DNA of 64,000 nucleotides from Micromonospora profundi. Lineage in GTDB: Bacteria > Actinomycetota > Actinomycetes > Mycobacteriales > Micromonosporaceae. The notes below the pieces were generated by a model. That model did not search any database and was not told the DNA's origin. It saw nothing but the letters and a program-made list of their open reading frames with translations. The stretch covers positions 2,914,001 to 2,978,000 of the forward strand of contig NZ_JAATJK010000001.1 in the NCBI RefSeq assembly GCF_011927785.1, in the 5' to 3' direction. The translations under genes were made by a program, and so were the position numbers. This document shows positions 1-64,000 of this stretch, piece by piece (within the stretch, counting starts at the first letter, position 1; each line of letters opens with the position of its first letter).

Positions 1-125
1 TCGCAGCCGGATGGTGGACGCCGCCCACATCCACCCGGCCCGCGCCCGCGCCGACCGCCCTGGTCGAGGCGTGCCCGCACGATCGCCGCCGCCAGCGCAG
101 GGAGCACGTCCCTGGAGGAGTTCCA

Positions 126-1376
126 TTGAGAAAGAGATCGAAGATCGGCGCGGGGCTGGCGGCACTCATCGTCCCGGTCGCCTCGATGTTCATGGCGTTC
201 GGCGCGACACCGGCCAATGCCGCCGTCGGCGGCTCGGGGCCCTACCCCGCCGACTACGAGACGTCGACCACCCTGGCCAACCACACCATCTTCCGCCCGC
301 AGACACTCCCGTCCGAGCGTCTCCCCATCCTCGTGTGGGGCAACGGCGCCTGCTCGGCCAATGGCCTCTCCCAGGGCAACTTCCTCCGGGAGATCGCCTC
401 CCACGGCTTCCTCGCCATCGCCAACGGCGCTCCGAACGGATCCGGCTCGACCAACTCCCAGATGCTCACCCAGTCCATCGACTGGGCCGTCGCGGAGAAC
501 TCCCGGCAGGGCAGCAAGTACTTCAACAGGTTGGACACGTCCAAAGTCGCCGTCGCGGGCTTCTCCTGCGGAGGTCTGGAGGCGTACGCCGTCTCCGGCG
601 ACCCTCGGGTCACCACGACCGGCATCTTCAGCAGCGGCCTGTTGAACGACGCCGACGACTACCAGCTCCGGAGACTGACCAAGCCGATCGCCTACTTCGT
701 CGGCGGCCCCAGCGACATCGCCTACCCCAACGCCATTGACGACTGGGGCAAGCTCCCGGCCGGGCTGCCCGCCTTCATGGGCAACCTGAACGTCGGGCAC
801 GGCGGCACCTACGACCAGACCAACGGCGGCGAGTTCGGCCGCGTGGCGGTGCTCTACCTCAAGTGGCGCCTCAAGGGCGACACCACCGCCGGCACCAACT
901 TCGTCGGCGCCAACTGCGGTCTGTGCGGTACCCAGTGGACCGTCCAGCAGAAGAACCTGACGCTCGGCGACAACCCGCCGCCCACCACACCGCCGCCGAC
1001 CACACCCCCGCCCACCACGCCTCCACCGACCACACCCCCGCCCACCACACCGCCTCCGACCACGCCGCCTCCGACCGGCAGCCCCGCCTGCACCGCTGTC
1101 TACGCCGTCGCTGACCAGTGGAACGGCGGATTCGTCGCCAACGTCACCGTCACCGCCGGAACCGCCGCACTCAGCGGTTGGCGCGTCACCCTCAACCTGC
1201 CGAGCGGCGCGTCGGTGAGCTCGCTGTGGAACGGCGTCGCCAGCGGAACCAGCGGCACCGTCACCGTCACGAACCAGAGCTACAACGGACGGCTGGCCGC
1301 CGGTCAGACTGCCACGTTCGGGTTCCAGGGCACCGGAAACGGCAGCGGCGCAACCGCCACCTGCACCGGAAGCTGA
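126..1376 (+). CDS. Secreted alpha/beta hydrolase with C-terminal CBM2 cellulose-binding module
   Basis: The 416-residue product starts with a Sec signal peptide (Lys/Arg-rich start, hydrophobic stretch, cleavage near ANA at about residue 32). An alpha/beta-hydrolase domain follows (about 33-270) with the nucleophile elbow GFSCGG, so Ser is the likely nucleophile. Next come a PPPTT-repeat linker (about 284-317) and a CBM2-type module with the expected Trp residues (QWNGGF, GWRV, SLWNG) and bracketing Cys. The start is TTG, placed by a GGAGGAG ribosome site a few bases upstream. The architecture suggests an esterase or polyester/acetyl-ester hydrolase anchored on cellulose outside the cell. 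The exact substrate cannot be told; the catalytic domain resembles secreted PHB-depolymerase/dienelactone-hydrolase-like proteins. Confidence 0.85.
   Translation: MRKRSKIGAGLAALIVPVASMFMAFGATPANAAVGGSGPYPADYETSTTLANHTIFRPQTLPSERLPILVWGNGACSANGLSQGNFLREIASHGFLAIANGAPNGSGSTNSQMLTQSIDWAVAENSRQGSKYFNRLDTSKVAVAGFSCGGLEAYAVSGDPRVTTTGIFSSGLLNDADDYQLRRLTKPIAYFVGGPSDIAYPNAIDDWGKLPAGLPAFMGNLNVGHGGTYDQTNGGEFGRVAVLYLKWRLKGDTTAGTNFVGANCGLCGTQWTVQQKNLTLGDNPPPTTPPPTTPPPTTPPPTTPPPTTPPPTTPPPTGSPACTAVYAVADQWNGGFVANVTVTAGTAALSGWRVTLNLPSGASVSSLWNGVASGTSGTVTVTNQSYNGRLAAGQTATFGFQGTGNGSGATATCTGS
975..1076 (+). repeat. In-frame 15-bp tandem repeat encoding the PPPTT linker
   Basis: Six degenerate 15-bp units encode PPPTT and a seventh partial unit encodes PPPT. 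They form the Pro/Thr linker between the hydrolase and CBM2 domains. Third codon positions vary between units, so this is an established protein linker rather than a recent slippage tract. Confidence 0.9.
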
Positions 1377-1396
1377 ATTCCACAGATGTGTGAGCC

Positions 1397-1434
1397 CTTC
1401 GGCGGGCCGGTGCCCGATCACCGGCCCGCCGAAG
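1397..1434. terminator. Bidirectional intrinsic terminator
   Basis: A perfect 16-bp inverted repeat (CTTCGGCGGGCCGGTG and its complement) surrounds a 6-base loop. It is followed on the plus side by GTGTTTTC. It lies between the convergent CBM2 hydrolase and IlvD/Edd dehydratase genes and can serve both. Confidence 0.85.
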
Positions 1435-1480
1435 GTGTTTTCGCCGCCGGCCCGCACGCACAGCGGGTCGACGGGCTGGC

Positions 1481-3208
1481 TCAGTGCGAGTGCCGGGGCA
1501 CGGCGCTGCCGCTGCCGCCGACGAGGAAGTCAAGGTCAGCTCCCCTGTCGGCTTGCAGGACGTGCTCGCTGTAGAGCCGCGTCCAGCCCCGGTCGGCAGT
1601 CAGCGGTGGCGGCTGCCACGCGGCCCGGCGTCGGGCGAGTTCCACGTCGTCGACAAGCAGATCCAGACGCCGCGCGGAGGCGTCGACGTGAACCAGGTCC
1701 CCGGTACGCACCAGCGCCAGCGGGCCACCCACCGACGCCTCCGGGGCCACGTGCAGGATGCAGGTGCCGTACCCGGTGCCGCTCATGCGGGCATCGGAGA
1801 TCCGCACCATGTCCGTGATGCCGTCGGCGAGCAGCCGTCGCGGCATCGGCACGTTTCCCACCTCCGGAAAGCCGGGATAGCCGCGTGGGCCGGCGTTACG
1901 GACCACGATCACGGTGTCCGGCGTGACGTCGAGGTCCAGATCGTCGGCGGCGACGACGTACTCCTCGATCCGGTCGAAGACGAGCGCCGGCCCGGTGTGC
2001 GTGAGCAGGTGCGCGGAGGCGGCGGAGACCTTCAGCACCGCCCCGGACGGCGCGAGCGACCCGCGCAGCACCACGGTGCCCGAGCCGGCGGGCTGGAACG
2101 GCTCCGCGAGGGTGCCGATGACGTTCCGGTTCCAGCACCGGGCGCCGCCGATGTTGTCGGCCACGCTCCGTCCGCTGACGGTGACGTGGTCGAGATGCAG
2201 CAGCGGGGCGATCTCCGCCATCACCGCCGGCACGCCGCCGGCATAGGCGAAATCCTCCATGAGGTACGTCCCGGACGGCATGAGGTTGACGATCATGGGC
2301 ACGTCGGCCGTGAGTGTGTCGAAGTCCTCCAGCGACAGCGCGACGCCGAGACGCCCGGCGATCGCCAGCAGGTGCACGACGGCGTTCGTGGAGCCGCCGA
2401 TCGCCGCGTTGACCCGGATGGCGTTCTCGAACGCCTGCCGAGTGAGCACACTGGACAGCCGCTGGTCCTCGGAGACCATGGCGACGATCCGGCGGCCGGC
2501 AGCGTGCGCGAGCGCGTACCTGCGGGAATCGACAGCCGGTACGGCGGCGGCCCCCGGCATCTGCACGCCCAGCGCCTCGGTCACACAGGCCATCGTCGAG
2601 GCCGTACCCATCGTCATGCAGTGGCCCCGGCTGCGGGACATGCCGACCTCGGCCTCCGCGCAGTCGGCAACAGTCATCCGGCCGGCCCGCACCTCCTCGG
2701 TGAACTGCCAGACGACGGTGCCCGAGCCGATGTCCTGACCGCGGAACTTGCCGTTGAGCATCGGCCCGCCGGTCAGCATGAGGGTCGGCAGGTCGACGCT
2801 CGCCGCACCCATCAGCAGGCCGGGGGTGGTCTTGTCGCAGCCGGAGAGCAGGACCACCCCGTCGAGCGGGTTGGCGCGGACCAACTCCTCCAACTCCATG
2901 GCCAGCAGATTGCGGTAGAGCATCGTCGTGGGTCGCATGAGGGGCTCGCCCAGGCTCATCGCGGGAAACTCCAGCGGCAGGCCGCCGCTCTCCCAGATGC
3001 CCCGCTTCACCGATTCGGCCAGGTCGCGCAGGTGGGCGTTGCACGGTGTCAGCTCCGACCAGGTGGTGGCGATGCCGATCACCGGGCGACCGTCGAAGAC
3101 GTCGTCGGCGAACCCCTGATTGCGCATCCACGATCGGTGGACGAACCCGTTACGGCCTTCGGCGCCGAACCATTGCGCGCTGCGCAGCGGCCGATCTGTG
3201 GTCGACAT
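1481..3208 (-). CDS. IlvD/Edd-family sugar-acid dehydratase, probably L-arabinonate dehydratase
   Basis: This 575-residue cytoplasmic enzyme belongs to the Fe-S-dependent IlvD/Edd dehydratases, which convert aldonic acids to 2-keto-3-deoxy acids. Candidate cluster cysteines are Cys56 (ELTPCNAH), Cys124 (SGCDKTTPG) and Cys197 (RGHCMTMG). Their spacing matches the three cluster ligands of Rhizobium L-arabinonate dehydratase (Cys59/127/200). The GCDKTTPG and TGGPMLNG motifs are also typical of the pentonate branch rather than of branched-chain amino acid IlvD. The ATG start has GGAGGGG upstream. It is the third gene of an operon with the semialdehyde dehydrogenase and FAH-family dehydratase, giving a non-phosphorylative route from pentonate to 2-oxoglutarate. 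D-xylonate or another aldonate is an alternative substrate. Confidence 0.88.
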   Translation of the reverse strand: MSTTDRPLRSAQWFGAEGRNGFVHRSWMRNQGFADDVFDGRPVIGIATTWSELTPCNAHLRDLAESVKRGIWESGGLPLEFPAMSLGEPLMRPTTMLYRNLLAMELEELVRANPLDGVVLLSGCDKTTPGLLMGAASVDLPTLMLTGGPMLNGKFRGQDIGSGTVVWQFTEEVRAGRMTVADCAEAEVGMSRSRGHCMTMGTASTMACVTEALGVQMPGAAAVPAVDSRRYALAHAAGRRIVAMVSEDQRLSSVLTRQAFENAIRVNAAIGGSTNAVVHLLAIAGRLGVALSLEDFDTLTADVPMIVNLMPSGTYLMEDFAYAGGVPAVMAEIAPLLHLDHVTVSGRSVADNIGGARCWNRNVIGTLAEPFQPAGSGTVVLRGSLAPSGAVLKVSAASAHLLTHTGPALVFDRIEEYVVAADDLDLDVTPDTVIVVRNAGPRGYPGFPEVGNVPMPRRLLADGITDMVRISDARMSGTGYGTCILHVAPEASVGGPLALVRTGDLVHVDASARRLDLLVDDVELARRRAAWQPPPLTADRGWTRLYSEHVLQADRGADLDFLVGGSGSAVPRHSH

Positions 3209-3271
3209 CGGTGCACCCCTCCGGGTTGAGAGAAACAGAAGCGGGCTCAGACTGTGGGAGCCGTACGGCGG

Positions 3272-4789
3272 CTACGTCGCCGCTGGCTCCAACCTCCCGT
3301 CGACGCGCCGGGCGATCGCGGTGTACCCGTCCCGCAACTCCTCGGGGAGGATCCATTCCGGGGCGTTCTGCCAGGCGAGGGGACGAAGGAACCGCCGAAT
3401 CGAGGTGGCGCCCACCGAGGTGTGCACGGAATTCGTCGAGGGCCACAGCCCACCGTGGTGCTGGGCCCACGACACCCGCACGCCTGTGGGATAGCCGTCG
3501 AAGACGATGCGGCCGGAGCGGGCCGCGAGCACGTCGACCATCCGGCGTACGACAGCGGCGTCGTCGCCCGGCCCGTGGTGGATGGAGCCGGTCAACGACG
3601 GCGCGACGGTCGCCAGCACGGCGTCTAGGTCGGCGACGTCGTCGTACCGGACCACGACCAGGAGCGGACCGAAACATTCGTCGGCGATCTCGGCCGTCAG
3701 GCCGGGCAGGTCGACCTCCAGGAGCGTCGGCGCGACAGTGAAGCCCGCACCGGGATCGACGGTCGGCCGCGCCGAGACGTGCGCGCCGGCCCGCTCGAAC
3801 GCCCGCGCCCCGTTCTCGTACGCGTCCCGGATGCGCTCGTTGAGCACTACCGCACCGCCGGAGGCCGCGACCCTGTCCCGCAGCGCGTCCACAAGGTGCG
3901 CGCCACCCGGGTCCGACGGGACGAACGCCAGACCGGGTTTCGTGCACAGCTGACCGCCCGAGCCGGTGAACGAGGCGTACAGGCCCTCGGCGATCTGGTC
4001 CCCCCGGTCCGCGGATGCGCCGGGCAGGACGACGATCGGGTTCACACTGCTCAGCTCGGCGTACAAGGGAATGGGATCGGGGCGTTCGTCGATGGCCGCC
4101 TGGATGGCGCGGGCGGCACCGACAGAGCCGGTCAGTGCCACAGCGCGCATCGCGGGATGGCGCACCAGCAAACGGCCTGCCTGCTCCCCGTAGACGGTGC
4201 CGGTCACCCCGTCGGGGCCGCCCAGCTCGCGGATCGCCGACGCGATCGCCTCGGCGGAGGCGTGCGATGTGAGCGGGTGCGACGGGTGTGCCTTCAGGAC
4301 TGTGGGACACCCCGCGGCGAGCGCGGCGGCGGTGTCGCCCCCGGCGACCGAGAACGCGAACGGGAAGTTGCTGGCCCCGAAGACGGCGACCGGCCCCAGC
4401 GGTACGAGCATGCGCCGCAGGTCCGGGCCGGGCCCGAGTGGCGTCTCGGCAGCGTGGTCGATGGCCGCCTCGACGTACGCTCCGTCGCGCAGCACGTCGC
4501 CGAACAGGCGGAACTGCAACGCCGCCCTGGTGAGTTCCTGGTCGAGTCGGGCGTGGCTCAGCCCGGTCTCCGCCTCGGCGGCGGCGATCAGTGCCGCCCG
4601 GTGGGACTCCAGGGATGCGGCGATCGCGTCAAGCATTCCCGCTCTGCCGAGCCGTCCCAGGTCGGACAGCCACTGCGTCGCCCGGTACGCCTGGTCGGCG
4701 ATCGCCTCCAGCCGGGACTCGTCGGTCTCGGTGAGATCCGTGTCGCGCTGTCGGCCGTCGCGCGGATCGACGGTGCTGACCACGTTCAC
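3272..4789 (-). CDS. 2-oxoglutarate semialdehyde (2,5-dioxovalerate) dehydrogenase
   Basis: This 505-residue protein is an aldehyde dehydrogenase of the NADP-dependent KGSADH type. It has the nucleotide-binding motif FGASNFPFAFS, the TGSVGAAR stretch and the catalytic Cys in SGGQLCTKPG. It oxidises 2-oxoglutarate semialdehyde to 2-oxoglutarate, the last step of pentonate oxidation. I chose the GTG start at 4789: it has AGAGAGGA upstream and overlaps the stop of the preceding FAH-family gene as GTGA, implying translational coupling. A longer reading from 4852 would run into the upstream gene. The operon order fits the proposed pathway. Confidence 0.88.
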   Translation of the reverse strand: MNVVSTVDPRDGRQRDTDLTETDESRLEAIADQAYRATQWLSDLGRLGRAGMLDAIAASLESHRAALIAAAEAETGLSHARLDQELTRAALQFRLFGDVLRDGAYVEAAIDHAAETPLGPGPDLRRMLVPLGPVAVFGASNFPFAFSVAGGDTAAALAAGCPTVLKAHPSHPLTSHASAEAIASAIRELGGPDGVTGTVYGEQAGRLLVRHPAMRAVALTGSVGAARAIQAAIDERPDPIPLYAELSSVNPIVVLPGASADRGDQIAEGLYASFTGSGGQLCTKPGLAFVPSDPGGAHLVDALRDRVAASGGAVVLNERIRDAYENGARAFERAGAHVSARPTVDPGAGFTVAPTLLEVDLPGLTAEIADECFGPLLVVVRYDDVADLDAVLATVAPSLTGSIHHGPGDDAAVVRRMVDVLAARSGRIVFDGYPTGVRVSWAQHHGGLWPSTNSVHTSVGATSIRRFLRPLAWQNAPEWILPEELRDGYTAIARRVDGRLEPAAT

Positions 4790-5997
4790 AGCAGTCCTCT
4801 CTTTCCCAGGTTGGTCATGAGATCCCGGACGCCGAACTCCCAGGGCTCGCACTCCTCCGCGTGCCGCACGCGATTGACAAGGGTGCCGAGCGACGGGCAG
4901 CTGATCCGTACGATGTCGTCGACCTTGTGGGTGAAGCCCTCGCCGGGGCGATCCCGGTCCTGGATGGGCGCGAACATGGTGCCGAGCATCAGGGCGGCGC
5001 CGTCGGGATAGCGGTGGTGCGGGCCGATCAGCTGGCGTACCAACGCCTCCGGGTCGCGCGACATCCGCGTCATCTCCGAGACCGCCTCCAGTCGGAAGCC
5101 GTCGACCCCGCAGACCTCAAGACCCACCTCGAGTTCACGCACGTGGTCCATGCCGAACCGCTCGTCGAAGAGGCGGATCAGGGGGCCGAGGGCGCACGAC
5201 GCGTTGTTGTCCTTCGCCAGGGGCAGCAGGAGCGCCGAGCGGCCCTCGACGTCGCGCAGGTTCACGTCGTTGCCGAGGGTGGCGCCGACGACCCGGCCGC
5301 TGGACTGGACGATCAGCGTGACCTCGGGCTCCGGGTTGTTCCAGGTCGACGCGGCGAGCACACCGACCGCGACGGCGGTGCCGACGGCGGAGAGGATCTG
5401 CCCCTTGGTGAAGATCTCGGCATCGGGCCCGATGCCCACCTCCAGGTACTGGCTCCAGATGCCCTCGCCGACAAGCAGGGTCTTGAGCCGGTCCGCCTCG
5501 GGCGAGCCCGGTGCCAGGCTGGACAGGTCGGTGCCGATGTCGGCGGACATGCGGTGCCGGATGTCCGCCGCCACCGCCACGTCTCCCCGTGCCCGCTCCT
5601 CGATGACGCGTTCGATGAGCGAGACCGGGAAGGTCACACCCGCGGCCTTGAGCGCCTGGAGGTCGACAGGGGCGAGCAACCAGGGCCGGGTACGGTCCGG
5701 GGACGCGGCACCGGTATTGGCGAGGATCTCCCCGAAGTCGCCAACCCGTGGCCCGTCGAGCCCGGCCACCGTTGCGGCAGGGTCCGGCAGCTCACAGACG
5801 TCCCTGATGGTCGGGAACAGGTGACTGATGTCGATGACCTCGCCGCCGCGCACTGTCACCGTCGACGGACCGTCGACGGACGGGTCCCAGATCCGGCCGA
5901 CGAGGACACTGTTGTCGGCATCGTCCGGCAGCGCCTCGGTGGGGGAACCGAACCAGTCCGCCTCAGCGGGCAGCCCTCGGGGTTTCGGGACCGTCAT
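4786..5997 (-). CDS. Fumarylacetoacetate-hydrolase-family 2-keto-3-deoxy-pentonate dehydratase
   Basis: This 403-residue protein has the FAH-family fold signature in its second half: the EPEV metal-ligand motif in WNNPEPEVTL, then GNDVNLRDVEGRS. Length and motifs match the XylX-like/2-keto-3-deoxy-L-arabinonate dehydratase branch of the family, which makes 2-oxoglutarate semialdehyde from the 2-keto-3-deoxy acid. It is the first recognised gene of the operon, its stop overlapping the dehydrogenase start (GTGA). Its ATG overlaps a short upstream open frame by ATGA. Transcription probably begins in the divergent region shared with the IclR regulator. The substrate is inferred from the neighbours, not from this sequence alone. 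Confidence 0.82.
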   Translation of the reverse strand: MTVPKPRGLPAEADWFGSPTEALPDDADNSVLVGRIWDPSVDGPSTVTVRGGEVIDISHLFPTIRDVCELPDPAATVAGLDGPRVGDFGEILANTGAASPDRTRPWLLAPVDLQALKAAGVTFPVSLIERVIEERARGDVAVAADIRHRMSADIGTDLSSLAPGSPEADRLKTLLVGEGIWSQYLEVGIGPDAEIFTKGQILSAVGTAVAVGVLAASTWNNPEPEVTLIVQSSGRVVGATLGNDVNLRDVEGRSALLLPLAKDNNASCALGPLIRLFDERFGMDHVRELEVGLEVCGVDGFRLEAVSEMTRMSRDPEALVRQLIGPHHRYPDGAALMLGTMFAPIQDRDRPGEGFTHKVDDIVRISCPSLGTLVNRVRHAEECEPWEFGVRDLMTNLGKRGLL

Positions 5998-6209
5998 GAG
6001 CCGGTCTCCAGGTCGCAGGTGGGCCGCTCGACCCGAGGGCGGACGAGCACGTCGCCAGCGCCGGTCAGGACCAGCCGTTCATTGGTGATCTCGGGTTGCC
6101 AGGGCACATCCGTCGCCATGATCTCCAGGTATCGGAAGGTGGACGGTGTCGTGCCGAGCGGCAGTGTCGCCGTTTCTCCACTGTTGCGCGTCGGAGTCAC
6201 CGGGATCAA
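5994..6209 (-). CDS. Small open frame upstream of the pentonate operon, unknown or gene remnant
   Basis: A 71-codon frame ends with a TGA overlapping the ATG of the FAH-family gene (ATGA), the overlap style used for real operon genes here. The product has no signal peptide or membrane segment. Its end, GDVLVRPRVERPTCDLETGS, faintly recalls the N-terminal GroES-like part of medium-chain dehydrogenases, but that is weak. It could be a leader ORF giving translational coupling, a remnant of a lost dehydrogenase, or chance. No function is assigned. Confidence 0.3.
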   Translation of the reverse strand: MIPVTPTRNSGETATLPLGTTPSTFRYLEIMATDVPWQPEITNERLVLTGAGDVLVRPRVERPTCDLETGS

Positions 6210-6228
6210 TCTGCAACGATCGTAGCGC

Positions 6229-6283
6229 CATGTGCAACGGTGTCAACCCGTGATTGCGCAGCGCGTGGATTACATTGCACATG
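6229..6283. promoter_or_regulatory. Candidate IclR operator (inverted repeat CATGTGCAA ... TTGCACATG)
   Basis: CATGTGCAA (6229-6237) and its exact reverse complement TTGCACATG (6275-6283) are separated by 37 bp, in the divergent region between the pentonate operon and the IclR gene. Further TGCAACG copies lie at 6212 and 6233, with CGCAACG at 6285. The position suits autoregulation and control of the operon by the IclR protein; binding is inferred. Confidence 0.5.
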
Positions 6284-6329
6284 ACGCAACGAGGACGGCG
6301 AGTGTGGCCGTCGCGGGAGGAGCCGGAAC

Positions 6330-7088
6330 TTGTCGCAATCAATTCGCCGCGCCATCGACCTCATCCGCCGGTCGGCGGAGCAACCGCTGTCGCTCACCGA
6401 GGCAGCGGACGTGCTCGGCGTCCACAAGTCCACGGCTCTGCGGATCCTCCAGACACTGGAGGCGGCCCGCTTCGTACGCCGGACCGGCGCGGGCACCTAC
6501 GTGCTCGGCAGCGGGGTGATCGAGCTGTCCGAGATCGCGCTCGGCTCGATGGACCTACGACAGTTCGCCGCGGCCCACCTCCGTGCGTTGCAACGCGAGA
6601 CCGGCCACACCGTGCACCTGGGACAGCTGACCGGCGACGAGATCATCTACATCGACAAGGTCGACAGCCAGGCGTTCGACGCCGTGAAGCTGCCGTCCCG
6701 GGTGGGGCGCGCCGTGTCGATCTACGCGAGCGCCGTCGGCAAGACGATCCTGGCCTACCTGCCACCGGAGGAACGCGACCGCCTCCTCTCCCACGTCGTC
6801 TTCGAGCGGTTCACCGACACCACCCTCACCGACCACGACTCCCTCGAAGCCGAACTCACAGGCATCCGCGAACGCGGCTGGGCCACTGACAACGGCGAAC
6901 ACGACGCCTACGTGATGTGCGTGGCCGCACCGGTCCGGGATTCGCGCGGGCAGGTCACCGCCGCCGCCTCGATGACGGCCATCGAGGTCATCGCGAGCCT
7001 CGACCAGCTCAAGAGCGCCCTGCCCCTCCTGTTGGAGACCGCGAACCAGATCTCGCGTGAACTCGGCTACACACCTCCGTCTTCCTGA
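6330..7088 (+). CDS. IclR-family transcriptional regulator of the pentonate operon
   Basis: This 252-residue regulator has an N-terminal winged helix-turn-helix (about 5-60; LSLTEAADVLGVHKSTALR) and a C-terminal IclR effector domain (about 75-245) with the usual GRAVSIYASAVGKTILAYLP region. The TTG start is placed by GGGAGGAG about eight bases upstream. It is divergent from the pentonate-oxidation operon, and such pairs usually mean the regulator controls the neighbouring operon in response to a pathway intermediate. The effector is not visible from sequence. Repression or activation are both possible. Confidence 0.85.
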   Translation: MSQSIRRAIDLIRRSAEQPLSLTEAADVLGVHKSTALRILQTLEAARFVRRTGAGTYVLGSGVIELSEIALGSMDLRQFAAAHLRALQRETGHTVHLGQLTGDEIIYIDKVDSQAFDAVKLPSRVGRAVSIYASAVGKTILAYLPPEERDRLLSHVVFERFTDTTLTDHDSLEAELTGIRERGWATDNGEHDAYVMCVAAPVRDSRGQVTAAASMTAIEVIASLDQLKSALPLLLETANQISRELGYTPPSS

Positions 7089-7188
7089 TCGTCACTCCGA
7101 TGTCACCGGTTGATCGCATCGGCGACGTGTCGTCGTCGGTCCGCGCGAGTTGGCTGTCAGCCGTCGCACATGACCGGACCAGGAGCTG

Positions 7189-8649
7189 ATGCACGTGCCT
7201 TCCTCTCGTCGTACCTTCCTCGCGGGCGGTGCCGCCGCAGGCGTGGGCCTCGCCGTCGCCGGCGGACTGCCGTCGCTGGCGCAGGCCAGCCCGACCCGGG
7301 TTCACCCGCCGGTCAAGGCCGGCCGCGTGCCGTTCCCGCCGCTCGTGGACGACCCCAAGGGCGTCCTGGCCCTGCCCAAGGGCTTCAGCTACACGGTGGT
7401 CACCCGCACCGGGGTCACCCGGCTCGACCACGGCCAGGGCCTGACCCCGGCCGACCACGACGGCATGGCCGTCTACGACGCCGGTCACGGCCGGTACCAC
7501 CTGATCCAGAACCACGAGATGGACCCCGGCGCCGAGTTCGGCGTACCGCACGTCAAGGGCACTGTGTACGACCCGGGCGCCGTCGACGCCGGTGGTTGCA
7601 CCGTGATCAAGACGGACCGTGCCGGCCGCAACCTGGGCGAGTTCGTCGCCCTCTCCGGCACCGTCGCCAACTGTGCTGGCGGCCCCACCCCCTGGGGGAC
7701 CTGGCTCACCTGCGAAGAGACCGAAGACCGGGCCGGGGACAAGTGGAGTGAGGACGGCCGGTCCGGCGTCTTCCAGAAGGACCACGGCTACGTCTTCGAA
7801 GTGTGGGCCGACGGCAGCGCCGACCCGAGGCCGATCAAATGCCTGGGCCGCTACTCCCACGAGGCCCTGGCGGTCGACAGGGACCGCACCAGGGTCTACC
7901 TCTCCGAGGACGCCGACGAGCCCAACGGCCTCTTCTACCGCTGGACGGCGCCGCGCGGCGTGAAGCTGGGGCCCGGCGTGCTCACCCGCCTCGCACCGGA
8001 CGCCGGTGTCCTCGCCGCGATGCAGATCATCATGGAGGACGGCTCGGTGCTCCCGGACGTCGCCTACCTGACCTCCGCACAGCTGGGCCGCCCCTTCCCC
8101 GTACGGTGGATCGAGGTGCCCGACCGCGACGCGCGGAACAAGCCCGTGCGCGAGCAGTTCACCGATGCCCAGGTCACCCGCGGCCGCAAGTTCGAGGGCG
8201 TGTGGGGCACCGACGAGGGCGTGTACGTGGTCAACTCCTACGCCTGGGACGAGGGCGACCTGCCTGCGGACGCGGCTCCCCACGACGGCATGGTCTGGTT
8301 CTACAACTACCGGGACCAGACCATCCAGCTGGTGACGTACTTCCCGCACCAGACCTCCTCGGAGGAGGGGACGCCTGCCAAGTACACCGACCTCACCTTC
8401 GACGGCCCCGACAACGTGACAGTCACCCCGTGGGGAAGCCTCGTGCTCGCCGAGGACGGCTCGGGTGCCTCCCACGTGCTCAGCGCGACTCCGGGCGGCC
8501 CGACGTACGCGATCGCCCGCAACCAGCTCAACGACTCCGAGTTCTGCGGGCCGACGTTCACCGCCGACGGCAAGGTGCTCTTCGTCAACATGCAGGACCC
8601 CGGCCTCACCCTCGCCATCACCGGCCCGTGGGAGAAGTACCTGGGCTGA
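7189..8649 (+). CDS. Tat-exported PhoX-family (DUF839) phosphatase-like protein
   Basis: This 486-residue protein begins with a twin-arginine signal (SRRTFLA at residues 6-12, then an Ala/Gly-rich hydrophobic stretch to about residue 35). The mature part matches the PhoX/DUF839 beta-propeller family, with a CAGGPTPWGTWLTCEE segment. PhoX enzymes are calcium/iron-dependent alkaline phosphatases exported already folded and cofactor-loaded, which explains the Tat signal. AGGAG lies just before the ATG. It is monocistronic, followed by a hairpin at 8659-8689. Phosphatase activity is inferred, since many actinobacterial relatives are untested, and no Pho-box repeat was recognised upstream. Confidence 0.8.
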   Translation: MHVPSSRRTFLAGGAAAGVGLAVAGGLPSLAQASPTRVHPPVKAGRVPFPPLVDDPKGVLALPKGFSYTVVTRTGVTRLDHGQGLTPADHDGMAVYDAGHGRYHLIQNHEMDPGAEFGVPHVKGTVYDPGAVDAGGCTVIKTDRAGRNLGEFVALSGTVANCAGGPTPWGTWLTCEETEDRAGDKWSEDGRSGVFQKDHGYVFEVWADGSADPRPIKCLGRYSHEALAVDRDRTRVYLSEDADEPNGLFYRWTAPRGVKLGPGVLTRLAPDAGVLAAMQIIMEDGSVLPDVAYLTSAQLGRPFPVRWIEVPDRDARNKPVREQFTDAQVTRGRKFEGVWGTDEGVYVVNSYAWDEGDLPADAAPHDGMVWFYNYRDQTIQLVTYFPHQTSSEEGTPAKYTDLTFDGPDNVTVTPWGSLVLAEDGSGASHVLSATPGGPTYAIARNQLNDSEFCGPTFTADGKVLFVNMQDPGLTLAITGPWEKYLG

Positions 8650-8658
8650 CGCCCATCA

Positions 8659-8689
8659 GTGGGGGTCAGGCGATCGGCCTGGCCCCCAC
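8659..8689 (+). terminator. Intrinsic terminator after the PhoX-like gene
   Basis: GTGGGGGTCAGGC and GCCTGGCCCCCAC form a 13-bp stem with one mismatch around a 5-base loop, starting 9 bp after the stop codon. No strong U tract follows, as is common in high-GC actinomycetes. Confidence 0.7.
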
Positions 8690-8723
8690 GACGCGGGTCG
8701 AGGCGACAGGTAGGGTCACCGCC

Positions 8724-9902
8724 GTGCCAGCGAGGCTTGAGGCTGTCTACTGCGACGGGTGGGACGCCGGCGTGGTCAACCCGTTGACGTCGGTCACTGC
8801 GAAAGCACGCGACGCGGTGGGCGAACCGTACACCGTCCTGCTGTTGCTCAACGGTCAGCTGTGTGCGGTGATGGACCTGTCCTGGAGCGATGGGTATTGC
8901 CGAATCACTCGATTCGACCCCGCTGACAGGCAACTGTCTCGGCACCTGCTGCGCGGCACCGACGAGGGCGACCTGTTCCTGCGCGAAGCCCGGACCTGGG
9001 ATGGCCCAGCCGACGCGGGCAAGTACGAGTATCCGCACGTTGCGGCCAGGACGACCACGACGTACAGCAACTCCGGAATGCGTACCGACATCGTGGAGCC
9101 GCGCGGAGACCGGGGTGCCCGGCAGGAGTCCACGTCGGAGCAGCGACCACCACGGCTACCCATCCCGGCTTTTGGCCAATGGAACGAGCTGTTGCGCCTC
9201 GCCGGGGAGGCATCCGCCGAGATTGTCGACGCCGTCCAGCACGAGCTGCCGGTGCGCGTGGAGACCCGCGCGCCGTGGCGACCGCCCCGTCCCCTGCGGC
9301 CCGACGGCATTGCGGAGCTGTTCGTCTCCGGCGCCATCGTCGACATCCACGACAAGCGGCTTCACCTGTCGGTTCATCAGGCCGGGGAGCTTCGCCTGAC
9401 CTCCGGCCGCCTGGTGGCGGCCGACCCCTCGTCGCTGGAGTTCGACGCCGAGCCGTTCACCGTCAGCGTGCCAGCGGGCGCGTACCCGGTCTCGATCAGC
9501 CTTGCCACCTTCCTCGACGACCCGCGCCACAGCCGGGTGTGCGCTGCCCGCCTTGACGTCAACGACCGGCCCACCGTGCGGTGGGAACTGGCCTTACGCG
9601 ATGGCCAGGAGCCGATCGATCTGGGCTATCGGGAGTTCTTCGGGTTCGGCGTGGACGCTGGAATGGCCTGCTTCGTCGATGCGGACGCCCGCGAGCGTAT
9701 GAAGGACGTCTGGCTGACCCTCGACGGCCTGATCGATCCCCGGCATCGCACGATTGACTCCGGAGCGATGGTCGTGTGGTCCAGCGGCTGGGGCGACGGT
9801 GCCTACCCCACCTGGATCGGCTATGACGCTGCCGAGAGCGTGACCTGCTTTGTCGCGGACATGCTGCTGTCCCCCACCGACAGCGACGAGGACGACGACT
9901 GA
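8724..9902 (+). CDS. DUF4241 domain protein
   Basis: This 392-residue protein has no signal peptide. Its C-terminal half carries the DUF4241 pattern (GFGVDAGMACFVD, then SSGWGDGAYPTWIGYDA). The N-terminal part (about 1-130) is less conserved, and the middle is Pro/Arg-rich. I chose GTG at 8724 because the frame upstream only runs antiphase through the PhoX gene, and AGGTAGGG sits before this GTG. DUF4241 proteins are of unknown function, with family members often near toxin-immunity or phage-type loci; nothing here assigns a role. It is followed by a hairpin at 9909-9955. Confidence 0.75.
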   Translation: MPARLEAVYCDGWDAGVVNPLTSVTAKARDAVGEPYTVLLLLNGQLCAVMDLSWSDGYCRITRFDPADRQLSRHLLRGTDEGDLFLREARTWDGPADAGKYEYPHVAARTTTTYSNSGMRTDIVEPRGDRGARQESTSEQRPPRLPIPAFGQWNELLRLAGEASAEIVDAVQHELPVRVETRAPWRPPRPLRPDGIAELFVSGAIVDIHDKRLHLSVHQAGELRLTSGRLVAADPSSLEFDAEPFTVSVPAGAYPVSISLATFLDDPRHSRVCAARLDVNDRPTVRWELALRDGQEPIDLGYREFFGFGVDAGMACFVDADARERMKDVWLTLDGLIDPRHRTIDSGAMVVWSSGWGDGAYPTWIGYDAAESVTCFVADMLLSPTDSDEDDD

Positions 9903-9908
9903 GCTGAG

Positions 9909-9955
9909 AGGGCTCGCGAGCCGACAAACGTCAGCCGGTTCTGGCCGCGAGCCCT
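9909..9955 (+). terminator. Terminator-like hairpin after the DUF4241 gene
   Basis: AGGGCTCGCG (9909-9918) pairs exactly with CGCGAGCCCT (9946-9955). The spacer is 27 bases and may fold further. It begins seven bases after the stop codon. Confidence 0.55.
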
Positions 9956-10177
9956 GATGCCTGACGATGCTACGGCGAACGCAGCGCACCTTGCCCAAGT
10001 AGCCCACGCAGGACGGTGCCGGCGCTCAGTGTCCGGATTGGCAGCGCATCCAGTAACTCACCAAGCTCAGCGGACCGATCGGCCCCGCGCTACACAAATC
10101 GATCCAGGCCGCTGCGATCGCAACCGTCCCCTAGGATCGGCCGGCAAACGCCCCGGCCCCAAGGAGAGTGCGGCCCG

Positions 10178-11056
10178 ATGGATTCGAAGATCCTGCTGGA
10201 ACGCCTGCACCGGGCCGGGATGCGCGACGTCGTGGCGGTCGAGCCGGTGACGGGTGGGCTCGCGGCGCTCGCCGGCATCGCCACCCGCCGGGACGCGCCT
10301 GCGGTGTTCGTCAAGGCGTTCGCCGACGCACCAGCCGAGGGCGTCTTCGTCACGGAGGCGCACGGGTTGGCCGCCCTGCGCGAGCGCGGCGGCGTGGCGA
10401 CACCCGAGGTGATCCTGGCCGACCGGGACCTGCTGGTGCTGTCCGTGCTGCGGCCGAGGCCGCCCAGCGAGCACTTCTGGGAGCAGCTCGCGCACGTGCT
10501 CGCCCGAATGCACCTGAGCACGATCCATCCGCGCTTCGGCTGGGACCACGACAACTGGCTGGGCCGCCGCCGCCAGATCAACACCTGGGACGACAACGGC
10601 TTCGCCTTCTTCGCGCAGCACCGGTTGCTGCGCTGGCTCGGGCAGCCGCGCGTCGACGCGGCACTCGACCCCGGCTACCGGGCGGCGCTGGAACGGCTCT
10701 GCGACCGGCTGCCCGACCTGCTTCCCGACCGGCCGGCCTGCCTGACCCACGGTGACCTGTGGGCACAGAACATCCTGGCCACGCCGGACGGGCAGCCCGC
10801 GCTGATCGACCCCGCCGTGTCCTACATGTGGGCCGAGGTCGACCTCGCCCACGTGTGGTCCACCGCTCCCCCGCCCGAGGCGCAACGTTTCTTCGACGTG
10901 TACGCGGAACTGACCTCGCTCGACAGCGACTGGCGGGCCCGTATGCCGATCGTCCAACTGCGGCAGCATCTCGCCGTGCTGGCCCAGTTCGACGATGACT
11001 GGGGCGCGGCCGACCAGATCCGCGCGACCCTCGCACCGTTCCGTACGCAAACCTGA
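10178..11056 (+). CDS. Fructosamine kinase-family protein
   Basis: This 292-residue cytoplasmic protein has the aminoglycoside-phosphotransferase-like kinase fold of the fructosamine/ketosamine kinases. Visible motifs are the N-terminal GG-rich nucleotide loop with FVKAF (ATP-binding Lys), the catalytic-loop HGDLWAQNIL and the metal-binding segment ALIDPAVSY. The family phosphorylates sugar amines such as ribulosamines and fructosamines, which then break down, a protein-deglycation repair function. The ATG at 10178 follows AAGGAGAG by nine bases. It seems monocistronic. The natural substrate cannot be read from sequence; a small-molecule kinase role is possible. Confidence 0.85.
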   Translation: MDSKILLERLHRAGMRDVVAVEPVTGGLAALAGIATRRDAPAVFVKAFADAPAEGVFVTEAHGLAALRERGGVATPEVILADRDLLVLSVLRPRPPSEHFWEQLAHVLARMHLSTIHPRFGWDHDNWLGRRRQINTWDDNGFAFFAQHRLLRWLGQPRVDAALDPGYRAALERLCDRLPDLLPDRPACLTHGDLWAQNILATPDGQPALIDPAVSYMWAEVDLAHVWSTAPPPEAQRFFDVYAELTSLDSDWRARMPIVQLRQHLAVLAQFDDDWGAADQIRATLAPFRTQT

Positions 11057-11125
11057 GCGCAGGACTGTCAGCGCCGCCCTCGAGGCATGGACGCGCGGTG
11101 GCGCGGATGCGAGCGGGCGGCCGGG

Positions 11126-12049
11126 TCAGGCTCGGTGGACGAGGTCCAGGCCGGTCAGGTGGGCCGAGAGCGTCCAGAGGCGGGCCGCCGCGCTGCTGTC
11201 GGTGGACTCGCCGTCGACGGTGCGACAGTCCGCGCAGTAGTCGCCGCCGTTCGCGTCGAGATCGGGTGACGTGGCGGCCCAGACCTGTGTGGCCGCGCCC
11301 TGCTCGGCGGTCTTGAACAGGCCCGGCGCCGGAGTGCCGTCGGCGTCGATCCAGCCGGCGGCGACCATCTCCTCGACGGCAAGGTGCCGTTGCAGGGGCG
11401 TGAGGATCCAGCCGGGGTTGACCGAGAAGGCGCGGACGCCGTGCGGCTCGCCGAGCAGGTCGAGGTGGCGGGCGAACAGGATGTTCGCGAGCTTCGACTG
11501 GGTGTACGCCTCCCACTTGTCGTAGCCGCGCTCGAAGTGCACGTCGTCCCAGCGGATGTGCCACGCCGGGTTGCGTCCGGAGGCGACCGATACGACGCGG
11601 GCCGTGCCGGCGGCCGTGAGCGCGGGCCACAGCAGGTTCGTGAGGGCATAGTGGCCGAGGTGGTTGATCGCGAACTGCGCTTCCCATCCCGGCCCGACCC
11701 GTGTCTCCGGGCAGGCCATGACCCCGGCGCCCGCGATCAGGATGTCGAGCACCTGATGGTCTCGCAGGAACCGCTCGGCGAACGCCCGGACGGAGGCGAG
11801 GTCACCCAGGTCGAGGTGGTCGACCTCGACCCCGGCCACACCGGTGAGCGTGCGCCGCGCGTCGTCGGGCCGGCGGGCGGGGACGACCACCCGGGCCCCT
11901 GCCGCACCGAGCGCGCGGGTCGTGGCGAGGCCGAGGCCGGAGTAGCCGCCCGTGACGAGAGCCGTCCTGCCGGTGAGGTCGATCCCGGCGAGGACGTCCG
12001 CGGCCGTGCTGTGGGCACCGAACGTGGTGTGGGTCGTGTCGCTGGTCAT
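11126..12049 (-). CDS. Short-chain dehydrogenase/reductase (retinol dehydrogenase-like)
   Basis: This 307-residue protein has the classical SDR signatures: TGGYSGLG near residues 33-40 for NAD(P) binding, AGAG in the fourth strand region, and the catalytic YTQSK. Its length and the NHLGHYALTNLL segment place it among WW-oxidoreductase/retinol-dehydrogenase-like SDRs. The substrate is unknown. It diverges from a MerR-type regulator, with a perfect palindrome between the two that overlaps its probable promoter, so it is the likely target of that regulator. Confidence 0.85.
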   Translation of the reverse strand: MTSDTTHTTFGAHSTAADVLAGIDLTGRTALVTGGYSGLGLATTRALGAAGARVVVPARRPDDARRTLTGVAGVEVDHLDLGDLASVRAFAERFLRDHQVLDILIAGAGVMACPETRVGPGWEAQFAINHLGHYALTNLLWPALTAAGTARVVSVASGRNPAWHIRWDDVHFERGYDKWEAYTQSKLANILFARHLDLLGEPHGVRAFSVNPGWILTPLQRHLAVEEMVAAGWIDADGTPAPGLFKTAEQGAATQVWAATSPDLDANGGDYCADCRTVDGESTDSSAAARLWTLSAHLTGLDLVHRA

Positions 12050-12067
12050 GGACCGGGACGCTAGGTG

Positions 12068-12083
12068 CTAGACCGAGGTCTAG
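12068..12083. promoter_or_regulatory. MerR-type operator palindrome
   Basis: CTAGACC-GA-GGTCTAG is a perfect 7-2-7 palindrome in the 57-bp divergent region between the SDR gene and the MerR regulator gene. MerR proteins bind such dyads inside promoter spacers, so this is the probable site for both autoregulation and control of the SDR gene. Confidence 0.7.
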
Positions 12084-12106
12084 GTCAACCCACTACCGTC
12101 GACGGC

Positions 12107-12547
12107 GTGACGGACGACCTGAGCATCGGGCAGGTGGCGCGGCGCACCGGGTTGAGTGTGCACACGCTGCGGCTCTACGAGCGGGCGGGTCTGCTGGCCG
12201 GCGAGGTGCGACGCGACCGGGCCGGCCGGCGTGTCTACAGTGCCTGGGACGTCGAGTGGCTTATGAACTGCGTGAAGTTCCGGGCCACCGGGATGCCCCT
12301 CACCACGATCAGCCGCCTGGCCCAGCTCGTCCGTGAGGGCAGCGGCAACGAGGCCGAACGGCTCGAACTGCTGCGCGACCACAGGCGCCACGTCACCGAG
12401 CAACTCGCACGGCTGCACGACTGCCTCGACCTCGTCGACACCAAGGTGGCCAGCTACGAGCGGCACCTCGCGGCCGGCGCGACCGGAGATCCCTGGCAAC
12501 AGGAACCCCCGCCCGCGCCGGAAAGGCCCGGGCGCCAGGTCGGCTGA
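12107..12547 (+). CDS. MerR-family transcriptional regulator
   Basis: This 146-residue regulator has an N-terminal MerR winged helix (LSIGQVARRTGLSVHTLRLYERAGLL region, residues about 4-70) and a dimerisation helix to about residue 125. No Cys-rich metal-binding C-terminus is evident, so it is more like the small-molecule or stress-sensing branch. I chose GTG at 12107, which places the MerR motif at the very N-terminus; a start 42 bp upstream would overlap the operator palindrome. It is divergent from the SDR gene and presumably activates it. Its effector is unknown. Confidence 0.83.
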   Translation: MTDDLSIGQVARRTGLSVHTLRLYERAGLLAGEVRRDRAGRRVYSAWDVEWLMNCVKFRATGMPLTTISRLAQLVREGSGNEAERLELLRDHRRHVTEQLARLHDCLDLVDTKVASYERHLAAGATGDPWQQEPPPAPERPGRQVG

Positions 12548-12566
12548 CGCCCGGGGGTCTCCGACG

Positions 12567-13943
12567 TCAGCTGGTGACGCGGAAGGTGGCGTCCGCGCGG
12601 CCGGTCGCGTTGGTGATCTGGTCTAACCGCAACAGGTACTCCCAGTGCCGGATGTAGCGGTCCGGGAAGTTGTACGACTGGAACGACACCGCCCCGGAGT
12701 CGGTCAGCCCGGCCACCCGACGGAATGTGGCATCGGCGGCGAACTGCGCGGTGCCCTCGTTGCGGGCCAGTGAGAAGTCGTAGTCGAAGTGCCGGAGGTA
12801 GTAGCCCGGGAAGTTCACCGACTCGAACGAGACATAGCCGCTTGAAGCGTTGGCAAGGCCCGGCACGATCCGCCACTGGCCGTCGGCCGCCGGGCTCACG
12901 TTCGCGTCGATCCGGGCGTCGTAGCTGGCGTGCCGTACGTAACGGTCGGCGAAGTTGTACGACTGGAGGCGGTTCACCGGCAGTGTGGGCGTACCGACGC
13001 CGACGCTGGTCTGGGTGACGCGCGCGATGGTGCCGTCGCTGTTGTAGTTCAGGTAGTCCATCGCCAGGGACCGCCGGAAGTCGTTGCTGCCCGGCAGCCC
13101 GTTGCGGTGATACGCGATGTACCAGCGGCCGTTGTACTCAGCTATCGAGTGGTGGTTGGTGCTGTTGTTCGTGTAGTCCAGCAGGATCCCGCGGTAGGTG
13201 AACGGGCCGAGGGGGTTGCTCGCGGTGGCGTACGCGATCTGGCCGGGCCAGCCGGTCGAGTACGAGAAGTAGTAGACACCGTTGCGCTTGTGCACGAATC
13301 CGGCCTCACCGAAGGCGGTGCTGCTGCCCGTGCCGGTGATCGTGAGGTTCTGGACGCCGCCGGAGGTCGAGATCATGTCGGCGTTGAGCCGGACCACCTT
13401 CGGCGCGCGGGCGCCACCGAAATACAGGTACGCCTGCCCGTTGTCGTCGACGAAGGCGGCCGGGTCGATCGGTTCCTCGCCGGTGTTGGCGTCGCGTCCA
13501 CGCTCCACCAGCGAGCTGCCGCGGGGGTCGCTGAAGCCGCCAGTGGGCGACGTGCTGCGGGCCACGCCGATCTTCGTCCGGTCGACTGGCAGGTAGAGGT
13601 AGTAGTAACCGTTGCGCTGCACGGCCGACGGCGCCCAGGCGTACTGCGTCGCCCAGGAGAATCCGCTCACCGAGAAGGGCGCGCCGTGGTCGGTCCAATC
13701 GACGAGGTTGCTCGACGAGTAGACCCGCCAGGCGTTGGAGTCCCAGTAGGTGCCGCTGTTGCCCTGGTCGTCGGTGGCGTAGATGTACACGCGGTTGTTG
13801 GCGACGAGCATCGACGGGTCGCCGGCGAACCGGGTCACGATCGGGTTCGCCGCCTGTGCGGGCATGGCGACCAGGGCCGTGGCCACCACGGCGGAGGACA
13901 CGATCAGGGACGCGATGACGCGCCAGCGGGCTGTCAGTCTCAT
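12567..13943 (-). CDS. Secreted GH43-family glycosidase with C-terminal AbfB (CBM42) domain
   Basis: The 458-residue protein has a Sec signal (cleavage near AQAA, residue about 31). A five-bladed GH43 propeller follows (about 35-325): Asp42 in AGDPSM is the likely general base, the Asp in EPIDPAAF the pKa modulator, and the Glu in GEAGFVHK the general acid. The AbfB arabinose-binding domain (about 330-458) shows the repeated (L/Y)xSYNFxxRYxRH pattern. Such enzymes release arabinofuranosyl or xylosyl residues from hemicellulose. The ATG at 13943 follows AGGAGAC. It lies 14 bp downstream of a second GH43 gene and is presumably co-transcribed with it. Confidence 0.88.
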   Translation of the reverse strand: MRLTARWRVIASLIVSSAVVATALVAMPAQAANPIVTRFAGDPSMLVANNRVYIYATDDQGNSGTYWDSNAWRVYSSSNLVDWTDHGAPFSVSGFSWATQYAWAPSAVQRNGYYYLYLPVDRTKIGVARSTSPTGGFSDPRGSSLVERGRDANTGEEPIDPAAFVDDNGQAYLYFGGARAPKVVRLNADMISTSGGVQNLTITGTGSSTAFGEAGFVHKRNGVYYFSYSTGWPGQIAYATASNPLGPFTYRGILLDYTNNSTNHHSIAEYNGRWYIAYHRNGLPGSNDFRRSLAMDYLNYNSDGTIARVTQTSVGVGTPTLPVNRLQSYNFADRYVRHASYDARIDANVSPAADGQWRIVPGLANASSGYVSFESVNFPGYYLRHFDYDFSLARNEGTAQFAADATFRRVAGLTDSGAVSFQSYNFPDRYIRHWEYLLRLDQITNATGRADATFRVTS

Positions 13944-13957
13944 GAGGGCGTCGTCTC

Positions 13958-15355
13958 CTAGAGGGTGGGCGCGACAGGTCGGATGGTGCCGTCGGCGTTG
14001 AACCACATCTGGTCGATGGTGACCTCGCGGTTGGTGCCGTTACCCGCCGGAATGGCGAAGCGGTGGTACGCGATGTACCAGGTGTCGCTGTCCGGCGCCT
14101 TGACGATCGACTGGTGCGCGGGGCCTCTGATGCCGAGGCTCAGGTTCTTGGCGAGAATCGTGCCGCGATGGGTCCAGGGGCCGAACGGTGTGGTGCCTGT
14201 GGCGTACTCGACGTGGTAGTTCTCCGAGCGGGTGTCGTCGACGGAGTACGTCAGGTAGTACGTGCTGCCGCGCTTGAAGACGAACGGCGCCTCGCGGAAG
14301 TTGGGCAGGCCGAAGGTGCGGATCTGCGCCGGGTCGAAGGACGTCATGTCCGGGTTCAGGCGGACCGCGTAGGCCGAGCCGTTGCCCCAGTAGAGGTAGG
14401 ACTGACCGTCGGTGTCGGTGAAGGCGTGCGGGTCGATCATCTGGCCGCTGCGGAGACCGGCGGGGACCAGCGGTCGGCCGAGCGGGTCGGTGAACGGGCC
14501 CGTCGGGCTGGTCGAGGTTGCCACGCCGATGTTGGCGGCGGCGCTGAAGTAGAAGTAGTAGCGATCGTTGCGGTAGGCGATCGTCGGCGCCCAGGCGCGG
14601 TCGTCCGCCCAGCTGACGTGCGGCCCGAGGTCGAGGATGGTTCCGTGGTCGGTCCAGTTCACCAGGTCGGTGGACGAGAACGCCTTGAACCGGCTGCCGC
14701 TCCAGCCCTCGTACCCGTCGGTGGTCGGGTAGATGTAGTAGCGGCCGTTGAGAAAGGCGATGTTCGGGTCGGCGTAGAGGCCCTTGATGACGGGGCTACG
14801 GCGGCCGGCGATCCACGGGGTGACGACCCGGAAGGAGCTGTCCTCGGCGAACGTGGTCGGGTTTGTCGTCGACGGGTCGAGCCACAGCTGGTAGTCGCGG
14901 TGGCGGATGAACCGACCCGGGTAGTTGAACGCTTCGAGGCGCACGGAACCACTGGCGGAGCCCTCCCGTACGCAGAAGGTGGCATCAGCCAGGAACGTCG
15001 CCGTGCCGGAGTTGGTCTCCAACCGGATGCGGTAGTCGCGGTGGCGCAGCCACATGCCGTTCGCCGCCTGGAACGAGACGCATCCGGTGCCACCTGCCAG
15101 ACCCGGGGTCACGGTGACTGTCGCGTCGCTGCGGGCCTGGGTGGAACTGCCTGATGTCACTGCGGCGATGCTGCCGAGGTAGTCGGCGTGCCGCAGATAC
15201 TGGCCGGGCACGTTCACCGACTGCAGGGACCGGGCGCCGGTGGGGAGATCTGCCGCGAAAGCCTGTTGTGTCACGCCGACGATGATCAGGGTTGCGCCGA
15301 CGACGAGCGCCGTCAGTCGGGCCACCTGCCTCCGGCCGTTACGGAACGAGGGCAT
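13958..15355 (-). CDS. Secreted AbfB (CBM42) - GH43 glycosidase, reversed domain order
   Basis: This 465-residue protein has a signal peptide (to about residue 35) and an N-terminal AbfB domain (about 38-165; repeated YLRHADY, WLRHRDY and FIRHRDY units). The GH43 catalytic domain (about 175-465) has Asp in LYADPNIAF, Asp in MIDPHAF and Glu in REAPFVFK. Its order is the mirror image of the next gene, which is GH43 then AbfB. GGAGGAAGGGGA precedes the ATG. It is the first gene of a two-gene operon behind a TTGACA-like promoter with an operator-like 14-mer. Likely activity is alpha-L-arabinofuranosidase, beta-xylosidase or arabinanase; the GH43 subfamily cannot be fixed by eye. Confidence 0.88.
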   Translation of the reverse strand: MPSFRNGRRQVARLTALVVGATLIIVGVTQQAFAADLPTGARSLQSVNVPGQYLRHADYLGSIAAVTSGSSTQARSDATVTVTPGLAGGTGCVSFQAANGMWLRHRDYRIRLETNSGTATFLADATFCVREGSASGSVRLEAFNYPGRFIRHRDYQLWLDPSTTNPTTFAEDSSFRVVTPWIAGRRSPVIKGLYADPNIAFLNGRYYIYPTTDGYEGWSGSRFKAFSSTDLVNWTDHGTILDLGPHVSWADDRAWAPTIAYRNDRYYFYFSAAANIGVATSTSPTGPFTDPLGRPLVPAGLRSGQMIDPHAFTDTDGQSYLYWGNGSAYAVRLNPDMTSFDPAQIRTFGLPNFREAPFVFKRGSTYYLTYSVDDTRSENYHVEYATGTTPFGPWTHRGTILAKNLSLGIRGPAHQSIVKAPDSDTWYIAYHRFAIPAGNGTNREVTIDQMWFNADGTIRPVAPTL

Positions 15356-15465
15356 GGGGTCCCCTTCCTCCGGAGGGCCGCCGGCCGGGGCCGCGAGCAC
15401 AGGTAGCCACCGTCCAACGGCCGTTACGGCGGCATTTCGCAGGTGTTTCACCCGCAGGCTCGCAG

Positions 15466-15493
15466 TGTTATCGCTCACATAGATAGCTGTCAA
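15466..15493 (-). promoter_or_regulatory. Promoter and operator-like 14-mer of the GH43 operon
   Basis: TGTTATCGCTCACA (15466-15479, plus strand) lies about 110 bp upstream of the GH43 start. Read on the minus strand, TTGACA (15493-15488) is a -35-like element followed after 17 bases by TAACAC. The 14-mer therefore overlaps the -10 region, as a repressor site would. The same motif occurs twice near the xylanase promoter. Confidence 0.55.
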
Positions 15494-15535
15494 GACCTCG
15501 CATGGTGGGCGCCGAGTTGCTGTCCACCTTCGCCA

Positions 15536-15579
15536 CGAGGGCTGGGCGGCGACGGTAAACCATCGCCACCCAGCCCTCG
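15536..15579 (-). terminator. Intrinsic terminator after the xylanase gene
   Basis: The arms at 15536-15555 and 15560-15579 (CGAGGGCTGGG ... CCCAGCCCTCG, with inner pairing around TAAA) form a long near-perfect hairpin. It begins about 25 bp after the xylanase stop codon on the minus strand. Confidence 0.75.
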
Positions 15580-15603
15580 CGCGTGGTCGGCCGGGCGCCT
15601 GAG

Positions 15604-17272
<1,669 letters not shown>

Positions 17273-17358
17273 GACGTAACGAATCGCCCCTTGCCTATGC
17301 CTTGAAGCTGCGCTCCATCCGAAGCCCCACCATCAACGCCACGGCACCGAACCGTCAC

Positions 17359-17372
17359 TGTTACCGCTCACA
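17359..17372. promoter_or_regulatory. Third copy of the operator-like 14-mer
   Basis: TGTTACCGCTCACA differs by one base from the copy upstream of the GH43 operon. It lies 100 bp further upstream of the xylanase promoter copy, in the opposite orientation, and touches the 3' end of a membrane-protein gene. It may be an auxiliary operator. Confidence 0.45.
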
Positions 17373-17813
17373 CACAGAGTGCGAGCGCGGCGGCAGCAGC
17401 CGGCTCAGCGCCGCCGCCACCGCCCCGGTCACCACTCCGACGAGCACGCCGGTGACCAGGCTGGAGAACACCGCCGCCACGCGCAGGATCCCTTCCTGCG
17501 CCCGGGGATCGACCTCCCCGAGGCTCGGCGCGACTCCGTCGAACGCCTGGTTCCACAGCACCTGGTGGCCGACGGCGAGAAGGACACCATAGATCGCCCC
17601 GATGACCACAACGGTCAGGAACGGACGCGGCGGACGCCGCCACAACACGGCGGCCACCCAACAGATCGACGGTACGACCGCCAGCAGCACTGTGGCGACG
17701 CTTCCTTCCTCCACGACGTGCAGGTCGTGCAGGACCACCCGCGGCGCGGCCAGCGCGGCGAGCGCCACCAGAGCAGGCCAGGAAAAGCCGAGGGTACGAC
17801 GTCCGAGGCTCAT
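17361..17813 (-). CDS. Small integral membrane protein, unknown function
   Basis: The 150-residue protein has about four hydrophobic helices (roughly 10-25, 38-57, 65-85, 108-135) and a basic C-terminal tail, with no recognised domain or catalytic motif. Its start overlaps the stop of the upstream DUF1772-like gene by ATGA, so the two are translated as an operon. Not recognised beyond that. It may work with its membrane partner. Confidence 0.6.
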   Translation of the reverse strand: MSLGRRTLGFSWPALVALAALAAPRVVLHDLHVVEEGSVATVLLAVVPSICWVAAVLWRRPPRPFLTVVVIGAIYGVLLAVGHQVLWNQAFDGVAPSLGEVDPRAQEGILRVAAVFSSLVTGVLVGVVTGAVAAALSRLLPPRSHSVCER

Positions 17814-18322
17814 CGCTCGACCCGCGCCGGTGCGGTGTCCCTGGTGAAGCGCAGCAGCGCGGTGAACGCCAGCGCGGCAGTCACCGCTCCCCCAGCGACG
17901 CGCACCCAGTGCCCGGCGACGAACTCCTCGGCGACCTGGCGCAGGTACTCCGGCGAGTGCGTGCCGACCGGGTCGACGAACATGATCTCGTTGCGCGGCC
18001 AGAAGAACACCACCGAGAACAGGAACTCGCAGACGATGAAGACCGCTGCCGCAGCGGCGACGTACCAGCGCAGCCGGCGGTTGCGCCAGGTGAGGACGGT
18101 CGCGGCGAGGCTGGTCAGCACCACCGAGGCGCCCAGCGGCGGGAAGTAGTCACTCGGGCCGCCCGCGACCAGGAACTCACGGGCCCGGTCCAGCGAGGCG
18201 GGTGCGTCGCCGAAGACGTTCGGGTAGAGCATCACGGTCTCGGCGGCGACCCCACCAAAGGACATCATCGCCGTCCAGACGAGCACGATCAGGACGATCC
18301 ACGTCAGCTTGATACGGGACAC
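17810..18322 (-). CDS. DUF1772-like integral membrane protein
   Basis: This 170-residue protein has four predicted membrane helices (about 7-27, 60-80, 88-110, 140-160). Its pattern resembles the DUF1772/anthrone-oxygenase-like membrane family, including a late HWVR segment before the final helix. I chose GTG at 18322, the residue before SRIKLTW, with AGGGAGAA upstream. The 196-bp gap separates it from the divergent histidine-kinase gene, so it may be a target of that two-component system. The enzymatic or structural role is unknown. Confidence 0.6.
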   Translation of the reverse strand: MSRIKLTWIVLIVLVWTAMMSFGGVAAETVMLYPNVFGDAPASLDRAREFLVAGGPSDYFPPLGASVVLTSLAATVLTWRNRRLRWYVAAAAAVFIVCEFLFSVVFFWPRNEIMFVDPVGTHSPEYLRQVAEEFVAGHWVRVAGGAVTAALAFTALLRFTRDTAPARVER

Positions 18323-18517
18323 AGCAGCACTTCTCCCTGGTTTCCGCCCTCTGCGGGCACGGTCTGTGATGTCACCGTCGACGCTAGGTCGCCACATCTG
18401 GGTCGTCTGCCGCGCAGACGCGCGAACTGGCGTCGCTTCTCGACGTACGTGCCGGGGCGCGGGATGATGCCTGCGGACGGCAGCGGCCCGGGCCAGCGCC
18501 GACCTAGGCTCACAGAC

Positions 18518-19666
18518 GTGCCTGCCACACCACCCACCCGTACCGAATGGCTGCTGGCCGTGGCCATCCTCGGCCTGATCACGGCGGCGGTCGTGACAGA
18601 TGACGCGTCGGCCGCCCACGCGGTGATCGCCTGCGGTTTCGGGGTCGGGTTGGCCGTACTGCTGCTTGTGGCTCGGCGCTGGCCGGTTCCCGCGCTGCTG
18701 GCGACGGCCGCCGGCATCCTCGGCTACTACGCGCTGGATCTGCCGCCGGTAGGCGTGGCCGCCCCGGCCGCCGCCATCCTCTACGTGGTCGCGGAACGCG
18801 GCCGGGTGGTCCCGGCGGCCGTCGTCGGCGGAAGCCTGCTTGCCGTTTCGGTGGCCGCCCGGCTGGTCGAGGGCGACGACACCTCCGTCGTGATCGGTGC
18901 CGGCCTGGGCTCCGAGGCGGCGCTGATGCTCGCCGTCATCGCGCTCGGCGACGCCGTTCGCAACCGGCGTTCGCTGCGCGCGGCGCTGGCCCGGCAGGCG
19001 GCAGCGGCGGCCGAGGAGCGCCGACGGGAGGCCGCCCGGGAGGTCGAGGCGGAGCGGATCCGGATCGCCCGGGAGGTGCACGACACCCTCGGACACACGA
19101 TGTCGGTGATCACCCTCCAGTCCGCAGTGGCGCGGGAGGCGCTCACCGACGCCGAGCCCGAGCAGGTCGACACGGCCCTGGCCGCGATCCAGTCGGTGAG
19201 CGGCAGCGCCATGGCCGAACTACGTGCGACGCTGGGTACGCTGCGTCGCGAGCCTGGACCACGCGCACCGGCCCCCGGCTTCGCCCAGCTGGGCACGCTC
19301 GTCGACGGCGTCCGCCGCGGCGGGCTCCCGGTCGAGTTGCGCGTCGACGGCCCGGTCGACGCGTTGCCCACGGTGGTGGGCAGCACTGTCTACCGGATCG
19401 TGCAGGAGGCGCTGACAAACGTGGTGCGACACGCGCAGGCCACCCGCGTCACTGTGACGATCCGGGCGACGCCCGCCCGACTGTCCGTGGAGATCGTCGA
19501 CGACGGCCGCGGATCCGCCACCGGCGCGGCAGGCGAGCCCGGTGAAGGGCTGCGGGGCATGTCGGAGCGGGTCGCCCTGCTCGGCGGAATCCTCGACGCC
19601 GCCGACGTCGCCGGGGGCGGCTTCCGGGTCTCGGTCCGCCTGCCACTGGCCGGGGCAGCCGCATGA
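18518..19666 (+). CDS. NarL-type (HisKA_3) sensor histidine kinase
   Basis: This 382-residue kinase has an N-terminal membrane region of about four or five helices (12-145), a coiled-coil-like Arg/Ala/Glu segment (150-180), and the HisKA_3 dimerisation domain with phospho-acceptor His188 (REVHDTLGH). The C-terminal HATPase domain shows the N box (EALTNVVRHA) and G boxes (DDGRG, GLRGM). Little extracytoplasmic sequence is present, so the signal is probably sensed in or at the membrane. The GTG start at 18518 sets the frame after the upstream intergenic region. Its stop overlaps the response-regulator start by ATGA. Confidence 0.88.
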   Translation: MPATPPTRTEWLLAVAILGLITAAVVTDDASAAHAVIACGFGVGLAVLLLVARRWPVPALLATAAGILGYYALDLPPVGVAAPAAAILYVVAERGRVVPAAVVGGSLLAVSVAARLVEGDDTSVVIGAGLGSEAALMLAVIALGDAVRNRRSLRAALARQAAAAAEERRREAAREVEAERIRIAREVHDTLGHTMSVITLQSAVAREALTDAEPEQVDTALAAIQSVSGSAMAELRATLGTLRREPGPRAPAPGFAQLGTLVDGVRRGGLPVELRVDGPVDALPTVVGSTVYRIVQEALTNVVRHAQATRVTVTIRATPARLSVEIVDDGRGSATGAAGEPGEGLRGMSERVALLGGILDAADVAGGGFRVSVRLPLAGAAA

Positions 19667-20325
19667 GCGACGTACGTGTCGTCCTCGTCGACGACCAGCA
19701 CCTGGTGCGCACGGGCCTTCGTGCACTGCTGGAGCGCGCCGCCGACATCACAGTGGTCGGTGAGGCGCAGGACGGCGGGGCCGCCGTTGCGGTCACCCGC
19801 GACCAGCGGCCCGACGTAGTCCTGATGGACGTTCGGATGCCCGGCGGCGACGGTATCGAGGCCACCCGGCGCATCCGCACCGATCCGACGCTTGCCGACG
19901 TCCGGGTGGTCATGCTCACCACCTTCGACGACGACGAGTACCTCTTCGAGGCCATCCGCGCCGGCGCCTCCGGCTTCCTGCTCAAGGACACCCCGCCCGA
20001 CGCGCTGCGCGACGCCGTCCGCGTGGTGGCCGGCGGGGACGCGCTGCTGTCGCCGGCGGTGACCCGGCGGGTGATCGCCGCGGCGGCCCGCTCCCCCGTT
20101 GCGGATCCGACGCGGCTCGCCGGCCTCACCGGACGGGAACGCGACGTCCTCGCCCAGGTCGGCACCGGACGGTCGAACGTCGAGATCGGGGCGGCGCTGC
20201 ATCTCAGCCCGGACACCGCCCGCACCTACGTGAGTCGCCTCCTGCACAAGCTGAACGCCCGCGACCGCGCCCAACTCGTCGTCATCGCGTACGAGAGCGG
20301 GCTTGTCCGCCCGGGTGACAACTGA
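19663..20325 (+). CDS. NarL/FixJ-family response regulator
   Basis: This 220-residue regulator has a receiver domain (1-120) with acidic pocket Asp10/Asp11 and phospho-acceptor Asp56 (VVLMDVRMPG). The conserved T/K region (MLTTFDDD, then LLKDTPP) follows. The C-terminal LuxR-type helix-turn-helix (about 150-212) reads LTGRERDVLAQV...HLSPDTARTYVSRLLHKL. It is the cognate partner of the overlapping kinase. Likely targets include its own operon or the divergent membrane-protein operon, but no binding site was identified. Confidence 0.9.
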   Translation: MSDVRVVLVDDQHLVRTGLRALLERAADITVVGEAQDGGAAVAVTRDQRPDVVLMDVRMPGGDGIEATRRIRTDPTLADVRVVMLTTFDDDEYLFEAIRAGASGFLLKDTPPDALRDAVRVVAGGDALLSPAVTRRVIAAAARSPVADPTRLAGLTGRERDVLAQVGTGRSNVEIGAALHLSPDTARTYVSRLLHKLNARDRAQLVVIAYESGLVRPGDN

Positions 20326-20484
20326 CGCGGAGGCGGGCAGCATTGTCCGCCGCTGTTAATTGCCGACACGAAATCCAACGGTGGCGACCTTGGAGACCAC
20401 CGTCAGCGGCGCACTCCCGCCGATTCGTCGGCGAAATGGCGATCACGGGCCCGGCGCTATTCCCGTAATGGCCGGACCGGTCGA

Positions 20485-21228
20485 CTAGCTCGCCGTGGCG
20501 CTGGCGGCGGTGTCGATGAGGTCTGCGACGACGCCGGGCTGGGAGACCGCCACCGCGTGCGACGCCTCGACCTCGACCACAGTGGACCCGGCGCGTTCGG
20601 CGACGAAGCGCTGAAGGTCCGGCGCGATGGCCTGGTCCTGCTTGGTGATGAGGGTCCAGGACGGGATGGTCTTCCACGCGGCCTTTGTCACGCCGTCCTG
20701 TTGGGCGTCCGCCGAGGCCGGTCGCTGCGTGACAGCCATCACCTCGGCGGTCCCGGTGTCCACGTCGGCGGCGAAGACCTCGGGGAACTTGGCCGGATCG
20801 ACGTACTGGTCCATGCCCGTGCTGCCGTCGGGAAGGGTGAACGGCACGCCCTTGATGGCCTCGAAGAGCTTACTGACGGCGAACTTGGCCCCCAGCGTGG
20901 CGACGCTCTCGCCGGTATCCGGGCTGACACTGGCGACGTACACCAGTGCCTTGACCTTGGAGACGCCGTCCGCGGCCTCGGTCATCACCACTCCGCCGTA
21001 CGAGTGGGCGGCCATGACGACCGGCCCCGACACGGTGTCCAGCACAGAGCGCACGTATGCCGCGTCGTTCTGCACACCGCGCAGCGGGTTGGCGACAGCC
21101 AGGACCGGATAACCCCGGCGCTTGAGGTCGGCAATGACGCCGTTCCAACTCGACGATTCGGCGAATGCGCCATGGACCAGAACAATTGTCGGCTTGCCCT
21201 GCCCGGACATATCAGAAGCGACGCTCAT
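20485..21228 (-). CDS. Alpha/beta hydrolase
   Basis: This 247-residue protein has the alpha/beta-hydrolase fold: the oxyanion HGAFAESSSW region after LVHG, nucleophile elbow HSYGG (Ser), a later Asp/Gln-rich strand, and catalytic His in EASHAVAVSQP. Family members resemble plant esterase/methylesterase-like hydrolases and fluoroacetate-dehalogenase relatives; the substrate is not known. I chose the ATG at 21228, the Met just before VASDMSGQGKP, rather than a long N-terminal extension. It diverges from a TetR regulator whose candidate operator (21422-21435) lies between them, so it is probably in that regulon. Confidence 0.8.
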   Translation of the reverse strand: MSVASDMSGQGKPTIVLVHGAFAESSSWNGVIADLKRRGYPVLAVANPLRGVQNDAAYVRSVLDTVSGPVVMAAHSYGGVVMTEAADGVSKVKALVYVASVSPDTGESVATLGAKFAVSKLFEAIKGVPFTLPDGSTGMDQYVDPAKFPEVFAADVDTGTAEVMAVTQRPASADAQQDGVTKAAWKTIPSWTLITKQDQAIAPDLQRFVAERAGSTVVEVEASHAVAVSQPGVVADLIDTAASATAS

Positions 21229-21421
21229 GTGGCGGTCCTTTCGAGAGGCCCCACTGCCCGGGAACACGGGTCGGCGAGGACGGTCGACGGGCGATTCACC
21301 GCAGCACGCACCGGCCCGCATTTCCGGCCCCGGTGCGGCGTAGCCTCCAATATTCAGCACGGATAAGGCTGCTGTCAGCGGGACGCAGAAACGGAGTGGA
21401 TCATCAATCGTGTAGCGGCTC

Positions 21422-21435
21422 AGACCGAACGTTCT
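21422..21435. promoter_or_regulatory. Candidate TetR operator (copy 1)
   Basis: AGACCGAACGTTCT is an imperfect dyad centred on AACGTT, 17 bp before the TetR start codon, in the region divergent from the alpha/beta hydrolase. A near-identical AGACCGATCGTTCT occurs upstream of the EthD-like gene about 3.1 kb away, which links the two promoters. Confidence 0.6.
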
Positions 21436-21452
21436 ATCGCTAAGATGGGTGC

Positions 21453-22061
21453 ATGACTCGCGGCGCACCCGAACCCCGGCCCTCCGAGGCGCGGCTCCGG
21501 CTCCTGGCCACCGCGACCAGGATCTTCTACGCCGAGGGCATCCACTCCGTCGGTGTCGACCGGATCATCGCGGAGGCGAAGGTGACCCGGGCCACCTTCT
21601 ACCGGCACTTCCCCAGCAAGGACGACCTCATCCTCGCCTACCTGCGCGAGATCCACGGGATGGAACGCGGCAGGGTCGAGGCGGCTCTCGCGGCCGACCC
21701 GTCGCCGGCCGGCGCTCTCCTGGCCATCGCCGGCTCGATCGCTGAGAGCATCCAGTCCTCCGGCTTCCGCGGATGCGCGTTCCTGAATGCCGCAGCGGAG
21801 TATCCCGACCCGAACCATCCCGTGCACCAGGAGGTCATCGGCCACCGGCAGTGGTTCCTGGACACGCTCACCGCGCTCATGGCGCAGGTCCATGAGGAAA
21901 CGGCCGGTCCTGCCGCGCGCCACTTCGTCATGCTCCGCGACGGGGCAATGGCGGCCGGGTGCCTCTTCGACCCCGCGTTGGTGTCGGAGACGTTCCTGCG
22001 CGGGGTCGAGGGACTTCTGGACATCAACTCCGAGCGTCAATCGGCGCAGTCACACCGCTAG
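21453..22061 (+). CDS. TetR-family transcriptional regulator
   Basis: This 202-residue regulator has a TetR helix-turn-helix at about residues 12-60 (ATRIFYAEGIHSVGVDRIIAEAKVTRATFYRHFPSK) and a variable ligand-binding C-terminal domain. The ATG is close to the candidate operator, consistent with autorepression. Shared sites suggest it also governs the EthD-like/membrane/oxidoreductase operon and perhaps the divergent alpha/beta hydrolase. The ligand is unknown. A bidirectional hairpin follows the gene. Confidence 0.88.
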   Translation: MTRGAPEPRPSEARLRLLATATRIFYAEGIHSVGVDRIIAEAKVTRATFYRHFPSKDDLILAYLREIHGMERGRVEAALAADPSPAGALLAIAGSIAESIQSSGFRGCAFLNAAAEYPDPNHPVHQEVIGHRQWFLDTLTALMAQVHEETAGPAARHFVMLRDGAMAAGCLFDPALVSETFLRGVEGLLDINSERQSAQSHR

Positions 22062-22091
22062 CCTCCAGGCCACAGCGGGGGCGAGAGCGGC

Positions 22092-22122
22092 GATGGCCGG
22101 CCGTTCGGGACGGCCGGCCATC
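22092..22122. terminator. Bidirectional intrinsic terminator
   Basis: GATGGCCGGCCGT and ACGGCCGGCCATC form a perfect 13-bp stem with loop TCGGG. It sits between the convergent TetR and flavin oxidoreductase genes. Confidence 0.85.
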
Positions 22123-22135
22123 GGTACGGTTCAGG

Positions 22136-23575
22136 TCAGCGGCCGTACGCCTCCAGCAGGCGCAGCCAGACCTCGCTGACCGTCGGGTACGAGGGCACGG
22201 CGTGCCACAGCCGGTCCAGCGGAACCTCGCCGACGATGGCGATCGTCGCCGCGTGCAGCAGCTCCGCGACGTCCGGGCCGACGAGGGTGAAGCCCACTAT
22301 GACGCTGCGGTCCTCGTCGACGACCATCCGGGCGTGCCCCTGATAGCCGTCGGCGTGCAGCGCGGATCCCGCCACGGCCGCCAGGTCGTAGTCGACGACC
22401 CGAACCCGCAGCCTGGCGGCCTCGGCGGCGGCTGCGGTCAGCCCCACGGAAGCGACCTCCGGATCGGTGAAGACGACCTGCGGCACGGCGCGCTGGTCGG
22501 CGGTGGCGACGTGCCGGCCCCACGGGCCGTCCTCGACCGCTTCGCCCTTGGCGCGTGCCACGATGACGTCGCCCACCGCGCGGGCCTGGTACTTGCCCTG
22601 GTGGGTCAGCAGCACGCGCCGGTTGACGTCACCGGCCGCGTACAGCCAGCCGTCGCCGACCAACGCCCCGGCGTCGTCGACGACCCGCAGCGTGTCGTCG
22701 ACGGTGAGCCAGGCACCGGGCTTCAGCCCGATCGTGTCCAGGCCGATGTCCTGGGTGTTCGGCGTACGGCCGGCAGCAACAAGGACCTCGTCGGCGTCGA
22801 CCTGCTCGCCGTCGGTGAGCGTGATGTGCACTGTGCCGGCGTCGTCCCGGCTCACCGACGTGGCCTCGACACCGAGACGTACCGTCACGCCGGCTTCCCG
22901 CAGGGACTGCGTGACCCGCTCGCCGACGAACGGCTCCGCCTGTTGCAGCACACCGTCGCGGACCAGCACCGTCACAGTGGATCCGAAACTGGCGTACGCG
23001 GTAGCCATCTCCGTGGCCACCACTCCCCCGCCGATGATGGCGAGCCGGCCGGGGACCTCGCTCGCGGATGCCGCCTCACGGCTGGTCCACGGCGTCGCCT
23101 CGGTCAGACCGGGGACGTCCGGCACCCGGGCGCCGCTTCCGGTCGCGACGACGACCGCGTGTCGAGCGGTGAGCGAGATCGTGACACCTTCCTTGCCGCT
23201 CACCTCGACGACCCGGTCGGAGCTGATCCGTCCGTGGCCGCGATACAGCGCGATCCCCGCGGAGTCGAGCCAGGACACCTGCCCGTCGTCCTTCCAGTTC
23301 GACGCGAAGGAGTCGCGGCGGCGCAGCACGGCGGCCACGTCCAGGTCGCCCGTCACCGCCTCGCGGGCTCCAGGCAGCCGACGTGCCGCCTGGAGCGCGG
23401 TCTGACTGCGCAGCAACGCCTTTGTCGGCATGCACGCCCAGTAGGAACACTCACCACCGACCAGTTCCCGCTCGACGATGGCGGCAGTCAGGCCGCCCTG
23501 CACGACGCGGTCGGCGACGTTCTCGCCGACCGGCCCCGCGCCGATGACGATGACGTCGTACGTGGCGTTGTCCAT
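22136..23575 (-). CDS. FAD-dependent pyridine nucleotide-disulfide oxidoreductase
   Basis: This 479-residue flavoprotein is laid out like dihydrolipoamide/mercuric reductase: FAD motif VIGAGPVGEN near residue 10, redox-active CxxxxC in GGECSYWACMPTK, NAD(P) motif IIGGGVVATEMA, a second FAD motif ending in LYAAGDVN, and a C-terminal dimerisation domain. The usual catalytic His-x-x-x-x-Glu of lipoamide dehydrogenases is replaced by HAVPSYPTVSE. The ATG at 23575 follows GAAGGGAAA and starts one base after the upstream stop. The disulfide or quinone substrate is unknown. It is the third gene of the TetR-linked operon. Confidence 0.85.
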   Translation of the reverse strand: MDNATYDVIVIGAGPVGENVADRVVQGGLTAAIVERELVGGECSYWACMPTKALLRSQTALQAARRLPGAREAVTGDLDVAAVLRRRDSFASNWKDDGQVSWLDSAGIALYRGHGRISSDRVVEVSGKEGVTISLTARHAVVVATGSGARVPDVPGLTEATPWTSREAASASEVPGRLAIIGGGVVATEMATAYASFGSTVTVLVRDGVLQQAEPFVGERVTQSLREAGVTVRLGVEATSVSRDDAGTVHITLTDGEQVDADEVLVAAGRTPNTQDIGLDTIGLKPGAWLTVDDTLRVVDDAGALVGDGWLYAAGDVNRRVLLTHQGKYQARAVGDVIVARAKGEAVEDGPWGRHVATADQRAVPQVVFTDPEVASVGLTAAAAEAARLRVRVVDYDLAAVAGSALHADGYQGHARMVVDEDRSVIVGFTLVGPDVAELLHAATIAIVGEVPLDRLWHAVPSYPTVSEVWLRLLEAYGR

Positions 23576-23576
23576 G

Positions 23577-24134
23577 TCAGTTTCCCTTCGCACCGCGGCT
23601 GAGGCGGATGGCGGAGATCAGAAAGAAGATGGCGCCGGGGATCGCGTAGCCGACCGCGTTGGTCAGCACCGGGTTGTCCGCGGAGGCGGCGGCGATGAAC
23701 GACCCGCCGGCGAGAACGGAGATCCCACCACTGATGATCATCGGCCACTGCCCACCCATCTTGCGTCGGCTGACGGCCACGAGCAACTGCACAAGGCCGG
23801 CCACAACCGCCCAGGCGCCCCAGACACGCAGGGCCGCCGGGATGCCGGACGTGCCCGCGACGGCCAGGCCGACGGCGGCGAGCAGGCTGATCGCGACGTT
23901 CACGTACAACAGGGTGGGTGTTCCGGTGGCCCGGGAGGACCGGGCGTCGACGACGGCGGCGGCCACGTCGAACAGCGGGTAGATCACGAGCAGCGCCACT
24001 GTGAGCGGGGTGAGGTCCCTGGCGAGCGGGAACGTCACGGCGGCCCAGACGATGGCGAACGCGAAGCGGCCGAAGTACAGGCGACGCAGGGCGTCCGCCG
24101 TCGTCGAGACGCCGGAAGGGGCAAGGGTGGTCAT
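23577..24134 (-). CDS. DUF308/HdeD-like membrane protein
   Basis: This 185-residue protein has about six hydrophobic helices, in pairs separated by short polar loops, and a basic C-terminus. The pattern resembles DUF308 (HdeD-like) membrane proteins of unknown function. It lies between an EthD-like gene (58 bp upstream) and a flavin oxidoreductase (1 bp downstream), in what looks like one operon. No catalytic residues are evident. Confidence 0.65.
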   Translation of the reverse strand: MTTLAPSGVSTTADALRRLYFGRFAFAIVWAAVTFPLARDLTPLTVALLVIYPLFDVAAAVVDARSSRATGTPTLLYVNVAISLLAAVGLAVAGTSGIPAALRVWGAWAVVAGLVQLLVAVSRRKMGGQWPMIISGGISVLAGGSFIAAASADNPVLTNAVGYAIPGAIFFLISAIRLSRGAKGN

Positions 24135-24192
24135 GTCATCCTCTCGAGATCACTTAACGAACGGCCGTCGACGGGAGTGGCGTGGCACGGGG

Positions 24193-24492
24193 CTACTCGA
24201 TCTCCGAGAACAGCCCCGTGATCTCCACCTGAGCGCCCTGGAGCCCGCCGAAGACGGCGCCGGCGGCGGGCGTCGCGACCGCGGCGGACGCGTCGTCGTA
24301 GGAGGCGAAGTAGAGGTCGAGCGTCCGGTACGCAGGGGTCGGCGTGCCGTCCTCCTTCGGCCACACCTTTGCCGATTCGACCCGCTGGAGCTTCGGGAAC
24401 GCGTCCGCGGCCCGACGCACATCGGCGTAGACCTTCTCGAACTCGGCGGGGTTCGCGGGATTGCCAACGATCAGCGTGATCTTGGTGGGCAT
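24193..24492 (-). CDS. EthD-family dimeric alpha-beta barrel protein
   Basis: This 99-residue protein fits the EthD ferredoxin-like fold: an N-terminal strand (KITLIVGNP), the PAEFEKVY helix and a second strand (DLYFASYDDASAA). EthD-like proteins occur beside oxidoreductases and in polyketide or xenobiotic pathways as small cyclases or accessory proteins. The ATG follows GGAGAGGG. Two TetR-type sites lie 44-108 bp upstream, placing it first in a regulated operon with the membrane protein and the flavin oxidoreductase. Confidence 0.75.
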   Translation of the reverse strand: MPTKITLIVGNPANPAEFEKVYADVRRAADAFPKLQRVESAKVWPKEDGTPTPAYRTLDLYFASYDDASAAVATPAAGAVFGGLQGAQVEITGLFSEIE

Positions 24493-24535
24493 GGCCCTCT
24501 CCTTCGATGCTTTCTATGCACTGTCGCCAGCGGCG

Positions 24536-24600
24536 GAACGAACGTTCTGTCTCGCCGTACGCTACTGGCGCGGCGCCCCACCGTCAAGACCGATCGTTCT
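24536..24600 (-). promoter_or_regulatory. Paired candidate TetR operators upstream of the EthD operon
   Basis: Two copies occur: GAACGAACGTTCTGTC (24536-24551) and AGACCGATCGTTCT (24587-24600). CGAACGTTCT followed by one base and TC is shared exactly with the site before the TetR gene. The second copy matches that site at 13 of 14 positions. This supports one regulon. Confidence 0.55.
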
Positions 24601-24681
24601 ACCTACCGTGGCAGTCGCCCGTTCGGGCCGCCTTCCATCGACAGCGCGTGGACACGGTGGTCGCGGCGCGGGGCCGGGCCG

Positions 24682-25914
24682 TCACGCCTCGCTGACGGGA
24701 CCCTCGGACGCCTCCCGCCCGATCGGCGAGGCGGGGCGCTCCACCGGCCGTCCCCGGCTCCGCAGGGCGTCGAGCAGCGCGACAAGGGCCAGCACTCCGG
24801 CCACCACGCTCAGCCCCACCATCCGCTCCGAGCGGGCCAACGCCGGCGTCACCAGCAACAGAGCCACGAAGCCGATCACCTTGGGGTGGAAAATCTGGCC
24901 GAAGATCTCGTAATCCAGCCGCATACGAGCGACGAGGAAAAGCATCGGACCGCCCACCACGAAGAGGAGCCAACTGACCTGCGGCGGCCCGTACGGATGG
25001 TCGATGACCAGCTCGTAACCGACCGAGCTGACGAGCACGCTGAGAACGATCACCAAATGCGTCCGTTCCGACGCCGCGCCCAGTTGACCGGGCCTGGCCG
25101 CCTGGTCCAATGCCTCGGTCAGCAGCAGACCGGCGCGGTGGAAGTAGATCCGCCAGAGCAGCGCGCTGGTGGCGAAGGCGACAGTGAAGGCGGCGGCTCT
25201 TTCCCCGGAGTAGTCCGTGCCACTGAAGACCACGCCAATGATCAGGATCGATTCACCGAGCGCGATGAGAAACATCTGCTGATAGCGGTCGGCGAGATGC
25301 GTACCGGCGATCCGCCAACGTCCCACCACTGAGGCCCCGAGCCGCGGCACGGGCCAGCCGAGGGCCCACGCGAGGTAGTCGACGGCGAGGGCGGCAGCCC
25401 AGAGCGGCGTGCGAAGGTGTTCCGGGCCCAACGCGCCGGCCAGCCACAGCGGCGCGCTCGCCGTCGACCACGCCGCCAGCCGGAGCGGCACCATCCGTCG
25501 CGGATGGCCACGCAGCGCGGCGGCGACCACCAGCGGCCGCACCACCATCACCATCAGGTACGCGACAGTGAACGGCAGCGCCCGCTCCTCCATGGCGCGT
25601 GGCAGCGCCACAGCCATGACCAGGCCGGCGAACATGGTGCCGACCACCACCGCCTGGATGACCGGCTGCTCTGGCTCATAGCGGCTGGTGATCCAGGCGG
25701 TGTGCGACCAGATCAACCAGAGCGCCAGGAACAGCAGCAGGGTACGACCGAACCCTGCGGCGAGCGCCCAGCCGGTGTCGTCGTTCAGGCCGGCGAATCG
25801 TTGCGAGACCCTGCTGAGGGCCAGAACAAAGGCAAGATCGAAGAAGAGCTCCAGGAACGTCGCACGGCCCGCGCTCGCAGGTGGGCGCAGCAGTTCGGAA
25901 CGCCCCGCCTCCAT
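24682..25914 (-). CDS. Low temperature requirement A (LtrA)-like membrane protein
   Basis: This roughly 410-residue protein has about ten or more membrane helices and the LtrA hallmark FLELFFDLAFVLALSR near the N-terminus, plus RYQQMFLIALGESI. The family is widespread in actinobacteria with no settled biochemical role. A longer reading would begin at 26022, but the ATG at 25914 has GGAGG six bases upstream and places the family motif near the start, so I prefer it. It seems monocistronic. Confidence 0.8.
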   Translation of the reverse strand: MEAGRSELLRPPASAGRATFLELFFDLAFVLALSRVSQRFAGLNDDTGWALAAGFGRTLLLFLALWLIWSHTAWITSRYEPEQPVIQAVVVGTMFAGLVMAVALPRAMEERALPFTVAYLMVMVVRPLVVAAALRGHPRRMVPLRLAAWSTASAPLWLAGALGPEHLRTPLWAAALAVDYLAWALGWPVPRLGASVVGRWRIAGTHLADRYQQMFLIALGESILIIGVVFSGTDYSGERAAAFTVAFATSALLWRIYFHRAGLLLTEALDQAARPGQLGAASERTHLVIVLSVLVSSVGYELVIDHPYGPPQVSWLLFVVGGPMLFLVARMRLDYEIFGQIFHPKVIGFVALLLVTPALARSERMVGLSVVAGVLALVALLDALRSRGRPVERPASPIGREASEGPVSEA

Positions 25915-26819
25915 CGCCCGCCTCCGTCCGCCCCCTGCCGCACCAACGAGTTGGCTGTCAGGGGGTTGCGTCGGCTTTCGGGGCACGCCCTCGTCGCAGG
26001 TGAAGCGCTCGGCGTACGCCACGGCCGCCTCGGCCCCGCAGGATCAACCGGCCGCCTGAGGGTCCGGATCAGGCCCTGCGAAGACAGGCCACCGGCGCGG
26101 GTCGCCGCCGCGCCTCGCCAAATACCGGAGGCGCCGCACATTCACACTCCGTCGAACTCGCCCAGCGACGGCTTGCCCATTCTGCCACACCTGTCTGGGA
26201 AGCAACAACGCTGCCACCAAAAAGGTGGCCGCCGAATGCGGCCAGAGGATTCCGGGCAGTTAGCTGGTAGCGGAACTATTCGGATTTAACGTACGGTGAG
26301 CGCTCCCAACACGCACAGTAACTAGGCAAAACCCCTGGTCAGTCGCCTGGTGACGCCTCTGCGGCGGAAGCTCCCGCCGGCCGCCACAACTGCCATCAGT
26401 TACGCTCCGTAGAGATCTGCGGATAGTGGTAATCGCCAATTCCTTCTTTCCGAATAATTGCCCTGTTTGAACTACCGCACCTCGCATGCCCGGAGGCATA
26501 ATCCCAGCTCAACGTGGGTGACGACGGCCGGGAGCGCCCGCCCGGCGAGTCCCGTCCACGGGCCTCCCGGAGAGGCTATTGCCGCCGGGGGTCTCCGCAA
26601 CTAACATCATTTTCCGTCACCCGGCGCTACCACGGGAGGAAGATTGTGCACTTGGCCCTTCAAGGACCAGCAGTGCGCCGCTTTTCCACCCAGAGGAACA
26701 GGGCCAGCAATCCGACAGTCCCACCGGACCTTCGGTGGAATTGACAGGCTGCAATCGCCACTGGCTCGCCTTTTCTCACGCCGCTGACATCGACCTTTAG
26801 CTGGGGAGGTAAAGAGGTC
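25915..26819. other. Long intergenic region ahead of the AraC regulator, possible small ORF
   Basis: No conserved gene is recognisable in about 900 bp, and AT content rises towards the AraC gene. A GGGAGGAAG ribosome site at 26633-26641 is followed by GTG at 26646 opening a 32-codon frame (ending 26744), and in another frame by TTG at 26644 opening a 47-codon frame. Neither product resembles a known peptide. TTGACA occurs at 26741-26746 without a convincing -10. It probably holds the regulator promoter and a long leader. Confidence 0.4.
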
Positions 26820-27617
26820 ATGGGTAACTCTGCGGAAAAAGCCGTCGAGCGCGTCATCGCCACCATGCACGACAATCTCGGTGAACAAATCACCATCGAC
26901 GACATGGCTCGCGTCGCGATGTTCAGCAAGTTCCACTTCTCGCGAATCTTCCAGCGCGTGACAGGCGTGTCCCCCGGCAGGTTCCTGTCGGCCCTACGGC
27001 TGGAACGGGCAAAGGAACTGCTGACCTCCACGTCGTTCAACGTGTCGGATATCAGCCTACGGGTGGGATACACAAGCGTCGGCACCTTCAGTTCCCGGTT
27101 CACCCGAAGCGTGGGGCTCTCCCCCACCACCTACCGCAGGCTCCGTGGCGTCGCACCGCAGATCCGGCCCGAGACCGGCCTCGACCCGACGCGGGCCACC
27201 GGCGTCGTCCGCGGCACAGTGACCCCGGCCGATCCGAACCGGCCCGGCCTCACCTTCATCGGCCTGTTCCCCGAACGCATCCCGGAGGCCCGACCGGTGA
27301 GCTGCACCGTGCTAGCGGAGCCGGGTCAGTTCCTGCTCGACAGGGTCCCGCCGGGATCGTGGTACCTGCTCGCCCACTCCGTCGGGGAGAGCCCAGAGCA
27401 GGCCGGTGAGTTGGTGTCGCTGCGCGGCGTGGGCCTGGCCACTGCCACTGTCGGCCCCCTCCACGTCGGGCACTCGGCGGTCATCGAGAACGCCGACCTC
27501 ACATTGCGGCCGATGCGCTCCCTCGACCCACCCGTGCTGCTCGCCCTGCTCGACGTACGCAGGGCAGCCCTGACCCGGATCGGCCAGGTGCCGCAGCGGT
27601 ACCCGGTCGCTGCCTGA
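26820..27617 (+). CDS. AraC-family regulator with N-terminal DNA-binding domain
   Basis: In this 265-residue protein the AraC helix-turn-helix pair is at the N-terminus (about 8-108; ITIDDMARVAMFSKFHFSRIFQ and VSDISLRVGYTSVGTFSSRF) instead of the usual C-terminus. The remaining 150 residues form an unrecognised beta-rich domain that may sense a ligand or partner. GGGGAGGTAAAGAGG precedes the ATG. The gene lies beside and convergent with the RiPP cluster (the radical SAM gene ends 89 bp away), so it may control that cluster; this is positional inference. Confidence 0.75.
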   Translation: MGNSAEKAVERVIATMHDNLGEQITIDDMARVAMFSKFHFSRIFQRVTGVSPGRFLSALRLERAKELLTSTSFNVSDISLRVGYTSVGTFSSRFTRSVGLSPTTYRRLRGVAPQIRPETGLDPTRATGVVRGTVTPADPNRPGLTFIGLFPERIPEARPVSCTVLAEPGQFLLDRVPPGSWYLLAHSVGESPEQAGELVSLRGVGLATATVGPLHVGHSAVIENADLTLRPMRSLDPPVLLALLDVRRAALTRIGQVPQRYPVAA

Positions 27618-27635
27618 TCGTCCACGGCATCCCGT

Positions 27636-27667
27636 CGGCCGGCCACCGGTTCCCCGGTGTCCGGCCG
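27636..27667. terminator. Hairpin between the AraC and radical SAM genes
   Basis: Arms 27636-27649 and 27654-27667 pair with one mismatch around TTCC. The hairpin lies between the convergent AraC regulator and the end of the RiPP operon. Confidence 0.6.
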
Positions 27668-27705
27668 GCGCGTGAGCCCCGCACGGACGGCGACCCGCGC
27701 GAGCC

Positions 27706-29817
27706 CTACACGAGGAGATGCCTGCGGATCAGCCGCTGCTCGATGAAGGTCCGCCAGACCCGGTCGGCGACCGCCGGTTCGACGATCCACAGCCGACGCT
27801 GCGCCTCGGCGAGCGTGAGCGGTGCGGTGAACAGGTCCAGGAACAGCCGGCTGCTGCGGTTAAGGGCGTACACCTGGCCGTCGGCCCGGCGGAACAGGTG
27901 CCGGTCCGCCGGCAGGTCGCCGGGGACGCCGTCCTGCTCGTCGGACCGGATCCGCCGGTACGCCTCGCGGACCTGGTCGTCGTCGTGGTCGACGAAGGTG
28001 CCGTTGGCGAGGAACTCGGTCTCGTCGTCACCGTCGTGCCGGACCCGGTCGTTGGCGAGCACGCCGCGCACCGCTGTGCCGTAGCGGTCGTGGTAGAAGA
28101 ACGTGTGCGGGGTGTCGGTGCTGCCCAGCCACGGCCGGTGGTAGTGCCCGGGGTTGAGGCCCGCCTTGGCCTTGGCGACGTCGTCCTGCGCCGCCTCGGT
28201 CACCGGCTCGTCGTACTGGAGGATCCGGACGATGTCCGAGCCCTCCACCGGCCGCACGTTCGTGATGCCGAACCGCTCCGGTTCCTTCGCGACGATGGCA
28301 CCGGGGGTCAGCATGAAGTCACCGAGGCCGCCGAGGGTCCACAGGTCCGGGTTGTCGCGCAGGAACGTGATGCTGTCCAGCGCCTCTTCGCGGGTCTCGG
28401 TGGGAAAGCCGGTGAAGCCCATCATCTGCACACCGATGTTGGCCTTTGTCATCGCGGTCATGGTGCGCCGTACCTGCTCCGGCTTGGTGCCCTTGTCGAT
28501 CAGGTCGAGGATGCGCTGGTTGCCGGACTCGAAACCGACCGAGATGGCCACGCAACCGCTGCGCCGCAGCAGCTCGCAGCGCTCCTCCGACCAGTACTTC
28601 TCCAGCCGGATCTCCGCGCCCCAGCGGAAGTCCAGCCCCCGCTCGACGGCCTGCTCGGCGAAGCGCAGGATGGTCGCGGGAGCGAGCACGTCCACCGAGA
28701 AGTAGATGAACTTGGCGAACTTCGACAGCTCGGTGACGTCGGCGATCATCGTCTCGACGGTGTCCTGCCGCCACGGGCTGGTGGGGCCGTCGGTGTTCAG
28801 GCCGTAGTCGCAGAACGTGCACTTGTTCCAGTAGCAGCCCCGGGTCGGCGAGTAGTAGACGAACCGCTCCGGGCTGAGGTAGAGGTCCCAGGGCAGGCCG
28901 GAGAAGTCCGGGACCGGCACCTGCGCCAGGCGCTCGTAGCGCAGGGGCAGCTGGCGCTGTCGGCCGTACTTCGGGTGCAGGCGGACGTTGGGGTGCCCGG
29001 CCGGCAGGGTTCCGGCCGCCACGGCGTCCAGCACCTCCGTGTACGCGCTCTCCCCCTCCCCGACCACTATCGCGTCGAAGTCGGCAAGCACCTGGAAGAC
29101 GTACTCGGGTTTGCTTGCGCATTTCCAGACGTCGGAGATCTCCGTGCCGCCCGCGACGAGGAAGACGTCCGGGCAGGCCGCCCGCACGAGTCGGGCGATC
29201 CACAGCGCGAACGGAAGCTGCCACTGATAGGTGGCGCTGATGCCGATCACCTGGTTTCCCCCGGCGGCGAGCCTGGGGATCAGCACGTCCTCGTAGTACG
29301 GCTGGAAGGGCCTGTTGAGGCGGGCGAGCAGCGCCTCGTCGGTAAGCGCGGCCACCGAGCCGATGGACATCATCGGCGGTGGTTGCAGCCTGAAGCCGGC
29401 GCGGAACTGCCCCGGGAACCCGACGGCGCCGAGCGCGTCCATCCAGGAGATCACGCCCTCGACGGCGTCCTGGTAGTGCCCGTAGTCGTAGAACAGGGTC
29501 GGATCCTGGAGCACCCCGATCGACCGGCGCAGCCGCTCCGGGTCGGGGTCGGGCAGGCCGAGCTGGTTCGCCCGGGCCATCAGCGCGTCCGGGCCGCTGA
29601 GGTCGTCGGTCGACAGGCGGGACAGTTCCCGCCGCAGCCACTCGTACGCCGAAGGGGTGTAGGAGTGGTGGAACGCCTCGATGTTGGCGTCGATGATCTC
29701 CGCGGGTCGGTGTCCCTGTGCCCGGGCGTACGAGTCGAGATAGTTCAGGGAGTGGTATCCCGAGGTGGGATCGGTAAGCGGGGGGTAGATCAGTGCCGCC
29801 TTCACCGTGCCGCTCAT
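27706..29817 (-). CDS. Cobalamin-domain radical SAM RiPP maturation enzyme
   Basis: This 703-residue protein has a B12-binding-like N-terminal region (up to about 270, with VFLVAGGTEISD). A radical SAM core follows (about 318-540), whose cluster cysteines Cys328, Cys333 and Cys336 (RGCYWNKCTFC) are spaced CX4CX2C instead of the usual CX3CX2C. The C-terminal 150 residues may bind leader peptide. Family relatives beside NHLP precursors perform C-methylation, epimerisation or related radical chemistry. GAGGAGG precedes the ATG at 29817. It is the last gene of the operon with precursors, YcaO and TfuA. The precise reaction cannot be assigned. Confidence 0.82.
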   Translation of the reverse strand: MSGTVKAALIYPPLTDPTSGYHSLNYLDSYARAQGHRPAEIIDANIEAFHHSYTPSAYEWLRRELSRLSTDDLSGPDALMARANQLGLPDPDPERLRRSIGVLQDPTLFYDYGHYQDAVEGVISWMDALGAVGFPGQFRAGFRLQPPPMMSIGSVAALTDEALLARLNRPFQPYYEDVLIPRLAAGGNQVIGISATYQWQLPFALWIARLVRAACPDVFLVAGGTEISDVWKCASKPEYVFQVLADFDAIVVGEGESAYTEVLDAVAAGTLPAGHPNVRLHPKYGRQRQLPLRYERLAQVPVPDFSGLPWDLYLSPERFVYYSPTRGCYWNKCTFCDYGLNTDGPTSPWRQDTVETMIADVTELSKFAKFIYFSVDVLAPATILRFAEQAVERGLDFRWGAEIRLEKYWSEERCELLRRSGCVAISVGFESGNQRILDLIDKGTKPEQVRRTMTAMTKANIGVQMMGFTGFPTETREEALDSITFLRDNPDLWTLGGLGDFMLTPGAIVAKEPERFGITNVRPVEGSDIVRILQYDEPVTEAAQDDVAKAKAGLNPGHYHRPWLGSTDTPHTFFYHDRYGTAVRGVLANDRVRHDGDDETEFLANGTFVDHDDDQVREAYRRIRSDEQDGVPGDLPADRHLFRRADGQVYALNRSSRLFLDLFTAPLTLAEAQRRLWIVEPAVADRVWRTFIEQRLIRRHLLV

Positions 29818-29827
29818 CGACGCCTCC

Positions 29828-31225
29828 TCAGCTGACCCTGGCCGCGGAACCGGCAAGGTTTTCCTCCTGCGCGCGCTGCGCCACCGCCGGCAGCCGCGGG
29901 GCGCCGAAGGCCTTGACGTACGCCACGAACGGTTCGGCGGCGTACCGGAACGCCGACAGGTCGACGAAGCCCCGGTCCCACGCCGCCGCTTCCAGCCCGT
30001 CCGTGTCGCAGCCCCACAGGCTGGCGAAACACGCGTCGATGACCTCGGTGCGGAAGTGCAGCCGGGCACCCGGACGGCGGTGTCCCGTCGTACGCGGAAC
30101 GACTGTCTCGTTCAGCGACGCGGCGGTCGCGGCGACGTGCCGTGCCGCCGCGAGCAGCGCCGGGGTACGCAGCGGCGCCGCGACCATCCACAGTGCCAGG
30201 CTGCGGTACGGCGTGGTGCCGAACGCCCGCACCAGCATCCGCAGCACCGCCTCGCGATCGTCGAGACCCCGCTCCCGGTCGGTGAGCCAGTCCCAGCCGT
30301 GGGAGGCCGCTGCGGTCAGCCCTCGCTGGCGGGCCACCTCGTGGGCGCGCTCCTCGGCTGTCGGCTCGGCGATGTCGACGTCGGCCAGGCCGGCCAGCAC
30401 GCTGCGTCGATGCCAGGTCGGCGTCTCGGGGTGCAGCAGCATCAGCGCCGCCGCGGCTTCCCGGTCGCTTACCCACTGCCCGCCGACCGACGCCCCGGCG
30501 AACCGTGATCGCCAGCTGTCCATGAAGCGGGTGTGCAGGTTGTCGATCGGCTGGTCGCCGTCGTGCGCCGGGCACAGCTCGGGCGCGTTGTCCGCCGCCA
30601 TCGACAGCAGCAGTCGCGCGTCGGCGCCCTTGGCGTCGGAGGGGTCGCGCCGGTGCCAGGTCAGGAAACGGTCCACCACTGGCGCCGCCTCGGGTGGCGC
30701 GGTGCGCTCCAGCGCGCGGTACGACCGCCGCCGGAAGGGCAATTCCCGGCCGAGGTCCAGCAGCAGCGCGGCTTCGGCGTCGCTGAGCACCCCGTCGGCG
30801 ACAGCGCGGCGCAGCGCCACCCGGATGTTGACAAGCGGCTCGCTCAACGTGCGGTGGCCCTCCTCGGCGGGGCCGTGCACCACTGCCACCTCGTCGTCGC
30901 CGGTGACAACGCCGTCGCGGTAGAGCTGGAACACCTCGCCCACGCCGCGCATCCCGAACGGCCACAGCTCGGCGGCGCGCAGCGCGCCCATGCTGGCCGC
31001 GCCGGCCACTGTCACCCCACTGTCGAGCAGGTCGAGGATCTCCCGGTGGCGTACCGGCGGGTGTTGCAGGAAGAACCCGTCGACGACGAGGACACGGTCG
31101 CCCGGGCCGACGTCCAGGCGGAGCAGGTCGCCGTGCGCGACAGGTGGCAGCACCACGGCGTCGGGCAACAGCCGGGCGACCTCGTCCGCCGGCAGGCTCG
31201 GGCCGATGAAGACGACGTCAGTCAC
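29828..31225 (-). CDS. tfuA: TfuA-family protein, partner of YcaO thioamidation
   Basis: This 465-residue protein begins with the TfuA signature: FIGPSLP, then GVTVAGAASMGALRAAEL with a Gly-rich core, and FGMRGVGEVFQLYRDG (residues about 6-120). TfuA proteins partner YcaO enzymes to install backbone thioamides, as in thioviridamide-type RiPPs and McrA modification, probably by delivering sulfur. The roughly 300-residue C-terminal extension is longer than in minimal TfuA proteins and has no recognised domain. Its GTG start overlaps the YcaO stop by 8 bp, implying coupled translation. It is the strongest sign that this cluster makes thioamides. Confidence 0.8.
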   Translation of the reverse strand: MTDVVFIGPSLPADEVARLLPDAVVLPPVAHGDLLRLDVGPGDRVLVVDGFFLQHPPVRHREILDLLDSGVTVAGAASMGALRAAELWPFGMRGVGEVFQLYRDGVVTGDDEVAVVHGPAEEGHRTLSEPLVNIRVALRRAVADGVLSDAEAALLLDLGRELPFRRRSYRALERTAPPEAAPVVDRFLTWHRRDPSDAKGADARLLLSMAADNAPELCPAHDGDQPIDNLHTRFMDSWRSRFAGASVGGQWVSDREAAAALMLLHPETPTWHRRSVLAGLADVDIAEPTAEERAHEVARQRGLTAAASHGWDWLTDRERGLDDREAVLRMLVRAFGTTPYRSLALWMVAAPLRTPALLAAARHVAATAASLNETVVPRTTGHRRPGARLHFRTEVIDACFASLWGCDTDGLEAAAWDRGFVDLSAFRYAAEPFVAYVKAFGAPRLPAVAQRAQEENLAGSAARVS

Positions 31226-32384
31226 GGGGCACTCCTGGTCGGGTACTCAGGGCCCGCTCGTCGAACATCCGCAGGCCGGGGGCGAACACCTTGCTCACCG
31301 GAATGCCGATCTCGTCGTGCGTCAGGTCGACGCTGAACGGTTCGACGCCGGTGATCCGCTGCACCCGCGCCGCCAGCTCGCGCAGCACCTGGGTCACGTC
31401 GCCGGCCGGCGGGGGGTCCCGGCGGACCGGCCGGACGGGCCGGTCGACGGTGGGCGGCGGCACCGGGGGTGCGCCGACGTCGTGGTACGCGGTGGCGTCG
31501 ATGTCGTCCCGGGCGCCGGAGACCATTACCAGCCGCGACTGGGCAGCCTCCGACATGGCCCGGCCGACGGCGATCTCCGGGTCCAGGTGGCAGCCGAAGC
31601 CACCGAATGTGACAGGCAGGTCCGGCGACCAGATCGAGGCGGCGTAGCAGGGCACGCCGACGGCGTTCGTGATGTCGCAGACCTCCACCCAGCAGCCGGC
31701 CCGCACCAGCGCGTCGTGCACGGTGCGGGTCATCGCGTTCGTGGCGGTGCCCGGGTCGGCGTAGGTGCGCTCGTCCAGCGGCGAGGTGCAGTACGGGGCG
31801 ATGCAGTCCCGTTCGACGACCTCCAGCAGGGCGTGCAGGCTGGCCTCGGCGAAGGTGTTGCCGGTGGCAAGTCCGTTGCTGCTGGGGGTGAACAGGGCGC
31901 GGTCCCAGCCACGCCGGATGGTGAAGTCGAGTTCGATTGTGGCGCGGGGCACCAGGCACCGCGCGCCGGTCAGCAGGCCACGGCCGGCCACCCAGTCGAG
32001 TTCGACGGCGGAGGTCAGGGGCGACCGTTCCGCCAGGTGCAGCCACCGGATGTCGTACGGCAGGTCGAGCGCCTCGGCCGGGGACCGGACGACGGTCCCC
32101 GGCCGGAGGTTCTCGGCATGCCAGGACTCGATGCTCTCCATCACCGCGCTGACCCGGGACTGCGTCGCCGTGGCACCGGTGCCGACGCTCACCGCCATTG
32201 TGGCTCCGACCGGCCGGTAGGCGACGTGCACCGGTAGGCCGATCTCGTCGAGCCGGGTGATGTCGGCGACCCGGGTGATCCGGAACCGGTCGAGCATGCC
32301 ACCGACCCGTTCCCAGGTCTGCTCCACGGTGGCCGTCCGGTAGGTGCCGGATCGGAACGCGATGGTCTCGGTCATGTCAGTCAT
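31218..32384 (-). CDS. YcaO-domain protein (TfuA-associated thioamidation type)
   Basis: This 388-residue protein is a stand-alone YcaO enzyme without an E1-like domain. ATP-binding acidic motifs are visible in SRVSAVMESIESWHAE and EASLHALLEVVERD, the second being the ExxExxERD-type helix. YcaO enzymes phosphorylate backbone amides; TfuA-linked ones use sulfide to form thioamides, while azoline-forming types usually need an E1-like partner. The ATG at 32384 follows GGGAG. The gene lies 27 bp after precursor 1 and overlaps tfuA. An azoline-forming role without TfuA chemistry is the alternative. Confidence 0.83.
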   Translation of the reverse strand: MTDMTETIAFRSGTYRTATVEQTWERVGGMLDRFRITRVADITRLDEIGLPVHVAYRPVGATMAVSVGTGATATQSRVSAVMESIESWHAENLRPGTVVRSPAEALDLPYDIRWLHLAERSPLTSAVELDWVAGRGLLTGARCLVPRATIELDFTIRRGWDRALFTPSSNGLATGNTFAEASLHALLEVVERDCIAPYCTSPLDERTYADPGTATNAMTRTVHDALVRAGCWVEVCDITNAVGVPCYAASIWSPDLPVTFGGFGCHLDPEIAVGRAMSEAAQSRLVMVSGARDDIDATAYHDVGAPPVPPPTVDRPVRPVRRDPPPAGDVTQVLRELAARVQRITGVEPFSVDLTHDEIGIPVSKVFAPGLRMFDERALSTRPGVPRD

Positions 32385-32411
32385 CGAGGCTCCCGGTGGG
32401 GGGTGGGAACG

Positions 32412-32786
32412 TCAGAGGATGAGGACGGCGATGATATTGACGTTGTTGTCGGCGACCGGGGCGACGCCACCGGCGACCGACTCCAGCTCGGCCTCGGTCA
32501 GCTCGTTGAGGTCGACAAGCGGCACCTCGGGTACGTGCAGCACGTGCCGGCCGGGCGTGCCGGCCCAGTCCTCGACGATCTGCTCCTTGGTGTAGAGCGT
32601 GGCGGGCTGGGCGCGGTCGACCTCGACAGTGGCGCCGGCGGCCACCGGCAGGCCTGCGGCGGTCGCGTAGCCGGTCGGGTCGGCGAGGAGGCGTTGCAGT
32701 TCCTCGTCGCTGCGCCACACCGCGGTGACGAGTTCCGAGTACTTGGTCACGAACCTCGCGCCATATTCCTGGTCGTCGTTGCTCAT
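32412..32786 (-). CDS. NHLP-leader RiPP precursor 1, heteroatom-free core
   Basis: This 124-residue precursor has a nitrile-hydratase-alpha-like leader (about 1-90; AVWRSDEELQRLLADP...AGLPV region). A short linker then ends in ELTEAELESVAGG, the double-Gly-type site for C39 peptidases. The expected core is VAPVADNNVNIIAVLIL (residues 108-124), with no Cys, Ser or Thr. Azole or lanthionine chemistry is therefore impossible in the core, whereas backbone thioamides, epimerisation or C-methylation are possible. GAGGAAGG precedes the ATG. A possible internal promoter lies just upstream. The Asn-rich and Ile/Val/Leu-rich core recalls proteusins. Confidence 0.88.
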   Translation of the reverse strand: MSNDDQEYGARFVTKYSELVTAVWRSDEELQRLLADPTGYATAAGLPVAAGATVEVDRAQPATLYTKEQIVEDWAGTPGRHVLHVPEVPLVDLNELTEAELESVAGGVAPVADNNVNIIAVLIL

Positions 32787-32844
32787 CGTTCGGTCCTTCC
32801 TCGGGGGATCGCTGTGGGACGGTCGGTTAATTGCCGTGGTGAGA

Positions 32845-32874
32845 ACGCTAGAAAGATCGAGCTTCGGCAATCAA
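32845..32874 (-). promoter_or_regulatory. Possible promoter ahead of precursor 1
   Basis: Minus strand TTGATT (32874-32869) and TAGCGT (32850-32845) are separated by 18 bp, in the 150-bp gap between the two precursor genes. It could allow precursor 1, YcaO, TfuA and radical SAM to be transcribed separately from precursor 2. Confidence 0.4.
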
Positions 32875-32936
32875 GGATTTGCATCTGACTGCCATCAGAA
32901 TCTGCCGCGCCGGGCCGCAGGCGGCAGACATCGGTG

Positions 32937-33299
32937 TCAGGTGCAGCAGCACGGGCAGCAGCAGGCGCAGCTGGGGTCCAGGCCCGCCACGACGCTGTCC
33001 AACTCGTCCTCGGCCAGCTCCGACTGGGCCACCGGCAACAGCGACGGCACGAAGAGCACGAAGGTGCCGGTGGCGCCCGCGCGTTCCCACGACTCGACCT
33101 GCACCTCCAGGTCAGGGTCGGTGTCGGCGACGTCCCGGACCACCCGCACCTGCACGTCGTCGGGGAGTTGGAGTCCGTAGCTGGCGAGGAACGCCCGGGG
33201 GTCCCGGTCGAGCGCCTGCTCCTTGACGGGGTCGGCCCAGACGTCGGCGACGAGCCGGCTGTACGCGGCCACGAAGACCGCCCGATCCACAGGTGTCAT
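32937..33299 (-). CDS. NHLP-leader RiPP precursor 2, seven-cysteine core
   Basis: This 120-residue precursor has an NHLP leader (ADVWADPVKEQALDRDP then AFLASYGLQLPDDV, matching the nitrile-hydratase-like pattern). Its acidic ELAEDELDSVVAG site resembles that of precursor 1. The likely core is LDPSCACCCPCCCT (residues 107-120), with Cys at 111, 113-115 and 117-119. Such a tail is a typical azole substrate, so the E1/YcaO fusion and SagB dehydrogenase elsewhere in the cluster probably turn several Cys into thiazoles. GAAGGGAG precedes the ATG. It is the first gene after the main promoter. Confidence 0.9.
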   Translation of the reverse strand: MTPVDRAVFVAAYSRLVADVWADPVKEQALDRDPRAFLASYGLQLPDDVQVRVVRDVADTDPDLEVQVESWERAGATGTFVLFVPSLLPVAQSELAEDELDSVVAGLDPSCACCCPCCCT

Positions 33300-33517
33300 G
33301 CCCTGCTCCCTTCGATGGTCGGCCGCCGGCGGCGACTTTCAAAGCGGCGGCGACAGGCAGCGCGGGAGGTTCCGGGCCGCCGATTTCGCTTCATCGTGGG
33401 CCACCTGTCGATCCGGCCCACCCAACGAGTGGGAATTTCATCGAATGTGGCCGCGAAACTGTCGCGCTGCGGCGAAAGCCGGGTAATTGGGAATCAGCGA
33501 CGTACGGCGGATCGAGG

Positions 33518-33546
33518 ATTCTAATGACTCACGTCACCATCGACAA
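33518..33546 (-). promoter_or_regulatory. Strong sigma-70-like promoter of the precursor operon
   Basis: Minus strand TTGTCG (33546-33541), 17 bp, then TAGAAT (33523-33518). It reads towards precursor 2 with a leader of about 210 nt, and backs onto the divergent MerR gene. Bases around 33400-33560 are more AT-rich than their surroundings. Confidence 0.65.
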
Positions 33547-33669
33547 GTAGTAATTCCTCGACTGTCACCCACCCGGTTCTCGCACATACGCTGCGATCGT
33601 CGACCCGCTCACCGCAACGGCGGTTCGACGAGGTGGATGTTCCGTCACCGAGTGCTCCCGGAGGCGACC

Positions 33670-34416
33670 GTGACCATCGACGAGGTGACGACGACGCCCG
33701 GCGGCCCGGCCGGGTACAGCGTGGAGGAACTCGCCCGCAAGGTCGGGATGTCGGCGCGCAACATCCGCGCGCACCAGGCGCGGCGGTTGCTGCCGCCGCC
33801 GGTACGGCACGGCCGGGCCGCGCTCTACGACGACTCGCACGTCCGCCGGCTGGACGCGATCCTCGCCCTGCAACGGCAGGGCTTCAACCTGGTCTCCATC
33901 GAGGCGATGCTCGGGGTCCGGCCCAGCGACGAGGCGCCCGACGGGCTGACCGCGATGCTGCAACGCCTGACCGCCGACCGTCCCGCGTTGGCCCACGCGC
34001 TGACCCGGCACGGCGTGATCGGACGCACCACCGACGGCACGGTCCGCACCGTACGGCCACGCCCGCTGCGCGCCGCCCTGGACCTGCACCGGGTACGGGT
34101 GGGCACGGTGCCGGCGTTGCAGACCCTCAGCGAGGTGCTGGACAGCCTCCGGCCGGTGGCCGACGAGCTGGTCGCCGCCGTCACCGCGCGGCTGCTGGCC
34201 CTGGCGCCGGAGCTCGTACGCAGCGGCGCCCGGTCGTCCTGGGCCGACCTCGACAGGGAAACCCTGCTGCTGACGCAGGGCGTGGTCAGCGTGCTCGCCG
34301 AGGCGTTCCGGCTCGCCGTGGAGAACCAGGCGGAGGCGCACGTCGCGGAGCTGCTGGAGAACCACCTCGACGCGGACGTGTGCCTGGAGGACGGCTCGGT
34401 CATCGACAACGGCTGA
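33670..34416 (+). CDS. MerR-family regulator within the RiPP cluster
   Basis: This roughly 248-residue protein has an N-terminal MerR winged helix (about 15-85; SVEELARKVGMSARNIRAHQARRLLPPP). The long C-terminal helical domain (about 100-245) has no metal-binding Cys. I prefer the GTG at 33670, with GGAGG five bases upstream, over an ATG at 33637. It faces away from the precursor operon and its main promoter, making it the best candidate for direct control of precursor expression. It is convergent with the second ABC transporter gene (stops 7 bp apart), dividing the two minus-strand halves of the cluster. Confidence 0.8.
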   Translation: MTIDEVTTTPGGPAGYSVEELARKVGMSARNIRAHQARRLLPPPVRHGRAALYDDSHVRRLDAILALQRQGFNLVSIEAMLGVRPSDEAPDGLTAMLQRLTADRPALAHALTRHGVIGRTTDGTVRTVRPRPLRAALDLHRVRVGTVPALQTLSEVLDSLRPVADELVAAVTARLLALAPELVRSGARSSWADLDRETLLLTQGVVSVLAEAFRLAVENQAEAHVAELLENHLDADVCLEDGSVIDNG

Positions 34417-34423
34417 CCGTCAG

Positions 34424-37400
34424 TCAGCTCGTCGCGGGCTGCCCGTCCGGCTGCCGGCTCTCCAGCACGGCGTCGGAGGTTTCCGGCTGCTCCACCAGTT
34501 GCCGCCGCGCCAACCTGTGGAACAGCCCTTCGGGTTGATCCATCAACTCGTCGTAGGTGCCCCGCTGAACGATCCGGCCCGCGTCGAGGACCACTATGGT
34601 GTCCGCCGCACGGACCGTGGACAGCCGGTGGGCGATGACCAAGCGGGTCGCGGCCAGGGCGGCGGTGCTGCGGGTGACCACCTCCTGGGTACGGTTGTCC
34701 AGGGCGCTCGTGGCCTCGTCGAGGAAGATGATCCGGGGTCGGGGCGCCAGCGCCCGGGCGATGAGCACCCGCTGGCGCTGCCCGACCGACAGCGTCCCAC
34801 CGCCGAACGGCACCATCGTGCTCATCCCCATCGGCAGCGCCTCCAGGTCGTCGGCGAGGCCGGCCATCCGCGCCGCCTCCCAGACCAGGTCCAGCGGGAA
34901 GCTACCGGCGCCGCAGATGTTGTCGCGTACCGAGCCGGCGAAGAGCTGGCCGTCCTGCAGGACCACGCCACACTGCCGGCGGACCGCGTGGATGTCGAGT
35001 TCGGAGAGGTCCTGGCCGTCGTAGAGCACAGCGCCCTGCTGCTGGCGTTCGAAGCCGAGCAGCAGCCGCAGCAGTGTGGACTTTCCGCAGCCGCTCGGTC
35101 CGACGATGGCAACGAACTCGCCCGGGCGGACGTGCAGGTCGATGTCGACGAGCACCGGCGGCTCGTCCGGCTGGTAGGCGAACGTGAGCCGGCGCAGCGC
35201 CACCTCGCCGCGCAGCTCGCCCGGGTCCACCCGGTCCGGCCGCGCCTCGGGATCGGCGCGCAGGATCGCCCGCAGGCTGCCCAGCCGGGGCACCGCAGCG
35301 ATCACCTCAACCCCGCCCGAGACCAGGACGAGCAGCGCGCCGAGCAGCATGGCGAAGGCGACGTTGAGGATGAAGAAGTCGGCCGGCGCTACCCGGCCGG
35401 CGAGCGGCCCCATCAGCACGGCGAACAGGACCAGCTGACCGGCGACCGGCAGCACCGTGGCGAAGGCGACCAGGCCGGCCTGGCTCTGCCGGACCCGTTG
35501 CAGCGCCGCCCGGGCCGTGGCGGCCACCTCCGACCAGCGGGCGTGGGCGCGGGCTTCGGCGGACGCCAACTTGATCTTGATGATGCCGCCCAGCAACTGG
35601 TTGGTCATCGCCGCCGCCCGGTGCTCGGCCGGCAGCGCCGACCGCTGCTGACGGACGATCAGCACGGCGAACGCACCGAAGGTCAGCATTGTGACCGCGA
35701 CGATCCCCGCTCCCCACAGGCCGAGCACGGGCTCGACCACCAGGAGCATGCCGAGGACCACAAGCACTGTCGCGCCGGCCGAGACGAGCTGCGGCAGCAA
35801 CGCGCTCAGCGCCTCACCGACGAACGAGATCCCCAGCATCGAGTTGGCGATCTCACCGCTGCTGCGCCCTGTGAAGAACCGGGCCGGCAGCCGCATGAGC
35901 CGGTCCCAGATCGCCAACTGCGCGCCGGACTGCAACCGTCCGTCCAACCGCAGCAGCCGCAGGTTCTGCACCACGCCGACAAGCACCGCGACGACAGCGG
36001 CGCTGAGCATCAGGGCGAGGAACCCGAACAGGCCGTCCACCTCGCCCTTGCGGGCCAACTGGCCGAGCACCTCGCCGGTGGCCAACGGCACGCCGAGGCC
36101 CAACACTGCCACGCAGGCGGCGGCGAACAGCAGCCCCCGCACGTCGCGGGACGCACCGACGAGCCCGGCCCGCAGCAGGTGCCGCATCCGGGCGGTGGGC
36201 GGCAGCGGCGCCTGCACCTGGGTCGCCTCGGCGGCGTACGTCGCGGCCATCGTGGCGTCGACAGGGCGGTACGCCCGGGTGTCCGGGTCGACGTGGTGGT
36301 AGCGGCCCCGGCGGAACAGCAGCGGCACCGCGACGGCCCGCTCCGGGTCGTCGCCGACCCGCCACCCGACTAGCGGCCCCAGGTCGCGTCGCCACCACCG
36401 CTCCGGCAGCCGCACCTCGCGCAGGAACAGGCTGGACGCCCGGGACACCGCGTGCACCGCAGCGCGGTCGGACAGCGGCGCGCGGCTGCGGTCCGCCGGC
36501 TCGTTCACCGGCGCGCCCATCCCCTCGGTGACCACCCGGACCACAGCGGCCGCCCGCCCGTACCTGTCGAAGCCGGTCTCGATATCCGGAACCGGCACCG
36601 CCCCACCCGCACCGATCACACCTATCGACCGGCGGGCCGCCGCGGCGAGCACAGCGGCGTCGATCTGCCGCCGCCGCTCCACAGCGCTCAGCAGGGCCGC
36701 GTCGGCCTCCTCGATGCGGGACTCCACCATCCGCAGCAGCCGGGCCACGTGCTGGTCGACAGCCGTCCGGAGTTGACCACCGACCAGCAGGTCCCAGCTG
36801 CTGTGGCTCTCCACCGCGCACGGCGACTCGGCCACCACCCAGTCCCGCTCGGCGACCAGCAGCAGCTCCCGTTCCCCCGACATCTCCACCGGGCCACCGT
36901 CGTTGCGCCGCAGCTGCCCGCCCGCGCTGCGCAGCCACCAGGCGCCGCCGGTCGAGGTGAGGGCGCTGCCCTGCGCCAGCGACACGATCTCGCGCCCGCG
37001 CAGGGTGGACGCCTCCCGGGGCGCCTGCCCCCGGCGCAACGCATCCGCGATGGTGACCAGCACGAGGTCCACCGCTGCGACAAGCTCCGTCGCGGCCGTC
37101 CGCGCTCGCGACGGCGGCCCCTCGTCCACCGGACGATCGAGCCGGACGTGTCGCTCCAGCAGGGACAGGTGCCGCCGGGGCAGCCCGCGCAGCTCCGTGC
37201 CGGGCAGCGGCACCAGGATCAACTGCCACGCGCCGATCGCCGTGGACGTCGGCACCAGGCCACCCTCGGGCAGCCGGGCCACATGGTGGCGGCGCGACGG
37301 GCTCATCCCGGCCCGGCGCACCGCGAACAGGTCGGCCTCGCCGCCGGTCACCAACCATCCCGCCACCGGGCCGTCCAGGCGACACACCTGGCGTACGCCG

Positions 37401-37456
37401 TCGCCGCAGAAGCCGATCAGGCCGCCGGCCGGGGGATCTTCCACCGCGTCGGTCAT
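34424..37456 (-). CDS. NHLM-type ABC transporter, permease/ATP-binding, no peptidase
   Basis: This 1010-residue protein has a long N-terminal region of NHLM-system type (about 1-420). Five or six membrane helices follow (about 430-720). The C-terminal ATPase shows Walker A (GPSGCGKST), signature LSVGQRQR and Walker B (RIIFLDEATSALD). It lacks the C39 peptidase Cys motif of its neighbour. In NHLP-linked clusters this second ABC protein accompanies the peptidase-transporter and HlyD-like subunit. GAGGAGAC precedes the ATG. It is the last gene of the export and azole operon. Confidence 0.87.
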   Translation of the reverse strand: MTDAVEDPPAGGLIGFCGDGVRQVCRLDGPVAGWLVTGGEADLFAVRRAGMSPSRRHHVARLPEGGLVPTSTAIGAWQLILVPLPGTELRGLPRRHLSLLERHVRLDRPVDEGPPSRARTAATELVAAVDLVLVTIADALRRGQAPREASTLRGREIVSLAQGSALTSTGGAWWLRSAGGQLRRNDGGPVEMSGERELLLVAERDWVVAESPCAVESHSSWDLLVGGQLRTAVDQHVARLLRMVESRIEEADAALLSAVERRRQIDAAVLAAAARRSIGVIGAGGAVPVPDIETGFDRYGRAAAVVRVVTEGMGAPVNEPADRSRAPLSDRAAVHAVSRASSLFLREVRLPERWWRRDLGPLVGWRVGDDPERAVAVPLLFRRGRYHHVDPDTRAYRPVDATMAATYAAEATQVQAPLPPTARMRHLLRAGLVGASRDVRGLLFAAACVAVLGLGVPLATGEVLGQLARKGEVDGLFGFLALMLSAAVVAVLVGVVQNLRLLRLDGRLQSGAQLAIWDRLMRLPARFFTGRSSGEIANSMLGISFVGEALSALLPQLVSAGATVLVVLGMLLVVEPVLGLWGAGIVAVTMLTFGAFAVLIVRQQRSALPAEHRAAAMTNQLLGGIIKIKLASAEARAHARWSEVAATARAALQRVRQSQAGLVAFATVLPVAGQLVLFAVLMGPLAGRVAPADFFILNVAFAMLLGALLVLVSGGVEVIAAVPRLGSLRAILRADPEARPDRVDPGELRGEVALRRLTFAYQPDEPPVLVDIDLHVRPGEFVAIVGPSGCGKSTLLRLLLGFERQQQGAVLYDGQDLSELDIHAVRRQCGVVLQDGQLFAGSVRDNICGAGSFPLDLVWEAARMAGLADDLEALPMGMSTMVPFGGGTLSVGQRQRVLIARALAPRPRIIFLDEATSALDNRTQEVVTRSTAALAATRLVIAHRLSTVRAADTIVVLDAGRIVQRGTYDELMDQPEGLFHRLARRQLVEQPETSDAVLESRQPDGQPATS

Positions 37457-37481
37457 CAGCGTCTCCTCGGATCGTCGTGGG

Positions 37482-39665
37482 TCAGTGGTCCCGGACCAGG
37501 CGCGCGTACGCCCCGTCCCGGGCGACCAGTTGCTCGTGGGTGCCGCGCTCCACCTCCCGACCGCCGTCCAGCACGACGATCAGGTCGCAGTCGCGGACCG
37601 TGGACAGGCGGTGGGCCACGATGAGGCAGGTCGCCCCCCGACGGCGCAGGTGCATGTCGATCCGGCGTTCGGTCTCGGCGTCCAGCGCGCTTGTGGCCTC
37701 GTCGAGCACCAGCACCCGAGGGTTGCGGACGAGCGCGCGGGCGATTTCCAGCCGCTGCCGCTGCCCACCGGAGAAGTTGCGGGCGTTCTCCCGTACCGGG
37801 CTGGCCAGGCCGCCCGGGCGGGCCGCCACCTCGTCGTACAGACACGCGTCGGTGAGCGCGGTGACGACGTCCTCGTCCGCGACCGTCAGGTCCCACATCG
37901 TGACGTTGTCCCGGACCGTCCCCTCGAACAGCCGCAGGTCCTGGTCCACGATGGCGACGGTGGCCGCCCACAGGCCGTCGTCGGTCCCTGTCCGTTCGAC
38001 GCCGTCGACAGTGACCCGGCCGGTCCACGGGCGGTAGAGCCCGGCGACCAGTCGACCCACAGTCGACTTGCCACTGCCCGAGCGCCCGACGAGCGCCACC
38101 CGGGCACCCGGCGGGAGGTCAAGGCTGAAGTTCTCCAGCAGTGGACGGCCCAGCGGGTTGTAGCCGAAGGTGACCTCCTCGATGCGCAGGTGCCCCTCCA
38201 TGGGCGCCAACGGTCCGGCAGGTCGGTCCTCGGCCGACGGCAGCGGATACTGCTCGACGTCACGCAGCCGGTTGAGGTCGGCGCTCATGTCCTGAAGGCG
38301 CGAGCCCAGCGCTGTCAGGTTGCCCAACGGTCGGTTCATCGCGATGGCCAGGCTCTGCATGCCGACCAGCACGCCGACGCTCATCGCCTCCGCCGCCACC
38401 TGCCGGCTGCCGAGCCCCAGCAGCACCGCGGCGGTCCCCGAGGCGAGGAACGCCGGCAGGACGGAGAGCACCGCCGTGGGCACCCCCAACCGCTGCTGGC
38501 GGCTGGCGACCGTGGCATGGCGGGCCGCGAACCGGGCCACGGCGCGTTCCTCCTCGCCGCCCGCCTTCACCGTCTCGATCATCTGGACAGTGGTGTAGAC
38601 GGTCGTCACCAGCTTGCTGCGGTCCGCCTGGAGCCCGGCGACGGCGATCGAGCGGGTCGAGGCGACATAGCGCAGCACGCTGACGTTCAGACCAGCGAGG
38701 ACCACGGCGCACAGTCCCAGCAGCAGGTCGTACTGGCAGAGCAGCACCCCGTACGCCAGCACCAGCCCGGTGTCGACAACGGTGGTGGCCGCACGGCGGG
38801 TGAGCACCTCGGCGACCACCTCGTTGCCACGGACCCGCTGGCTGAGGTCGGCGGCCTGCCGCTGGTCGAAGAAGGTCGGCGGCAGCCGCAGCAGATGTCG
38901 GAAGAACCGCGCGGCACTGCTCAGGGCGAGCGCCGTCTCCGCGCGTACGGTCAGGCGCTGCTGGAGCAGGCTGGCCAGGAAGGTCAGCACTGTGGCGACA
39001 GCGACCGCCGCCACCAGACCGGCGAGGGCGGCCCGATCCTCCTGCAACAGCACACGGTCGACGAACACCTGGGCCATCACCGGGATGGTCAGACCGACCA
39101 CGGCGATCAGCAGCCCGAGCAGCAGCATCTGCGCGATGGCCGAACCCGGACCGCGCCACCGCTGCGCCAGCGCCCGGAGCAGCCGGTAACGGGTGCCGCC
39201 CGACCGGAACTCCGGACCGGGCTGCATGGTGAGGACGATGCCGGTGAACGCGCCGTCGAACTCCTCCCAGCTCACCGCGCGGGGACCGGTGGCCGGGTCG
39301 TTGATGTGGACCTTCCGGCCGAGCCCTTCCAGCACCACGAAGTGCTCGAAGCGCCAGAACAGCACCGCCGGCAGCGCCACGGTGGCCAGGCCGCCCAGGT
39401 CCATCTGGAAACCCTTTGCCACCATCCCGTACCGGCGGGCGCCCTTGAGGACCGTCGCCGCTGTGGAGCCGTCCCGGCTCACTCCGCACACCCGGCGCAG
39501 CTCCTCCAGGGGCACGTGGCGACCGTGGTGGGCGAGCAGGATCCCGAGCGCGGCGGCGCCGCACTCCACCGCCTCCATCTGGATGACTGTGGGTGTGCGG
39601 ACCCGTCGACGCCGGATCCTGGGCAGCTCCGGTGTGCCGGCGGCGGCGATCGTCGGCGCGCTCAT
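37482..39665 (-). CDS. NHLM-type C39 peptidase/permease/ATP-binding ABC transporter
   Basis: This 727-residue protein has an N-terminal C39 peptidase (about 25-150). Gln29 and Cys35 lie in QMEAVECG, His108 in FEHFVVL and Asp123 in HINDPATG; together they form the expected catalytic set that cuts leaders at double-Gly-like sites. The exporter permease (about 185-460) and ATPase (GRSGSGKST; FSGGQRQR; VLVLDEATSALD) follow. It should process and export both precursors, whose leaders end in AGG or AG. The ATG at 39665 overlaps the HlyD-like stop (ATGA). Confidence 0.92.
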   Translation of the reverse strand: MSAPTIAAAGTPELPRIRRRRVRTPTVIQMEAVECGAAALGILLAHHGRHVPLEELRRVCGVSRDGSTAATVLKGARRYGMVAKGFQMDLGGLATVALPAVLFWRFEHFVVLEGLGRKVHINDPATGPRAVSWEEFDGAFTGIVLTMQPGPEFRSGGTRYRLLRALAQRWRGPGSAIAQMLLLGLLIAVVGLTIPVMAQVFVDRVLLQEDRAALAGLVAAVAVATVLTFLASLLQQRLTVRAETALALSSAARFFRHLLRLPPTFFDQRQAADLSQRVRGNEVVAEVLTRRAATTVVDTGLVLAYGVLLCQYDLLLGLCAVVLAGLNVSVLRYVASTRSIAVAGLQADRSKLVTTVYTTVQMIETVKAGGEEERAVARFAARHATVASRQQRLGVPTAVLSVLPAFLASGTAAVLLGLGSRQVAAEAMSVGVLVGMQSLAIAMNRPLGNLTALGSRLQDMSADLNRLRDVEQYPLPSAEDRPAGPLAPMEGHLRIEEVTFGYNPLGRPLLENFSLDLPPGARVALVGRSGSGKSTVGRLVAGLYRPWTGRVTVDGVERTGTDDGLWAATVAIVDQDLRLFEGTVRDNVTMWDLTVADEDVVTALTDACLYDEVAARPGGLASPVRENARNFSGGQRQRLEIARALVRNPRVLVLDEATSALDAETERRIDMHLRRRGATCLIVAHRLSTVRDCDLIVVLDGGREVERGTHEQLVARDGAYARLVRDH

Positions 39666-40471
39666 CGCCGCAGCAACCAGTCGATGGGGTGCTCCTGGTC
39701 CACCGTGAACCAGGCGGTGACCTCGCTTGCCGAATTGAGCTGGAACGGCGGCGGGGACTTGGTCCAACGCAGTCCGCCCAGGGCTGCCGGGTCGGGTTCC
39801 AGGGCGACAGTCACCCGCACCACGCTGCCGTCGGCCAGCAGCCGCCGGACGTCCGGCCCGGTGCCCAGGAAGGCGCGCAGCGAAGCCTCCGTCTCCGGGA
39901 ACGCGCCGACAGTGATGACCTGGCCGGCCAGGGTGCCGAACACGTTGCGCGGCGCCGCAGCGGCGGCCACCTCGACGGGTACGCCGGGTTGCAGCAGCGG
40001 CGCGGCCACGGCGGGGGCGTAGACGACGGCCTGCAACGCGTCCCCGGCGGTGTCGAGGCGTTCCAGGTCGGCCAGGTGCGTACCCGGGGTGACGATCTCG
40101 CCCTCGGAGACCAGCCAGGCAACGACGTACGCGTCACCCGGCGCGTTCTCCACACGCACCTTGCCGTCCATGGTGCGCAGGCTGTAGAGGGGCGTGCCCT
40201 TTGCCACCCGCTGGTGCGGTGACGCCCACACCTTCGTGACCTGACCGCTGTCGAGCGCGTCGAGTGCGGAGATCCCGTTGGAGTGGATCAGCACGCCGGC
40301 CGCCTCGACGGTCCGCGGGACGACAGTGCGCACCGACCAGACGCCCGCGGCGACGACGACTATGACAAGCGCTGTGGTGGCCAGCCAGTTCGGCACCGTG
40401 GTCAGCCGCACCGCCCGGTCCAGTTGCTCGGGCGCCTCCAACTGGCGCAGCGCCTGCCGCCGGAACTTCAT
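39662..40471 (-). CDS. HlyD-like NHLM secretion accessory protein
   Basis: This 269-residue protein has one N-terminal membrane helix (about 29-50) after a positively charged cytoplasmic tail (KFRRQALRQL). A beta-rich periplasm-side-type domain follows, related to membrane-fusion/HlyD proteins. Such a subunit accompanies NHLM exporters and may couple the transporter to the outer face. Both ends overlap neighbours: the start with the SagB stop and the stop with the peptidase-transporter start (ATGA each). Confidence 0.8.
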   Translation of the reverse strand: MKFRRQALRQLEAPEQLDRAVRLTTVPNWLATTALVIVVVAAGVWSVRTVVPRTVEAAGVLIHSNGISALDALDSGQVTKVWASPHQRVAKGTPLYSLRTMDGKVRVENAPGDAYVVAWLVSEGEIVTPGTHLADLERLDTAGDALQAVVYAPAVAAPLLQPGVPVEVAAAAAPRNVFGTLAGQVITVGAFPETEASLRAFLGTGPDVRRLLADGSVVRVTVALEPDPAALGGLRWTKSPPPFQLNSASEVTAWFTVDQEHPIDWLLRR

Positions 40472-41922
40472 GGCCGGTCCCCCGCTGCGGCGGCGCATCG
40501 CGAACCGAGCAGGAAGTCGGCCACGCTCGGCTCGACCAGAGGGTCGAGCCCGGACAACTCGGCGAACGCCTGGGAGTCCCCGGCGCCGAGGGCGCACGGC
40601 GCCAGGCCCATGGCTGTGGCGACGAGATACATCTGCTGGGTCAGCACACCAGCGTCCTTGAGAATCATGGCGTAGCTCATCCCTTCGTACTTCCACATGA
40701 GCCGCTGGACCCGGGCGGTGACCACCAGGACGATCTGCGGCGGACGGGGCATGGCGCCGGCCGCCCGGGCGTACGCCAGCAGCCGGTCGGCGGCAGCCGC
40801 CCAGGCCGCGACCGGCTCCAGCCGGTGCCCTACCGCGTCGTAGTGGTAGAGCCCCGGGTCGAGCCCGGCGCAGCGGGCGACCAGCGGATAGATCTCCAGC
40901 TCGTAGACCCCGCCGCCGCCCGGGTAGGGGCGGTGGCCGATCTCCTGCCCGCCGGCCTCCCCGACGGCAGTGGTGTGCTGCGACCGGTACAGGAACTCCG
41001 CCAGCCGGTCCAGGGGCAGCGGCGCCGCGTCGTCGTGGTCGCGCACTGTGCGCCGGTCCGCGACGACCTGACTGAACGCGGGGTCCTCCTTGGCGATCGT
41101 CGCCAGGTCCGGCAGCGGCAGCTCGACCGCCCGACCTCCGTCGTACGCGCGGCGCAGCGGTTGCGGGGCGAAACGTCCCCGCATCCGGTAGGTGCCGCCC
41201 ACCGGCAGCGCGTGCCGGCCGGCCCGGGAGCGGTGGTGCAGCCGCAACTCCTCCGGCGACCAGTAGGCAAGTGGCGCGTCGTCGCGTTCCGCCTCGAACT
41301 CGGCGGCGGTGACCAGGATCCGGGCGGTGGCCAACTCGTCGAGCACCCGGCCGGCGGCCTCCGGCGACACGCCGAGCGTGCGGGCCACAGTGTCGGGTCC
41401 GACACCGGGCACGGCGGCGGCAAGCACCGCGCCGACGGCGGCGTCGGCGCAGCCGACGGTGAGGCTGCTCAGCGGTGACGAGGCCACCAGCATGCCCCGT
41501 TCGTGCTGGAGGGTGGCGAAGCGGGAGAGCCGGTATCGGACCCCCGGGGTGTGCGGGCGGCTGTCCGGCAGGCTGCCCCGGCCCAGGCCGGTGGGCACCA
41601 GGTCGAGCAGCGGCCGGTCGTCGGCCTGGACGCGACGCTCCAGCCACGAGTGGGCGAGCAGCCGACGCAGCAGCAACTGCGCCGGCAGCACGCGGTTCTC
41701 CCCCTCCAGCCCGCTGATCAGTCGACCGACCTCGACGTCGCTCACCCAGTCGGCGGCGAGCCGCAGCAGCAGCGCCCGCCGGCCGATGCCGGGCCGCTCC
41801 AGGGTGAGCTGGAAGCGGGTCTGCCGCAGGGTCAGCGAGCCGTCCTCGCCGAGCCGCAGTTCCGCGTCGCGGCGCAGCCGGTACGCGTCCTGGATCGGCG
41901 GACCGCCGACGGAGCCGTTCAC
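40468..41922 (-). CDS. SagB-family FMN azoline dehydrogenase
   Basis: This 484-residue protein has an N-terminal region of about 250 residues of SagB/ThcOx style. A nitroreductase-fold domain follows, with RRTVRDH, RPYPGGGGVYELEIY and KYEGMSYAMILKDAGVLTQQ, motifs that hold FMN and the active site in SagB/McbC enzymes. They oxidise azolines to thiazoles or oxazoles. The GTG start at 41922 overlaps a 13-codon mini-ORF stop as GTGA. A clear ribosome site is lacking at the start itself, so coupling is plausible. Presence with the fused cyclodehydratase implies mature azoles in the product. Confidence 0.87.
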   Translation of the reverse strand: MNGSVGGPPIQDAYRLRRDAELRLGEDGSLTLRQTRFQLTLERPGIGRRALLLRLAADWVSDVEVGRLISGLEGENRVLPAQLLLRRLLAHSWLERRVQADDRPLLDLVPTGLGRGSLPDSRPHTPGVRYRLSRFATLQHERGMLVASSPLSSLTVGCADAAVGAVLAAAVPGVGPDTVARTLGVSPEAAGRVLDELATARILVTAAEFEAERDDAPLAYWSPEELRLHHRSRAGRHALPVGGTYRMRGRFAPQPLRRAYDGGRAVELPLPDLATIAKEDPAFSQVVADRRTVRDHDDAAPLPLDRLAEFLYRSQHTTAVGEAGGQEIGHRPYPGGGGVYELEIYPLVARCAGLDPGLYHYDAVGHRLEPVAAWAAAADRLLAYARAAGAMPRPPQIVLVVTARVQRLMWKYEGMSYAMILKDAGVLTQQMYLVATAMGLAPCALGAGDSQAFAELSGLDPLVEPSVADFLLGSRCAAAAGDRP

Positions 41923-41960
41923 GACTGTCGCCGACCGACCGGGTCCACCACGGTGGTCAT
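41919..41960 (-). CDS. Thirteen-codon mini-ORF coupled to sagB
   Basis: ATG at 41960 opens MTTVVDPVGRRQS and stops at TGA overlapping the sagB GTG (GTGA). GAGAGG lies about seven bases before the ATG. It may drive translational coupling because sagB has no good ribosome site of its own. It may equally be chance. Confidence 0.3.
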   Translation of the reverse strand: MTTVVDPVGRRQS

Positions 41961-41974
41961 CTGCGCACCTCTCG

Positions 41975-44245
41975 CTAGAAGAAGACGTTCAGCGGGTTTG
42001 CCGACGTCTCGTCGGCGGCCAGCGGACTCCGGCCGAGGCGGGCCGGCGCGTCCCACAGCCGACCCGGACCGAGCCGACGCCAGAAGTGCCGCAGGCCGGG
42101 CACGACGACCTTCACCACCGCCAGGTCGACATCGGGGCGGGACTGGTCGACGACGATCACCTCCAGGCCGGCGCGCTCGGCGCGACGTACGCACTCCCGC
42201 ACGTCGTCCCCGACGTCGCCGGTGGTGAGCGTCGGATGGTCCGCGGCGGTGCGCGGCGGCCGGTTCGGGTCGGGAGACAGCCACTGCTGGTCGGCCACCC
42301 GCACGGCGCCGAACCAGCGCTCGGTGTCCAGATCGTCGACGCCGTACCGGTTGCGCGCGGAGGTCGGCCCGGAGACGGCGGGCAGGAACTGGTTCACCTC
42401 GGTGAGCGCCCTGGTCAACGCCACCCGCGCGTCAAGGTGCGCGCCGAAGCCCACCAGGACGTCCTCCGGCCCACCGTCGGTACGCCGGGACACCGCGGCG
42501 AACGCGGGTACGCCGAGGTCGGCGGTCAGGTCCAGGGCCCACAGCTCGCGGCCCAGGGCGGTGGCGTGGTGGTCGACGCAGGCGGCGGTCCACGGATCGC
42601 CGAACGAGGCGAGGTCCACCCCCGGCATGCGCGAGCGGTGGTACCACCACAGGGCCACGCTGTCGCGTTCGACGAGTTCGCAGAAGCCCTGCACGATCGC
42701 CTCGGACAGGGTTCCGCCGGCCGCGCAGCCGTTCGAGTCGGCCGAGCACACCCCGAGGCCGGTCAGCTCCGGATGCCCGTACCAGCAGTACGCGGCGGGC
42801 AGTTCGCGCGGCACCTGCCGGGACAGTGACCAGCCAGTTGTCCAGTCCAGTTCCACGTCGTCCGGCAGCGGGCGGGGAACGCGGTGCAGGTGCCCCAGGT
42901 CGCGGTTGAGCCGGTCCCGGTCGGCGTACTGGCGCTCGGAGAACAGCAGCAACTCCCGCAGGTGCACGGCGCGGTCCGGACCGAGTTGCCGGTACGTGGC
43001 CCGGTGCACCGGGCGGTCGCCGCGCCACACCCCGCAGTAGCGCTCCACTGCCTCCCCGATGGCGCTCATCCGGGCCTGCAGGTCGGTCCGGCCCTTGCCG
43101 CCGCTCTGCCCGCGCAGGTTGCGGCGCAGAGCGGCGAGCTGGCGGGGTTGGGCGAAGTTGTGCCCGGCCGAGTAGGTGTGCGTGACGCCGTTGTCGGTCG
43201 CCTCCAGGGAGGTCAGCCGGCTCACCACGCCCAGGTACCGGCTGACGTGGTGGGCGAGCGCGGCGTACGTCTCGGCGGGTTCCCGGGTGCGGGATTCCCC
43301 GGCGCGGCTGGGTTGGGCGCCGCTGGGTGGCAGATCTATGCGTGGCTCGGCCTTGCCGACGAGGTCCGGGTCGCCGCAGGCGGGGCACTGTGGCTGGCGT
43401 ACCAGTTGGTGGCTCTCGGTGCTCAGGTCCCGGGTGTCCAGGGCGACCATGCGGCCGGTGAGGCGGGGCGAGCTTCCCCGCACGGCCAGCACGGCGAGTT
43501 CGGCGGCGAGCAGCCCGGCGGCCATTGTGGCCAGGCCGGGCAGGACCGCCCGGCCGGGCTGCGGCAGCGCACCGGCCAGGTCCTGCCCGCCGAGGTACGC
43601 GTTCACCTGCTCGTTTTCCTGCCAGCGTTGCCGCAGGCAGGCCCAGCAGCCGGTGCGGCCGGGCACCAGGTGCGGGCCGAGGAAAACGACGTTGCCGTGC
43701 GGCCGGGCGAGGGTCCACGGGCGGCCGGCGGCCAGGTACCTGTCGTTGATCGGGGCAAGCCGGGGGTCGAGCATTGACGACGGCAGCACCAGCAGCTGGG
43801 CGGCGCCCGGGTCGCTGTCGTCCGGCCCGACCACCGTCACGGCGAGCCCGAGTGCGCGCAGCGCGTCGGCGGTCTCGGCCGCCCGGGGTGCCCCGAGGTC
43901 GACGATTGTCACCGGCCCTCCGGCCATCCACCGCCGCCCGGCCTCGGGCGCAACACCCCGGGCGTCCCAGCCGGCGGCCTCGGCCGGCGAGGTGTGCGCG
44001 GGACCGGACACCAGCAGGCCGTGGTCGCGCAGCCGGGCGAGGGCTGCCGCGACGGCGGCGACCGGATGGCGGGTGGCCAGTCGGGCCAGCACGTCGGCAA
44101 GAGGCGCGGCGCCGTCGAGCTGGTCGGCCAGGTCGGCGGCGACCGGGTCGTCGACGAGCAGGCTGCGGGTCTCCCCCAGCACCACGAGCGGCCCGTCGGG
44201 CAGCCGCACCGGCACGTAGTCCGATCGGAAGCGCGGACGCCACAT
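41975..44245 (-). CDS. Fused E1-like / YcaO azoline cyclodehydratase
   Basis: This 756-residue protein joins an E1-like/leader-binding half (about 1-320) to a YcaO half. The first half has a structural zinc site of two CxxC pairs (Cys200/203 in GCWACLRQR and Cys287/290 in CPACGDP). The second shows MSAIGEAVERYCG and SEAIVQGFCELVERD. Fused enzymes of this kind recognise leader peptides and convert Cys/Ser/Thr to azolines using ATP. The C-terminus reads ANPLNVFF and lacks the Pro-rich PxPxP end of many family members. The start at 44245 follows GGGAGGAACC. It is first in the azole and export operon. Confidence 0.88.
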   Translation of the reverse strand: MWRPRFRSDYVPVRLPDGPLVVLGETRSLLVDDPVAADLADQLDGAAPLADVLARLATRHPVAAVAAALARLRDHGLLVSGPAHTSPAEAAGWDARGVAPEAGRRWMAGGPVTIVDLGAPRAAETADALRALGLAVTVVGPDDSDPGAAQLLVLPSSMLDPRLAPINDRYLAAGRPWTLARPHGNVVFLGPHLVPGRTGCWACLRQRWQENEQVNAYLGGQDLAGALPQPGRAVLPGLATMAAGLLAAELAVLAVRGSSPRLTGRMVALDTRDLSTESHQLVRQPQCPACGDPDLVGKAEPRIDLPPSGAQPSRAGESRTREPAETYAALAHHVSRYLGVVSRLTSLEATDNGVTHTYSAGHNFAQPRQLAALRRNLRGQSGGKGRTDLQARMSAIGEAVERYCGVWRGDRPVHRATYRQLGPDRAVHLRELLLFSERQYADRDRLNRDLGHLHRVPRPLPDDVELDWTTGWSLSRQVPRELPAAYCWYGHPELTGLGVCSADSNGCAAGGTLSEAIVQGFCELVERDSVALWWYHRSRMPGVDLASFGDPWTAACVDHHATALGRELWALDLTADLGVPAFAAVSRRTDGGPEDVLVGFGAHLDARVALTRALTEVNQFLPAVSGPTSARNRYGVDDLDTERWFGAVRVADQQWLSPDPNRPPRTAADHPTLTTGDVGDDVRECVRRAERAGLEVIVVDQSRPDVDLAVVKVVVPGLRHFWRRLGPGRLWDAPARLGRSPLAADETSANPLNVFF

Positions 44246-44394
44246 GGTTCCTCCCGAGCCTGGTGGCCGGGCCGCGGCACCGCCGGCACCGCCGGCGATC
44301 ACGGCTACTGCCATCGTCGTGGTCCCCGGGCCCGATCCCGAGTGATGCCACAGGTTTCTGCCGTCGGCGACGCCGGAGGCGTCCGGCGGTCCGG

Positions 44395-45423
44395 TCAGCT
44401 AGGGGTGACTGCCAGCGCGGTGTCGTTGAGCCCCAGCACCGAGGCTCCGGTGGTCTGCGCCGGTACGAGCAACAGGAAGGTCTCCACCCTGGTGACCCGG
44501 ATCGACTTCCCGCGCACCGCCTCGCGGTGGCCGGTGGCGATGAGGTCCGGGCTCTGCGGCACCAACTGGACGGTGGCCGGGCCGCCGGGCGCCGGGCGCA
44601 ACGTGTCGGTGGCGTGGATCGTCAGGAAGGTCAGCGTGCCGGCCGGCACCGCTACCGCGCAGTCCGACCACTCGGCCTTGTCCAGGGTGCGCTGGACCGC
44701 CGCGCCGACACCGGCGAGTTGCTGACCGTAGACCTCCCAGCCGCCGGCGAACTGGCCGTCGAGCAACGGGCTCGACACGACGAGGGACCTGTTGCTGGTC
44801 GTGGATCCGATGCTGCGGGCGAACACCTCGGCGGCGAGGGCACGGCGGCTGGTCTCGTCCAGGGCCTCGCCGCCCTCGGTGGCCGGCCGGCCGTCGATGC
44901 TGCGGGCGACCACCAGCGACGGTTGGGTGACCTGGACGTTGTGGCTGAGCTTCCAGTGGCCGTCGGCGTCGAGCACGAACTGGCTGACGTCGGTGGGGGC
45001 GAGCTCGGAGCCGGCCAGCTTGAGGGTGGCGGTGGCAAGGAAGCAGGCCGGGTCGCCGGGCGGCACCGCGAAGGCCGGGTTGATGTGCTGGAACGACGGT
45101 TGCGGGCGCTGGTTGTAGGCGGACCGGCGGACCGCGGCGATGCTGAGGTCCAGCGCGGGGGGCACCTCCTGGGTTTTCAGCGCCTCGACGTCGCCGGCCA
45201 CCGAGGCGGCCGAGTCGGCCTGGTCGAAGGCGGTGAGCACCAACGCTGCCCGGTCCCGACCGAAGGCGGTCGAGCCGTCGGGCACCGGGGTGGCCGCGTC
45301 CACCGGCTCGCCACCACAGCCGGTCAACACGAGCAGCGCGGCCACCGCAGCGGTGGCGAACGGCATCGCTGGCGCCGGCGCGGCGAGGATACGCGGGCTC
45401 CTGACGGATTTTCTGCCCAGCAT
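44395..45423 (-). CDS. Lipoprotein of unknown function at the cluster edge
   Basis: This 342-residue protein carries a basic N-terminus, a hydrophobic segment and a lipobox (LVLTGCGG), predicting a membrane-anchored extracytoplasmic lipoprotein. The rest is beta-rich without recognised motifs. The ATG at 45423 has GGAGG upstream. It is 150 bp upstream of the cyclodehydratase in the same direction, so it may belong to the cluster as an immunity or binding protein; that is only positional inference. Confidence 0.6.
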   Translation of the reverse strand: MLGRKSVRSPRILAAPAPAMPFATAAVAALLVLTGCGGEPVDAATPVPDGSTAFGRDRAALVLTAFDQADSAASVAGDVEALKTQEVPPALDLSIAAVRRSAYNQRPQPSFQHINPAFAVPPGDPACFLATATLKLAGSELAPTDVSQFVLDADGHWKLSHNVQVTQPSLVVARSIDGRPATEGGEALDETSRRALAAEVFARSIGSTTSNRSLVVSSPLLDGQFAGGWEVYGQQLAGVGAAVQRTLDKAEWSDCAVAVPAGTLTFLTIHATDTLRPAPGGPATVQLVPQSPDLIATGHREAVRGKSIRVTRVETFLLLVPAQTTGASVLGLNDTALAVTPS

Positions 45424-45574
45424 CTCGTCCTCCATCCACCACCGGTGCACGGGAATCGCGCCCGATGGAGTCGAGTATGTGAGCGGTCAACGGGCCAGGC
45501 CGGTGGCGGCGCGGCCTCGTGCTGCACGGCCCGTCGGCGTTGCAGGAAACGACGTCATCCGGCCCGGGCCGTGG

Positions 45575-48454
45575 TCACCGATCGGTGTCATCGAGCCGAG
45601 CGACCCAGGCGACCAGAGCCGACCGGGAGGCGACGCCCGCCTTGCGGTAGATCCGGGTCAGGTGCGCCTCCACGGTGCGAGGGCTGATGTTCAGCTGCCG
45701 CCCGATCAGTCGGCTGGTGGCCCCGGTCGCCGCCAGCCGCGCGATGTGCCACTCCCGGTCGGTCAGGGCGGCGACCTCGCGTGGGCCGACCGGGCGGGCC
45801 AGCCGCAGGCCGACCCGTTCCGTCCCGCACCAGGCGGCCAGTTCCAGCGCACGGCGGCGGGCGCGCGCCGCCGTGCCAGCCTGGTCCGCGGCTTCGGCCG
45901 CCCGGGCCAGGGAGGCGAGCGCGAGGCTGCGCCGGAGCACCATTCCGCCGGCCCGGAACAGGTCGCCGGCCGTCTCCAGATGCAGCAGCGCCGCCGCGAT
46001 CTCACCACGGGCCAACAGCACCTCGCCGTACGCCGACTCGGCGAAGCCCCGCTGCCCGGCGAGGCCGATCTGATCCGCCTCCGCCATCGCCCGCTGGGCC
46101 TGCCGTTCCGCGTCGTCCACGTCACCTCCGGCGAGCGCGGCGGCGCACAGCAGCTCGTACCACATCGGCCGGAGCGTGCTCTGGAGCCGGCTCAGCCGGT
46201 TGTCGCCGCCGGCCGAGTGCACCAGCTCGGCACAGGTCGCGGGATCACCCGACAGCAGTGCCGCGGTCGCCAGCGCCAGCACGGCGGTACGACCGCACCA
46301 GGTGGCGATGTCGGGGGCGATCCCGACCGCGGTGCGGGCCAGCGCCACCGCTCTGTCGTCGTCGCGAGGACCACCACGCCACGCCGTCGCCTCCGCCTCG
46401 AACGCCAGGGCGAAGCTCAGCAGGTGGCGACTGCCGATGCGCCGCGCGACGATGCCCGCCTCGGTGGCCAAGCCGATGGCTGTGGTGAGTTGGCCGCCGT
46501 GGTAGGCCACCTGACTGCGACCGAGCAGCAGCAGGCACAGCCCGTCGTCGCGGTGCGAGGCGCGGACGAGGGTCAGCCCTCGGTCGAGGTGCCGCGCCGC
46601 GTCGGCCTGCTGTTCGAGGTACAACTCGGTGAGGCCCAGCGCTGTGAAGCAGTCGGGGTGGCCACGCATGTCCCGGTCCGGCAGCGAGTCGACAATCCGG
46701 GCGCCGGCGTCGAGCAGGCTCCGCGCCTCGTCGAGCGCGCCATCGTGCGCGGCGGCCAGGCTCCGGATGGCAAGCAGGCCGGCCCGGTCCACACCGGAAC
46801 CACCGGAGTCGCCGCCGAGCGTGTCGGGGAGGCCGGGCAGGGGGCGGCCGGCCAGGATGCCGGCGGCGCCGATCTCGGCGGCGAGGCGGTAGCCGCCGGT
46901 GGGGCCGGTGCCGGCCGGCAGGGCGGCCAGCTCGCGCCGGCTGATAGCCGCCGCCTCCGCGTAGTTGCCGAGCAGGCGTTCCACGCGCGCCCAGAGGGCT
47001 ACGACCCGAGCCCGTCGCCCCTGCGGGTCGGCGGGAAACAGCGGCACGATCTCCTGGAGCAGGGCCCTGCTCTCGGCCAGGTTGCCCGCCTCCCCGGTGA
47101 TCTGGGCCAGCACGAGCGACACCTCGCGGCGACGCTGCGCCGAACCGGCCGTAGGCCGCAGCGCCCGCAGCGCCAGCCGCAGCCAGCGGATGGCAAGGTC
47201 CGGTGTCTCGCAGCGGATCTCCTCGGCGGCCCGACAGAGCACGTCGACGCAGCGTTCGACCCAGCGGCCGCTGGGTAGGGCGAGCAGGCGCTCGGCGTAG
47301 CGGGCCCGGTCCGCAGGTGGCGCGCCGCGATCGACGAGCGCTGTGAGCGCCCGCGCGCAGGCGTCCACCCGCCATGCCGGGTCGGTGTCCTGGGCGACCG
47401 CCATCCGCAGCACCGGGTGCCGGAAGGCGAACCGTCCGGTGCCCGGGACGCGGCGGATCAGGTCGAGCCGGGCCAGCCGCCAGCCGGCCTCGACCGCCAG
47501 TGGCGTCGGGACCTGCGCGACCTCGGCAAGCAGATCCGCGGCGAAGGGGGTGTCGACGATCGCCCCGGCCCGCAGGCAGGCCAGCTCGACGGGCGGCAGG
47601 GCCACCCACTCGCGCCGCAGCACTGCCATCGCCGTGTCGGACAGTCGGGCGCCGGGCGCTTCGAGGTTCGGGCCGGTGCCGGCCGGGTCGGGACCGCCCG
47701 GCAACGCCGCCAGGTAACCAGGGTTGCCGCCGGTCAGGTCGTACCGGACGCGCAGCTCCGGCTGGGCGACGTCGGGGTGCAGAAGTGCGACCTCGGCGAG
47801 GTCGAGGGGGCGGAGTTCGATCCGGTCGTGTGCGGTCGGTGCGGCGTCGACGTGTCCGTCGGGATCCGGTGGGCCGAACGGCATCGGGGTCGCCATCTGC
47901 CGTGGGCGGTAGACGAGCACGAGCAGCAGCGGGGCGGGCACCGGATACCGCAGCAGGTGGGCGATCAGCCCGGCGGAGGGTGCGTCCGCCCAGTGCAGGT
48001 CGTCGAGGACCAGCACCAGACCGTCCTGGGCGGCCACTCCGATCAGCCGGCGGGCCAACTGGTAGGTCCGGAACCGGCGGGCGTCCGACGCCCGTTCCTG
48101 CGCCGGTGGCACCGGGGCGGCGGGCTCCGGCCAGGCCTCCCTGGCGGACGACCGGGCAGTCAACCCGGGCCGAGGCGGGTACCCCTCGGTGAAAGCGTGC
48201 CGGAACACGTGGAAGGGGACGCCTCGCTCATCCGGCGCGCAGGTCCCGATGGCCCAGGGGACGGTGGGGACGCACCGGTCCAGAGCCTCGCGGACGAACC
48301 GGGTCTTGCCGATGCCCGGCTCGCCGACGACCTCGCAGACCATCTGCCGGCTGTGGCTCAGCACCGCGGCCTGGGCTCTCTCGATACGCGCCAACTGCTG
48401 TCGCCGCCCTACGAAGCGCGGGTCTTTCGACGCATTTCCCAGCCCAGGTGTCAT
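45575..48454 (-). CDS. LAL-type LuxR regulator with ATPase and TPR regions
   Basis: This roughly 959-residue protein has an N-terminal AAA/NTPase region with Walker A (GEPGIGKTR, about residues 44-52) and a Walker-B-like LVLVLDDLHWAD. A long helical TPR-like centre (about 340-870) follows. A C-terminal LuxR helix-turn-helix (about 895-955) shows LTDREWHIARLAATGATSRLIGRQLNISPRTVEAHL. Such LAL proteins are pathway-specific activators in actinomycete natural-product clusters. It may be the cluster activator or a broader regulator. An alternative GTG start lies one codon upstream. No strong ribosome site is visible. Confidence 0.85.
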   Translation of the reverse strand: MTPGLGNASKDPRFVGRRQQLARIERAQAAVLSHSRQMVCEVVGEPGIGKTRFVREALDRCVPTVPWAIGTCAPDERGVPFHVFRHAFTEGYPPRPGLTARSSAREAWPEPAAPVPPAQERASDARRFRTYQLARRLIGVAAQDGLVLVLDDLHWADAPSAGLIAHLLRYPVPAPLLLVLVYRPRQMATPMPFGPPDPDGHVDAAPTAHDRIELRPLDLAEVALLHPDVAQPELRVRYDLTGGNPGYLAALPGGPDPAGTGPNLEAPGARLSDTAMAVLRREWVALPPVELACLRAGAIVDTPFAADLLAEVAQVPTPLAVEAGWRLARLDLIRRVPGTGRFAFRHPVLRMAVAQDTDPAWRVDACARALTALVDRGAPPADRARYAERLLALPSGRWVERCVDVLCRAAEEIRCETPDLAIRWLRLALRALRPTAGSAQRRREVSLVLAQITGEAGNLAESRALLQEIVPLFPADPQGRRARVVALWARVERLLGNYAEAAAISRRELAALPAGTGPTGGYRLAAEIGAAGILAGRPLPGLPDTLGGDSGGSGVDRAGLLAIRSLAAAHDGALDEARSLLDAGARIVDSLPDRDMRGHPDCFTALGLTELYLEQQADAARHLDRGLTLVRASHRDDGLCLLLLGRSQVAYHGGQLTTAIGLATEAGIVARRIGSRHLLSFALAFEAEATAWRGGPRDDDRAVALARTAVGIAPDIATWCGRTAVLALATAALLSGDPATCAELVHSAGGDNRLSRLQSTLRPMWYELLCAAALAGGDVDDAERQAQRAMAEADQIGLAGQRGFAESAYGEVLLARGEIAAALLHLETAGDLFRAGGMVLRRSLALASLARAAEAADQAGTAARARRRALELAAWCGTERVGLRLARPVGPREVAALTDREWHIARLAATGATSRLIGRQLNISPRTVEAHLTRIYRKAGVASRSALVAWVARLDDTDR

Positions 48455-49250
48455 CACGCAGATCAGACGCTTTCCGGCACTGTCAAAAGGGGATTGGCCG
48501 CACTATACCGGAGCATCGTCCAATGTCGAATTAGGTGATGCGACCAGCCCTTATTTGACCAGGCGGCACCGGGAGCAGGGGTTCATTCCGACATCGCAGC
48601 ACAACCCGCAAGAAGGTGCCGGTCACCCGACGGACGGAACCATATCCCTGAAAGCCACTAAATCACCCCCACCCCACTGGCCGACCAGCCCACCTTCGAG
48701 GTAGAGCCCGCCGCTGGGACCCCTTGACGCCTCAGCCTGTGGCAGATGAACGATCGTCGAAGGCCAATCACACCATGCTGTCAATAGCCATGAGCGCCTA
48801 TAAGAACGCCGAAGCGGTCGATTCTCTATCGTGCCTTCACCTGACCCCTCCGAGCCGTTACGGCAAGACTTCCGCAAGGGCGCGTCGGCGACAGGCAAAG
48901 ATCCGGATCAGAATTGGCTGCTCTCGGCCGATCCTCGACGGGCGAGCATCGCATCCGGAGGCGACCAGCACCCAAGAGGGATGCTGAAGGACAACCGCAG
49001 GTAGCCGGCTCACGAAATCGATCGGAGCGCCGAGCCGGCCGAGGTGCCCACGTTTCTTCGAGCATCTCGGCACATCGACCGCCGGGTCACTGCCCGTACG
49101 CGCCGGTGCCGTCACCGTCGACCACACGACTGTGATGCACGACTGTGGTAATTGCCAAAGACTTGCAACTGTGTCACCGTGATCAACAAAGGTCGCGGCG
49201 CTCGGAGCTGCGCCGACACCTAATGATCTCCCACACCACAGGAGCCTTCT
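48455..49250. other. Intergenic region between the LAL regulator and the ABC importer
   Basis: About 800 bp with no gene I can support; short frames here have no recognisable motif. The direct repeat ACGACTGTG at 49126-49134 and 49139-49147 is 13 bp apart, upstream of the importer operon, and might be a regulatory site. AGGAG precedes the importer start. No tRNA or hairpin terminator stands out. Confidence 0.6.
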
Positions 49251-50849
49251 GTGACCCGGATGCGTCCGATCCTCCGGCGCCTCGTGGCGTCGACCGCGGC
49301 CACGGGGGCTCTCGTCCTCGCCGGCTGCTCGGCCCCGAGCACCCCCGACGGTTCATCCGGCGGCACGACGCTTGTCGTGGCGACGTCCGACGAGCCGGAC
49401 GCGTTGAACCCGGTGCTCAACTACGGCGTCGACGGCGCCTCGCTGATCTTCGACGGCCTCGTCGCCCGGGCCGCCGACAACCGGCTCGTCGCCGGCCTGG
49501 CAACCGACCTGCCGCTGCTGTCAGCCGACGGGCGCACAGTGACAGCGAAGCTGCGCGACGGCGTGCAGTTCCACGACGGCACGGTGTTGAGCGCACAGGA
49601 CGTCGTCTTCACCTACCAGGCCGTCCTCGATCCGAAGGTCGACTCGACGCTGCGCTCCGACCTGGACATGGTCGAGTCGGTGACCGCACCCGATCCGGCG
49701 ACTGTCGTGTTCAGGCTGCGCTACCCGTACGCGCCGTTCCTCCAGCGGCTCACCCTCGGCATCGTGCCGGCCAAGCTGCTCAGCGGCCAGGACATCAACA
49801 CCGCCGGATTCAACCGGAAGCCGGTCGGAACCGGGCCCTACCGGGTCGACTCCTGGACACCTGGCGACCGGCTGGTGCTCACGGCCAACGAGCGCTACTT
49901 CGGCGGCCGGCCGGCGAACGACCGTTTGGTTGTCGCCTTCGTCGCCGACGACAACGTACGCGCCCAGCGGATGCGTGCCGGCGAGTTCGACGCGGCCGAG
50001 TTGCCACCGAAGCTCGCTTCCGTTTTCGACACCGATACCGCGTACCAGGTGCAGCGGGTGCCGACCGCCGACTACCGCGGCGTGATGCTGCCGTCGGGCA
50101 ACCCGGTCCTTGCCGACCCTGCGGTCCGCCGGGCGCTCAACCTGGCAGTGGACAGGTCCGCGATGGTGTCCGGCATCCTCGGCGGCGCGGGCGAGCCGGC
50201 GTTCGGTCCGATCCCTCCGACCTCCGAGTTCGCCGAGCCCTCGATCATCGGCAAGCCGACAGCCGACACGGCGGCAGCGGGTGCGCTGCTCGACGCGGCC
50301 GGCTGGACCCCCGGCCCGGGCGGCGTACGCGTCAAGGACGGACGGACGGCCCGGTTCACGCTGATGTACCCGGCGAGCGACACGCTCCGCAAGGACCTGG
50401 CCCTGGCGGTGACCGCCGACGCGAAGAAGATCGGCATCGAGGTCACCCCGGCGGGGCTCACCTGGGACGCCATCGACCCGCGGATGAAGTCAGACGCCCT
50501 GCTGATGGGGTACGGCACGCCGTACGACCCGGACTTCGTCTCGTACAAGCTGTTCGGCTCGCGGTTCGCGGGGCAGGGCTACTTCAACCCCGGCTCGTAC
50601 CGCTCGGAGGTGGTGGACCGGGCACTGCAGGACGGCCGCGACCAGTACGACCCGGCCCGCCGCAAGGCCGCGTACGCGCGGTTCCAGCAGCAGTTGGCAA
50701 CCGACGTACCGTGGCTGTTCCTCACCTACCTGCGGCACACCTATGTGCTGAAAGCCTCGGTCCAGGGCGTGACTCCCCGTGTCGAGGCGCACGAGCACGG
50801 GGTGGCAAACAGCATCTGGTGGAACATCGACACCTGGACCCGCTCGTGA
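49251..50849 (+). CDS. Solute-binding lipoprotein (family 5) of a peptide/nickel ABC importer
   Basis: This 532-residue protein has a lipobox (LVLAGCSA, Cys about residue 25) and the family 5 oligopeptide/nickel-binding fold, with typical DALNPVLNYG, VQFHDGTVLSAQDVVFTY and NRKPVGTGPYRV stretches. It delivers short peptides, nickel complexes or similar solutes from the cell exterior. The GTG at 49251 follows AGGAG. It is the first of five coupled genes; its stop overlaps the next GTG. The solute is not determinable from sequence. Confidence 0.9.
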   Translation: MTRMRPILRRLVASTAATGALVLAGCSAPSTPDGSSGGTTLVVATSDEPDALNPVLNYGVDGASLIFDGLVARAADNRLVAGLATDLPLLSADGRTVTAKLRDGVQFHDGTVLSAQDVVFTYQAVLDPKVDSTLRSDLDMVESVTAPDPATVVFRLRYPYAPFLQRLTLGIVPAKLLSGQDINTAGFNRKPVGTGPYRVDSWTPGDRLVLTANERYFGGRPANDRLVVAFVADDNVRAQRMRAGEFDAAELPPKLASVFDTDTAYQVQRVPTADYRGVMLPSGNPVLADPAVRRALNLAVDRSAMVSGILGGAGEPAFGPIPPTSEFAEPSIIGKPTADTAAAGALLDAAGWTPGPGGVRVKDGRTARFTLMYPASDTLRKDLALAVTADAKKIGIEVTPAGLTWDAIDPRMKSDALLMGYGTPYDPDFVSYKLFGSRFAGQGYFNPGSYRSEVVDRALQDGRDQYDPARRKAAYARFQQQLATDVPWLFLTYLRHTYVLKASVQGVTPRVEAHEHGVANSIWWNIDTWTRS

Positions 50850-51838
50850 CCCGCTCCCGCCGACTGGCGGGTGCGGGGGCGGTGGTCCGGCGTCGCCTCC
50901 TGGTCGCCGTGCCGGTGCTCCTCGCGACGAGCATCGGGATGTTCGCCCTCGGCGCCGCGTCGCCGATCGACCCGGCCAAGCAGTACGCGGGCGCGGCGGC
51001 CTTCACCACAAGCGAGGAGAACCTGGCGCAGATCCGCGCCAACTGGGGTGTCGACGATCCGCTGCCGGTGCAGTACCTGCGCTGGATCGGCAACCTGGTG
51101 CAGGGCGACCTGGGCTGGTCGACAAGCCGACACGAGCCGGTCGCCTCGGTGCTCGCCGCTCGGGCCGGCTGGACACTGCTGCTGATCGGCGTGGCGCTGG
51201 CCCTTGTCCTGGCCGGAAGCCTGCTGCTGGGCTCGTTGGCCGCGTACCGGCGAGGTGGGTTGTTCGACAGGGCGTTGCGGACGGCCGCCTACGCGGTGCA
51301 GTCGATGCCGGTCTTCTGGCTGGGCCTGGCCGCGATCGCTGTGTTCGCGCTGGCCCTGGGATGGTTGCCGGCCGGCGGGCTCACCGACGTGGCCGCCACC
51401 GGTACGTCGTGGTCCGACGTGGCGTGGCACCTGATCCTGCCGGTCGGCGTGCTGGCGGTGTCCCAGGCGCCGTGGTTCGTGCTGTTCGTCCGGGACGCGG
51501 TCGCGGAGAGCCTGCGCGACGACCACGTGCTCGCGGCGCGGGCGCGAGGGCTGCCCGGGCGGATCGTGCTGTTCGGACACGCGCTGCGGACGGCGTTGCT
51601 GCCGTTCCTCACCCTGGTCGGCACCCACCTGCCGGAACTGGTCGGCGGCGCGGTGCTTGTCGAGACCGTCTTCTCGCTGCCGGGGCTGGGTGCCGTCACG
51701 GTCGCCGCCGCGCTGGGCAGCGACTTCCCGCTGTTGGCGGCGATCACGCTCGTCACCACCGCCGTGGTGCTGGCCGCGAATCTCGCGACCGACCTCGCCT
51801 ACGCCGCGGCCGACCCGAGGGTACGACTCGATGACTGA
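50846..51838 (+). CDS. ABC importer permease (DppB/OppB type)
   Basis: This 330-residue membrane protein has about six helices, a family-typical IRANWGVDDPLPVQYLRWI segment after the first helix and the inner-membrane EAA-type loop (ARARGLPGRIVLFGHALR). GTG start overlaps the binding-protein stop (GTGA). It pairs with the next permease. Confidence 0.88.
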   Translation: MTRSRRLAGAGAVVRRRLLVAVPVLLATSIGMFALGAASPIDPAKQYAGAAAFTTSEENLAQIRANWGVDDPLPVQYLRWIGNLVQGDLGWSTSRHEPVASVLAARAGWTLLLIGVALALVLAGSLLLGSLAAYRRGGLFDRALRTAAYAVQSMPVFWLGLAAIAVFALALGWLPAGGLTDVAATGTSWSDVAWHLILPVGVLAVSQAPWFVLFVRDAVAESLRDDHVLAARARGLPGRIVLFGHALRTALLPFLTLVGTHLPELVGGAVLVETVFSLPGLGAVTVAAALGSDFPLLAAITLVTTAVVLAANLATDLAYAAADPRVRLDD

Positions 51839-52709
51839 CCTCGCTGCCCGACCATCGCTGCTCCGGGTGGCCCGGTTCCGGCCGCGACCGGGCCAGGCCG
51901 GTGCCGTTGCGGCCGGTCTCATCCTGCTCGTGGCCGTCGCCGGTTCGCTCCTGGCCCCGCTCGTCTGGCCGCTCGACCAGAGCGCTGTGGCGCTGGACCA
52001 GACCCGGCTGGCGCCGTCCTGGACCCACCTCGCGGGCACCGACGACCTCGGTCGGGACGTGGCACACCGGGCCGTCTACGGGTTGCGGGTCTCGCTGCTC
52101 GTCGGTGCGGTCGCCGCGCTCGTCGCCACAGTCCTCGGCGGCGTGGTCGGCGGGATCGCCGGTACGCTCGGCGGCCCTGTCGATCGCGTCCTGATGCGGA
52201 TCGTGGACACCATCGCCGCGATGCCGCACCTGCTGCTGGGCATCTTCATCGTCGCGATGCTGGGTCCCAGCCTCGGAGCGGTGATCGCCTCGGTCGGCCT
52301 CACCCACTGGCTCTCCACCGCCCGCATCGTCCGATCCGAGCTGCTGAGCCTTCGTACCCGACCGTTCGTCGACGCCGCCATCAGCGGCGGCGCCAGCCGG
52401 CGCAGGGTCCTGCTGCGGCACCTGCTGCCGCATGTCCTGCCCCGGCTCGCGCTGGCCACCACTCTCATGATCCCGCACGCGGTGTGGCACGAGACCGCGC
52501 TGTCGTTCCTCGGCCTCGGCCTGCCGCCGCACCTCGCCTCACTGGGCAACATGATCAACGACGGTCAGGGGTCGCTGTTGACCGGCGCCTGGTGGGCAAG
52601 CCTGGCGCCGGGTGCGGTCATCGTCGTCGTCACCCTCGCCATCGCGGTCCTCGCCGCCCGCTGGCGCGACCGCCTCGATCCCCGGGTCCGAGCGGAGCTG
52701 CACCTGTGA
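51831..52709 (+). CDS. ABC importer permease (DppC/OppC type)
   Basis: This 292-residue membrane protein has the DppC-like HLAGTDDLGRDV motif near residue 70 and about six helices. Its EAA-type loop is DAAISGGASRRRVLLRHLLPH, and FLGLGLPP lies near the end. The ATG overlaps the upstream permease stop by 8 bp. It forms the channel with the DppB-type permease. Confidence 0.88.
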   Translation: MTDLAARPSLLRVARFRPRPGQAGAVAAGLILLVAVAGSLLAPLVWPLDQSAVALDQTRLAPSWTHLAGTDDLGRDVAHRAVYGLRVSLLVGAVAALVATVLGGVVGGIAGTLGGPVDRVLMRIVDTIAAMPHLLLGIFIVAMLGPSLGAVIASVGLTHWLSTARIVRSELLSLRTRPFVDAAISGGASRRRVLLRHLLPHVLPRLALATTLMIPHAVWHETALSFLGLGLPPHLASLGNMINDGQGSLLTGAWWASLAPGAVIVVVTLAIAVLAARWRDRLDPRVRAELHL

Positions 52710-53704
52710 CCACCACCGAATCGGCCGTCGCCCCGGCACCGCCCCGCAACGTGGCCGGTCGGCCACTGCTCGCCGTGGACGGTCTCGGCGTCCAGTTCCG
52801 GCTCCGCGACGCGACCGTGCGCGCCGTCAGCGACCTCAGCCTCACCGTACGGGCCGGCGAACTGCTGGCCGTCGTCGGCGAGTCCGGCTGCGGCAAGTCC
52901 GTCCTGGCCCACGCCCTGCTCGGTCTGCTGCCCGGCAACGCCACTGTCACCGGCCACGCCGTACTGCACGACACCGACCCCGTCGACCTCGTCACCTGCG
53001 GCCAGCGCCACCTGGCCCGCAAGGTACGCGGCCGACGGGTCGGCCTGGTCCCGCAGAGCCCGGCCACCGCCCTGAACCCGGTGCGCACCGGGCGACGGCT
53101 GCTCGCCGAGACGCTGCGGGCGCACGGCCGGGACCGCCAGGACGCCGACCGGCTCGCGGCCGACGTCGGGCTCGACCCGGCGGACCTGGACCGCTATCCC
53201 CACGAACTGTCCGGCGGCATGGCACAGCGTCTGGTCACCGCGCTCGCGCTGGCACCGGATCCGTCGCTCCTCATCGCCGACGAACCCACCACCGGGCTGG
53301 ACCGGCCGTTGGTGGACCACACCCTCGACCTGCTGCGCCGCCGCTGCGACAACGGCGCGGCAGTAGTGCTCATCACCCACGACCTGGCCGCCGCGCGCCG
53401 GGTCGCCGACACCGTCGCCGTCATGTACGCCAGCCGCGTCGTGGAGCACCGGGACACCGACCGCCTGTTCACCGCACCGGCCCACCCCTACGCCTCGGCG
53501 CTGCTCGACGCCCTGCCGGACCGGGCCTTCCGGCCGGTGCCGGGCGACCCGCCGATGCTCACGGCACTGCCCCCGGGATGCGCGTTCGCACCCCGCTGCC
53601 CACGCCGCGCCGACGAATGCGCGACCCGGCCGCTACCGACACCGGCCGCCGGCGGTGGCACTGTCGCCTGCCACCACCCCATCCCCACCGGAGCCGTCAC
53701 GTGA
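52706..53704 (+). CDS. ABC importer ATP-binding subunit (DppD/OppD type)
   Basis: This 332-residue ATPase has Walker A (GESGCGKS), Q-loop (VPQSP), signature ELSGGMAQR and Walker B (LLIADEPTTGLD). The C-terminal extension CAFAPRCPRRADEC, with conserved cysteines, is common to peptide importers. GTG overlaps the permease stop (GTGA). Confidence 0.9.
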   Translation: MTTTESAVAPAPPRNVAGRPLLAVDGLGVQFRLRDATVRAVSDLSLTVRAGELLAVVGESGCGKSVLAHALLGLLPGNATVTGHAVLHDTDPVDLVTCGQRHLARKVRGRRVGLVPQSPATALNPVRTGRRLLAETLRAHGRDRQDADRLAADVGLDPADLDRYPHELSGGMAQRLVTALALAPDPSLLIADEPTTGLDRPLVDHTLDLLRRRCDNGAAVVLITHDLAAARRVADTVAVMYASRVVEHRDTDRLFTAPAHPYASALLDALPDRAFRPVPGDPPMLTALPPGCAFAPRCPRRADECATRPLPTPAAGGGTVACHHPIPTGAVT

Positions 53705-54369
53705 CAAGCGCGCAGCACCTGCTCGCCGACGAGGTGACAGTCGGGTACGGCCGTCAGGTCGTGCTCGACAGCGTCACTCTGCGGATCGACCGGGGCGAGA
53801 CGGTAGGGCTCCGCGGCCCGTCCGGCAGTGGCAAGTCGACGCTGGTCCGGGTGCTGGCACTCCTGCACCGCCCGGACCGCGGCCGGGTCAGCATCGACGG
53901 CACCCCTGTCGACGCCGCCCGCTACTCCGTGCCGGTCGCTGTACGGACCCGCGTCGCCGCCCTCTTCCAGAGCCCCCGCGCCGCCGCCGACCCCCGACTG
54001 AGCATCACCGACCTGATCGCCGAACCGCTGCGCGCCACCCGTACGCCCGAACCGGTGGTCCGCGAACGGGTGGCCGAACTCGCCGACCTCGTCGGCCTCA
54101 CCCCGGACCTGCGCGGCCGGCGGCCGCACGCGGTGTCCGACGGGCAACTGCAACGCGCCTGCCTCGCCCGGGCCCTCGTGCACCGTCCCGACTACCTGCT
54201 CTGCGACGAGGCCACGGCGATGCTCGACGCCTCCACGCAGGCGCACGTCGCCGCCGTCATCAGCGACTACCAGCGGACCCAGCGCGCAGGCGTTCTGGTC
54301 GTCACCCACGACCAGACCCTGATGGAACGCTGGGCCGACCGGATCGTCGACCTGTCCGGCCTCGTGTGA
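53701..54369 (+). CDS. ABC importer ATP-binding subunit (DppF/OppF type, short form)
   Basis: This 222-residue ATPase has Walker A (GPSGSGKST), signature VSDGQLQR (SDGQ in place of SGGQ) and Walker B (YLLCDEATAMLD). It lacks the C-terminal extension seen in full OppF-type proteins, so it is a minimal core subunit. The GTG start overlaps the previous stop (GTGA). It is the last gene of the importer operon. Confidence 0.85.
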   Translation: MTSAQHLLADEVTVGYGRQVVLDSVTLRIDRGETVGLRGPSGSGKSTLVRVLALLHRPDRGRVSIDGTPVDAARYSVPVAVRTRVAALFQSPRAAADPRLSITDLIAEPLRATRTPEPVVRERVAELADLVGLTPDLRGRRPHAVSDGQLQRACLARALVHRPDYLLCDEATAMLDASTQAHVAAVISDYQRTQRAGVLVVTHDQTLMERWADRIVDLSGLV

Positions 54370-54513
54370 CCTGGGTTACTCCGAGCGCTTGAGGGATTAC
54401 GCAGAGCGATATTTCGGCCGGCCCACCTGAATCCTGATCCTCCCTGACCGTCGATGTCGACGAGGGCGTAGCGGCGCGCACGCAGCCGGCGCCGCAGCAG
54501 AGGAAGGGCATCG

Positions 54514-55107
54514 ATGAGGCGGCACACCGACCACCGCGAGGCGGCGGGCGAGGCTCTGGTCAGGAGCATCTGGCAGAAACACGGCCGGGCGATCCTGGCG
54601 TACGCCGGCCAGCTGACACGCGACCACGCGGAGGCCGAGGACATCGCGCAGGAAGCCCTGGTCCACGCGTGGCGGCATCCGGACAACCTGAGTGGAACAA
54701 GGGACACCGTCCGAGCCTGGCTACTGGGCGTGGTGCGGACCATCGTCACGGCTCGGGCCTGCCCCCGGCCGGCCGGAGCGCTCCGGGCTGCCGCGGTGAA
54801 GGACGCGGTGACCGACGACCACGCCGAGCATGTGGTCAACGCGATGGTGGTGACCGAGGGCGTACGCCGGCTGATGCCCAAGCACCGGGTCGTGATCGAC
54901 CTCATCTACCTGCGCGGCTACTCGGTGGCCGACGCCGCCGCCGCGCTCGCTGTCTCCACGGCCACCATCACGACTCGCGCGTACTACGCCCTTCGGGCGC
55001 TGCAAGGGATGTATCCGGATCTGGCGCGTCCGGCAATCTACCCGCGACCGTTTGTCGAGGATGCACCGACTGACGCGTCACCGGCCGACGTCATGGTCGG
55101 CCGGTGA
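54514..55107 (+). CDS. ECF-type sigma factor
   Basis: This 197-residue protein shows ECF region 2 (ILAYAGQLTRDHAEAEDIAQEALVHAW), a linker and region 4 (LMPKHRVVIDLIYLRGYSVADAAAALAVSTATITTRAYYAL). No anti-sigma factor gene is adjacent, and the target promoters are unknown. The stop codon lies inside a perfect 15-bp hairpin. Confidence 0.85.
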   Translation: MRRHTDHREAAGEALVRSIWQKHGRAILAYAGQLTRDHAEAEDIAQEALVHAWRHPDNLSGTRDTVRAWLLGVVRTIVTARACPRPAGALRAAAVKDAVTDDHAEHVVNAMVVTEGVRRLMPKHRVVIDLIYLRGYSVADAAAALAVSTATITTRAYYALRALQGMYPDLARPAIYPRPFVEDAPTDASPADVMVGR

Positions 55108-55110
55108 CGC
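55075..55110 (+). terminator. Hairpin overlapping the sigma factor stop codon
   Basis: GCGTCACCGGCCGAC (55075-55089) and GTCGGCCGGTGACGC (55096-55110) form a perfect 15-bp stem with loop GTCATG. It spans the last codons and stop of the sigma gene, so it may act as a terminator or stabilise the transcript end. Confidence 0.7.
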
Positions 55111-55338
55111 CTCTCAGACACGCACGGCCGGCTCCCGCCGAGACCTCTTCGTCTGAAACGCTACGGGCGCCGGTGCCGGACAACGAAATGCCACCAGACG
55201 AAGCCTGCGGTCCGCAGGGTCCAGACAGCCGCGATGGCAAGGAGCGTGGGCATACCCTGACCGACGCGGGTTCGAGGCATCCGTTCGCGGGTGTGAGGTG
55301 ACGAACTCCCCGGCGGGCAGCACTGTCAGCGCAGGTCC

Positions 55339-56547
55339 TCAGCTCGACGTCACGAGCAGATCCTCCAGCCCGTGCATCAACGCGCTGGCCCGCCACCGGG
55401 GGGTGAACCCGTCGACCAGGCGCAGCTCAGGCATACGCGACACCAGCGTGGTGAGGGCGACCCGTGCCTCCAGGCGGGCGAGTGGTGCGCCGAGGCAGTG
55501 GTGGATGCCGTGGCCGAAGGCGAGGTGTGGGCTCCGCTCGCGTGCCGGCTCGAATGCGCCGGGCTCGGCGTACTGCCTGCCGTCACGGTGAGCGGCCAGG
55601 ATGGACAGCAGAACAGTCGATCCGGCCGGGATCACCTGATCGCCGTACGTGACGTCTTCGACGGCCAGGCGGTGGGTCCCTAGTTGTACGGGGCTCTCGT
55701 GGCGCAGCGCCTCTTCGATGGCCTGTGGCAACCGGCCCGGGTCCGTGCGGACCGCATCCCACCGCGCGCGATCGTCGAGTAGCAGCCAGGCAGCGTTTCC
55801 GATGAGGTTCGCCGTTGTGTCGTATCCGGCAAGCAGCAGCAGGTACACCGTCGAGACGAGTTCGTCCTCCGTGAGCCGGTCGCCACCGTCCCGCTCGGCG
55901 ATCAGGGCTGAGGTCAGATCGTCGCCGGGCTGCCGGCGCTTGGTGGCGACCAGGTCACGGATGTAGCCGATCATCCCGATCATGGCGCCCGGCAGCTCGT
56001 GGAAGCGGCTCGGACCCGCGACGATGACACTCGCCGACTCCATGAAGCTGCCCCGATCCTCCGCCGGGACACCGAGCAGCTCGGAAATGACAGTGATCGG
56101 GAGCGGGAGGGCGAATTCCTCAATGAGGTCGTGCGGTCCCGGCGTGGCGAGGTCGTCGATCAGCTGGTCGGCGGTGGCGGTGATGGCAGGCGTGAGACCT
56201 TCGATACGACGGGCGGTGAAAGCGCCCTGGAGCAGTCGGCGCAGGCGGGTGTGGTCCGGAGGGTCCACGGTGAGCATGTTCCGCGCGGTAGCGGCGTAGA
56301 TGTCGGGAGGCAGCTGCGGCCGGAAGCCGAGCGGGGACAACAGGCCGTCCTTGACGAGGCGGGGATCGGCCAGAGCCTCGCGCACGTCGTCGTAACGGGT
56401 CAGAAGCCAACCGGTCCGTCCGTCGGGCAGTCGCAGCGGCGCGACCGGCCGTCGCTCACGGTATCCGGCCAGTTCGCTGTGCACGTCACCCCGGAAGAAG
56501 CCCAGAAAGGGCTCCCGCACCGACGGTTGCTGAGTTTGAGACTCCAT
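55339..56547 (-). CDS. Cytochrome P450 monooxygenase
   Basis: This 402-residue soluble P450 has the I-helix AGYDTT (240-245), ExxR (Glu279/Arg282) and heme ligand Cys351 in FGHGIHHCLG. Length and motifs are those of class I actinomycete P450s that hydroxylate specialised metabolites or xenobiotics. No ferredoxin gene is adjacent, so electrons must come from elsewhere. It lies between two sigma-factor genes. Substrate unknown. Confidence 0.92.
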   Translation of the reverse strand: MESQTQQPSVREPFLGFFRGDVHSELAGYRERRPVAPLRLPDGRTGWLLTRYDDVREALADPRLVKDGLLSPLGFRPQLPPDIYAATARNMLTVDPPDHTRLRRLLQGAFTARRIEGLTPAITATADQLIDDLATPGPHDLIEEFALPLPITVISELLGVPAEDRGSFMESASVIVAGPSRFHELPGAMIGMIGYIRDLVATKRRQPGDDLTSALIAERDGGDRLTEDELVSTVYLLLLAGYDTTANLIGNAAWLLLDDRARWDAVRTDPGRLPQAIEEALRHESPVQLGTHRLAVEDVTYGDQVIPAGSTVLLSILAAHRDGRQYAEPGAFEPARERSPHLAFGHGIHHCLGAPLARLEARVALTTLVSRMPELRLVDGFTPRWRASALMHGLEDLLVTSS

Positions 56548-56846
56548 ACCTGTGTCGACGTAGTAGACGTCGACGAGTTCAGGCAGGTCCGGTATCCGTC
56601 AAGGCGGCTGCCGCCGGCCAGCCGTGGACCGCTGCTGAACTTTCTCGCCCGGCGCACGTCAGGCAGGACAACGATCTCGGCAGCCTCGGAAACTATCCAT
56701 GAATAGTGAGTGAACAGCCGCCACGTGCACTGAAAATGCGCCCCGCTGGCCACTCACAACGAAGTAACTGGCAGTTAAGTAGATTTGCACTAGCCCCCAA
56801 TAGCCTTGCGCCCCGAACCGCTGGAACTGCTAGGGGGGGACTCACC

Positions 56847-57422
56847 ATGACCATCGCGACTGCGATCAGGGGCGCCGAGAAGCTCGACCGCGAGCGCGAG
56901 CCGACCGACGCGGAATCGCCAGCGTGCCGCGCCGAGGGCTGCCTCCAGGAAATCCACCGCAATAACGGCCGTGCCCTGCTGCGTTTCCTGCGGGGCCTGG
57001 TGTCGTCGGACGCCGCCCACACCGCCGAGGACCTGGTCCAGGAGACGATGCTGCGGGCCTGGCGCAGCATCGACGCGGTGCCGACCGAGCCCGAGTCGCA
57101 GCGTCGGTGGCTGTTCACCGTGGGCCGCCGGCTGGCCATCGACGCCTACCGGAAGCGGCAGTCGCGACCGACGGAGGTCGCCCTCTTCGACACCGAACCC
57201 GCCGGTTCCGGGAACGGGGCCGCGGAAACGGTGATCGCCAAGCTGACGCTCCAGCAGGCAATCGCCCGGCTGAGTTCGTCCCACCGAGCCGTCCTCGTCG
57301 AGTTGCACGTGAAGGGGCACTCCCTTGAGGAAACCGCCGCGCAACTCGACATTCCCGTAGGCACGGTCAAATCTCGTGCGCACTACGCCATGAAGCTGCT
57401 CCGTGACGCTTTGCGAGGTTGA
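56847..57422 (+). CDS. ECF-type sigma factor
   Basis: This 191-residue protein has region 2 (LLRFLRGLVSSDAAHTAEDLVQETMLRAWRSID) and region 4 (LSSSHRAVLVELHVKGHSLEETAAQLDIPVGTVKSRAHYAM). I chose the ATG at 56847 because AGGGGGGGA lies just upstream; a longer reading from 56706 adds an unconserved stretch. No anti-sigma gene is adjacent. It is divergent from the P450 gene, about 300 bp away, and may influence it. Confidence 0.85.
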   Translation: MTIATAIRGAEKLDREREPTDAESPACRAEGCLQEIHRNNGRALLRFLRGLVSSDAAHTAEDLVQETMLRAWRSIDAVPTEPESQRRWLFTVGRRLAIDAYRKRQSRPTEVALFDTEPAGSGNGAAETVIAKLTLQQAIARLSSSHRAVLVELHVKGHSLEETAAQLDIPVGTVKSRAHYAMKLLRDALRG

Positions 57423-57531
57423 ATCACCTATCTGGCGGGCGGGATTTCAGACGCGTACGGTAAATCGGCGCAGTGGTCGTTTCTTGCGTCAAACGACGTA
57501 ACGTTGACCGCTACGTAAACTCTCCCGCACG

Positions 57532-58854
57532 TCACGCCTTGTCGAGTTCCGAATCGGCGAGATCGACAACGGCGAGGTCTTGCAGGAAGTCCGCCCACAC
57601 CTCGGCGGCGTTGTCGACCAACCGCCGTTCCGCGATGTCCATGAGCCCGGTAACGCTCGTCACGATGGCAGCCAACACCCCGTCGGAGCGCCGGAACAGT
57701 GACTGGACGAGTCGAACGATCTTCGGAGAAGGATATTCGAAACGGGTCACGACATCGATCTCGTCACCGAGAACCAGCTCGCGCAGGAACTTGATCGACA
57801 CGTCCAGCTCCACAGGCCCCACGCCAGCCGACGCCAACTCCTTGATCGACAGACCGGCATCGGCGAGCGCCGCCCAGCGGGCCCGGATCGCATAGTCGAG
57901 ATATCTCGAGCTGCGGACGTGCCCGTTGGGGCCGATGTCCTCGGCACCCACAGTGATCGACGCGGTATGAGTCACACCGTCGTAGCGGGATTGCAGCCCT
58001 CGATCGGGCGGAGCCACCTCGCGATGTCGTTCCGGGGTGGAGGTCCGCTGACGTCCCTCGTTCTCCTGCGGGGAGCTCTGCTGGAGCACTCGGCGGTACG
58101 CCGACTGAAGCTCGGGGCCAGGGTCGACTCCAAGCTCCTCCCGGAGCTTCCGGCGGAGCAGGTGATAGCGGGCGATGGCCTCCGCCTGCTGACCGGAGCC
58201 GGACAGCACCATCATCAGTCTGGCCTGGAGCCGCTCGTCGAAGAGGTGGTGCGTTGCCACGCGTCGCAACGTGCACAGGAGGGAACGACCGCCGTCCAGC
58301 AGGAGTGACAGATCGGCGGCGTCACTGGCGACCCCTGTGCATTCCTGGTCGACAGCGTTGAACGCCTCGAACTGCTCCGCCAGCAACTCCGGTGCGCCCG
58401 CACACGGTCCCCGCCACAGGTCCAGCGCCTTGGTGTAGGCCACCATCGCGGCATCGGGCCGCCCCGCGGCAACCGCCGAACGGGCCTCCAGCGCGAGCCG
58501 GCGAAAGGACAACAGATCAAGGTTCTGCTCGTCCACGAGTATGCGATATCCGGCAGCGTCGGAAGCGAGCCAGCGCCCCCTCGCCCGGGGCCTGATGTCC
58601 GGCTCGAACAGACGGCGCAGATCACCCACGTACCGATGGACGATGTTGACGGCACTCGTCGGCGGGCTGCTGCCCCACAACATGGAGATCACTTCCCCGG
58701 TCCCCACCGGCTGACCGCCACGGACGAGCAGGAGAGCCAGGATCAACCGCTGCTGACGAGGGCCCAGGTCGAGCTCCTGGCCGTGACGCCGCACTCTGAT
58801 CGGGCCGAGGACCTCGAACAGCAACGGCGGAGATCGGTCACCGTCGTCAACCAC
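57532..58854 (-). CDS. SARP/BTAD regulator fused to a hotdog thioesterase
   Basis: This 440-residue protein has an N-terminal OmpR-type winged helix (about 10-105; GPRQQRLILALLLVRGG) and a BTAD helical domain (about 110-255; VAAGRPDAAMVAYTKALDLWRG), as in SARP antibiotic regulators. After a charged linker, a C-terminal hotdog domain (about 300-440) carries the 4HBT-like EDIGPNGHVRSSRYLDYA motif. The hotdog domain is closely similar to the free-standing gene at 59362. GTG at 58854 follows AGGAAGG. The fusion may sense an acyl-CoA or acyl-ACP intermediate through the hotdog fold; that is inference. Confidence 0.85.
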   Translation of the reverse strand: MVDDGDRSPPLLFEVLGPIRVRRHGQELDLGPRQQRLILALLLVRGGQPVGTGEVISMLWGSSPPTSAVNIVHRYVGDLRRLFEPDIRPRARGRWLASDAAGYRILVDEQNLDLLSFRRLALEARSAVAAGRPDAAMVAYTKALDLWRGPCAGAPELLAEQFEAFNAVDQECTGVASDAADLSLLLDGGRSLLCTLRRVATHHLFDERLQARLMMVLSGSGQQAEAIARYHLLRRKLREELGVDPGPELQSAYRRVLQQSSPQENEGRQRTSTPERHREVAPPDRGLQSRYDGVTHTASITVGAEDIGPNGHVRSSRYLDYAIRARWAALADAGLSIKELASAGVGPVELDVSIKFLRELVLGDEIDVVTRFEYPSPKIVRLVQSLFRRSDGVLAAIVTSVTGLMDIAERRLVDNAAEVWADFLQDLAVVDLADSELDKA

Positions 58855-59361
58855 TGATATACCTTCCTGCTCGTAGGCGCCCACGTTGCGACAGGTCGCC
58901 CTCAGTGGCGACGACCTGCCGACGGCACCGTCCTGGTTCCCGTTTCCGGGCCGATCCATCTTGTCGGCTCTGAGCCGCTGCCCGGCCCGCCGCACGACCG
59001 CCCCAGGGCGGCACACTGGCGTTCCGGACGGCAGCGGGCGACACAGACCAGGGCAACCACGATGTTGCTCCTCGTCCGCCGCACTCGGCGCGGTTGGACC
59101 CGGCCAGCCCTGATCCGCACAAGCGAGCCCTGACCCACCTCATATCGGACGGGCCGCATCGGCTCAAGCTGGGCCAGTGTAGCGCCGGCCGAACCCGACT
59201 CGGCCGCTGAACCCCCGGCGGTGCGAACCGCCCAGGTGGCCGCCGCGTACCAGCACGACGAGGCCGGGCCCGACGGCGTCCCCATTGAACCCTGCTGCCT
59301 CGCCCCCGTCAGCACAGGTCAGAGGGCTTCACTCGATGCCACCCCGACGATGGAGACGCCT
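58855..59361. other. Divergent intergenic region between the SARP fusion and the thioesterase
   Basis: About 500 bp with no supported gene. It should carry promoters for both divergent thioesterase-domain genes. No clear operator or hairpin was recognised. Confidence 0.5.
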
Positions 59362-59799
59362 GTGCCGCACTCGACACACATCATCATCCGCAGCGACGAC
59401 ATCGATTCGAACGGGCATGTTCGCGGCTCCCAGTACCTCAGCTACGCCGTACACGCCCGATGGTCCGCACTCGCCGAGGCGGGACTCTCGGTCAAGAAGC
59501 TCGCCGCGGCGGGCTTCGGGCCTGTGGAACTGGACGTCTCCATCAAGTACCGGCGCGAACTCATGCTCGGTGACGAGATCGACGTCGAGACGCGCTTCGA
59601 GTACCCGTCGCCGAAGATCGTCAAGGTCGTCCAGTCGACCATCCGCCGCTCCGACGGCACTGTGGCCGCCGAGGTGACAAGCCTGACCGGCCTGATGAAT
59701 CTCACCGAGCGCAAGCTCGTCGACAACGCGGCCGCCGTCTGGCGCAGGTTTCTCCGTGAACCGTCCATCGTCGACCTGCCGCTCACCGAACAGCGTTGA
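59362..59799 (+). CDS. Hotdog-fold acyl-CoA thioesterase-like protein
   Basis: This roughly 145-residue protein is a single hotdog domain with the 4HBT-like motif DDIDSNGHVRGSQYLSYA and a helix HARWSALAEAG. It is strikingly similar along its whole length to the C-terminal domain of the neighbouring SARP fusion, including the shared VELDVSIK segment and FEYPSPKIV. I chose the GTG at 59362, which has GGAG six bases upstream; an ATG at 59350 is the alternative. It likely hydrolyses acyl thioesters, substrate unknown. Confidence 0.78.
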   Translation: MPHSTHIIIRSDDIDSNGHVRGSQYLSYAVHARWSALAEAGLSVKKLAAAGFGPVELDVSIKYRRELMLGDEIDVETRFEYPSPKIVKVVQSTIRRSDGTVAAEVTSLTGLMNLTERKLVDNAAAVWRRFLREPSIVDLPLTEQR

Positions 59800-59982
59800 T
59801 GCTGTCGACGGTCCCGTTCAGCGGTGGCTGGCCCGGGCCGGGCGGCGCGGCGGCGAATTCGGTGGACCGGTTGGTGAACGTGCCGGGGCGTGGCCCGTCG
59901 GCAATGGCATGCGGTTGATTTCGAATCTGGACATGTTGGCAGGCGACTGCGCTCTGAAGCCCGACGCGGGAAGGTTCCGCCG

Positions 59983-62139
59983 GTGAACCGGACGCTTCAC
60001 CGGATCGGCGCCATGTGCGCCGCGCGGCCCTGGCTGACCGTTTCCGCCTGGGTCGCCGTCCTGGTGCTGGCCCTCGGGTTGGCCGGCACCGTCGGTGGCA
60101 CGCCCCGCGACGACTACGACGTACCCGGCACCTCGTCGCAGGCCGGCACGGATCTGCTCCGGGAGCGGTTCCCCAGCCTGTCCGGCACCGAGGCGCGGGT
60201 GGTGGTGCACGACCCGGACGGCGGCCAACTGGATCCGGCGCTGCTGGACCGGGTGATCGGGGAGCTGCGCGGCGTGGACCAGGTGGGCCTGGCCAGCCCG
60301 GCGCAGCCCTCCGCCGACGGGGACACCGCGATCATCGACGTCCGCTACACAGTGCCGGTGACCGACCTCGATGCCGACGCCATGGACCAACTGCGTGCCG
60401 CCACCGGGCCCGCGCGGGACGCGGGCCTCCAGGTGGAGTACGCGGGTCAGGTGCCGGAGGGTGAAAAGCCCAGCAGCCACACTGGCGAACTGGTCGGTGT
60501 GCTGATCGCGCTCGTCATCCTGATCATCGCCTTCGGTTCGGTGGTGGCGGCCGGACTGCCGATCATCGCGGCGCTGATCGGGCTCGGCATCGGCTCGTCG
60601 GGAATCCTGCTGCTGGCCGCGCTCACGAACATCGGCACCACAGCGCCGACCGCCGCCGCGATGGTCGGTCTGGGTGTCGGCATCGACTACGCCCTGCTGC
60701 TTGTGACCCGGCACATCGAGGGGCTGCGTGCCGGTCTGGAGCCACGGGCGGCGGCAGCCCGGGCCACCGCCACCGCAGGCCGGTCCATCCTGGTCGCCGG
60801 TGCGGTCGTGCTGCTGTCCCTGTTCGGGTTGGTCTTCTCCGGTCTCGCCGCGTACCGGACCTACGGGTACGCCACGGCGATCGTCGTGGCGACGGTGATG
60901 ACGGCGGCTATCACGCTGGTGCCGGCGCTGTGCGCGATGAGCGGCCGGCGGATCATGAGTCGTCGGCGGCGCGTCGTCGATGCCGAGCCGCGGCAGCGGC
61001 CGCCGCTGACCGCCCGCTGGGCGCAACGGGTGGGACGACGTCCCGCCGGTTGGGCCCTGCTCGCCCTCGCGGTGCTGCTTCTGCTCGGCGCCCCCGCACT
61101 GACAATGCGGACCTGGCCCCAGGACGCGGGCAGCCAGCCCACCGAGAACACCGTCCGGCGGGCGTACGACCTCGTCGCCGCCGAGTTCGGGCCCGGCGCG
61201 TACGCCCCGCTCGTGGTGGCCGTTGACCTGACAGTGGTGCCGCAGGGCTCCCTGCCGGCGTTGCGGGACAGGATCGAGGCGGTGCCGGGTGTGGCTAGGG
61301 TCTCGCAGCCGATTGTGGCGCCCGATGCCACGGCGTCGGTGCTGACCGTGCAGTTGGCGTTCAGCCCGCAGGACGAGCGATCCAGTGAGCTTGTGGACAA
61401 GCTCCGCGCGGACGTGTTGCCGGACGGCGCGGAGGTCACCGGGGTCACGGCGGTCTTCGCCGACATCGCCGACCTGCTGGCCGAGCGGCTGTGGCTGGTG
61501 GTCGGCGTGGTGGTCGGTCTGTCGCTGATCCTGCTGACAGTGGTGTTCCGCAGCATCCTGGTGCCGATCAAGGCAGCCCTGGTCAACCTGCTCAGCGTCG
61601 CCGCCGCGTACGGGGTGCTGACAATGGTCTTCCAGTGGGGCTGGGGCAGCCAGTTGCTCGGTGTCGACCGAGCGGTGCCGGTCTCGACCTGGGTTCCGCT
61701 GCTGCTCTTCGCCGTCCTGTTCGGGCTCTCGATGGATTACGAGGTGTTCCTGCTCTCCCGGATCAGGGAGGAGTGGCTGGCCACCGGCGACCCGTTCCAG
61801 AGTGTGGTGCGTGGTCTGGCCGCCACCGCGCGGACCATCACCGCCGCAGCGTTGATCATGGTGGTGGTGTTCGCGGGGTTCATGACGAACGCCGACATCG
61901 TCACGAAGATGATCGGTGTGGGGCTGGCCACGGCGGTCGCCCTCGACGCCACTATCGTCCGGCTCGTCCTGGTGCCGGCGACCATGATGCTCTTCGGTAA
62001 GGCCAACTGGTGGCTGCCGGGGTGGCTGGACCGGCTGCTGCCGACCCTCGGGCGGGGCCGGGTCATGCCCGACGCGCTGGCTACTGAGGATGCGGCGACC
62101 GAGGCGAGCCGTCCACCGGAGCCGGTGAACGCCCGCTGA
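59983..62139 (+). CDS. MMPL-family transporter
   Basis: This 718-residue inner-membrane RND-type exporter has an N-terminal helix and an extracellular domain. Two five-helix bundles follow, with the GLGVGIDYALLLVTR and LFGLSMDYEVFLLSRIREEW motifs that carry the proton-relay residues of the family. Actinobacterial MMPL proteins move lipids, siderophores or polyketides. GTG at 59983 follows GGGAAGG. It may export a lipid-like metabolite linked to the adjacent thioesterase genes, but this is positional. Confidence 0.85.
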   Translation: MNRTLHRIGAMCAARPWLTVSAWVAVLVLALGLAGTVGGTPRDDYDVPGTSSQAGTDLLRERFPSLSGTEARVVVHDPDGGQLDPALLDRVIGELRGVDQVGLASPAQPSADGDTAIIDVRYTVPVTDLDADAMDQLRAATGPARDAGLQVEYAGQVPEGEKPSSHTGELVGVLIALVILIIAFGSVVAAGLPIIAALIGLGIGSSGILLLAALTNIGTTAPTAAAMVGLGVGIDYALLLVTRHIEGLRAGLEPRAAAARATATAGRSILVAGAVVLLSLFGLVFSGLAAYRTYGYATAIVVATVMTAAITLVPALCAMSGRRIMSRRRRVVDAEPRQRPPLTARWAQRVGRRPAGWALLALAVLLLLGAPALTMRTWPQDAGSQPTENTVRRAYDLVAAEFGPGAYAPLVVAVDLTVVPQGSLPALRDRIEAVPGVARVSQPIVAPDATASVLTVQLAFSPQDERSSELVDKLRADVLPDGAEVTGVTAVFADIADLLAERLWLVVGVVVGLSLILLTVVFRSILVPIKAALVNLLSVAAAYGVLTMVFQWGWGSQLLGVDRAVPVSTWVPLLLFAVLFGLSMDYEVFLLSRIREEWLATGDPFQSVVRGLAATARTITAAALIMVVVFAGFMTNADIVTKMIGVGLATAVALDATIVRLVLVPATMMLFGKANWWLPGWLDRLLPTLGRGRVMPDALATEDAATEASRPPEPVNAR

Positions 62140-62144
62140 TCCGG

Positions 62145-62192
62145 GGCCCTTCACCGTCCCGGGGGCAACAGCCCTCGGGACGGTGAAGGGCC
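62145..62192. terminator. Bidirectional intrinsic terminator
   Basis: GGCCCTTCACCGTCCCG (62145-62161) pairs perfectly with 62176-62192 (17 bp, loop 14). It lies between the convergent MMPL and glutamate dehydrogenase genes. Confidence 0.9.
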
Positions 62193-62218
62193 GCGCCGGG
62201 TACGGCCGTGTCGACGCC

Positions 62219-63574
<1,356 letters not shown>

Positions 63575-63847
63575 TCATGTGCGACCATGGCCCGGTTTGC
63601 CCCACGCCCGGAGACCCACGAGTCACCCACACGGCACGACCGAGACAAGAGCGCCGTTGCGTGAGCAACGACCTGCCCCGGCGCGACTGCTTCGGCGCGT
63701 TGAGCGGGAAGCCTCGGAAGGACGGGTCCACTCTCTGACCCTGCCCTGCCGGCGCTTCGTCGTCGTCAAGTCTGGCATTCCCAGTTGCTGGTAGACCGTC
63801 GGCTGCGCGGGTTGCCCAGGTGACGGGTGTGCCCCGCGACCTGCCGT

Positions 63848-64000
63848 TCAGTCGACGAGGTCCGGTGTGACTGTCGGATCGGCGAACCCGGCCAGCAGCC
63901 GCTCGGCGGCGACCGCCGGGGTGAGGGTCCCGGCGAGAACGTCGCGTTCGATCTCCGGCGTGAGGGCTCGCACCGTGGGATGGCTGCGGAGCCGGTCGAG
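63848..64000 (-). CDS. C-terminal end of a probable MeaB/ArgK-like GTPase (partial)
   Basis: A 50-codon 3' end runs off the window edge. It contains HPTVRALTPEIERDVLAGTL and then TPAVAAERLLAGF, resembling the C-terminal helix region of methylmalonyl-CoA mutase-associated GTPases (MeaB family). The GTPase motifs lie outside the window, so the assignment is tentative. Confidence 0.45.
   Translation of the reverse strand, partial: LDRLRSHPTVRALTPEIERDVLAGTLTPAVAAERLLAGFADPTVTPDLVD

What the first reader, a model, noticed from the sequence alone, without database searches (positions are those of the whole stretch)
27706..45423. Hybrid RiPP cluster combining azole, thioamide and cobalamin-radical machinery on two NHLP-leader precursors
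The cluster has two NHLP-type precursors, an E1/YcaO fusion plus SagB (azole route), a separate YcaO overlapping TfuA (thioamide route), a B12-domain radical SAM enzyme, and the complete NHLM export set. Single NHLP clusters usually use one of these chemistries. Having both YcaO routes plus radical SAM chemistry in one locus may define a new hybrid RiPP class. Enzyme families are seen in sequence; the shared pathway is inference.
Basis: partly seen in the sequence, partly recalled or inferred. Interest (0 to 1): 0.92.

Follow-up and report, generated by a model that had tools for sequence, protein, structure and literature searches.

The report
Two-peptide azole and thioamide RiPP cluster
A soil actinomycete (Micromonospora) carries one stable gene cluster that appears to make two different modified peptides, one with an almost unchanging run of cysteines and one with a changeable tail, each with its own enzymes but sharing one export machine.

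Summary
It is one cluster. 'Hybrid' needs correcting: the evidence favours two products. Precursor A has a nearly frozen core (ACCCPCC[C/S]T, 37 of 37; dN/dS 0.09); precursor B has a changeable Asn/Val-rich core, without Cys/Ser/Thr in 24 of 27 Micromonospora but only 1 of 10 others. A Streptosporangiaceae MAG keeps B, YcaO, TfuA, radical SAM and exporter with no detected A or E1/YcaO, pointing the thioamide/radical-SAM half to B. Chemistry is inferred from homology; no product was seen. Clusters joining azole and thioamide genes are in print; this constant/variable pair was not found in ten open-access text searches. New variant of a known kind.

The parts
27706..29817 (-). Cobalamin-type radical SAM enzyme (703 aa), CX4CX2C motif; C-terminal beta-beta-alpha-alpha-alpha element, possibly a leader-binding (RRE-like) domain (untested)
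   Evidence: PF04055; NCBIfam rSAM_ocin_1 76.4 bits, below its cut-off 281.85; fold aligns with OxsB, TsrM, TokK, CysS, AprD4, MgmA; model mean pLDDT only 62
29828..31225 (-). TfuA, sulfur-delivery partner of the thioamide YcaO (role by homology); long C-terminal extension
   Evidence: PF07812 E 4.7e-44; residues 4-207 match solved TfuA 6xp8
31218..32384 (-). YcaO of thioamide type, overlaps TfuA by 8 nt
   Evidence: TIGR03266 176.8 bits (cut-off 365) against SagD-type TIGR03604 110.4 bits; nearest solved structure by sequence MJ1094
32412..32786 (-). Precursor B (124 aa), NHLP-like leader, predicted core VAPVADNNVNIIAVLIL
   Evidence: TIGR03793 E 6.2e-5, below cut-off; found in 37 of 37 clusters with variable core
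32937..33299 (-). Precursor A (120 aa), NHLP-like leader, predicted core LDPSCACCCPCCCT
   Evidence: TIGR03793 E 1.8e-8, below cut-off; ACCCPCC[C/S]T in 37 of 37
33487..34416 (+). MerR-family regulator (start uncertain within this frame)
   Evidence: PF13411 E 6.9e-15; found in 36 of 37 clusters, the missing one (L179) ending at a contig end on that side
34424..37456 (-). NHLM exporter ABC2 (permease/ATPase)
   Evidence: TIGR03797 685.6 bits, cut-off 709.4
37482..39767 (-). NHLM exporter ABC1 with C39 leader peptidase (start uncertain)
   Evidence: TIGR03796 893.3 bits, over cut-off; PF03412
39662..40495 (-). NHLM HlyD-type adaptor (start uncertain)
   Evidence: TIGR03794 E 5.6e-37, below cut-off
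40468..41922 (-). SagB/ThcOx-type azoline dehydrogenase
   Evidence: TIGR03605 166.7 bits, over cut-off; residues 18-474 of 484 match cyanobactin oxidase CyaGox 5lq4
41975..44314 (-). E1-like/YcaO fusion cyclodehydratase with two CxxC pairs
   Evidence: TIGR03882 and TIGR03604 over cut-off; residues 43-775 of 779 match LynD, 45-775 TruD; CxxC..CxxC pattern in 37 of 37
44395..45450 (-). Lipoprotein (lipobox LTGC) of unknown function, candidate self-protection or product-binding protein (start uncertain)
   Evidence: no Pfam family; Gly-Cys of the lipobox invariant in 15 aligned; found in 36 of 37, the missing one (L050) cut by a contig end
45575..48457 (-). LuxR-type AAA regulator at the outer border (Micromonospora clusters; weak partial matches in three others)
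   Evidence: PF13191 and PF00196; partial coverage in 25 of 26 Micromonospora loci; 41-45% partial matches in L185-L187

Best explanation
It is one RiPP cluster that makes two peptides by two routes. (1) Shown by sequence: two divergent precursors with NHLP-like leaders, two enzyme sets and one exporter are conserved as a unit. (2) Inferred: the LynD-like E1/YcaO fusion binds the leader of precursor A and cyclises its Cys residues; the ThcOx-like SagB oxidises them to thiazoles, giving a polythiazole peptide built on CCC-P-CCC. (3) Inferred, supported by a natural gene loss: YcaO/TfuA install one or more backbone thioamides in precursor B, and the cobalamin radical SAM enzyme modifies the same peptide, most simply by methylating an unactivated carbon in its Asn/Val/Ile-rich core. 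(4) Inferred: the C39 peptidase of NHLM ABC1 cuts both leaders at the AG/GG site and the NHLM complex exports both products. The near-invariance of core A and the changeability of core B suggest a constant partner and a variable partner; whether they act together is not known.
For: Unity: the TfuA and E1/YcaO orthologues occur in the same 27 of 160 genus genomes; 37 of 37 family genomes with radical SAM at 61% or more have precursors A and B, TfuA, YcaO, E1/YcaO and SagB; the azole/export block is inverted as a whole in 4 of 37 yet still linked; sequence adjoining the cluster is not shared among the five Micromonospora genomes compared; distance matrices of TfuA and E1/YcaO correlate at 0.993, 0.919 within Micromonospora. 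Two substrates: core A is ACCCPCC[C/S]T in 37 of 37, core B has no Cys/Ser/Thr in 24 of 27 Micromonospora; dN/dS core against leader is 0.089/0.276 for A and 0.347/0.154 for B. Assignment of the thioamide + radical-SAM half to B: Streptosporangiaceae MAG G162 has YcaO, B and TfuA in a row and NHLM genes on one contig, and a 59% radical SAM that starts 128 nt from the end of another contig, with no match to A and no E1/YcaO orthologue. In G029 a 58% radical SAM relative sits with YcaO/TfuA, with no NHLM or azole match in the 20 kb fetched. Chemistry type: E1/YcaO matches LynD and TruD over nearly its whole length, SagB matches CyaGox, and the other YcaO scores higher as McrA thioamidation type than as SagD type.
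Against: No product or enzyme activity was observed. Both precursor genes sit in the thioamide gene run, 150 nt apart, and their leaders are related (31-39% identity in the cross-matches), so cross-recognition is possible. In 9 of 10 non-Micromonospora clusters core B does hold Cys, Ser or Thr, so azole formation on B is not excluded there. The MAG may be incomplete, its TfuA is cut by the contig end, and the join of its two contigs is inferred. The radical-SAM motif CX4CX2C differs from the CX7CX2C described for polytheonamide and bottromycin methyltransferases (PMC5682303, passages), so methylation is a guess by family. The 37 genomes are related, so they are not independent observations, and the 61% line was drawn after seeing the data: just below it G169 (58-60%, broken frames) and G029 (58%) lack the azole half.
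Confidence: 0.68

Rival explanations
1. True hybrid: one or both precursors receive azole, thioamide and radical-SAM modifications on the same molecule.
For: Thiopeptides with thioamides (saalfelduracin, thiopeptin, Sch 18640) join both chemistries in one compound (PMC8120280 section 13). The A gene lies in the thioamide gene run. The thioamide YcaO/TfuA could act on a Cys-rich core too.
Against: Core B lacks cyclisable residues in 24 of 27 Micromonospora; no A and no E1/YcaO orthologue were found in the MAG that keeps B, TfuA, YcaO and radical SAM.
Confidence: 0.2
2. Two unrelated RiPP clusters that happen to be neighbours.
For: E1/YcaO relatives (39-42%) without TfuA in 12 of 12 fetched loci, and TfuA relatives without this azole half, exist separately in the same genus.
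Against: 37 of 37 clusters keep both halves through relocation, inversion and mean protein distances of 0.31-0.53 outside Micromonospora-only pairs. G188 keeps a fragment of A and what I read as a fragment of B, with no E1/YcaO match and no radical-SAM orthologue in the genome; TfuA was not searched there.
Confidence: 0.03
3. The poly-Cys core of precursor A is not turned into azoles but serves as a metal ligand, thiol donor or carrier, for example handing sulfur to, or acting as a cofactor for, the other product.
For: The core is nearly frozen (dN/dS 0.089) and almost pure Cys, unlike the hypervariable cores described for NHLP precursors (PMC2887384, passages).
Against: E1/YcaO and SagB, both over their curated cut-offs, are conserved with it and would need a Cys/Ser/Thr-bearing substrate; in most Micromonospora clusters no other precursor core offers one.
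Confidence: 0.08

Closest known systems
NHLP clusters of TOMM type (Haft 2010, PMC2887384; Cox 2015, PMC4603692; passages of both)
   Same: NHLP-like leader, Gly-Gly type cleavage site, fused cyclodehydratase-YcaO, dehydrogenase, three-gene exporter; tandem precursors possibly forming a two-peptide product are mentioned for the NHLP-Burk group
   Different: adds a YcaO/TfuA + B12 radical SAM gene run with its own precursor; core A is nearly invariant where NHLP cores are described as hypervariable
Dehydrazole-type cluster of Nakamurella (PMC10676384, passages)
   Same: a second YcaO next to TfuA in a cluster that also has an azole-type YcaO; the same paper describes a dehydrazole precursor with an NHLP leader and a Cys-rich C-terminus in another strain
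   Different: paired with a LanM-type dehydratase; the passage describes one precursor with adjacent Ala residues and does not state its leader type; a B12 radical SAM was not mentioned in the passages seen
TfuA-associated clusters with added azole genes (PMC8120280, section 13) and Network 7 of RiPPER (PMC6511847, section 18)
   Same: YcaO/TfuA with fused YcaO-cyclodehydratase and dehydrogenase; B12 radical SAM in others; nitrile-hydratase-type precursors with TfuA in Network 7
   Different: Micromonospora is not named in either main text; I could not see their supplementary clusters, so identity with one of them is not excluded
Thioamide thiopeptides (saalfelduracin, thiopeptin, Sch 18640)
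   Same: azole and thioamide chemistry in one pathway
   Different: need split dehydratases and a (4+2) cycloaddition enzyme (PMC8120280, section 13), none of which was seen among the genes annotated here
Methyl-coenzyme M reductase modification
   Same: YcaO/TfuA-type thioamidation (NCBIfam hits), and an MCR glutamine methylase among the radical-SAM fold matches (MgmA)
   Different: acts on a folded archaeal enzyme, not on a RiPP precursor

Membership tests
NHLP/NHLM RiPP (proteusin-like) | NHLP-type leader | tested here: inconclusive
   TIGR03793 significant for A (E 1.8e-8) and weak for B (6.2e-5), both below the curated cut-off of 50.9 bits
NHLP/NHLM RiPP (proteusin-like) | Gly-Gly type leader end before the core | tested here: met
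   VAG or VGG in 37 of 37 A; AGG or AAG in 34 of 37 B; in three B (L180, L181, L194) the site reads AAA or AAV
NHLP/NHLM RiPP (proteusin-like) | Three-gene exporter with C39 peptidase | tested here: met
   TIGR03796 over cut-off; TIGR03797 and TIGR03794 strong but below theirs
Linear azole peptide / TOMM | Cyclodehydratase with YcaO plus E1-like domain | tested here: met
   TIGR03882 116.9 against 36.9, TIGR03604 259 against 219.25
Linear azole peptide / TOMM | FMN dehydrogenase (SagB) | tested here: met
   TIGR03605 166.7 against 78.4 bits
Linear azole peptide / TOMM | Azoles in the product | not testable with these tools
   needs mass spectrometry
Thioamidated RiPP | YcaO gene adjacent to TfuA | tested here: met
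   8-nt overlap; PF07812 and PF02624 over cut-off
Thioamidated RiPP | Backbone thioamide in the product | not testable with these tools
   needs mass spectrometry
PoyC/bottromycin-type B12 radical SAM C-methyltransferase | CX7CX2C motif (PMC5682303, passages) | tested here: not met
   CX4CX2C, Cys invariant in the 10 aligned
PoyC/bottromycin-type B12 radical SAM C-methyltransferase | NCBIfam RiPP C-methyltransferase model TIGR03975 | tested here: not met
   76.4 bits against cut-off 281.85
Cobalamin-dependent radical SAM enzyme | B12 domain followed by radical SAM barrel | tested here: met
Two-peptide bacteriocin | Two precursors encoded together in the cluster | tested here: met
   A and B both in 37 of 37; outside that set the MAG and decayed G169 show B only
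Two-peptide bacteriocin | Synergy of the two products | not testable with these tools
   needs bioassay

The most novel reading that the evidence does not exclude
A two-component RiPP in which a nearly invariant polythiazole peptide (CCC-P-CCC) and a rapidly changing thioamidated, radical-SAM-modified peptide are made by separate enzyme sets, co-exported, and act as a pair: a constant effector with a variable specificity partner.
Probability: 0.33. Interest if true: 0.82.

Novelty: new variant of a known kind. Interest (0 to 1): 0.62.

Why it matters
If right, it is a natural case where two unrelated backbone chemistries are kept together for two distinct peptides, with opposite selection on the two cores. 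That makes a specific prediction (two products, one constant, one variable) that one deletion per half and mass spectrometry can test. The thioamide-only relative and the intact clusters give ready comparisons, and the invariant CCC-P-CC core points to a conserved target or role worth finding.

Tried and rejected
Two-cluster hypothesis: rejected on co-occurrence, rearrangement and relocation. Core A as a marker of other class members: an exact DNA pattern for the core matched 7 of 394 class genomes, two being true precursors (own and G085) and five in unrelated reading frames. Radical SAM beyond the family: 2 of 394 class genomes at E 1e-60, both Micromonospora. Partial relatives: G169 keeps B, TfuA, YcaO and SagB but I found no A and no E1/YcaO orthologue, and several frames are broken, so I did not count it as a working thioamide-only cluster; G188 holds only a fragment near a contig end. 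A Chloroflexi MAG contig (L177) has TfuA, YcaO, SagB, E1/YcaO and NHLM ABC matches but no precursor I could recognise and no radical SAM match. Distant TfuA places in the genus: 14 of 21 fetched; four of the 14 (L063, L064, L067, L069) show a SagB-like or second YcaO match nearby, so azole/thioamide neighbourhood is not unique to this family. PHROGs gave nothing for either precursor. Flank comparison: besides the rest of the LuxR gene, only scattered matches were found (one of 873 nt at 86%, one of 411 nt at 71%, three of 388-1323 nt at 71-75% against the window flanks; one of 305 nt among the others), none adjoining the cluster (nucleotide search, 300 nt or more). The lipoprotein has no Pfam relative and no significant PDB relative (best E 0.72), and its structure job had not finished. 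The C-terminal radical-SAM element was not folded or searched alone; no RRE match is claimed. Rows dropped: L187 from the lipoprotein alignment. The L179 'ABC2' entry is a cross-match to ABC1, as the contig ends there; the E1/YcaO of L050 is cut by a contig end and that of G127 is in two pieces. The radical-SAM motif count (32 of 37) is low because the loci of 9 non-Micromonospora clusters hold only part of that gene. dN/dS of B used 26 of 27 sequences (equal length only).
Full report
What is there. On the minus strand the window holds two gene runs in the same direction. The first reads preA, preB, YcaO, TfuA, radical SAM (33299 down to 27706), with gaps of 150, 27, -8 and 10 nt. The second reads LuxR-type regulator, lipoprotein, E1/YcaO, SagB, HlyD, ABC1, ABC2 (48457 down to 34424). 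A MerR-type gene lies between them on the plus strand. Families were assigned with Pfam and NCBIfam. The radical SAM enzyme most likely starts at 29817, by conservation. The genome has six YcaO genes, two of them here. The genus is Micromonospora: contigs of same-genus genomes G011, G015, G035 and G070 have the lengths of named Micromonospora contigs in the genome scan.

Is it one cluster? In 160 genus genomes, own included, the TfuA orthologue (77% identity or more) is found in 27 and the E1/YcaO orthologue (81% or more) in the same 27. Fetching the 26 other loci showed the same genes in one order and orientation, with one locus (L050) cut by its contig. In 354 family genomes the radical SAM gene matched 43 at E 1e-40. 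Of these, 37 have it at 61% or more and carry both halves: 27 Micromonospora, 9 of a second genus and 1 of a third. I drew that line after seeing the list. The other six do not carry both halves: G029 (58%) and G174 (30%) have radical SAM with TfuA/YcaO and no NHLM or azole half in the 20 kb fetched, G169 (58-60%, in two pieces) is a decayed cluster, and G165, G200 and G296 show only a distant radical SAM. Precursor A was found in those same 37; besides them, G169 gave only its precursor B, and G188 a fragment.

The unit survives rearrangement. In 33 of 37 the two runs are collinear; in 4 of 37 the azole/export run is inverted as a block (in L179 the contig end cuts ABC2 and MerR). In five Micromonospora genomes compared, sequence adjoining radical SAM and LuxR was not shared, apart from a few scattered matches further out, so the unit sits at different sites. 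Distances of TfuA and E1/YcaO correlate at r=0.993 over 37 taxa and 0.919 inside Micromonospora. Shared ancestry alone gives such correlation, so this shows no sign of module swapping rather than interaction.

Which enzyme acts on which peptide? Predicted core A reads ACCCPCC[C/S]T in all 37 (8 distinct cores); core B has 22 distinct versions rich in Asn and aliphatics. Of 49 precursor A homologues that I printed (56 found), 48 carry a CCCPCC[C/S] core, the exception being the frame-broken P0012; named sources include Solwaraspora, Jatrophihabitans, Actinoplanes and Dactylosporangium. Within Micromonospora, dN/dS is 0.276 in leader A and 0.089 in core A, against 0.154 in leader B and 0.347 in core B (27 of 27 A and 26 of 27 B sequences, pairwise counts not corrected for relatedness). 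Core B lacks Cys, Ser and Thr in 24 of 27 Micromonospora but in only 1 of 10 others. Three clusters (L185, L186, L187) have an extra B-like precursor, again suggesting that B is the changeable one.

A natural gene loss helps. In a Streptosporangiaceae MAG, YcaO (51%), B (43%) and TfuA (52%) lie in a row next to NHLM genes on one contig; that contig ends within or just after TfuA, whose match reaches residue 353 of 465. A 59% radical SAM starts 128 nt from the end of another contig. The assembly has no match to A and its only E1/YcaO match is the thioamide YcaO itself. So B, TfuA, YcaO, radical SAM and exporter seem able to stand without A and the azole genes. Being a MAG, absence is weaker than in a closed genome.

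Chemistry. E1/YcaO matches the cyanobactin heterocyclases LynD and TruD over nearly its whole length, and MusD in part, and SagB the cyanobactin oxidase CyaGox, in line with the published grouping of NHLP and cyanobactin YcaO proteins (PMC4603692, passages). The second YcaO scores best as a thioamidation type among the specific models, though below that model's cut-off, and PMC13063428 (passages) describes TfuA as the hydrolase that helps deliver sulfide equivalents. The radical SAM model has the cobalamin radical-SAM fold but low confidence (mean pLDDT 62), and its motif and model score keep it out of the PoyC-type methyltransferase family. Methylation is therefore a guess.

Comparison with print. 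Ten searches of the open-access library listed no paper that I recognised as describing this two-precursor arrangement; I opened passages or sections of eight papers. They do report azole genes with YcaO/TfuA, thioamide thiopeptides and B12 radical SAM with YcaO/TfuA (PMC8120280, section 13 read), a second YcaO/TfuA in a dehydrazole-type Nakamurella cluster (PMC10676384, passages), and nitrile-hydratase-type precursors with TfuA in Actinobacteria (PMC6511847, section 18 read). The library lacks most subscription journals, and supplements were not open to me.

Verdict. A real, conserved, single cluster; most likely two products with separate chemistries rather than one hybrid molecule. Interest comes from the constant/variable pair of cores and its direct testability.

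Noticed in passing
44395-45450: Lipoprotein with no Pfam or significant PDB relative, encoded next to E1/YcaO in 36 of 37 clusters (the other is cut by its contig); possible immunity or product-binding protein.
   Followed up: partly
L185, L186, L187 (G189, G226, G213): A third NHLP-type precursor, B-like, lies between B and YcaO.
   Followed up: partly
L177 (Chloroflexi MAG contig): TfuA, YcaO, SagB, E1/YcaO and NHLM ABC matches together outside Actinobacteria; E1/YcaO is interrupted and no precursor was recognised.
   Followed up: partly
L188 (G029): 57% radical SAM relative with YcaO/TfuA, a PrmA/PRMT-like methyltransferase and a papain-like protease, without NHLM or azole matches: a possible different thioamide RiPP.
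   Followed up: no
G000 contig 1, 3127166-3129099 and 3685343-3687714 (outside the window): Further YcaO loci of this genome: one with a second TfuA, one with two convergent YcaO genes.
   Followed up: no
57532-59016: One frame joins a BTAD-type regulator with a thioesterase-like (4HBT) domain.
   Followed up: no
27706-29817, C-terminal 70 residues: Predicted beta-beta-alpha-alpha-alpha arrangement resembling a precursor-binding RRE; resemblance from predicted secondary structure only, RRE layout recalled.
   Followed up: no
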